In this document: piece by piece, positions 1 to 20,334 of the stretch
Numbering within the stretch: the first letter of the stretch is position 1
Layout: the number at the start of each line of letters is the position of its first letter
Virus record (IMG/VR): IMGVR_UViG_3300028190_000003
Span: 1-20,334 of that record
DNA from: a virus
Length of the DNA stretch: 20,334 bases
Reading direction: 5' to 3' (one strand)
Made by a program: the position numbers and the translations under genes
The notes under the pieces: generated by a model
Told to the model about the DNA's origin: nothing
What the model saw: the letters and a program-made list of their open reading frames with translations, nothing else
Database searches by the model: none

Positions 1-111
1 TGTGTATCAACTACTGGCAAATAACTACACCGTGGAAACTGACCGCAATCTGCACAGTAACCTTGACGTTTATGGCTTATATTAGAGTATTCTATACTCG
101 GATGTATTTCT
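1..111 (-). other. Possible zinc-ribbon reading frame cut by the window edge, no canonical start
   Basis: After the stop codon of the neighbouring gene, one minus-strand frame stays open to the window edge and encodes a Cys-rich stretch that reads GYCADCGQFPRC. Its CxxC pair plus a third Cys five residues on looks like half of a zinc ribbon. No ATG, GTG or in-frame TTG precedes it. The frame opens just after a TAA inside the upstream gene, so it would need an ATA-type start or a +1 frameshift from that gene. It may also be a chance open frame of about 45 codons. Low confidence. Confidence 0.22.
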
Positions 112-768
112 CTAAACGTTATTACGGTAAGTCCTAAACCTTTTTAAACTCAACGGATGCCCATTATGATGTTGGGCAAGTCCATACGTTGGGTATATGT
201 CTAGTGCCATGGAATATCTCGGAGTCTCGTAAGGGTTCTTCGGGACGGAGTGTTCTAGGTCTGAGGAGAATAGGGCGAGTTGTCCTACTTCGTTACGTTC
301 TTCTCGGAATATGTTGAAGTATGCATCTGATGTATTAGGTTCTGCTTCATATAAGGTCGTATTAAACTCCCCTCTAAGGTATATGTTAGCGTTATGGAAA
401 TGTCCTATATCGGATATTATTTGAGGTCTTATAGCCTCGTGCGTGTGTGTATCGAGACCGCGGTCGTGTCGTAGTATGTTCCCCCAGCATTGAATAACAA
501 TATGAGGTAGATGTCTGAATTCGGGTAGTTTAAATAGTTTGGCGGGTATGTCGAGGAGTTCTATATCAGGATGGGTTAACCAATTACAGACGGTGAACTT
601 AGCAGTGAGTCCATCGTATTCGGTTTCTGGCGAGTCCATGCCCAATACATAATCTTCCCATTCATCCAGTGTATTACAGATGACATCACATTCTCGTTTT
701 GAGAGAAATTCCTTATGGGAAGTATAGTATTTGCTAGAGACAACTGCGTCTGCATTGAATCCCGCCAT
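112..768 (-). CDS. 2OG-Fe(II) oxygenase-like protein (double-stranded beta-helix fold)
   Basis: A 218-residue protein that looks like a 2-oxoglutarate/Fe(II)-dependent dioxygenase. These enzymes oxidise a protein, nucleic acid or small molecule while turning 2-oxoglutarate into succinate. The proximal metal motif is around H108-T-H110-E111, followed by the NIYLRG strand (128-133). The distal half reads GQLALFSS (162-169), then H173, with R184 and S186 in PRYSMALDIYP as the expected 2OG carboxylate contacts. This arrangement matches the phage TIGR02466-like branch, although spacing around the first histidine is unusual. ATG start at 768, six bases after the preceding gene ends. It closes a run of oxygenase genes. 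Substrate unknown. Confidence 0.6.
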   Translation of the reverse strand: MAGFNADAVVSSKYYTSHKEFLSKRECDVICNTLDEWEDYVLGMDSPETEYDGLTAKFTVCNWLTHPDIELLDIPAKLFKLPEFRHLPHIVIQCWGNILRHDRGLDTHTHEAIRPQIISDIGHFHNANIYLRGEFNTTLYEAEPNTSDAYFNIFREERNEVGQLALFSSDLEHSVPKNPYETPRYSMALDIYPTYGLAQHHNGHPLSLKRFRTYRNNV

Positions 769-774
769 GATTCC

Positions 775-1092
775 TTATTCAGTGTCTTTGGTTATACTAG
801 CTTCTATAGTATCGGTTTCTTTTTGCCAGACGATACGACCATCTTGTGCGTGTAGATGATGTTGGAGAAATCCGTGTCTCACTAGATCACCATTCTTATC
901 ACGTAAAGCTGATCCAGCACTACCACGTTGTGGTCGTTTACCTTTCTGTCTGAATTCTTTCTTAGCGTCTGCTCCATACATATGTCCTGAGAAATGTTTT
1001 CCCATGATATTATGTTGTGCGACATGTAAGAATGCAAAGAATATGACAAACCCAAAGAAATAGGTTATTGCCTTTAGTATATTAATTATCAT
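775..1092 (-). CDS. Small protein with one N-terminal membrane helix
   Basis: A 105-residue protein I do not recognise. Residues 2-24 form one strongly hydrophobic segment (IINILKAITYFFGFVIFFAF) with no signal-peptidase site, so it is probably an inner-membrane anchor. The rest is hydrophilic, rich in Lys/Arg and His, with a GKRPQRGSAGSALRDKNGDLVRHG stretch (about 51-74) that could be a flexible basic region. Its ATG overlaps the TGA of the preceding gene (ATGA), which argues for translational coupling and makes this start secure. Function unknown. Confidence 0.7.
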   Translation of the reverse strand: MIINILKAITYFFGFVIFFAFLHVAQHNIMGKHFSGHMYGADAKKEFRQKGKRPQRGSAGSALRDKNGDLVRHGFLQHHLHAQDGRIVWQKETDTIEASITKDTE

Positions 1093-2021
1093 TTGTAACT
1101 TACCTCGGTATGTTTAATTGATGTTTCTACGTTCAACCAAAGAAGACAATATCTATCTAGCCGTGGGTTATCATCGAAAAATACCATACTGGTTTGTTTA
1201 GTAAGACGATACCAATCATGATCATATGCAATATACGGTGCTTCTTCGTCACCACCTACTCCTCTCCATGCATATACATCATTGCTATCATGGAATATTG
1301 GTCTGATCTTCTCTTCAAATTGTTGAATATAGAGTTCATTTTGTGGACGGTTATTAACTGAATAATAACCAGTGTATGCAGCGGGTGTTTTCATCACGAA
1401 AAAATCCTCTGCCTTATATTGATCTTCAATATAGCGTTGTATGTCCTCGCCGTATTCTTTTTGAATACCTGCGGGGTCTTTATTGAAGTTGGTTAATAGA
1501 AACCGTGTGTCTCCTTGAGTGAATCCAATATAATCACCCAAGTATTCATTGGCACTTATGTTTTGCCAGTCCCATGCTTGTTGGATGGTGTATTTGTTCT
1601 CAGATCGTATCTCTTCCGCTTCTGCTACAGTAAACGGATGATTACTATGTTGGGTTGTACCTCGACTCGGCACAGAATCTAATATAATGTTTGCCACCAT
1701 ATCACGTGCATGTGGTTTTCCACCTGTTGCACCCAATACGATAGTCTTATCGCCGTTGTAAATACCTTTTAAACTGAAATCATGAGGGTCTAAGTTATAC
1801 CACACATCATACTCAACCTCGTCTCGGCGGGTTAAAGGGATGATTTTTATGTCTTCGTCTATATCGGTAGGATCATCTGTGTAACATAGGATTTTGGACA
1901 TCACAACATTGTCTTGATTGGTTACAGCATTTTGTCGATGCATAGACAAGTTGAAAGTGTTCACATCTTCACTTGTTATATGATTCTCTTCGGTCTTTAG
2001 TATAATTATGTTCACTGCCAT
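1089..2021 (-). CDS. Divergent glycosyltransferase-like protein (weak match)
   Basis: A 310-residue protein. The N-terminal third resembles the small GT-A-like proteins common in marine T4-like phages. NIIILKTEENHITSEDVN (4-21) would be the first strand and helix, and ILCYTDDPTDIDEDIKIIPL (44-63) matches their typical 'CFTDDP.G...I...PL' element. The position where those proteins carry the metal-binding DxD strand here reads KTIVLGATGG, so the catalytic acid pair appears absent and the protein may not be an active glycosyltransferase. The C-terminal two thirds I cannot assign. The ATG at 2021 has a good ribosome site (GGAG eight bases upstream) and a late-promoter-type octamer 34 bases upstream. 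Confidence 0.5.
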   Translation of the reverse strand: MAVNIIILKTEENHITSEDVNTFNLSMHRQNAVTNQDNVVMSKILCYTDDPTDIDEDIKIIPLTRRDEVEYDVWYNLDPHDFSLKGIYNGDKTIVLGATGGKPHARDMVANIILDSVPSRGTTQHSNHPFTVAEAEEIRSENKYTIQQAWDWQNISANEYLGDYIGFTQGDTRFLLTNFNKDPAGIQKEYGEDIQRYIEDQYKAEDFFVMKTPAAYTGYYSVNNRPQNELYIQQFEEKIRPIFHDSNDVYAWRGVGGDEEAPYIAYDHDWYRLTKQTSMVFFDDNPRLDRYCLLWLNVETSIKHTEVSYK

Positions 2022-2054
2022 TTCATTTTCTCCATTATAAGCAATAATATATTG

Positions 2055-2062
2055 TATTTATG
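2055..2062 (-). promoter_or_regulatory. Late-promoter-type octamer CATAAATA
   Basis: On the minus strand the octamer CATAAATA (consensus of T4-family late promoters: TATAAATA, recognised by gp55 sigma with gp33/gp45) overlaps the stop codon of the upstream oxygenase gene. It lies 33 bases from the ATG at 2021, leaving room for a leader that contains a GGAG ribosome site. The same octamer occurs in front of 18176. Seen in sequence; activity inferred. Confidence 0.5.
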
Positions 2063-2654
2063 CAAAATCTATCCACCCTGTAAAGATCAACTTAGGGTCT
2101 TTTAGTGGTGGATTTCCTCTGTGTAAGTGGGTATATCCCGCAGGCCATAGTAAAAAGTGATTACGAACTGGCTTAACTCGTAATGACTGGTATAGAAATT
2201 CTAATTCACCGCCATCTTCCACGTCATTTAAAAACAATGACCATGCAATTATAGTTTGTCTTGATGTCATGTCCCATGATTGTTCATGATGCCATGCATG
2301 ATATCCACCTGTAGGTTCTGTTTCCTGTATACGTCCACCACTAACAAATACCTGACGGTAGGTATCTCTTATTTGTGGGTAACGCTCAAACAAATCGTCG
2401 AATATATCTCCTTCGATTATATTGATCATATCCTGTGTTTGTGGTATGTAACCATAAGGCATAGCTAGATAACCAAGAGACTCGTCCTTCTTTCTTCTGA
2501 TATCAGAAGTATCAAACTCATTTCTTGGGATTGTTAAACCACGAGCTTTGCATTCTTCCCATGTATTCAACCAATCATCGATCATTTCTTCGGGAAAGAA
2601 ATTCTCATATAATAGTATATGTTCACCTAAGTCGGTGACTTCTCTTTCACTCAT
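2058..2654 (-). CDS. 2OG-Fe(II) oxygenase, prolyl-4-hydroxylase-like
   Basis: A 198-residue dioxygenase-like protein with a full-length double-stranded beta-helix. The Fe(II) facial triad is visible as H122-x-E124 in GYHAWHHEQ and a distal His in PAGYTHLHRGN (H176 or H178). K188 in DPKLIFTGWIDF is the likely 2OG carboxylate contact. The EDGGELEF strand (146-153) is typical of the P4H-like branch found across large phages and algal viruses. The ATG overlaps the SET-domain gene's TGA (ATGA), so the two genes are translationally coupled. The substrate cannot be read from sequence. P4H-like enzymes usually hydroxylate protein side chains, so a virion or host protein is a fair guess but not shown. 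Confidence 0.8.
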   Translation of the reverse strand: MSEREVTDLGEHILLYENFFPEEMIDDWLNTWEECKARGLTIPRNEFDTSDIRRKKDESLGYLAMPYGYIPQTQDMINIIEGDIFDDLFERYPQIRDTYRQVFVSGGRIQETEPTGGYHAWHHEQSWDMTSRQTIIAWSLFLNDVEDGGELEFLYQSLRVKPVRNHFLLWPAGYTHLHRGNPPLKDPKLIFTGWIDFA

Positions 2655-3022
2655 CTGTAACTCACAACTTCTTTTCCTCTAATCCATCTACCGTGACAAG
2701 CACATTTAAATGGACTATTCAACTTATCTTCCGTAGTCTCATAATCAAAAGTAATCTGTTCCCCTATATTAATCTTACGTTTTGCAAGTATTAAGGGTTC
2801 AAGTATACCTTCCTTGACTACAATCTTTGCACTAGGATCACAATGGTGATTTATATAACCACCTTCATAGTGTTCCATGTGTCTCGCTCCTATTTGGATA
2901 GATGTTCTAGTCGGCTCAGGGAAATAATTTCCATTTAACACGAGTATGATATGGCCTGCATCAATTTCTTTTGATGCAAATAGCCCTAGATACCCCTTCT
3001 CAATTTCTTTTATCTCAACCAA
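2651..3022 (-). CDS. SET-domain protein, minimal lysine methyltransferase-like
   Basis: A 123-residue protein that is almost entirely a SET domain, the S-adenosylmethionine-dependent protein-lysine methyltransferase fold. The first motif is GYLGLFASKEIDAG (10-23). The knot-forming NHxC motif is N58-H-H-C61 followed by DPS, and GEQITFDY (87-94) carries the catalytic Tyr94. A reduced post-SET segment follows with F105, C107, C109 and HGRWIRG, which lacks the third zinc Cys of the classic CxCx4C. Its size resembles the chlorovirus histone methyltransferase vSET (about 119 residues). The only usable start is TTG at 3022, because a TAG lies directly upstream in frame. It overlaps the preceding 28-residue gene by eight bases and ends in ATGA with the oxygenase. 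Confidence 0.8.
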   Translation of the reverse strand: MVEIKEIEKGYLGLFASKEIDAGHIILVLNGNYFPEPTRTSIQIGARHMEHYEGGYINHHCDPSAKIVVKEGILEPLILAKRKINIGEQITFDYETTEDKLNSPFKCACHGRWIRGKEVVSYR

Positions 3023-3101
3023 CTAACGCCAACCATTCCTTAATAAAAAATGCAATTAAGAAAAACAGCAACACCATCCAAATTGGATCGACCTTGACCA
3101 T
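3015..3101 (-). CDS. 28-residue single-helix membrane peptide
   Basis: A very short gene that fills an otherwise empty gap. It begins with ATG at 3101, three bases after the stop of the basic repeat protein, and ends with TGA at 3015, overlapping the TTG start of the SET gene. The peptide is MVKVDPIWMVLLFFLIAFFI followed by KEWLALVG: a short charged start, one transmembrane helix (about 7-20) and an amphipathic tail. An AGG lies close upstream of the start. The exact fit between neighbours supports it being real. Role unknown; small phage membrane peptides may act in lysis timing, membrane remodelling or superinfection exclusion. Confidence 0.55.
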   Translation of the reverse strand: MVKVDPIWMVLLFFLIAFFIKEWLALVG

Positions 3102-3104
3102 AAC

Positions 3105-3458
3105 CTAATGAGACCTGTTCGATCCAACTCTAGGTTTTTTATTCGTGTGACCGCTTACCTTCTTCTTCTTCTTTCGAGTCTTAGGTGGTGCAATACCACC
3201 TTTGTAAGCTTCGTTTTTACGTTTTGTAGATTTGTCATCGGCAACGAATTTACCTTTTGCACCTCTTGCTCGTCTCTTACGATTAGCAGGTGTTAATCCA
3301 TCGACATATGCTTCATTGACATCCGTAGTATCGGGATCATCTTTGATGTAATGTCCTTTCTTATTCCTTGCACGTTCTCCCGAACCACCAAGAAAAAAAG
3401 ATCGAAACCAACTACTCATTCCAAATCGTCCACGTCTAGGCTTTTCATTTCTAGCCAT
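3105..3458 (-). CDS. Lys/Arg-rich protein with a duplicated DD..NEAY motif
   Basis: A 117-residue, strongly basic protein. Two copies of a 29-residue unit lie 34 residues apart (29-57 and 63-91). Each has RAR, a G-[HK]-[YF]-[IV] strand, DD, then NEAY and a final Pro. The C-terminus (93-117) is almost pure Lys/Arg/Gly/Ser and looks like a histone tail. Short proteins with this KG.YV.DD..T...NEAY motif recur in marine T4-like phages, function unknown to me. DNA or RNA binding is plausible from charge alone. I chose the ATG at 3458 rather than one 54 bases upstream: it has an AGAGGAAG ribosome site and overlaps the previous stop by only eight bases. Confidence 0.72.
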   Translation of the reverse strand: MARNEKPRRGRFGMSSWFRSFFLGGSGERARNKKGHYIKDDPDTTDVNEAYVDGLTPANRKRRARGAKGKFVADDKSTKRKNEAYKGGIAPPKTRKKKKKVSGHTNKKPRVGSNRSH

Positions 3459-3681
3459 TATCTTCTTCCTCTTTATTACTAAACACAACTCCACCTCGTC
3501 TGACGAGTTCATTTCTGACCTTCGCTCTCAACTTCGGTTTCGTCCTCTCATTATTAAATGCTTCAATAAGATCACTCTTACTTTTGCACTTCATATAATT
3601 ATATTCCCAACGAGTTATAGTACCACCAGTAGCAGTCCTATTCCAATTTTTTACTGTCGGGCCAAATTTAATTGGGGGCAT
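3451..3681 (-). CDS. Conserved small T4-like phage protein (MPPIKFGPT family)
   Basis: A 76-residue basic protein beginning MPPIKFGPTVKNWNRT with a conserved-looking KCKSKSDLIEAFNNE..KPKLRAKVRNELVRRG block (32-63). I recognise this arrangement as a conserved hypothetical protein of marine T4-like phages (MPPIKF at the start, NELVRRG towards the end), with no function known to me. The C-terminus is acidic (NKEEEDNG). A strong ribosome site (AAAGGAAGAG) lies just before the ATG at 3681, and a TATAAATG octamer lies a few bases further upstream. Confidence 0.75.
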   Translation of the reverse strand: MPPIKFGPTVKNWNRTATGGTITRWEYNYMKCKSKSDLIEAFNNERTKPKLRAKVRNELVRRGGVVFSNKEEEDNG

Positions 3682-3693
3682 CTCTTCCTTTGT

Positions 3694-3876
3694 TCATTTA
3701 TATGTATCTAAATTTTCCATCGTCCATTCGTGACTGCAATATGCATCACAAAATACTGTTACTTTCCCACAGTCAGGGCCTAAGACCAAACCATGTTCTA
3801 TGTGGTAGTATTTAATGCTTTCAGCAATGAGTGGTTTGAAACACAAACCACACTCATAGTCAGCCACATTCGGCAT
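3694..3876 (-). CDS. Small Cys-rich zinc-finger-like protein (TRASH/MYM-like pattern)
   Basis: A 60-residue protein with Cys at 9, 12, 36, 43 and 47 and His at 49. The layout CGLCFKPL ... VFCDAYCSHEW resembles treble-clef zinc fingers of the TRASH/MYM kind, where a CxxC knuckle is followed about 30 residues later by FCxxxCxxxW. The family match is by pattern only. The ATG at 3876 has an AAGAGATAG ribosome site and overlaps the end of the 57-residue gene upstream. A role as metal-dependent protein or nucleic-acid adaptor is possible but unproven. Confidence 0.65.
   Translation of the reverse strand: MPNVADYECGLCFKPLIAESIKYYHIEHGLVLGPDCGKVTVFCDAYCSHEWTMENLDTYK
3695..3702 (-). promoter_or_regulatory. 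Late-promoter-like octamer TATAAATG
   Basis: This minus-strand octamer differs from the T4-family late consensus TATAAATA at one position. It overlaps the stop codon of the zinc-finger gene and sits 13 bases from the ATG at 3681, with the ribosome site AAAGGAAGAG between. It would start a transcript covering the 76-residue gene, the basic repeat protein and the SET gene. Weak evidence alone. Confidence 0.3.
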
Positions 3877-4033
3877 TAAATCTATCTCTTAGTTCTACCT
3901 CTTTAGTAACCTCTTCAATGACTTCTTCAAGTATCTGCTTGGGTTTATCCATCAGTATTGCTTGGTGATCATTCTTCGGTTCTAATAGATTTCGAGCAAC
4001 TAACAGTTTATTTAATATTATCACTGTATCCAT
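3860..4033 (-). CDS. 57-residue hypothetical protein
   Basis: A short mainly helical protein, hydrophobic at the start (MDTVIILNKLLVARNLLE) and charged with many Glu/Lys later (QILEEVIEEVTKEVELRDRF), ending AECG. No family recognised. A longer frame opens at 4150 but would run 92 bases into the preceding oxygenase gene. The ATG at 4033 has a good ribosome site (GGAAGAG five bases upstream) and starts 25 bases after that gene's stop, so I prefer it. It overlaps the zinc-finger gene by 17 bases. Confidence 0.55.
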   Translation of the reverse strand: MDTVIILNKLLVARNLLEPKNDHQAILMDKPKQILEEVIEEVTKEVELRDRFNAECG

Positions 4034-4058
4034 CTTCTCTTCCGTTATCTGAGTTAAC

Positions 4059-4751
4059 TTAATCGTCAAATCCCTCCATCGCTTCATCGTGATATGGTAG
4101 TGGGTCTTGTTTAGACCCCTGTTCCTTACCAGTCCATAATAGCAAAGCATGTCTTTCTCCAGTATACAATGGTTCTACACTGTGCCATCTGAGGGTTGAA
4201 TTATTAAACGCAACCATTGTTCCTCTTCGGGTCATAATAATATGACCATCTACAATAAGTCTTCCACCAGTAAACTCTTCATCTAACATGAAGATAGCAG
4301 TTGCTCTATCATTCTTATCTGCTTCATCACGATGCCATGGAAATAGGTTATCCTGACTGTAATGTATCACTTGCATAAAGTTGACTCTTTCATAGTCTGT
4401 TCCTTCTGGCATGTAATCAGCGACAACTGCGTATATTTCATCATGTGCTGGTGTGTCACGGAAGAATGTTCCTATGTGCATGTTGTTATGAAAATATCGG
4501 TGGTTTCTTCCAATCCACTCTTCATCTACTGGTAAAAATTGATTCTCATTCTCACTGTCAGGCGGATGATAAACTTCTATCTCTTGCAGCTTCAAATACT
4601 CAGCATGAATCAATTCACAACGATCAGGTGTCAACACCCTATCCTTTATGATGAGTTGATCTAAGTTTCTCCACTCTTGTTGGTCTTCACCTTCAGCTCC
4701 TCGTGGGGTCTTGTAAGGCACCATGACCTTTCTTCGTTTTCTTTCTACCAT
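4059..4751 (-). CDS. 2OG-Fe(II) oxygenase, P4H/AlkB-like beta-helix
   Basis: A 230-residue dioxygenase-like protein. H140-R-D142 in FPWHRDEADK is the HxD iron motif and H190 in STLRWHSVEP is the distal ligand. R200 in YTGERHALLLW is the likely 2OG-binding residue, and GGRLIV (162-167) is the usual beta-hairpin strand. All catalytic positions are present, so it should be active. Substrate unknown; DNA-repair (AlkB-like) and protein-hydroxylase roles both remain possible. The start at 4751 is the ATG in ATGGTAG that overlaps the preceding stop. An alternative ATG at 4724 sits behind a GAAAGG sequence. The frame is also open up to 4865 but that would overlap the upstream gene heavily. Confidence 0.78.
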   Translation of the reverse strand: MVERKRRKVMVPYKTPRGAEGEDQQEWRNLDQLIIKDRVLTPDRCELIHAEYLKLQEIEVYHPPDSENENQFLPVDEEWIGRNHRYFHNNMHIGTFFRDTPAHDEIYAVVADYMPEGTDYERVNFMQVIHYSQDNLFPWHRDEADKNDRATAIFMLDEEFTGGRLIVDGHIIMTRRGTMVAFNNSTLRWHSVEPLYTGERHALLLWTGKEQGSKQDPLPYHDEAMEGFDD

Positions 4752-4984
4752 GGTAACATTGACATCCCTATTTGTCTGAGAATAAACTCTATGATGACTA
4801 CAAATATAACACCACCAATTATCTGATATGTCCAATACTGCCAACCAGTAAGTGACCTTGACCATTGTGCAAGTTTACTGTTATGTGCTTTATCATATGC
4901 ACCAGTTTTATTGCCTATCTTCTCAGCCCAGTAATTAGGGTCTACAGAATTCTTGATTGCTTTTAAAATTTTACCTAGCACCAC
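4745..4984 (-). CDS. Small protein with C-terminal membrane helix (probable GTG start)
   Basis: About 79 residues: a basic amphipathic start (LGKILKAIKNSVD), a polar middle, then one membrane helix near the end (YQIIGGVIFVVIIEFILRQ), giving a tail-anchored layout. The open frame reaches an ATG at 5044, but that would lie 74 bases inside the upstream oxygenase gene. Tandem GTG codons at 4984 and 4981 follow an AGGGTAGGAAC ribosome site, so GTG is the better start. Function unknown; holin-like or membrane adaptor roles cannot be tested from sequence. Confidence 0.55.
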   Translation of the reverse strand: MVLGKILKAIKNSVDPNYWAEKIGNKTGAYDKAHNSKLAQWSRSLTGWQYWTYQIIGGVIFVVIIEFILRQIGMSMLPW

Positions 4985-5675
4985 CGTTCCTACCCTTTGA
5001 TGGATGAAAAAACAGCACTTGACTGAATCTCCAGTTGTCTCCACTATATTTTGTGTAATCGTCTATATACGCACCGTGTAATCTGTTGCCGGGCACAATA
5101 ATTCCTCTATTAAATTTATGTGGGATGAGTTGTTGTAAATCCATATCATCTTCTACAGGATATAACAAACTCTGATGTTCTCTGTTCTCTAACCATGCAC
5201 CCTCATATATGGCTGTTCCACCATTTTCAATCGTATCAAGATATATGATCAAATTCAATGTGGACATTTCATCAGGTGTTCCTAGTGGACTGTCAATATG
5301 TGGGTAATGTTGTAATTTATTATCAAAGATGTTAATCGTTTGAAAACAGTTGACCTCATATAAAGCATTCCATGTATATTCATGTCTCCACCAGTGGTTT
5401 CGACAACAATTTAATATTCGTTGCATGTCATTATCATATCTTCTTGTAGGATGTCCTACTTTGTCAACAACCCGACAGTCATTATAATCAACTCCATTAG
5501 GACTATCTCTTTCGCTGTTGTATTTCCAATAGGGATATGGTCTATTGCGTAGAGCCTCATTTATCTCTTCGGGATTCTCATAGAAGTTGTCTATGATTAG
5601 AATACCATCATCAAAGGTTAAATCCCAATGCTCTGCTTGTTTGAAATGCTCATCTAATGAAAATGCTTTTCTCAT
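4971..5675 (-). CDS. 2OG-Fe(II) oxygenase-like (DUF6445-type pattern)
   Basis: A 234-residue protein with a clear facial triad. H126-I-D128 in HYPHIDSPLGTPDE is followed by strand NLIIYLDTIENGGTAIYEG (141-159). The distal H200 is in VPGNRLHGAYID, and R216 in NWRFSQVLFFHP is the 2OG contact. The long loop between the GG hairpin and the distal His, and the FFHP ending, recall the phage and bacterial DUF6445 group; I am fairly but not fully sure of that subfamily. The ATG overlaps the TGA of the neighbouring TIGR02466-like oxygenase (ATGA), so the two are made as a coupled pair from different subfamilies. Confidence 0.78.
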   Translation of the reverse strand: MRKAFSLDEHFKQAEHWDLTFDDGILIIDNFYENPEEINEALRNRPYPYWKYNSERDSPNGVDYNDCRVVDKVGHPTRRYDNDMQRILNCCRNHWWRHEYTWNALYEVNCFQTINIFDNKLQHYPHIDSPLGTPDEMSTLNLIIYLDTIENGGTAIYEGAWLENREHQSLLYPVEDDMDLQQLIPHKFNRGIIVPGNRLHGAYIDDYTKYSGDNWRFSQVLFFHPSKGRNGGAR

Positions 5676-6448
5676 TTGAATTCTTGACTCCTAAGAAACT
5701 CATAACTCAGCTGATCACCTGACTCAGTATCATTTAATATTTCGTTGTGCATTAAATTAAAGGATAATGCTATTCGTTCGTATTCTTCATCACCACTAAA
5801 ATCACCATGAACACCGTGTAACATATAAGAGGGCCACATACAAAATTGACCTGTTTTAGGATGAATGATTAAATCAGATTGTGTTCCTGTAGTTCCTGTT
5901 GAGGTAGTTCCCCACATATCATTGAAATTATCCATGTCTACGTCTCTTGCTTTGTGCTGTGCAATAGTAGTATAATTGGGATTAAGGAATTTAATGGGTT
6001 GTGCGTTGTCATCTGCTTTGACGTAATATGTTCCTGACAACATTGAGTTAACATGATTATGAAAATCGTGAAAATCATCATGACTGTAAACACTGATCCA
6101 AGCAAACAAATGAATATCATGTCGTGAGATATAACTAACGTCATGATACCATTGTTGAGCGATGAACTTGATATAGGTGTCTTTTATGACATTAGAAAAT
6201 GTGTTATACCAGTTATAATCCAATAACTGGAGTCTAGCGTCATTGTCAAAATAGGTGGTGTAATTTCGTCTTGGTTCATCGTCACGAGACTCAACCGTCT
6301 CGATCATTTGACGACAATTATGTGCTATTAACTCGTGTGGTAAATCCAATTCTCCACGTAAGAATGGAGTTGGAAAGATATAATCTACTACGTAGTTTTC
6401 AACTGGCTGAAATAACTGTTCGTCATTCCGTATTTTCGCTGCCTTCAT
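5672..6448 (-). CDS. 2OG-Fe(II) oxygenase, TIGR02466-like
   Basis: A 258-residue protein with the layout of the phage 2OG-Fe(II) family TIGR02466. It starts with a variable N-terminal domain, FPTPFLRGEL (25-34). The metal segment FHDFHNHVNSMLSGTYYVK follows (126-144, H130 and H132 with further His nearby), then a loop with a GTTSTGTTGTQ low-complexity run (180-190). The distal half is GQFCMWPSYMLHGVHGDFSG (H211, H214), with R225 and S229 in ERIALSFNL. Length and order are normal. A GAGGAATAAGA ribosome site supports the ATG at 6448, which lies inside the end of the lipoprotein gene. Substrate unknown. Confidence 0.82.
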   Translation of the reverse strand: MKAAKIRNDEQLFQPVENYVVDYIFPTPFLRGELDLPHELIAHNCRQMIETVESRDDEPRRNYTTYFDNDARLQLLDYNWYNTFSNVIKDTYIKFIAQQWYHDVSYISRHDIHLFAWISVYSHDDFHDFHNHVNSMLSGTYYVKADDNAQPIKFLNPNYTTIAQHKARDVDMDNFNDMWGTTSTGTTGTQSDLIIHPKTGQFCMWPSYMLHGVHGDFSGDEEYERIALSFNLMHNEILNDTESGDQLSYEFLRSQEFK

Positions 6449-6992
6449 TCTTATTCCTCGGCCATAACCCTATGGAAGGTCGACCTTCATTCTCTAATTT
6501 CACTCCAACACCAACTGCTGGTTCTCCTTTAATTGTCACGTTTCTATAATATATTACGACTTCGCCCAATTCCCTGATATATCGTCTCAATTCTTGCATA
6601 TTAGCAGACATTGCTTCATAGTCACCTACTGTTGTGGCAACAAAAACAACTGCTCCACCATTTTGTCTTTCCATTTCATCTAGGAATTGATCTAAGTATG
6701 TATAGTCATCTGGCCAATCAGGATTTTCTTTTCCTAATGTGCAAGACTTATCTTCATTCCGTGGTCTTTTACCGTCCGCGTCCTTAACACATGGATTGGT
6801 AATCTTAGCTTCTGATACCACATACCATTTTGGTTCAATCAAATTGATTGATCTAGGTAAGTTGGGTTGCATGATCGCAATCTCTATCGGTTTAGATGAG
6901 ACTTCAATCTTTTTAGAACCCATTATACCACAGGCACTAAGACTAAAGACTAAACTAATTATTATTAAGTGCTTCAAGCTCTTTGCTATCAT
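6423..6992 (-). CDS. Lipoprotein, probable o-spanin (Rz1-like) partner
   Basis: A 189-residue lipoprotein. The N-terminus has a Lys/His-tipped hydrophobic stretch and a lipobox LSAC ending at Cys21, so the mature protein should be lipid-anchored. The body holds an IEVSSKPIEIAIMQPNLPRSI block, a PKWYVVSEAKITNPC segment (54-68), and a helix near 128-146 (YEAMSANMQELRRYIRELG) that could form a coiled coil. I recognise this as conserved in marine T4-like phages. It overlaps by 38 bases the i-spanin-like gene upstream, the classic Rz/Rz1 arrangement, so a role in outer-membrane disruption at lysis is likely. It is longer than typical Rz1 proteins, so other envelope roles remain open. Confidence 0.68.
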   Translation of the reverse strand: MIAKSLKHLIIISLVFSLSACGIMGSKKIEVSSKPIEIAIMQPNLPRSINLIEPKWYVVSEAKITNPCVKDADGKRPRNEDKSCTLGKENPDWPDDYTYLDQFLDEMERQNGGAVVFVATTVGDYEAMSANMQELRRYIRELGEVVIYYRNVTIKGEPAVGVGVKLENEGRPSIGLWPRNKNEGSENTE

Positions 6993-7326
6993 TTTCTATA
7001 CTCTCGAATACTTGCTGTGTGCCTTTGTTAACTCGTGTGGTAATGAGGCCCGGCTTTGCTTGAGCAAGTTTATCTAAATTGTGTCGTTTAAAAATGTCAA
7101 GATATGAATTCATTTCTTGCTCAATTTGAGCATTTCTTGACTGCATGGTTAATAGAGATTGGCCCTGTCTTTCATATGACTCTCTAATTGCAGTCATAGC
7201 CTCTTCTTGCTGTTGTATTGCAAGCTCAAGCTTAACGTTGTTCTCTTTTAATGTTTGGTTTTCAGTATACAACCAATAACTAGCCCCGCCTAATATGACA
7301 AGTGCTATTAATAAAAACTGTTGCAT
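6955..7326 (-). CDS. Probable i-spanin (Rz-like): N-terminal membrane anchor plus coiled coil
   Basis: A 123-residue protein with one N-terminal membrane helix (FLLIALVILGGASYWLYT, about 4-21). A long heptad-rich helix follows (NQTLKENNVKLELAIQQQEEA and onwards, to about 80), then a periplasmic tail with HNLDKLAQAKPGLITTRVNKG (86-106). Membrane anchor, coiled coil and a directly overlapping lipoprotein gene are the hallmarks of a two-component spanin, which joins inner and outer membrane during lysis of Gram-negative hosts. The start forms TAATG with the preceding stop. The HNLDKLA..KPG.IT.R.NKGT segment is conserved in marine T4-like relatives by recollection. Confidence 0.68.
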   Translation of the reverse strand: MQQFLLIALVILGGASYWLYTENQTLKENNVKLELAIQQQEEAMTAIRESYERQGQSLLTMQSRNAQIEQEMNSYLDIFKRHNLDKLAQAKPGLITTRVNKGTQQVFESIENDSKELEALNNN

Positions 7327-7571
7327 TATTCGTCCTCTATTATATAATGAAGTCCTGTTGCTGATCTATGTTCTATTACTTTACCGTGTTGGTCTATAAA
7401 TTTTAAGTGCTTCTCCGCAGCTTTAATAATCTTTTTGGCCAAGTATTCTTTATCGTCAGAATCACCCCAAACTCTATTGAATGAAACCGTGACTTTATAG
7501 CGTGTTCTGAATAGTCCTTTGAACCAAACCCAAACACGTTTTAACCACTCCTTCACCTTTGATGACTTCAT
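7326..7571 (-). CDS. Conserved small T4-like phage protein (YKVTVSFNRVWGDSDD)
   Basis: An 81-residue protein. The N-terminus is basic and aromatic (KVKEWLKRVWVWFKGLFRTR) and could lie along a membrane. The core YKVTVSFNRVWGDSDDKEY (25-43) and a later FIDQHGKVIEHRSATGLHY block are conserved in marine T4-like phages as I remember them, function unknown. It is the first gene of the lysis cluster. Its ATG at 7571 has no Shine-Dalgarno sequence; instead a CCTAAATA octamer ends five bases upstream, which would give a leaderless transcript. Confidence 0.72.
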   Translation of the reverse strand: MKSSKVKEWLKRVWVWFKGLFRTRYKVTVSFNRVWGDSDDKEYLAKKIIKAAEKHLKFIDQHGKVIEHRSATGLHYIIEDE

Positions 7572-7576
7572 AAAGG

Positions 7577-7584
7577 TATTTAGG
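7577..7584 (-). promoter_or_regulatory. Late-promoter-type octamer CCTAAATA, five bases before a start codon
   Basis: In the 20-base gap before the lysis cluster the minus strand reads CCTAAATA, then CCTTT, then ATG. T4-family late transcripts start about six bases after the octamer, so the mRNA would begin at the ATG itself. The spacing is identical to that at 18182-18189. There is no ribosome site in the gap. Confidence 0.45.
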
Positions 7585-7591
7585 AGTTTTT

Positions 7592-8104
7592 TTAATGGAG
7601 TGCCACTGGGTTTCTCAAAGCTTTGAGAGCATTAATAGTATCTTCTGCACTAACGTGTAGAATCCCTATTCCACCAGCTTCTTCCCATGCGTCGACATTT
7701 GCCTTAACATCATCAATCAGGACACTTCCGCTCTTAGCGAACATTGCCTTTTGTCTTCCGTTAAATGTGCAAGTGACTACAATAGATGGATCAACATATT
7801 GTCCGATCCATTTGACCTTATCATAAACCACTAATTCTCTGTTTACGGAACCAGCAGCAGATAAGATTTCCCACGGTAAGTGGGTATGTTTGATATAAGC
7901 GATGAGTTCATACATATCCACCATCGGTGGTAAATTTCTGAACAATCTCTTATTGGTTAATTCGGGTTTTCTTTTGTCGTATTCTGAATGACCTTTAGCA
8001 TCATTCTTTAAAGGCTGTCCTATCATTTTACTACAACCCACGACGAAGTCTGCTAGGACTCCATCCATATCAACAAATATTCTTTTTACTTCACTTTTAC
8101 TCAT
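7592..8104 (-). CDS. HAD-superfamily 5'(3')-deoxyribonucleotidase-like protein
   Basis: A 170-residue HAD phosphatase. Motif I is D12-M-D14-G-V in IFVDMDGVLADF, motif II is the Ser in ILSAAGS (80-86), motif III a Lys around 119-124, and motif IV D131-D132 in VLIDDVKANVDAW. This matches the small 5'(3')-deoxyribonucleotidase-like family, which removes phosphate from deoxynucleoside monophosphates. In a phage it could tune nucleotide pools together with NrdA/NrdB, though NAD- or RNA-end roles are possible for some HAD relatives. The ATG at 8104 is preceded closely by a sigma70-type promoter with a very short leader. Confidence 0.8.
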   Translation of the reverse strand: MSKSEVKRIFVDMDGVLADFVVGCSKMIGQPLKNDAKGHSEYDKRKPELTNKRLFRNLPPMVDMYELIAYIKHTHLPWEILSAAGSVNRELVVYDKVKWIGQYVDPSIVVTCTFNGRQKAMFAKSGSVLIDDVKANVDAWEEAGGIGILHVSAEDTINALKALRNPVALH

Positions 8105-8115
8105 TTTACATACCT

Positions 8116-8145
8116 ATTATACTACTATACAGGCCGTGCTGTCAA
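8116..8145 (-). promoter_or_regulatory. Consensus sigma70-type promoter (TTGACA-18-TATAAT)
   Basis: The minus strand in the 43-base gap between the SprT-like gene and the HAD gene carries TTGACA (8145-8140), an 18-base spacer and TATAAT (8121-8116). Both hexamers match the bacterial consensus at every position. Transcription should start near 8109, only about five bases before the ATG at 8104, so the transcript would be nearly leaderless. It would be read by unmodified host polymerase, so it is probably an early promoter for the HAD, small-protein and spanin genes. Confidence 0.72.
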
Positions 8146-8147
8146 GG

Positions 8148-8579
8148 CTAAAGCCAGTATTTGTTGTATATTTTATCTTCTAGATTATAGGCCTCTTTTT
8201 CCCATGGTTGTTTACCATAAACGGTATTAGAGTATGATGGATCATCTTTCCACCACTGTTTTCGAGACAATTCACCCTTTATTAGCTGCTTTGTATGAAC
8301 CAATTCGTGTGCTAAATTACGCATCATTTCATCCAGTGTGAATGGCACTCCATATGCTTTTCTTGGTAGTTCGATTTCACTGCCTGATCTATCACCCCAA
8401 CATAACCCATAGAATTCGTTTTCACATACATTTACAATTTGAATATCAACAGTGACATTTCGCCTAAGTCTAGGCAACATATGCTGTATTGTTTCTACTA
8501 TGTAATCTTTGATTCGTGTCTTTTGTGCAATACGACCACGAATACTTACATGAATATTAGAACCGTTCCTCGTCCTCAT
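8148..8579 (-). CDS. SprT-like zinc metallopeptidase
   Basis: A 143-residue protein with the HExxH zinc motif H91-E-L-V-H95 in MRNLAHELVHTKQLIKG. PWEKEAYNLED (125-135) supplies a likely third ligand or the conserved SprT-type Trp/Glu element. The strand FYGLCWGDRSGSEIELPRKAYG (56-77) matches the SprT fold lead-in. SprT/Spartan-family proteases cut DNA-linked proteins in eukaryotes; phage versions are not characterised to my knowledge and might process host or virion proteins. The start overlaps the 52-residue zinc ribbon gene by 23 bases. The two may be functional partners, as many SprT proteins carry a C-terminal zinc ribbon that this one lacks. Confidence 0.75.
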   Translation of the reverse strand: MRTRNGSNIHVSIRGRIAQKTRIKDYIVETIQHMLPRLRRNVTVDIQIVNVCENEFYGLCWGDRSGSEIELPRKAYGVPFTLDEMMRNLAHELVHTKQLIKGELSRKQWWKDDPSYSNTVYGKQPWEKEAYNLEDKIYNKYWL

Positions 8580-8715
8580 CCATCACCTCAAGTAAATCTT
8601 CATCAACCTCATCACCACAAAAAGGACAATGATTTATCAAATAATAATTTGTATCCATGTCATGTTCTACTTCTGATTCGCTTCTACAACCAGCACAAAA
8701 TACTTTAACTCTCAT
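8557..8715 (-). CDS. 52-residue zinc-ribbon protein
   Basis: A short gene between the 89-residue protein and the SprT-like gene. It encodes a 52-residue protein with two CxxC knuckles: C7-A-G-C10 (VFCAGCRSES) and C30-P-F-C33 (HCPFCGDE), then an acidic tail (DEVDEDLLEVMDEDEERF). This is a textbook four-Cys zinc ribbon. The ATG at 8715 has a perfect ribosome site (AAAAGGAGATAG). It overlaps both neighbours (11 and 23 bases), which is normal for this genome and supports expression. A nucleic-acid- or protein-binding role is likely; it may serve the adjacent peptidase. Confidence 0.75.
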   Translation of the reverse strand: MRVKVFCAGCRSESEVEHDMDTNYYLINHCPFCGDEVDEDLLEVMDEDEERF

Positions 8716-8974
8716 CTATCTCCTTTTCACCTAACACCTTCACCCATAAATTATCAAAAGCTTTCCTCTTTCCATTCCAAGTAGCATATGGTAATTCATG
8801 AGGAGCTCCTGTAACCTTATTATACGGTGTATCAGCAACTGTAAAGTCTAATCCTTGTTCGTATATTCTAACTTCGTTATAGACAACATCGATCTGTTTG
8901 AATAGGTGCTTCCATCGGTCACAGTGAACGTCTTGATCCTGTGGTTGAGGTAAATATAATCTAAACTTATTCAT
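8705..8974 (-). CDS. Hypothetical small phage protein (89 residues)
   Basis: No recognised domain, but NKFRLYLPQPQDQDVHCDRWKH and RIYEQGLDFTVAD, then TGAPHELPYATWNGKRKAFDNLW, look like a compact mixed alpha/beta fold of the sort kept as conserved hypotheticals in marine T4-like phages. I chose ATG 8974 because it forms a perfect ATGA overlap with the glutaredoxin stop. A longer form from ATG 9019 (15 residues more, GGAG two bases upstream) would overlap glutaredoxin by 49 bases. Confidence 0.62.
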   Translation of the reverse strand: MNKFRLYLPQPQDQDVHCDRWKHLFKQIDVVYNEVRIYEQGLDFTVADTPYNKVTGAPHELPYATWNGKRKAFDNLWVKVLGEKEIDES

Positions 8975-9225
8975 AGGTCTTGGTGATTCCACGGCTGTTT
9001 CATATACTTCGAGTGCCATTTCTCCAACTGGTCATATCCGCCTATTGATTGACCGTTTATTCTTATTTGTGGGAACGTTCGAGCCTTGGGGAATTCAAAT
9101 AATATATCATCCCGAGTAAAATCTTCGTCCAACTGTTTATATATGTAATCGTAGCCATATTGTTTGCACAATAATTTTGCTTGAGTGCAGTAAGGACATT
9201 GTGGTTTACCCCATATTTCTATCAT
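8971..9225 (-). CDS. nrdC: Glutaredoxin (NrdC-like)
   Basis: An 84-residue dithiol glutaredoxin. C10-P-Y-C13 is the redox pair, T50-F-P52 the cis-proline loop and G62-G63-Y-D the glutathione-binding end, all normal in position for class I glutaredoxins. Its usual job is to return electrons to NrdA after each turnover, and it sits downstream of nrdA and nrdB here. Its ATG overlaps the stop of the QueC-like gene. The symbol follows T4 usage; the T4 protein is a thioredoxin/glutaredoxin hybrid, so treat it as functional shorthand. Confidence 0.85.
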   Translation of the reverse strand: MIEIWGKPQCPYCTQAKLLCKQYGYDYIYKQLDEDFTRDDILFEFPKARTFPQIRINGQSIGGYDQLEKWHSKYMKQPWNHQDL

Positions 9226-9845
9226 GTTGGTTTAAGACCTCCTCTCATTTTTTTATACTCACCACATTTGTAACAAACTCCACATGGAGATTTCCCATCA
9301 AATGCTAATGGATGGCCACAACTCTGTGCCCATGGTTTAACTTCATCAGGAATCAGTTCCCATTGTTGTCGTTTCGTCATTCCACTAAGTGGTGGATACA
9401 GTTTCTGGCCATGGGGTCTCTCGTTCATCATGGCACAATAATGTTCAAAGACTAAGAAGAACTCCCATGCTCTTGGATGATAATGATAATCTCCACCAAC
9501 ACCGTATTCATGATCACCACTATTTACACCCCAAAAGAAGTTCTTAACATCAGGGTATCTTGTTGCAAGTTGACACGCTGCAAGAACCCAATGTTTTGAA
9601 GAATGAAACCCATCTTCTCTTTCACCAAAGTTCTGATCATACGTTGATTGTTTATGTATTAATAATGGAACTTTATAGTGGTCAGTAATCTGTGGGATAT
9701 TGGCATTTACTTCCCTTGAAGCACAAGCAGGATGTTCGAATACAGAATGAACGGCAGCTACAATTTCGTGATCAGATTCCGTTAACCAATGAAGTAAAGC
9801 GACACTCTCGATGCCACCCGAAAACATAACAAAACATTTTTCCAT
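9222..9845 (-). CDS. queC: QueC-like 7-cyano-7-deazaguanine (preQ0) synthase
   Basis: A 207-residue PP-loop ATPase. The nucleotide loop reads F8-S-G-G-I-E-S14, with Glu where most QueC proteins have Asp (SGGxDS). GVNSGDHEYG follows (about 105-114), and a C-terminal zinc site is formed by C176, C188, C191 and C194 (SCGHP...SPCGVCYKCGEYKKM). QueC converts 7-carboxy-7-deazaguanine to preQ0 using ATP and ammonia. Phages use preQ0 or derivatives either to modify their DNA or to supply tRNA queuosine. No other pathway gene (FolE, QueD, QueE, DpdA) is visible in this window. The start follows the previous stop directly (TAG-ATG) without a ribosome site. Confidence 0.82.
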   Translation of the reverse strand: MEKCFVMFSGGIESVALLHWLTESDHEIVAAVHSVFEHPACASREVNANIPQITDHYKVPLLIHKQSTYDQNFGEREDGFHSSKHWVLAACQLATRYPDVKNFFWGVNSGDHEYGVGGDYHYHPRAWEFFLVFEHYCAMMNERPHGQKLYPPLSGMTKRQQWELIPDEVKPWAQSCGHPLAFDGKSPCGVCYKCGEYKKMRGGLKPT

Positions 9846-10031
9846 CTATAGTTTCAAATAGATTAACAGCAATAATAGAATAACCAAGAAGAGTTCAATC
9901 CCTAAGATCAGATGATAAAACACCCATCTAGTCTTATACATATTGAGCTCAATCTTTCTTTCATCTTCAATGTCATCAAATCTATCAACAACATCAATCC
10001 ATTTCTTATATATTTCTTTCCACTTACTCAT
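9846..10031 (-). CDS. 61-residue protein with C-terminal membrane helix
   Basis: A charged N-terminal helix (SKWKEIYKKWIDVVDRFDDIEDERKIELN) is followed by a single C-terminal membrane span (VFYHLILGIELFLVILLLLLIYL, 37-59). This tail-anchored shape is seen in some phage accessory membrane proteins. I start it at ATG 10031, because that forms ATGA with the stop of the 28-residue gene upstream; the in-frame ATG 12 bases earlier is less likely. Function unknown. Confidence 0.62.
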   Translation of the reverse strand: MSKWKEIYKKWIDVVDRFDDIEDERKIELNMYKTRWVFYHLILGIELFLVILLLLLIYLKL

Positions 10032-10114
10032 AGGTTTATCCACACTACTCCAAATGCTGATACTAGAAATAGTATTGAGCTGAGTATGAATATTATTTTA
10101 AGTGCCTTGTTCAT
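10028..10114 (-). CDS. 28-residue single-helix membrane peptide after nrdB
   Basis: A tiny gene between nrdB and the 61-residue membrane protein. Its ATG at 10114 overlaps the nrdB TGA (ATGA) and its own TGA overlaps the next ATG (ATGA), so it locks perfectly into a translationally coupled chain. The peptide, MNKALKIIFILSSILFLVSA followed by FGVVWINL, is a short basic tip plus one membrane helix. It has no ribosome site of its own. The next gene also encodes a single-helix membrane protein, so the two could assemble together. Role unknown. Confidence 0.65.
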   Translation of the reverse strand: MNKALKIIFILSSILFLVSAFGVVWINL

Positions 10115-11208
10115 AATTTGAAGTTCTTGAACGTGTCTGACTTAACATCTTGTTTGATTCCACCAATTAAATATGATTCTATCTCTGTCTCTTGTGGTGC
10201 ATTCTGTAATCTTCTACTAGAAAACCAATGTTGAGTCCACGGTAATGGGTTATTTGTTGAGGGTCTATCGAAAATAGGTTTGAATCCTATTGCACGAAGC
10301 CTCCTGTTGCAAATGAATTCGATATATTGACCCAATAATGCTGTGGACAACCCAATCATCGATCCTTCTTTAAATAGATACTCTGCCCATTCCTTTTCGG
10401 TCTCTGCACCTTCCTCGTATAACTCATAAACTTCCTTTCTGCAAGCTTTCATGACCTTGTTCATGACCCTATTCTTTTCATTCTTTTGATAATTTTTTAT
10501 TATGTGCTGAGTGATTGCCAAATGTTGACTCTCGTCTCTCGCTATCAGCGAGATAATCTTTGCACTTCCTTCCATGAGTTTCAGCTCCCCAAAGGCGAAT
10601 GAACATGCGAAAGAAACAAAGAATCTAAGACCTTCTAAGATGTTGACACTAATCAATGCAAGATATAGTGCTTTGTATAACTCTTCTTCATCATACTTGA
10701 GTCCTAATAGTTTCCTTCTTCCTAGTGTAATGAACTCATCATACTTTTTAGTGACCATTTCTGCTCTCTTGATGATTGCTGGTTCAGTTAATATGGTGTC
10801 AAAGACATCACTTGGGTTAGCATAAACATTCTTTATGATATGAGTGTATGACCTTGAGTGAATTGATTCCATGAAGTCCCAAGCGATAATAGAAGACTCA
10901 AGCTCAGGGAGGCTCACAAACGGTAAGAATGCTATGGATGGAGCCCTGCCCTGAACTGAGTCTAATAGGGTTTGATACCTCAAATTGGAAGTGAAGATGT
11001 GTTTTTGCGCGTCATTCAATGTTTGAAAGTCTGCACGATCTTTTTGTAAAGATACTTCTTCTGGCCTCCAAAAGAATCCTAATTGTTTTTGTGTTAATTT
11101 ATCAAACACAGGATACTTAAAGGTATCAAATCGTTGTGTATTTAATGGTTCACCAAAGAACATCTTCTCTTTAGTGAAGTCTACATTTTTCTTGTTAAAA
11201 ACTGTCAT
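10111..11208 (-). CDS. nrdB: Ribonucleotide reductase class Ia small subunit (NrdB)
   Basis: A 365-residue R2 protein that houses the di-iron site and tyrosyl radical. Iron ligands are visible: D83 (LLDSVQG), E114 and H117 in MESIHSRSYTHII with the radical Y121, the LEGLRFFVSFACSFAFGEL segment, and ARDESQH for the last Glu/His pair. The C-terminal tail TFKNFKL resembles the E. coli tail that docks into NrdA. It makes dNTPs for phage replication together with NrdA and glutaredoxin. The start is ATG 11208, which forms TGATG with the preceding gene; a TTG one codon upstream is not needed. A GGGGAT sequence upstream may serve as ribosome site. Confidence 0.95.
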   Translation of the reverse strand: MTVFNKKNVDFTKEKMFFGEPLNTQRFDTFKYPVFDKLTQKQLGFFWRPEEVSLQKDRADFQTLNDAQKHIFTSNLRYQTLLDSVQGRAPSIAFLPFVSLPELESSIIAWDFMESIHSRSYTHIIKNVYANPSDVFDTILTEPAIIKRAEMVTKKYDEFITLGRRKLLGLKYDEEELYKALYLALISVNILEGLRFFVSFACSFAFGELKLMEGSAKIISLIARDESQHLAITQHIIKNYQKNEKNRVMNKVMKACRKEVYELYEEGAETEKEWAEYLFKEGSMIGLSTALLGQYIEFICNRRLRAIGFKPIFDRPSTNNPLPWTQHWFSSRRLQNAPQETEIESYLIGGIKQDVKSDTFKNFKL

Positions 11209-12419
11209 CAATCCCCACCCTTCTTTGTTCTCGGATATTGATTTTCGGGTCGTACATAGTCAGGTGAAATTTCTGATGGCTTAAGTTTTGGCTGTTGATA
11301 TGTATTCGATTCTATTTTTTTATCAAATGAGTCTTGAGCTTGTTCATCATACACTAAATGATCATAATTATTAGTGAATCGGGATAGTTTACCACCACAA
11401 ACTCCTTGACTTCTGACAGAATGCCAGATATTCATGAACTGATCAAACAATTCTCCATGTTTGCTTCCTTCTTTATCAGGTGCATATCGATTACGTCTGC
11501 CATCAAATTCTAATGGTAATGTTTCACCCCATTTTCCTCTTTCAGCATGGATGACGGACTCGTCATGCAACATCGCATCTTTTCGGCTACCACCAAGTTT
11601 ATGTGCAACTGGTATTGCATAATCAAAAGCTTGTCCAAAGTTATCAGCTATTGTTTCTGGCAATTTCCATAACTCTGAATCTCTATTGTAGAAATGTAGA
11701 AACATCTGATAACTATAGTCTCCTAACAACTTGTCTCTCCAGTGTGCTACATTTGGGCCTAGATATAATAATACATCGCCCGGCTCCAACGACACTTGGA
11801 TCATTCCTTTCTTAATTCTTTGTCTGTTTGGGATATCTTGAGTCACAGGGCCAATGTTATCCTGATCTTTTGTATCTACCCAATTCTTTGAGTTGTCAAC
11901 CCAAATCTTCCATGGAGTATTATCATCCGTTCTATAATCTAAACAAATTGTTGCACTGATCTCACATGATGGTCTATCCGTATGTGCTTTAAGGTATGCA
12001 CCCCTCTCATATTTTCTTGTGTATGAGTAGGTTTCTCTGAGATTTATATCAATCGTGTCTCGTAATGCATTTCTTAACCAACGGTGAAGTGAGACGCCCA
12101 TGGGCGTGCAATAACCACCATGAGATTTAAATAGGGTTTCTTCGGGAGAGTTTTGAATAATATCTTCTTCGAGTTGAAGAATATCTTCTTGATATGGAGC
12201 AGCTTCAATAGTTTTCCATGTATCTAAAGTCAGTCTGACAACCTCTTTAGGAATGTATTGTTTAAGAACAACATACCCCTCTTTCATCAGTTGCCATGTG
12301 TCGGGATTAGTAGCCCCCTTTAATATTACATCAGGAACCCCTTGTTGAGGTTGTGTCTGTCGTATTCCAGTAACTTGGTCTTTATATTTTATCGTCTTAT
12401 CTTCAAATCTCACAGGCAT
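11208..12419 (-). CDS. 2OG-Fe(II) oxygenase-like protein between nrdA and nrdB
   Basis: A 403-residue protein. A beta-helix core with H146-T-D148 in YLKAHTDRPSCEISATICLDY, a GDVLLYLGPNVAHWRD strand (214-229, distal H226) and YSYQMFLHFYN marks an Fe(II)/2OG oxygenase. The N-terminal 100 and C-terminal 150 residues are extra regions I cannot assign. NrdA ends inside its first codons (17-base overlap) and nrdB starts at its stop (TGATG), so it is firmly embedded in the ribonucleotide reductase operon. ATG 12419 is chosen because a GAGGAAG ribosome site precedes it; ATG 12443 would add eight residues. Substrate unknown. Confidence 0.78.
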   Translation of the reverse strand: MPVRFEDKTIKYKDQVTGIRQTQPQQGVPDVILKGATNPDTWQLMKEGYVVLKQYIPKEVVRLTLDTWKTIEAAPYQEDILQLEEDIIQNSPEETLFKSHGGYCTPMGVSLHRWLRNALRDTIDINLRETYSYTRKYERGAYLKAHTDRPSCEISATICLDYRTDDNTPWKIWVDNSKNWVDTKDQDNIGPVTQDIPNRQRIKKGMIQVSLEPGDVLLYLGPNVAHWRDKLLGDYSYQMFLHFYNRDSELWKLPETIADNFGQAFDYAIPVAHKLGGSRKDAMLHDESVIHAERGKWGETLPLEFDGRRNRYAPDKEGSKHGELFDQFMNIWHSVRSQGVCGGKLSRFTNNYDHLVYDEQAQDSFDKKIESNTYQQPKLKPSEISPDYVRPENQYPRTKKGGD

Positions 12420-14697
12420 CGCATTCTTCCTCACCTTCTTCATTATTATCTTCTAAAGGTTGTTCTACTACATCTTCTATCTTACCATCTAAGGTATTTT
12501 GGTAGTAGGCTGTTTTCCAGCCATACTTATATGTAGTGAGCAAATCCTTGGCCATTACGGATATTGGAACTTCTCCATTCGGATAATTCTCAGGATTATA
12601 TGACCAATTTCCACTGATAGACTGATCAAAAAACTTCTGCATCATAGCAACGATGTTTATGTAGCCTTCATTATCTTCCATGTCCCATAACAGGGTATAT
12701 TGATTCTTTAAAATACTATATTGTGGAACGATCTGTTTTAGTGTTCCCTTTTTACTCTTTTTAACACTCAGATAGTCTCTAGGTGGTTCAATGCCGTTCG
12801 TTGCGTTAGAAACGACGCTAGAGGACTCAGATGGCATCTGTGCAGACAAGGTTGAGTGTCTTAAACCGTATTCTTTTATGTCTTTTCTTAATTTGTCCCA
12901 ATCCATCAACAATTTGTTGGGATAAATTTCATCTACTGAGTCTTTGTAAGTGTCAATAGGTAGTAGTCCCTGTGAATATTTGGTTTTATCATAGTATTCA
13001 CATTCACCCTTCTCTTGCGCAAGTTTATTTGATGCCTTTAATAACCAGTATTGGAAGCTCTCTGATAACTCATGAACGAGCTTCCAAGCATGGGGATCAT
13101 CATATTTAACCTTGTTCTTTGCAAGGAAATGTGCCAGTCCTATATATCCAACGCCTAATGATCGTCTAGCTTTTGTGGATATTTCTGCTGCTATTACAGG
13201 GTAGTCTTGGAAATCGATTATCTCATCTAATCCTCTTACTGCAAGTTCACATATTTCTTCTAGTTCTTCTTCTTTAACAGTTCCAATATTAATAGCACTG
13301 AGTATACATAGTGCAATTTCCCCTACTCCATCGATATGAGTAATTGGGTCTGTTGGTAAAGTAATCTCTTGACAAAGATTTGACATATTTACTTTGTCAA
13401 GAAAACTACTATGTGAATTGCTGTGATCTATATTCATAATATAGATTCTGCCAGTCTCTGCTCTTTCTTTAAGGATATCTGTAATCAATTCCTGTGCATT
13501 TACTTTCTTCTTTGGAACGCTGTATGCACGTTCATACTGTTCATAAAGTTCATCAAATTCATCTGTGCCAAATGCCTCATATAAGCCGGGCACATCGTGA
13601 GGTGAGAATAAAGTAATCTCTTCGTTATTCATAAACCTCTCATAAAACAACTTAGAAATTTGAATAGAGTAGTCTAACTTTCTTACTCTATTATCTTCTG
13701 TTCCCTTATTGTTCTTTAGTACAATAATATCTTGTATTTCTTGGTGCCAGATAGGAAAATGCACAGTTGCACTCCCACCCCTTACACCATTTTGAGTACA
13801 ACATCTAACCGTTGACTCAAACTTTTTTAGAAAAGGAATAACACCTGTATGTTGAACCTCCCCTTCACGTATCTTTGATCCTAATCCTCTAATTCGTCCA
13901 GCGTTAATGCCAATACCAGCTCTCTGTGCTACGTATTTACCGACGGCTAAATCAGATGAAAATATAGAATCTAGAGAATCATCCACATCAACTAATACAC
14001 ATGATGCAAATTGTCTCATTGGAGTTCTAACCCCTGCCATAACAGGCGTGGGTATATTAATCTTAAATTGAGATATTGCATCGTAATACCTCTTAACATA
14101 ATCTAATCTGTATTCTTTAGTATATCTTGCAAACAATGTCATTGCAATTAAGATATACATGAACTGTGGTGTTTCGTAAACTATGCCTGTTGATCTATCT
14201 TGAACCAAATACTTGTCTACTACTTGTTGAAGACCAGCGTAGGTAAAATCTAAATCTCTACTATGACGAATGAAAGTATTAACCTTTGCAATCTCTTCAT
14301 CTGTGTAATGATCTTTTAAACTATTATCATATACACCTAGTTCTATGTTTCTGTCTATTAAATCTCCCAGTGGTGGATATATTTCACTGTCTTTCCACTT
14401 GGTATTAAAGACTTGTTTCTGTATTAAAAATAGTAATAATCTCTCAGAAACAAATTGATAATTGGGATGATCTAATGATATTAAATCTGATGCAGACCTA
14501 ATTAAAATCTGTTGTATCTCTTTAGTGGTTATTCCATCAAAGAATTGTAAACCACTATTCATTTCTACTAAACTTTCTGAAACCCCTGTGATGTGTCTAC
14601 AGGATTTCTCAACCATTCTATGAATCTTTTCTAAATTAATATCAACTCGTTCACCGCTTGACTTAACCACTTTTATGTCGGTCTGATTCATATTCAT
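12403..14697 (-). CDS. nrdA: Ribonucleotide reductase class Ia large subunit (NrdA)
   Basis: A 764-residue R1 protein, the usual length, without intein. An N-terminal ATP-cone lies at about 7-95 (VVKSSGERVDINLEKIH). Catalytic residues are all present: C233 (QFASCVLVD), N440, C442 and E444 in NLCQEITLP, C464 in IALCILSA, and radical-transfer tyrosines Y731-Y732 in TAYYQNT. SNATNGIEPPR is the phosphate-binding loop. The C-terminal redox pair is C759-D-A-C762, a CxxC rather than the CxxxxC of E. coli NrdA. It reduces ribonucleotides to deoxyribonucleotides and is recharged by glutaredoxin. The start forms TAATG with the primase stop. Confidence 0.96.
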   Translation of the reverse strand: MNMNQTDIKVVKSSGERVDINLEKIHRMVEKSCRHITGVSESLVEMNSGLQFFDGITTKEIQQILIRSASDLISLDHPNYQFVSERLLLFLIQKQVFNTKWKDSEIYPPLGDLIDRNIELGVYDNSLKDHYTDEEIAKVNTFIRHSRDLDFTYAGLQQVVDKYLVQDRSTGIVYETPQFMYILIAMTLFARYTKEYRLDYVKRYYDAISQFKINIPTPVMAGVRTPMRQFASCVLVDVDDSLDSIFSSDLAVGKYVAQRAGIGINAGRIRGLGSKIREGEVQHTGVIPFLKKFESTVRCCTQNGVRGGSATVHFPIWHQEIQDIIVLKNNKGTEDNRVRKLDYSIQISKLFYERFMNNEEITLFSPHDVPGLYEAFGTDEFDELYEQYERAYSVPKKKVNAQELITDILKERAETGRIYIMNIDHSNSHSSFLDKVNMSNLCQEITLPTDPITHIDGVGEIALCILSAINIGTVKEEELEEICELAVRGLDEIIDFQDYPVIAAEISTKARRSLGVGYIGLAHFLAKNKVKYDDPHAWKLVHELSESFQYWLLKASNKLAQEKGECEYYDKTKYSQGLLPIDTYKDSVDEIYPNKLLMDWDKLRKDIKEYGLRHSTLSAQMPSESSSVVSNATNGIEPPRDYLSVKKSKKGTLKQIVPQYSILKNQYTLLWDMEDNEGYINIVAMMQKFFDQSISGNWSYNPENYPNGEVPISVMAKDLLTTYKYGWKTAYYQNTLDGKIEDVVEQPLEDNNEEGEEECDACEI

Positions 14698-15710
14698 TAA
14701 ACTCTCTTATACTCCGCTAGTTTTAATTTTGCAGAGAGACCTTTATGCGTACAAGAGTTTATAATATCCACAATATCAGTCTGACTTAAACCACTCAAAA
14801 TCATATCATTAATATCTTTACATTCATTCACTCTTCGATCATTCCAAATACAAATAGAAAAGCCAAGGTCTATCACCTCAGCTAATTTTTTTAGGATTTC
14901 ATAATTTCTTGGTTCGTTGTCATATATTAGGACTGCATTTCTCTTTATGCTGTTATCAATCTTTGTGAAGTCACTACCACCGACAGCAATCGAATTTGGT
15001 AGGAATAAACTATCAATTGGCCCCTCTGTAATATAGATAGTTTTTGATTTGTCCACTTCATTCAAGTTATAGATGAGCGGAACATCATCTAGGAATTTAA
15101 GTGTTAAATATCGTAATGGTGAGTTATTGATGGCTCTACCACTGACACCTACTAATTCCCCATTCTCATCATAGAATGGTATGACTATCCGAGGATCATT
15201 ACCAAGAACTCTATCTTTATATTTCTCTGACAGTGCAGATAAGAGTTCAGAATTCTCAACATAATACAATTCTGTCTTGGGAATCTTCCTGTTAAGAAGA
15301 TATGTGCTAGCAACACTGACTTCCCAAGCATTTTTACAGACCTTCCTCAGAACGTCCTTCGTATTTAGAGATTCGGTTCGCGGTGTGAACTTGAATTCGT
15401 TAGCGGAAGGTAACTTTTTTGCTTTCGGTTTTACACCCTGTTCTTTTAACCACTCTTTCAGATATTCTCTATGAATAACTGGAAAATTATCCTTTAGAAA
15501 TTTAACGGATGAGGTTGCCTTGCCACAATTATGACATTTGTAGATGAAGCTTTGTTCCACCACAAAATGATATCCACGTGCCTTATATTGATTCTTTGCA
15601 GAATCTCCACAATAAGGACAACGGTGATTAAGAGTGTTTTCGTTCTTCCATTTGGCCATCTCCAAGTTGGAGATCACCATAGAAAGATATTTTCTTTCTA
15701 ACCATAGCAT
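14697..15710 (-). CDS. 61: T4-type DNA primase (gp61-like) with zinc finger and TOPRIM
   Basis: A 337-residue primase. A zinc site is formed by C31-P-Y-C34 and C59-H-N-C62. A TOPRIM fold is seen as YITEGPIDSLFLPNSIAVGG (226-245, with E229 and D233), then VLIYDNEPRNYE (260-271) and the CKDINDMIL element. It makes short RNA primers for lagging-strand synthesis with the gp41-type helicase, which is not in this window. The MLWLERKYLS start agrees with the layout of related cyanophage primases. There is no ribosome site; a -10-like TATAAT and an inverted repeat sit directly over the start. The symbol refers to T4 gene 61. Confidence 0.88.
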   Translation of the reverse strand: MLWLERKYLSMVISNLEMAKWKNENTLNHRCPYCGDSAKNQYKARGYHFVVEQSFIYKCHNCGKATSSVKFLKDNFPVIHREYLKEWLKEQGVKPKAKKLPSANEFKFTPRTESLNTKDVLRKVCKNAWEVSVASTYLLNRKIPKTELYYVENSELLSALSEKYKDRVLGNDPRIVIPFYDENGELVGVSGRAINNSPLRYLTLKFLDDVPLIYNLNEVDKSKTIYITEGPIDSLFLPNSIAVGGSDFTKIDNSIKRNAVLIYDNEPRNYEILKKLAEVIDLGFSICIWNDRRVNECKDINDMILSGLSQTDIVDIINSCTHKGLSAKLKLAEYKRV

Positions 15711-15734
15711 TTATACTATTATACAGTATAAATG
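15708..15734. repeat. Perfect 10-bp inverted repeat over the primase start codon
   Basis: The arms CATTTATACT (15708-15717) and AGTATAAATG (15725-15734) are exact reverse complements separated by seven bases. On the minus strand the repeat ends with the ATG of the primase gene and contains the -10-like TATAAT. It could be an operator that blocks the promoter, or a hairpin in read-through mRNA that hides the start codon. Confidence 0.6.
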
Positions 15735-15746
15735 GTGATTTTACTA
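15718..15746 (-). promoter_or_regulatory. Possible promoter for primase-nrdA operon (TAGTAA-17-TATAAT)
   Basis: A perfect TATAAT (15723-15718) lies 7 bases before the primase ATG, with a poor -35 (TAGTAA, 15746-15741) 17 bases upstream. If used, transcription would begin at about the start codon, making a leaderless mRNA for primase, nrdA, the oxygenase and nrdB. The weak -35 suggests a phage activator of middle type (as MotA in T4) might help, but no MotA box is evident. Confidence 0.4.
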
Positions 15747-15752
15747 GAGGGT

Positions 15753-16022
15753 TTATTCTTCTTCTTCGGTCTCTTCTTCGGATTCTTCTTCTACAGAATC
15801 GTCAGGAAGAGGGAGGTCTTCTATAGCCTTTTCAGCTTCAAGTTTGCCTTCAATTCGAGCTTTAGTTTCTTCATACGATGATACTGCTCTGTCAAAGGAT
15901 TCTTTAGCTGATACCAAGCCATCTTCTGACCGTAGTTCTATTTCTTTATCAGAAATTGGAACAGGTTCTACCAACTCGTCTAGAGCTGTTTGAAGTTGTG
16001 CTATTCTTTCTTCATTTGCCAT
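15753..16022 (-). CDS. Small acidic coiled-coil-like protein
   Basis: An 89-residue protein with a helical body (ERIAQLQTALDEL..., then SFDRAVSSYEETKARIEGKLEAEKA) and a strongly acidic tail of about 20 residues (mostly Glu). It is not a family I recognise. The AGGA ribosome site eight bases before the ATG at 16022 is good, and a CCTAAATA octamer lies a little further up. An acidic helical partner for basic or membrane proteins is possible. Confidence 0.6.
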   Translation of the reverse strand: MANEERIAQLQTALDELVEPVPISDKEIELRSEDGLVSAKESFDRAVSSYEETKARIEGKLEAEKAIEDLPLPDDSVEEESEEETEEEE

Positions 16023-16043
16023 AATATTTTCCTATAATATAGT

Positions 16044-17258
16044 TTACTTGTTATTTAGGGTTATTTTTCGTTTGCCACCGATGGTCTTCTTCCCCTTAGG
16101 CACTTGTAAAATTATCTTTTCTACCTTCGGTGGTTTTTTGGCTAGTATAGTCCACGGTCTCTTTGGTTTACGTTTCTTCCCAATAATAATCCCTGCTGAT
16201 GTGATCAATAATAGAACTGCAAGTGGGTCAAAAACAAAGATAATAGCAAAAATGACTGCCCTGATAGCGTTGTCAAGGTACTTGACAGCTTCGTCTTGAC
16301 CGTAAATTACTTCGGCTACATACTTAATTGGGCCCACTTCTCGTTCGAACCCTAGTATTTCTTGTTCGAATACAAACCTTTCGTCCCTGTATACTGCAAT
16401 TACGTCATAGATTTCGTCAATTTCTTCGTTAATTTCATCAGTTTTGGCAATGACCTCATCCTGTGAAGAATTGTTAAGTGTTTGTAATCTCTTGATTTCT
16501 GCATTTGCACCGTTAATAGTCTCCTGTGCTTGAGCTCTATAATTGTCAATATTTCCCTGTAATTTGACTATTTGAGCAGTTGCGTCCTCTTGTAGTTTAT
16601 CTCTTTGGGGTTGTTGTTTGTTTCTTTCTCGAATACCTAGTGCAACATTGTCTTCACTGTTAAATATACTTCCTGTAGTCCCCTGTGAGGTGTAACTTTC
16701 CACTATCTTGTCCAATGACTCTAGGTCGACCTTTAAGCGGTCTCTAACGCCGTTTATTTGACTCTGAGCATAGTCTATATCACCTTGAACCCTATCCCAT
16801 GCACCATCCCTAATCTGTTCCTGTGCCGTTACACTGTCGGTTATATCAAATCGACCACCACCCAGTGTATCAAGTCTTGTGGTAAGTGAAGTTATTTTGT
16901 TTTCTTGTCTTTCAATTTGAGTGTTGTATCGATCAACTTCTGCTTGTGATGATGCAGTTGCATAGGAGGTGTCTGAGGATGCTTTTGCAAGGTATCCAAA
17001 TATCCCTAGTGCTGTGATTAACATAAGAACGACTACTGAAAGGGTTAGATACCACTTTAAGACGTTCAGTTTATCCCAAAAGATGTGAAGATAGGCTGCT
17101 GTGACGATTTTACCAAACTCTAATGCACCTGTCATTAGGACTACACCTAACCATGCACCAGCAAATATGGTTGCAAGACCAACGACTGAAAAGTATGCAG
17201 CGATCGACGCTATAGAAAGAGCGGTGAACAGTGCAAGATAGCTCAAAAATTTATGCAT
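16044..17258 (-). CDS. Large membrane/coiled-coil protein conserved in marine T4-like phages
   Basis: A 404-residue protein. Three N-terminal membrane helices (about 4-24, 27-48, 69-91) are followed by about 200 residues of predicted coiled coil (108-310). A conserved GPIKYVAEVIYG segment (315-326) and one further membrane stretch (RAVIFAIIFVFDPLAVLLLITSAG) lead into a basic tail of KKRKPKRPW and more Lys. FAGAWLGVVLMTGALEFGKIVTAAYL and VFDPLAVLL look like regions I recall from cyanophage homologues, all without known function. The coiled coil probably projects to one side of the membrane as an oligomer. Roles such as membrane scaffolding or envelope remodelling are possible. The ribosome site AGG lies eight bases before the ATG. 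Confidence 0.78.
   Translation of the reverse strand: MHKFLSYLALFTALSIASIAAYFSVVGLATIFAGAWLGVVLMTGALEFGKIVTAAYLHIFWDKLNVLKWYLTLSVVVLMLITALGIFGYLAKASSDTSYATASSQAEVDRYNTQIERQENKITSLTTRLDTLGGGRFDITDSVTAQEQIRDGAWDRVQGDIDYAQSQINGVRDRLKVDLESLDKIVESYTSQGTTGSIFNSEDNVALGIRERNKQQPQRDKLQEDATAQIVKLQGNIDNYRAQAQETINGANAEIKRLQTLNNSSQDEVIAKTDEINEEIDEIYDVIAVYRDERFVFEQEILGFEREVGPIKYVAEVIYGQDEAVKYLDNAIRAVIFAIIFVFDPLAVLLLITSAGIIIGKKRKPKRPWTILAKKPPKVEKIILQVPKGKKTIGGKRKITLNNK
16052..16059 (-). promoter_or_regulatory. Late-promoter-type octamer CCTAAATA
   Basis: Identical to the octamer at 7577-7584 and one base from CATAAATA. It lies inside the last codons of the membrane/coiled-coil gene, 29 bases before the ATG at 16022. 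It could start a separate transcript for the small acidic protein, with a normal leader and ribosome site. Overlap with coding sequence lowers confidence. Confidence 0.3.
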
Positions 17259-17266
17259 AATAAAAC

Positions 17267-17596
17267 CTAGCTATTCTTTAATGCTGCACGTCTCCAAACC
17301 TCATACTTGTCTTTTTTCTTCTTTCTTACAATGGGTTTGTCTGTTGAGACGGCTGCACCTGTAGCGTTCATAGGTGCTTCTTCTACAATTTCATCCACCC
17401 CCAAAGTGGTCTTCCATACTCTAGAGTGTTTAGTCTCTTTCTGCAACTTCAACATTTCATTCTTATTTCCTGTTGCGAGAACTTTTTTGTCAACCACTAA
17501 GGCGTAGTGAATGGGTTTTTCAGTGTCTACTGCATCTTCACCGACTTTAATCGTCTTCTCGGTTATAAATGAATTATATGATTCAATATACGTCAT
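17267..17596 (-). CDS. Small basic-tailed phage protein (109 residues)
   Basis: Two parts: a compact N-terminal domain (DTEKPIHYALVVDKKVLATGNK, then a short helix EMLKLQKE, about 24-56) and a linker with APMNATGAAVSTDKP (74-88) before a Lys-rich tail (RKKKKDKYEVWRRAALK). Short proteins with a P.NATG.AV..TDKP linker are frequent among virion-associated small proteins of marine T4-like phages by recollection; function is not known to me. It overlaps the preceding gene by 14 bases. Confidence 0.65.
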   Translation of the reverse strand: MTYIESYNSFITEKTIKVGEDAVDTEKPIHYALVVDKKVLATGNKNEMLKLQKETKHSRVWKTTLGVDEIVEEAPMNATGAAVSTDKPIVRKKKKDKYEVWRRAALKNS

Positions 17597-18176
17597 CTGC
17601 TGTTACCAATACTCTGTCTGCATCTACATAACCAACATATAATTTGATACCGTAGATGTAACTGTGTTCTCCTAAGATAAGGCATTCCATTTTTGGAGGA
17701 TATATCTTATCGTTTTGTTTTAATTGCATCCTCAATCTGTAAGCTTCTTTCACGGTCAGATTAGGAAAATCAGATGATTCTGATATAAGATCAGGTGTAA
17801 ATCTACCATGCTCTTTTAACCATCTGTAGAACTTTTCACACAACTCGTCTGCTTGCGTTTCGTCCAATTCACATTCCTCTTTGAGCAATGCGAGTGCGAC
17901 CACATATGATGCAAATTGTGATTTTCCGAATGGAACTTTTTCGATGATCTTTTTAAGATTGAAAACTATCCTATGCAAAGGCGTGAGTGAGGATTTTTCT
18001 TTAGTGGTAAAAGGGTTATTCTTAACCATCTTACCATTTTCATCCTCAACCTCTTTGATACGCTTTCCCTTCCTATCGATAAACCCAAACTTATAAGCTT
18101 GATGCTTCTCAAAAGGTGTTGTTAACATCTTAAGAATCCGAAAAACAATTAAAGTGTCTACTAATCTTCCTACCAT
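17583..18176 (-). CDS. Conserved phage protein (MVGRLVDTLIVFRILKML), possibly virion-associated
   Basis: A 197-residue protein. The N-terminal MVGRLVDTLIVFRILKMLTTPF is a hydrophobic/amphipathic helix, then AYKFGFIDRKGKRIKE (27-42) and a helical region FTKEKSSLTPLHRIVFNLKKIIEKVPFGKSQF (57-88). This pattern is familiar from structural-region proteins of marine T4-like phages, but I cannot name it. The start at 18176 has no ribosome site; the octamer CATAAATA ends five bases upstream, as at 7571. A later ATG (codon 17, MLTTPF) is possible but would lose the conserved helix. Confidence 0.72.
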   Translation of the reverse strand: MVGRLVDTLIVFRILKMLTTPFEKHQAYKFGFIDRKGKRIKEVEDENGKMVKNNPFTTKEKSSLTPLHRIVFNLKKIIEKVPFGKSQFASYVVALALLKEECELDETQADELCEKFYRWLKEHGRFTPDLISESSDFPNLTVKEAYRLRMQLKQNDKIYPPKMECLILGEHSYIYGIKLYVGYVDADRVLVTADDVY

Positions 18177-18181
18177 AAGAC

Positions 18182-18189
18182 TATTTATG
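18182..18189 (-). promoter_or_regulatory. Late-promoter-type octamer CATAAATA, five bases before a start codon
   Basis: Between the 3' end of the tRNA and the ATG at 18176 the minus strand reads CATAAATA, GTCTT, ATG. Position and spacing mirror 7577-7584, and the octamer is the same as at 2055-2062. The predicted transcript starts at or next to the ATG, giving a leaderless mRNA. There is no Shine-Dalgarno sequence. Confidence 0.55.
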
Positions 18190-18201
18190 ATTTTTGAGCC
18201 A

Positions 18202-18278
18202 TGGAGCTGGTGGTCAGATTCGAACTGACGACCTGTGGTTTACAAAACCACTGCTCTGACCAACTGAGCTACACCAGC
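18202..18278 (-). tRNA. tRNA-Thr (anticodon UGU), CCA encoded
   Basis: A complete cloverleaf of 77 bases on the minus strand. The acceptor stem pairs GCTGGTG with CACCAGC; the D arm is GCTC-loop-GAGC. The anticodon stem GTGGT/ACCAC holds loop TTTGTAA with anticodon TGT, reading ACA. The T arm is GTCAG-TTCGAAT-CTGAC, with an encoded CCA after discriminator T. The preceding protein gene ends immediately before the tRNA (no spacer), so it is cotranscribed and needs processing. It probably supports translation of ACA codons in this AT-rich phage genome. Confidence 0.95.
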
Positions 18279-18650
18279 TTAAAGATCGCGTAATCTTGAA
18301 GCAAGTGCTTCATCAACAGGAATGTCTACTTCCCAACCCTCTCCTACGTATTCGAGGTAAAGTAGCATAGTTTTTATGGACGACCAATATCCCTGTTCCT
18401 TGATTTTAAATCTTAACATCCTCATACAAGGATCAAATCCAAAAACATTGAACAAACAGATAAGGTGGTTTAACATGAGCCGTTCCCTCATTTCACCATT
18501 CTCATGGTATCTGTGAAGGAGGCGTTTAAGATATCTGAATCGACGTAAGTCTTCTTGAAAGTCTTCTATGTCAGCGCACTGAGGATCATCATAATGCTTG
18601 ATAGCAAATTGCTGAAAATTCTTAGTGGTTAGCTTATCAAAAAGACTCAT
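18279..18650 (-). CDS. Conserved small T4-like phage protein (MSLFDKLT..NFQQFAIKHYD)
   Basis: A 123-residue, mainly helical protein. The pattern MSLFDKLTTKNFQQFAIKHYDDPQCADIEDFQEDL, then RRFRYLKRLLHRY and LNHLICLFNVFG, is one I recall as a very conserved hypothetical in marine T4-like phages (similar to a group listed as DUF7207, from memory). It is close to the structural genes, and its stop abuts the tRNA. No ribosome site is visible before its ATG; a short hairpin lies in the gap upstream. Confidence 0.75.
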   Translation of the reverse strand: MSLFDKLTTKNFQQFAIKHYDDPQCADIEDFQEDLRRFRYLKRLLHRYHENGEMRERLMLNHLICLFNVFGFDPCMRMLRFKIKEQGYWSSIKTMLLYLEYVGEGWEVDIPVDEALASRLRDL

Positions 18651-18669
18651 AATATACTAATATGTAGGT

Positions 18670-18683
18670 GTCTCCAAGGAGAC
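18670..18683. repeat. Short inverted repeat (GTCTCC-2-GGAGAC) in an intergenic gap
   Basis: Six-base arms with a two-base centre lie in the 40-base gap between the 137-residue and 123-residue genes. As RNA this gives a five-base-pair stem with a four-base loop. No T-run follows on the minus strand, so it is a poor intrinsic terminator. It could protect or mark an mRNA 3' end, or be a binding site. Confidence 0.4.
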
Positions 18684-18690
18684 GGGGTTT

Positions 18691-19104
18691 CTAAACTAGA
18701 GAACCATATACTTTGAACGAACCAGTTTCTAGTTGTTCGTATCTCACGTGTAGATTTACCAATTTCTCTTCATGGTCAAATTCATCAAATGGTGTGTCAA
18801 CAGACTTACCTAGAATTTCACCGTATCGTGAAAATGTTAAATCAAATTCTCCAGTGCCCTCAGTAAACTCTAAAGCATTAACGTTTTCTTTACTGTTAAG
18901 ACCTAAGAGTGCAAGCTTTGCTTCCATTTGAGCAACAGCAGCTGCTGGGTTCATATATTCTGAACTTGCTGTATGTCCTAATACTGCATTAATTTTTTGT
19001 TTAACGTCAGCATCATCAATGTCATGAGGAATATGCGTCGAGGATAACCCCGCATCTTCCTGATGTCCGTATTGTTCTTGTATAAAATCTTTAAACTTTT
19101 TCAT
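18691..19104 (-). CDS. Hypothetical phage protein (137 residues)
   Basis: It starts MKKFKDFIQEQYG, an amphipathic start often seen in T4-like structural or prohead-associated proteins, followed by a helical/turn-rich body (VKQKINAVLGHTASSEYMNPAAAVAQMEAKLALLGLN) and a beta-rich end (FDLTFSRYGEILGKS...). I do not recognise a specific family. The start at 19104 is preferred because it has an AGGA ribosome site with normal spacing and avoids overlapping the preceding gene; the open frame extends to 19137. Confidence 0.65.
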   Translation of the reverse strand: MKKFKDFIQEQYGHQEDAGLSSTHIPHDIDDADVKQKINAVLGHTASSEYMNPAAAVAQMEAKLALLGLNSKENVNALEFTEGTGEFDLTFSRYGEILGKSVDTPFDEFDHEEKLVNLHVRYEQLETGSFKVYGSLV

Positions 19105-19111
19105 ATTTTTC

Positions 19112-19375
19112 CTATGCTGAAATTGCGACACCAACACCTAGAACTTCTGCGTGTGCAGCGAATACTTCATCAGAGGCATTCTTCTGAATGATTTCTGTTC
19201 CACCACTTCCTAGTGTAAATGTGCCTATTAAAACGTTAGCAGATGTCTCAACAGAAACTAATCTTGCTGATGCACCTGAGTTATGAACTCGTACAGCGGT
19301 TCCCAAACTAAAGTTTGCACCGTTTGTAGTCGAAGTCCCGCAGGCTGCTTCTGAACCTAAAACCTTTATTTTCAT
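19112..19375 (-). CDS. Small beta-rich protein, probably virion-associated
   Basis: An 87-residue protein with low complexity and many Gly, Ser, Thr, Ala and Val residues (GTAVRVHNSGASARLVSVETS..., NVLIGTFTLGSGGTEIIQKNASDEVF). Alternating hydrophobic residues suggest a compact beta-sandwich, as in small capsid-decoration or tail-associated proteins. Ribosome site AGGA precedes the ATG. It lies between the Ig-like-domain gene and the 137-residue gene, so an accessory virion role is reasonable. Confidence 0.62.
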   Translation of the reverse strand: MKIKVLGSEAACGTSTTNGANFSLGTAVRVHNSGASARLVSVETSANVLIGTFTLGSGGTEIIQKNASDEVFAAHAEVLGVGVAISA

Positions 19376-19389
19376 GTTTTAAGTTCCTG

Positions 19390-19968
19390 TTATGCTACTA
19401 CTGTCAATGTTCCAGCAAGTGTTCCTATACCAGCAGATGAAGTAATGGTTGCGTTACCGCCACCAACTGTATCTACTATTGTTGAACCACCTGCGTGAGT
19501 TACAGCATTTGCACCAAAACTTAATACATCATCTGCATTAGTAGCTGCGTTTGCTGCTGCTATTACAAGATTAAATGTAAGTTGGTTAGTTGTTGAACCT
19601 GATGCGTATACTAATACATGTGGGCCACGACCTGATCCACTACCTTCGTTTCCGTTGGTAACTGATAAAGTAGGTGAACCTGCTACGGTCACAGCTTCGT
19701 TATAACTTACAGTTGCAGATAGTGTAAATCCAGCAGATTTATCTACTGCTGTTGTTACCCAATCTATTGCTGAAATGTCTGCTTGACCAATATCTGTTGC
19801 AAGACCTGTTGAACTTCCAACTGCGACTAAAAGTTCCTCTAGGGTTCTAGCCCCTACAGTCCTTCTTAGCACCCAACCGGCTGCGCTTGCAAATGTATTA
19901 GATTTATCTGTTGCTGATAACCACTTAGGTTTTGCTTCGTCAGCGTCTGATACTCCCCATAATGCCAT
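19390..19968 (-). CDS. Phage structural protein with Ig-like domain
   Basis: A 192-residue protein. The N-terminal segment MALWGVSDADEAKPKWLSAT is a typical opening of small virion proteins in marine T4-like phages. From about 80 on, FTLSATVSYNEAVTVAGSPT, LSVTNG, then VLVYASGSTTNQLTFNLVIAAANA and DDVLSFGANAVTHAGG match the Ig-like pattern found in bacterial and phage adhesion proteins (V.VTGTP.L.L.NG...A.Y.SGSGT..LTF...V). Such domains often decorate capsids or tails and help bind surfaces. GAGGAAAAG ribosome site. Very rich in Ala, Ser, Thr, Gly and Val. Confidence 0.75.
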   Translation of the reverse strand: MALWGVSDADEAKPKWLSATDKSNTFASAAGWVLRRTVGARTLEELLVAVGSSTGLATDIGQADISAIDWVTTAVDKSAGFTLSATVSYNEAVTVAGSPTLSVTNGNEGSGSGRGPHVLVYASGSTTNQLTFNLVIAAANAATNADDVLSFGANAVTHAGGSTIVDTVGGGNATITSSAGIGTLAGTLTVVA

Positions 19969-19983
19969 TTTCTTTTCCTCGTT

Positions 19984-20322
19984 TTATGTAAATTGTTTAA
20001 TCTGTTTCAATATAAAATTGAAAGTCTTTTTAAACGACCTTTGATCTTTCTGTAAAGGTCTCATGTATTTATCTCTTTCGGCTGGTTTAAGCCCCAATAA
20101 AGCTGATCTAACTGCAGCAGCATCCTTATGCTTCACTTTAGTCTTCTTCATATCATCAGTTCTTACTTCACCGTCCTTCTTTCGGTCTTCAATTCCGCCT
20201 AATTGCACTATAACTTGTGCATCAGGACGTAATTGCATCCCTTTTGCCCCTGATCCAAGTGCATTGATTGCCATATCTATGACATCCTCATCACCTGCTT
20301 CAGCGTATTTACCGCCACTCAT
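19984..20322 (-). CDS. Hypothetical phage protein (112 residues)
   Basis: Unrecognised. Sequence: an acidic N-terminal region (GGKYAEAGDEDVIDMAINALG), a mid-region LRPDAQVIVQLGGIEDR, then a basic helical end (KKTKVKHKDAAAVRSALLGLKPAERDKYMRPL...FKKTFNFILKQIKQF). It lies upstream of the Ig-like structural gene, about 15 bases apart. The ATG at 20322 is near the window edge, so I cannot judge its ribosome site or rule out a longer N-terminus. Confidence 0.6.
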   Translation of the reverse strand: MSGGKYAEAGDEDVIDMAINALGSGAKGMQLRPDAQVIVQLGGIEDRKKDGEVRTDDMKKTKVKHKDAAAVRSALLGLKPAERDKYMRPLQKDQRSFKKTFNFILKQIKQFT

Positions 20323-20334
20323 AGAAGATATTTT

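Follow-up and report, generated by a model that had tools for sequence, protein, structure and literature searches.

An oxygenase-type gene fixed between nrdA and nrdB in an uncultured lineage of marine T4-like phages that carries six such genes

The 20,334-nucleotide stretch of viral DNA analyzed here (hereafter the window; IMG/VR record IMGVR_UViG_3300028190_000003) belongs to a lineage of marine T4-like (Kyanoviridae-like) phages that is known only from uncultured members. The stretch contains six oxygenase-type genes, one of which, ox6, is fixed between the genes for the two subunits of ribonucleotide reductase. We consider it probable that this lineage with its six oxygenase-type genes makes, together with ribonucleotide reductase, an Fe(II)-dependent oxygenase encoded by ox6 that serves as a protein or amino acid hydroxylase. 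The six predicted oxygenase open reading frames were confirmed at the coordinates reported in the initial annotation, all on the minus strand, and all six are real genes whose products have the Fe(II)/2-oxoglutarate (2OG) oxygenase fold or belong to its known profile families. The lineage would keep six such genes of four subfamilies, with ox1 to ox5 in a block that includes a spanin gene and a SET methyltransferase gene, and ox6 in the ribonucleotide reductase operon.

The ox6 gene (11208..12419, with an alternative start at 12443) is preceded by nrdA (12403..14697), which encodes a class I large subunit with an ATP cone, and followed by nrdB (10111..11208), which encodes the class Ia small subunit and whose product passes the cut-off of the NCBIfam equivalog PRK09101 (472 vs 346 bits); these genes are likewise on the minus strand, as are all others discussed below. 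A gene for a T4 gp61-like primase (14697..15710) lies upstream of nrdA, as in the Kyanoviridae. The end of nrdA and the probable start of ox6 overlap by 17 nt (12403..12419), the ATG at 12419 being located behind AGGTGAGG, and the ox6 stop codon overlaps the nrdB start codon by one base in a TGATG junction (11206..11210). With this arrangement ox6 would be made by coupled translation with NrdA and NrdB. Relatives were sampled by NrdB alone, and among the best 80 of 225 NrdB-matching viral contigs ox6 was present between nrdA and nrdB in 76 of the 78 loci that have both subunits, as one copy per contig. The nrd-linked form of ox6 has a single origin, as it forms one clade in the tree (100/100), and it co-varies with NrdB (Mantel r 0.77, with 0 of 999 permutations as high). 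Its core is under purifying selection, with a dN/dS of 0.15 over the core alignment columns.

The primase-nrdA-...-nrdB order is common to the Kyanoviridae and the window, and the window NrdB is up to 66% identical to that of the Pelagibacter phage HTVC008M. However, in cyanophages nrdA overlaps nrdB or has nrdB directly next to it, and in HTVC008M and Mosig the slot occupied here by ox6 holds other small genes. The Pelagibacter phages HTVC008M and Mosig and the cyanophages S-SM1 and S-RIM44 do have runs of several consecutive oxygenase-type genes that include a member of phrog_2954, the family of ox6, but in these phages that gene, whether in the array close to the neck genes or at another site, does not lie between nrdA and nrdB. 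The view that marine T4-like phages often carry several such genes agrees with the sets known from cultured marine myophages (PMC3037559), and oxygenase collections as such are not new. What is new is the fixation of ox6 between nrdA and nrdB; our literature search found no description of an oxygenase in that position. The initial annotation did not include the most informative fact about the window: nearly all relatives have the sixth gene in the interval that separates nrdA from nrdB, and its family carries the mistaken name ferrochelatase.

A sequence search of the PDB with the ox6 profile gave no match, so that the assignment of its fold rests on prediction. The structure-prediction check that had been proposed for these proteins gave, for ox6, a confident AlphaFold model of a jelly-roll (core pLDDT above 90) with 2OG oxygenases as the best structural matches. 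The top Foldseek match was a prolyl-4-hydroxylase/EF-Tu complex (E 8e-9), and the VIA Z values were 15.3 to 6n1f, about 15 to BesD and HalA, and 14.7 to PHD2. With PHD2/P4H and BesD/HalA ox6 has this fold and the H-x-D...H site in common, but only about 10-12% sequence identity. The residues H154, D156, H234 and R236 (counted from the alternative start at 12443) do not vary in any nrd-linked relative whose sequence spans them, nor in a set that includes phage-array and bacterial homologues. In an oxygenase of the prolyl-hydroxylase/BesD fold such as ox6, Fe(II) would be held by H154, D156 and H234. Unlike these enzymes, the window ox6 has no Arg or Lys in the usual interval, some 9-12 residues beyond the distal His; Tyr245 is found at H+11, an R or K occurs there in 28 of 78 relatives, and the basic residue that never varies, R236, lies at H+2. 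Because the usual Arg/Lys is absent, we classify ox6 by its fold and iron site only and infer its use of 2OG. The 2OG-anchoring Arg/Lys is placed elsewhere in some 2OG oxygenases, and in ox6 R236 probably has this role. The C-terminal part of the window protein (about 145 residues) was only partly modelled, and the protein has no methyltransferase domain.

The ox6 protein most likely would hydroxylate a protein or amino acid side chain during the DNA-synthesis phase. A protein target is hinted at by these folds, which act on proteins or amino acids, by the SET gene beside ox2, and by a PRMT-like methyltransferase, normally a free gene, that is fused to ox6 in two contigs related to each other. 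A nucleotide substrate would fit the conserved location beside nrdA and nrdB just as well, and ox6 belongs to a conserved block with genes for a glutaredoxin (8971..9225, conserved downstream of nrdB) and a 5'(3')-deoxyribonucleotidase-like (NT5C) protein (7592..8104, with a Pfam match below the cut-off); moreover, one of the small genes in the pelagiphage nrdA-nrdB slot is annotated as PurM. It is possible, though doubtful, that ox6 and perhaps others of the six oxidise nucleotides, deoxynucleotides or phage DNA, and that ox6 for this reason travels with nrdA, nrdB and the glutaredoxin and nucleotidase genes. However, operon partners do not define a substrate, the nearest folds are protein or amino acid hydroxylases and halogenases rather than nucleotide or TET/JBP enzymes, and Pfam gave no Tet_JBP match for ox6. 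The preferred reading, a protein hydroxylase, can be extended to a ribonucleotide reductase-coupled enzyme that acts with phage methyltransferases (the PRMT-like fusion in some relatives, the window's SET-domain gene). Together they would hydroxylate and methylate proteins, much as in eukaryotes, and thereby retune NrdA/NrdB or the translation apparatus of the host; we regard this extension as quite unlikely.

The curated Pfam cut-offs were reached by five of the six proteins, ox1 to ox5, whereas ox6 had no Pfam match. The bare HxD/E...H...R/K pattern carries no weight as evidence, because it also arose in 33-69% of copies when these protein sequences were shuffled; motif counting was therefore rejected. 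Profile-profile comparison with hhalign distinguished four subfamilies and linked only 2 of the 15 gene pairs (ox2 with ox3, and ox1 with ox5), which rules out simple tandem duplication and bears out the earlier description of the genes as a collection. Both ox2 (2058..2654; P4H-like, PF13640/phrog_61; 1e-9) and ox3 (4059..4751; P4H/PKHD-like, PF13640; 2e-11) were above the curated cut-off. Their sites, H122-x-E124, H176 and K188 in ox2 and H140-x-D142, H190 and R200 in ox3, hold across relatives, but in 3 of 15 relatives (L013, L024 and L027) ox3 has lost its iron His. With these exceptions ox2 and ox3 combine a profile match with conserved H-x-D/E, distal His and Arg/Lys, as expected of the superfamily. 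TET/JBP-type DNA oxidation was rejected as a candidate activity, the only match being weak and sub-threshold, for ox3. The SET-domain (lysine methyltransferase-like) gene (2651..3022), which overlaps ox2 by 4 nt, is rare in relatives.

The ox4 protein (4971..5675) matches DUF6445/PF20043 (2e-7; 31.5 bits against a gathering score of 24), and its H126-x-D128, H200 and R216 are invariant in 16 aligned sequences. 2OG oxygenases dominated its structural matches (Z up to 9.5), but because the predicted model was poor (pLDDT 61) the jelly-roll fold is only suggestive. A distant phrog_1644-type relative is present in S-RIM44; the PHROG label of this ox4-like family is 'minor coat protein'. A tblastn search of 50,697 phage records gave no match for ox4 or ox5, and thus no relative of either in cultured phages. 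Two proteins belong to PF13759: ox1 (112..768; phrog_81-type; H108-x-H110, H173, R184), just over the cut-off (4e-6; 27.5 bits against a gathering score of 27), and ox5 (5672..6448; TIGR02466-like; H130-x-H132, H211, R225), matched at 3e-18 and 66.5 bits, above the gathering score. The four ox5 residues are invariant in 17 aligned sequences; ox5 narrowly misses the TIGR02466 cut-off (59 bits, with 62.5 required) and has a profile match (4e-14) to the solved TIGR02466/PF13759 proteins 2rg4 and 3bvc, which have the H-x-H stretch in common with it. Since H-x-H replaces H-x-D/E in ox1 and ox5, as in those solved chains, we assign the two to PF13759 only. An Rz-like spanin gene (phrog_812; 6423..6992) is conserved immediately upstream of ox5.

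The initial annotation had ascribed H-x-D/E, a distal His and an Arg/Lys to all six proteins, which holds for ox2, ox3 and ox4 but fails for ox1 and ox5 at the first motif and for ox6 at the usual place of the Arg/Lys. The oxidation cascade suggested there is unsupported, as there is no link between one gene's products and another gene. The H-x-H stretches, the loss of the ox3 iron His in three relatives and the coat-protein label could mean that several of the six are pseudoenzymes with structural or binding roles; this is unlikely, given that the iron ligands of ox4, ox5 and ox6 are invariant across relatives and that solved PF13759-like proteins also contain H-x-H.

Marine phages of this kind carry many 2OG-using enzymes, and Sullivan et al. 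2010 (PMC3037559) proposed a drain of 2OG that would affect nitrogen signalling in cyanobacteria. That the six genes serve mainly to deplete host 2OG or to supply succinate is very unlikely here, since four divergent subfamilies, purifying selection and fixed positions suggest specific substrates. No psbA was detected on eight long relatives, one of them a contig of 140 kb, and PhyH-type oxygenases, which are core in cyanophages, were likewise missing from eight long relatives. Among cultured phages, the NrdB proteins closest to that of the window come from Pelagibacter phages (66% and 62%). Because of the lack of psbA on these contigs and the pelagiphage affinity of NrdB, gene content does not indicate a cyanobacterial host, and the drain in cyanobacteria raised in the initial annotation finds no footing; nor, with psbA missing from relatives, is NtcA logic indicated.

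It is scarcely credible that ox6 has a ferrochelatase or haem-related function, which is how phrog_2954 (T4-GC 615) and many RefSeq records, including those of HTVC008M and S-PM2, are annotated, and how two ecological studies of marine phages counted the family (PMC9599517, PMC11561400): neither the window ox6 nor three other phrog_2954 proteins had a ferrochelatase match in Pfam (PF00762) or NCBIfam at E up to 1, and the confident jelly-roll model with 2OG oxygenases as PDB matches and the invariant H-x-D...H likewise argue against it. The ferrochelatase identity was therefore rejected. By profile ox6 is a member of phrog_2954 (5e-36) and has H154, D156, H234 and R236 in common with it, although it differs in its longer C-terminal part, its single copy per contig and its fixed place in the nrd operon. 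These data indicate that phrog_2954 is an oxygenase-fold family with an ill-fitting label, and the partnership of a 'ferrochelatase' with a 2OG oxygenase that both studies describe would therefore be a run of oxygenases rather than a haem pathway. The diffuse observation that marine phages contain many oxygenases thereby becomes a testable one, that of a single oxygenase family fixed in the ribonucleotide reductase operon of one phage lineage.

The window is a complete IMG/VR virus record (20,334 bases) in which the minus strand carries nearly all genes. With curated Pfam cut-offs, its six oxygenase-type genes, numbered ox1 to ox6 in window order, were assigned to PF13759 (ox1, 112-768; ox5, 5672-6448), PF13640 (ox2, 2058-2654; ox3, 4059-4751) and DUF6445 (ox4, 4971-5675), while ox6 (11208-12419) had no Pfam match and matched phrog_2954, a family labelled 'ferrochelatase'. 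Since profile-profile comparison joined only ox2/ox3 and ox1/ox5, four subfamilies are present, which bears out the initial annotation in its claim of several subfamilies. Behind the spanin gene, ox1 to ox5 form part of a conserved block. A 310-aa protein with no family assigned (1089-2021) is also encoded in five relatives, close to the end of the block that holds ox1 and ox2, and a single tRNA-Thr (TGT) gene is located at 18202-18278.

Such a collection is not unusual among marine phages and is one more example of a theme already known. The Pelagibacter phage HTVC008M has five oxygenase-type genes in a row and several more elsewhere, and similar runs occur in Mosig, S-SM1 and S-RIM44. Sullivan et al. 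2010 (PMC3037559), who also put forward the 2OG-signalling idea, counted as many as five 2OG-FeII genes in a single cyanophage. In the related contigs L006, L009 and L017, stretches of 12.6 to 20.8 kb likewise hold six oxygenase-type genes each, and phrog_61 or phrog_81 is matched at seven or more sites on a 140-kb relative, which also carries one phrog_2954 gene. Oxygenase-type proteins are also covered by the labels 'minor coat protein' (phrog_1644, matched by ox4; e.g. L171:1404-2168) and 'DNA endonuclease' (phrog_2297; e.g. L045:26549-27034 of HTVC008M, where the 'endonuclease V' at 26549 matches PF13640 at 1e-7).

An H-x-D/E motif with distal His and Arg/Lys had been proposed for all six proteins. 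The motif alone is uninformative, because it turns up in 33-69% of cases when the proteins are shuffled; conservation of the site among relatives does carry information. Alignments of between 16 and 29 sequences showed no exceptions at the sites of ox4 (H126-x-D128, H200, R216), ox5 (H130-x-H132, H211, R225) and ox6 (H154-x-D156, H234; numbered from an alternative start at 12443), and the site of ox2 (H122-x-E124, H176, K188) was kept across nine alignment rows. The proposed pattern holds for ox2, ox4 and, not in all relatives, ox3. The predicted site of ox1 and ox5 is H-x-H, a stretch that two solved PF13759-like chains, 3bvc and 2rg4, also contain, and ox6 is without the usual Arg/Lys. Three ox3 relatives (L013:17464-18189, L024:17923-18513, L027:18437-19057) lack the first iron-ligand His and may be pseudoenzymes.

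An AlphaFold2 model of ox6 (29 sequences) was mostly above pLDDT 90 in the core (about residues 44-260). Its top Foldseek match was a prolyl-4-hydroxylase complexed with EF-Tu (8e-9), and the VIA-align Z scores were 15.3 for the 2OG-Fe(II) oxygenase 6n1f, 14.7 for PHD2 and about 15 for both BesD and HalA. H154, D156, H234 and R236 are common to bacterial homologues from several phyla. Where an Arg/Lys usually holds 2OG (H+9 to +12), the window has Tyr245 and 28 of 78 relatives have R/K; R236 is invariant in this set and probably holds 2OG instead. With E values up to 1 allowed, no ferrochelatase family of Pfam or NCBIfam matched ox6 or any of three other phrog_2954 proteins. The family was taken as ferrochelatase in PMC9599517 and PMC11561400, and some individual records are already annotated as 2OG oxygenase.

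The ox6 gene sits between the ribonucleotide reductase genes nrdA and nrdB. Its best start, the ATG at 12419 preceded by AGGTGAGG, gives a 17-nt overlap with nrdA, and at the junction TGATG its stop overlaps the nrdB ATG. This order was found in all ox6-anchored contigs covering both neighbours, a set biased by its own query; therefore, NrdB alone was taken as query. Among the best 80 NrdB loci, some of them near-copies, both subunits were present in 78, and ox6 lay between them in 76 (alone in 74, with an extra ox2-like gene in two); in the other two, nrdA directly overlaps nrdB. Ox6 also keeps the slot in two divergent subclades (L140-L157 and L158-L167) in which the ox5-ox4-ox3 run was not seen near nrdB; in L158-L167 the spanin block is found upstream. 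All nrd-linked ox6 sequences fall into a single group (support 100/100), their distances follow those of NrdB (Mantel r 0.77, 0/999 permutations as high), and core dN/dS was 0.15 for ox6 versus 0.09 for nrdA and 0.07 for nrdB. Five relatives (L005, L006, L009, L017, L018) have additional oxygenases in the slot. Unlike in the window, the slot is empty in the cultured ACG-2014d, ACG-2014f and P-SSM3, and other small genes fill it in HTVC008M and Mosig. ACG-2014d, a cyanophage, offers another example of an oxygenase adjoining ribonucleotide reductase genes: an ox2-like gene, listed there as hypothetical, whose start lies 80 bases past nrdB (L042:18499-19062). A PP-loop ATPase-like protein (9222-9845; PAPS reductase/QueC-like, below cut-offs) is encoded between nrdB and glutaredoxin, as in several relatives (L013, L112, L114, L122).

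The nearest cultured NrdB proteins are those of HTVC008M (66%) and Mosig (62%), and psbA was not found on eight long relatives. A close relative, L046, was placed in a bin named Synechococcus, a weak pointer to the host.

A protein or amino acid is favoured as the target of ox6 by the nearest folds, by fusion to a C-terminal PRMT-like class I methyltransferase (PRMT3, E 4e-9) in two contigs (L016:10016-11767, L025:10001-11740), and by a SET-domain gene (2651-3022) that shares 4 nt with ox2; its product matches Pfam at 6e-10 and, among solved chains, is closest to MLL/KMT2A. These hints are weak. As a rule the methyltransferase is a gene of its own, with free-standing relatives in 17 other viral contigs but in no record of a cultured phage. 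The SET gene, for its part, is rare: it had no match among 50,697 phage records and occurs at four IMG/VR loci and in L011, there between nrdB and glutaredoxin. Ox6 may otherwise act on a nucleotide. The conserved iron ligands, the fold and the overlapping genes suggest that the ox6 product is a hydroxylase that depends on Fe(II) and is produced alongside ribonucleotide reductase. The two parts worth following are the relabelling of phrog_2954 and the nrdA-ox6-nrdB arrangement.

Follow-up and report, generated by a model that had tools for sequence, protein, structure and literature searches.

The window analysed here is a 20,334-nucleotide (20 kb) stretch of an IMG/VR virus record, IMGVR_UViG_3300028190_000003, which carries T4-like ribonucleotide reductase genes whose nearest relatives are those of Pelagibacter phage HTVC008M (66% in NrdB). 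Five genes follow one another on its minus strand: a conserved phage gene of 76 residues (3451–3681), a gene for a basic protein of 117 residues (3105–3458), a hydrophobic mini-ORF of 28 residues (3015–3101), a gene for a 123-residue SET-domain methyltransferase (2651–3022) and a 2OG-Fe(II) oxygenase gene (2058–2654; PF13640, 1.3e-9; phrog_61). An initial annotation of this DNA had described a 123-residue SET protein with NHxC and GEQITFDY motifs, and two genes upstream of it, with only the 28-residue gene between, a basic protein with 34-residue-spaced RAR..DD..NEAY repeats and a Lys/Arg tail; these descriptions proved accurate.

The SET ORF matched the Pfam SET family PF00856 at 6e-10 with 39.9 bits, the curated cut-off being 22.4 bits, and its start codon, a TTG, lines up with the ATG that begins the relatives in contigs L006 and L086. 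Along the protein lie the motifs TSIQIG (residues 40–45), NHHC (58–61), GEQITFDY (87–94, with ITFDY at 90–94), TTE (96–98) and FKCACH (105–110). The AF2 model of the SET protein (27 phage members) has a pLDDT of 89, and many SET chains match it at Z over 10 in VIA comparisons. Among the close SET pairs for which dN/dS could be computed, four gave values of 0.15–0.23, one of 0.50 and one of 0.90, the last being a pair with very low dS; the gene is under purifying selection in most of these pairs. The window ORF can be regarded on solid grounds as a genuine member of the SET family with a predicted SET fold.

The basic protein contains 19 Lys and 15 Arg in its 117 residues (pI 11.1), starts with an amphipathic segment of the form GMSxWF, and holds two copies of a 23-residue motif whose elements RAR (29/63), DD (40/74) and NEAY (48/82) are each exactly 34 residues apart. 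Its AF2 model has a pLDDT of 51, and this low value suggests that the protein is disordered. No Pfam family scored above cut-off against the basic protein and the AT-hook core RGRP is absent from it, whereas the tail of two of its relatives (L008 and L009) is AT-hook-like, with the sequence RGRPKGSKNKK. Identity to the window protein is 90% in L006, 68% in L009 and 61% in L007 and L008. At least 482 relatives with the motif were found among the 600 pattern matches listed and, given its presence at hundreds of phage loci, the motif is not a product of chance. Usually it is present as a single copy, preceded by a start that is hydrophobic or amphipathic and followed by a tail that is Lys-rich or AT-hook-like. 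Small proteins of marine phages widely share it as a module, which can be written RAR.KKG.[YF].ADD.STP.[V]NEA[YW]; their starts vary and their tails are Lys-rich or of the RGRPKGSKNK kind. Another tiny Arg-rich protein, with the pattern GRGRR.K.S.STMNK.KKR...RGQG, was observed at L086:5501–5656 and L129:5592–5756; in L008 and L009, too, a gene for it lies downstream of the basic gene, and in L086 it occupies the place directly upstream of the SET gene.

The initial annotation had also drawn attention to the coupling of the SET gene to the oxygenase gene by ATGA. The overlap of oxygenase start and SET stop is real (2651–2654), but it is not a conserved feature, as L006, the sole contig with the same order of 76-residue gene, basic gene and SET gene, has a gene other than the oxygenase after SET. 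In contig L110 the gene downstream of SET looks oxygenase-like by eye and has no Pfam match. The first 6.5 kb of the window hold at least four 2OG-Fe(II) oxygenase genes, all on the minus strand (112–768, 2058–2654, 4059–4865 and 5672–6448; PF13759 and PF13640), so that the adjacency of SET to one of them needs no special explanation. A DUF6445 gene (4971–5675) lies among these oxygenase genes, and further along the window encodes a PP-loop protein of the PAPS-reductase/QueC kind (9222–9845, minus strand) that scored just below the Pfam cut-offs.

The 28-residue mini-ORF has no counterpart at the same place in L006. The 76-residue gene adjoins the basic gene in L006–L009 too, and adjoins other SET genes in L093 and L128–L132, the SETs of L128–L132 belonging to a second, different phage lineage. 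Its family, which has 301 relatives by search and the signature PKxRxKxRNELxRRG, is often found near basic mini-proteins. As a marker of the SET/basic pair it was rejected, because a basic-motif gene was present in five of 80 of its loci and a SET gene in one of 80.

A profile search of IMG/VR with the SET protein returned 55 loci, most of which share the signature P[TS][RK]TSI[QRK][IV]...H[LI]E...NHHC[DN]P...GEEITFDYETTE...PF.C.CHG. The surroundings of these loci vary and include T4-like ribonucleotide reductase, NAD-ligase/helicase and terminase/portal regions. A constant partner gene was sought, and none was common to more than nine of the 29 distinct loci, which fits a stand-alone enzyme. 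Searches of 50,697 phage records by tblastn, run with four different queries, turned up no members; an NCBIfam search of the phage SET gave no match, and PHROG gave one weak match for one of the 27 phage members. We found no paper dealing with SET enzymes of tailed bacterial phages in the open-access literature searched; BFVD includes SET-annotated proteins of uncultured Caudovirales. The phage SETs form a phage-only clade (26 tree rows, from IMG/VR).

The size of the protein had led the initial annotation to compare it with the histone-methylating vSET of chloroviruses (PBCV-1 A612L, a histone H3K27 methyltransferase of 119 residues; PDB 1n3j, 2g46). The two are alike in size and in SET motifs III and IV, but the kinship was not upheld by our comparisons, and the host of vSET has histones whereas a bacterial host has none. 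The nearest fold to the SET model is instead that of BurB, a class V SET enzyme and methionine S-methyltransferase of Burkholderia thailandensis (PDB 9l4t, 9l4v), which ranked first in Foldseek (4.3e-7) and reached a VIA Z of 15.0 over 119 of 123 residues at 27% identity, against 12.2 for the next group (ASH1L); vSET was not among the best 50 structural matches. The sequence match to BurB likewise runs colinearly over the full length without the SET-I gap of about 20 residues that is needed by MLL, and the phage profile matches BurB at 8e-11 versus 2e-6 for vSET. MLL/SET1, ASH1L and SETD2 share the SET core and score highly in the NHxC-FDY part, but they have a longer SET-I insert and the YxG tyrosine of motif II.

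A tree of 103 rows and 146 columns, rooted at its midpoint and with long branches for the BurB and L137 rows, gives a comparable placement. All 26 core phage rows group in a single clade (95/91), the sister row of which is a Chlorobiaceae SET (L137:3959–4330). A 47-row clade (98/94) unites the two with BurB, with SETs encoded beside Pls/PosA-type synthetases and with SETs that are fused to a cyanophycin synthetase. MLL1, which is the only histone lysine methyltransferase placed in the tree, is separated from these by a 97/91 branch and falls in the opposite half. Taken with the predicted structure, this topology places the phage SET in the biosynthetic branch of bacterial SET enzymes and not in the histone-modifying branch.

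In the active site, residues N58, H59, D93 and Y94 are invariant in all 26 phage members. The tyrosine of the motif II YxG, which in Set7/9 (Y245) lines the lysine channel (PMC3585878), is replaced by leucine (L29 in the window protein) in 25 of the 26 and by Phe in the other; at the same position BurB has Val and MLL1 has Tyr. All phage members keep Glu98 of the TTE segment, which also occurs in BurB and the synthetase-linked SETs, whereas MLL1 has Ile there. With BurB the phage protein further shares the same compact fold, the xTxQI...HL strand, a tyrosine (Tyr94, equivalent to Y124) and the STE/TTE..F.C.C ending. It differs from BurB, however, at about 27% identity, in the SAM-contacting residues (H72 to T40, R133 to S103 and H138 to A108) and in the pocket, where Ser88 of BurB corresponds to G54. 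The phage post-SET is also shorter, being CxCH rather than CxCGxxxC, and keeps Cys61, Cys107 and Cys109. The residue that follows Cys109 is His in 21 of the 26 members and Cys in four, while the L123 protein, the only member with neither, has also lost Cys61 and Cys109. The exchange of His110 for Cys110 and the joint losses in L123 fit a zinc site whose fourth ligand has moved.

In its genomic setting the phage SET is again unlike its relatives. It is not part of a biosynthetic cluster as BurB is: no DMSP or NRPS-PKS genes were present within the window or near the SET genes in the loci read, and the window has no S-methylmethionine or DMSP pathway gene. Bacterial SETs fused to cyanophycin synthetase (L143), next to Pls/PosA-family synthetases (L138–L140) or in an ATP-grasp plus ABC-exporter cluster (L137) share the 47-row clade and the TRYSIQI and TTTE..MAEPF.C.C motifs with the phage proteins, but they sit in peptide or polymer synthesis loci and no such synthetase was present in the phage loci read. 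In fold, and probably also in how large a substrate it takes, the phage SET is like BurB, yet it falls outside BurB proper.

We put at about even odds (a probability of roughly 0.5) the reading, based on the modelled fold and the tree, that the phage SET is a stand-alone BurB-like SAM-dependent methyltransferase acting on an amino acid or an amino-acid-like compound. The following is what we infer about catalysis, the binding of SAM and zinc, the substrate and the part that the enzyme plays in infection. Marine phages would have acquired a minimal SET of the biosynthetic branch, which then moved between phage types that are unrelated. SAM would bind via the NH motif, the substrate would enter a narrow channel that Tyr94 and the TSIQ strand close off, and the site would be closed by a zinc knuckle made up of Cys61, Cys107, Cys109 and His110, the last of which is Cys in some relatives. 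The likeliest substrate would be a small amino-acid-type compound of the host, possibly methionine by analogy with BurB, or else another amino acid or a short polymer, and the basic neighbor would be an optional companion. The products of Pls and cyanophycin synthetases are rich in Lys or Arg, and for that reason a lysine side chain is also a possible substrate. BurB itself turns free methionine into S-methylmethionine (PMC7496086, PMC12542666). That several unrelated types of marine phage use a SET of their own to methylate a free amino acid or polymer in the infected cell, such as methionine to S-methylmethionine, is a tentative proposal that we place well below even odds. If the amino-acid reading is true, the phage protein would be a SET-based auxiliary metabolic enzyme, which could feed the marine pool of organic sulfur or amines.

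The initial annotation had favored a different substrate, the basic protein itself. Under that explanation the SET would methylate lysines of its neighbor, which perhaps binds DNA, and thereby tune DNA packing or a part of the virion; it would represent a phage analogue of histone-tail methylation. The pairing on which it draws is real in part. A basic gene lies directly upstream of SET in four distinct contigs (the window, L006, L089/L090 and L104) of two phage types, the window and L006 being T4-like and L089 and L104 being of an unrelated terminase/portal type. All four paired basic proteins have a GLSxWF-type start, and a SET gene adjoins about four of the 12 distinct contigs with basic proteins of that type, whereas for the remaining motif proteins there is one distant SET at most. 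The AT-hook-like tails of the L008 and L009 relatives and the location of the bacterial SET kin beside synthetases of polycationic polymers are further points in favor of a basic substrate.

Against it stands the independence of the two genes, which the initial annotation had named as an outcome that would refute its proposal: 47 of 50 basic-motif contigs are without SET and 25 of the 29 distinct SET loci show no basic-motif gene nearby, although these contigs are fragments and a gene missing from one of them may still be present in the phage. Three of the 50 basic-motif contigs, searched whole, had a SET match, and only that of L006 belongs to this SET clade; moreover, L086, a close relative of the window SET, is without the basic gene. 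The four paired SETs fall in one 10-row subclade of the tree and may thus reflect only one or two events, and the tyrosine of the lysine channel is missing. The link between the basic and SET genes is therefore more than random yet optional, and with four contigs among 29 SET loci the basic protein is a possible but not an obligatory substrate. On balance we regard methylation of the basic protein as unlikely.

Methylation of protein lysines is the commonest known activity of SET enzymes, and a stand-alone gene with no constant phage partner could methylate a lysine of a host protein, for instance a ribosomal or nucleoid one, so as to turn host functions to the use of the phage. The loss of the motif II tyrosine and the best fold match being a small-molecule enzyme both argue against this, and no particular host target is indicated, making such a role doubtful in our judgment. 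Depletion of SAM is a known phage tactic, as with the SAM-cleaving enzyme of T3, and a stand-alone SET in varied phages might mainly convert SAM to SAH on an abundant host acceptor, starving methyltransferases of the host or its defenses as an anti-restriction measure. This is very improbable given that the KM values of BurB are millimolar and its activity low (PMC12542666).

The grouping of a phage clade with BurB and with the synthesis of amino-acid polymers would extend to viruses the recently found small-molecule branch of SET enzymes. To our knowledge, SET enzymes have been studied almost only as modifiers of histones. At about 120 residues, the phage SETs are also very small enzymes with which the evolution of SET substrate choice could be tested.

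Some side observations concern bacterial SET loci. In Planctomycetes, cyanophycin synthetases carry a C-terminal SET domain (L143:1310–4453, and also L141, L144 and L153), which suggests methylation of the polymer or of its amino acids; in a Pfam and NCBIfam check of neighboring genes, the L143 protein scored 1043 bits for cyanophycin synthetase (cut-off 850). A SET gene lies directly upstream of a Pls/PosA-type NRPS, similar to epsilon-poly-lysine synthetase, in L138, L139 and L140, which come from Planctomycetota, Limnohabitans and an uncultured bacterium; the Pls/PosA domain matches there are below cut-off, and the genes are truncated where the stretches read come to an end. Finally, L137:64–4330, on a short contig, encodes three SET domains in the order of a stand-alone SET, a fusion of a D-Ala-D-Ala-ligase-like ATP-grasp to SET, an ABC exporter and a second stand-alone SET, an arrangement that looks like an undescribed peptide cluster.
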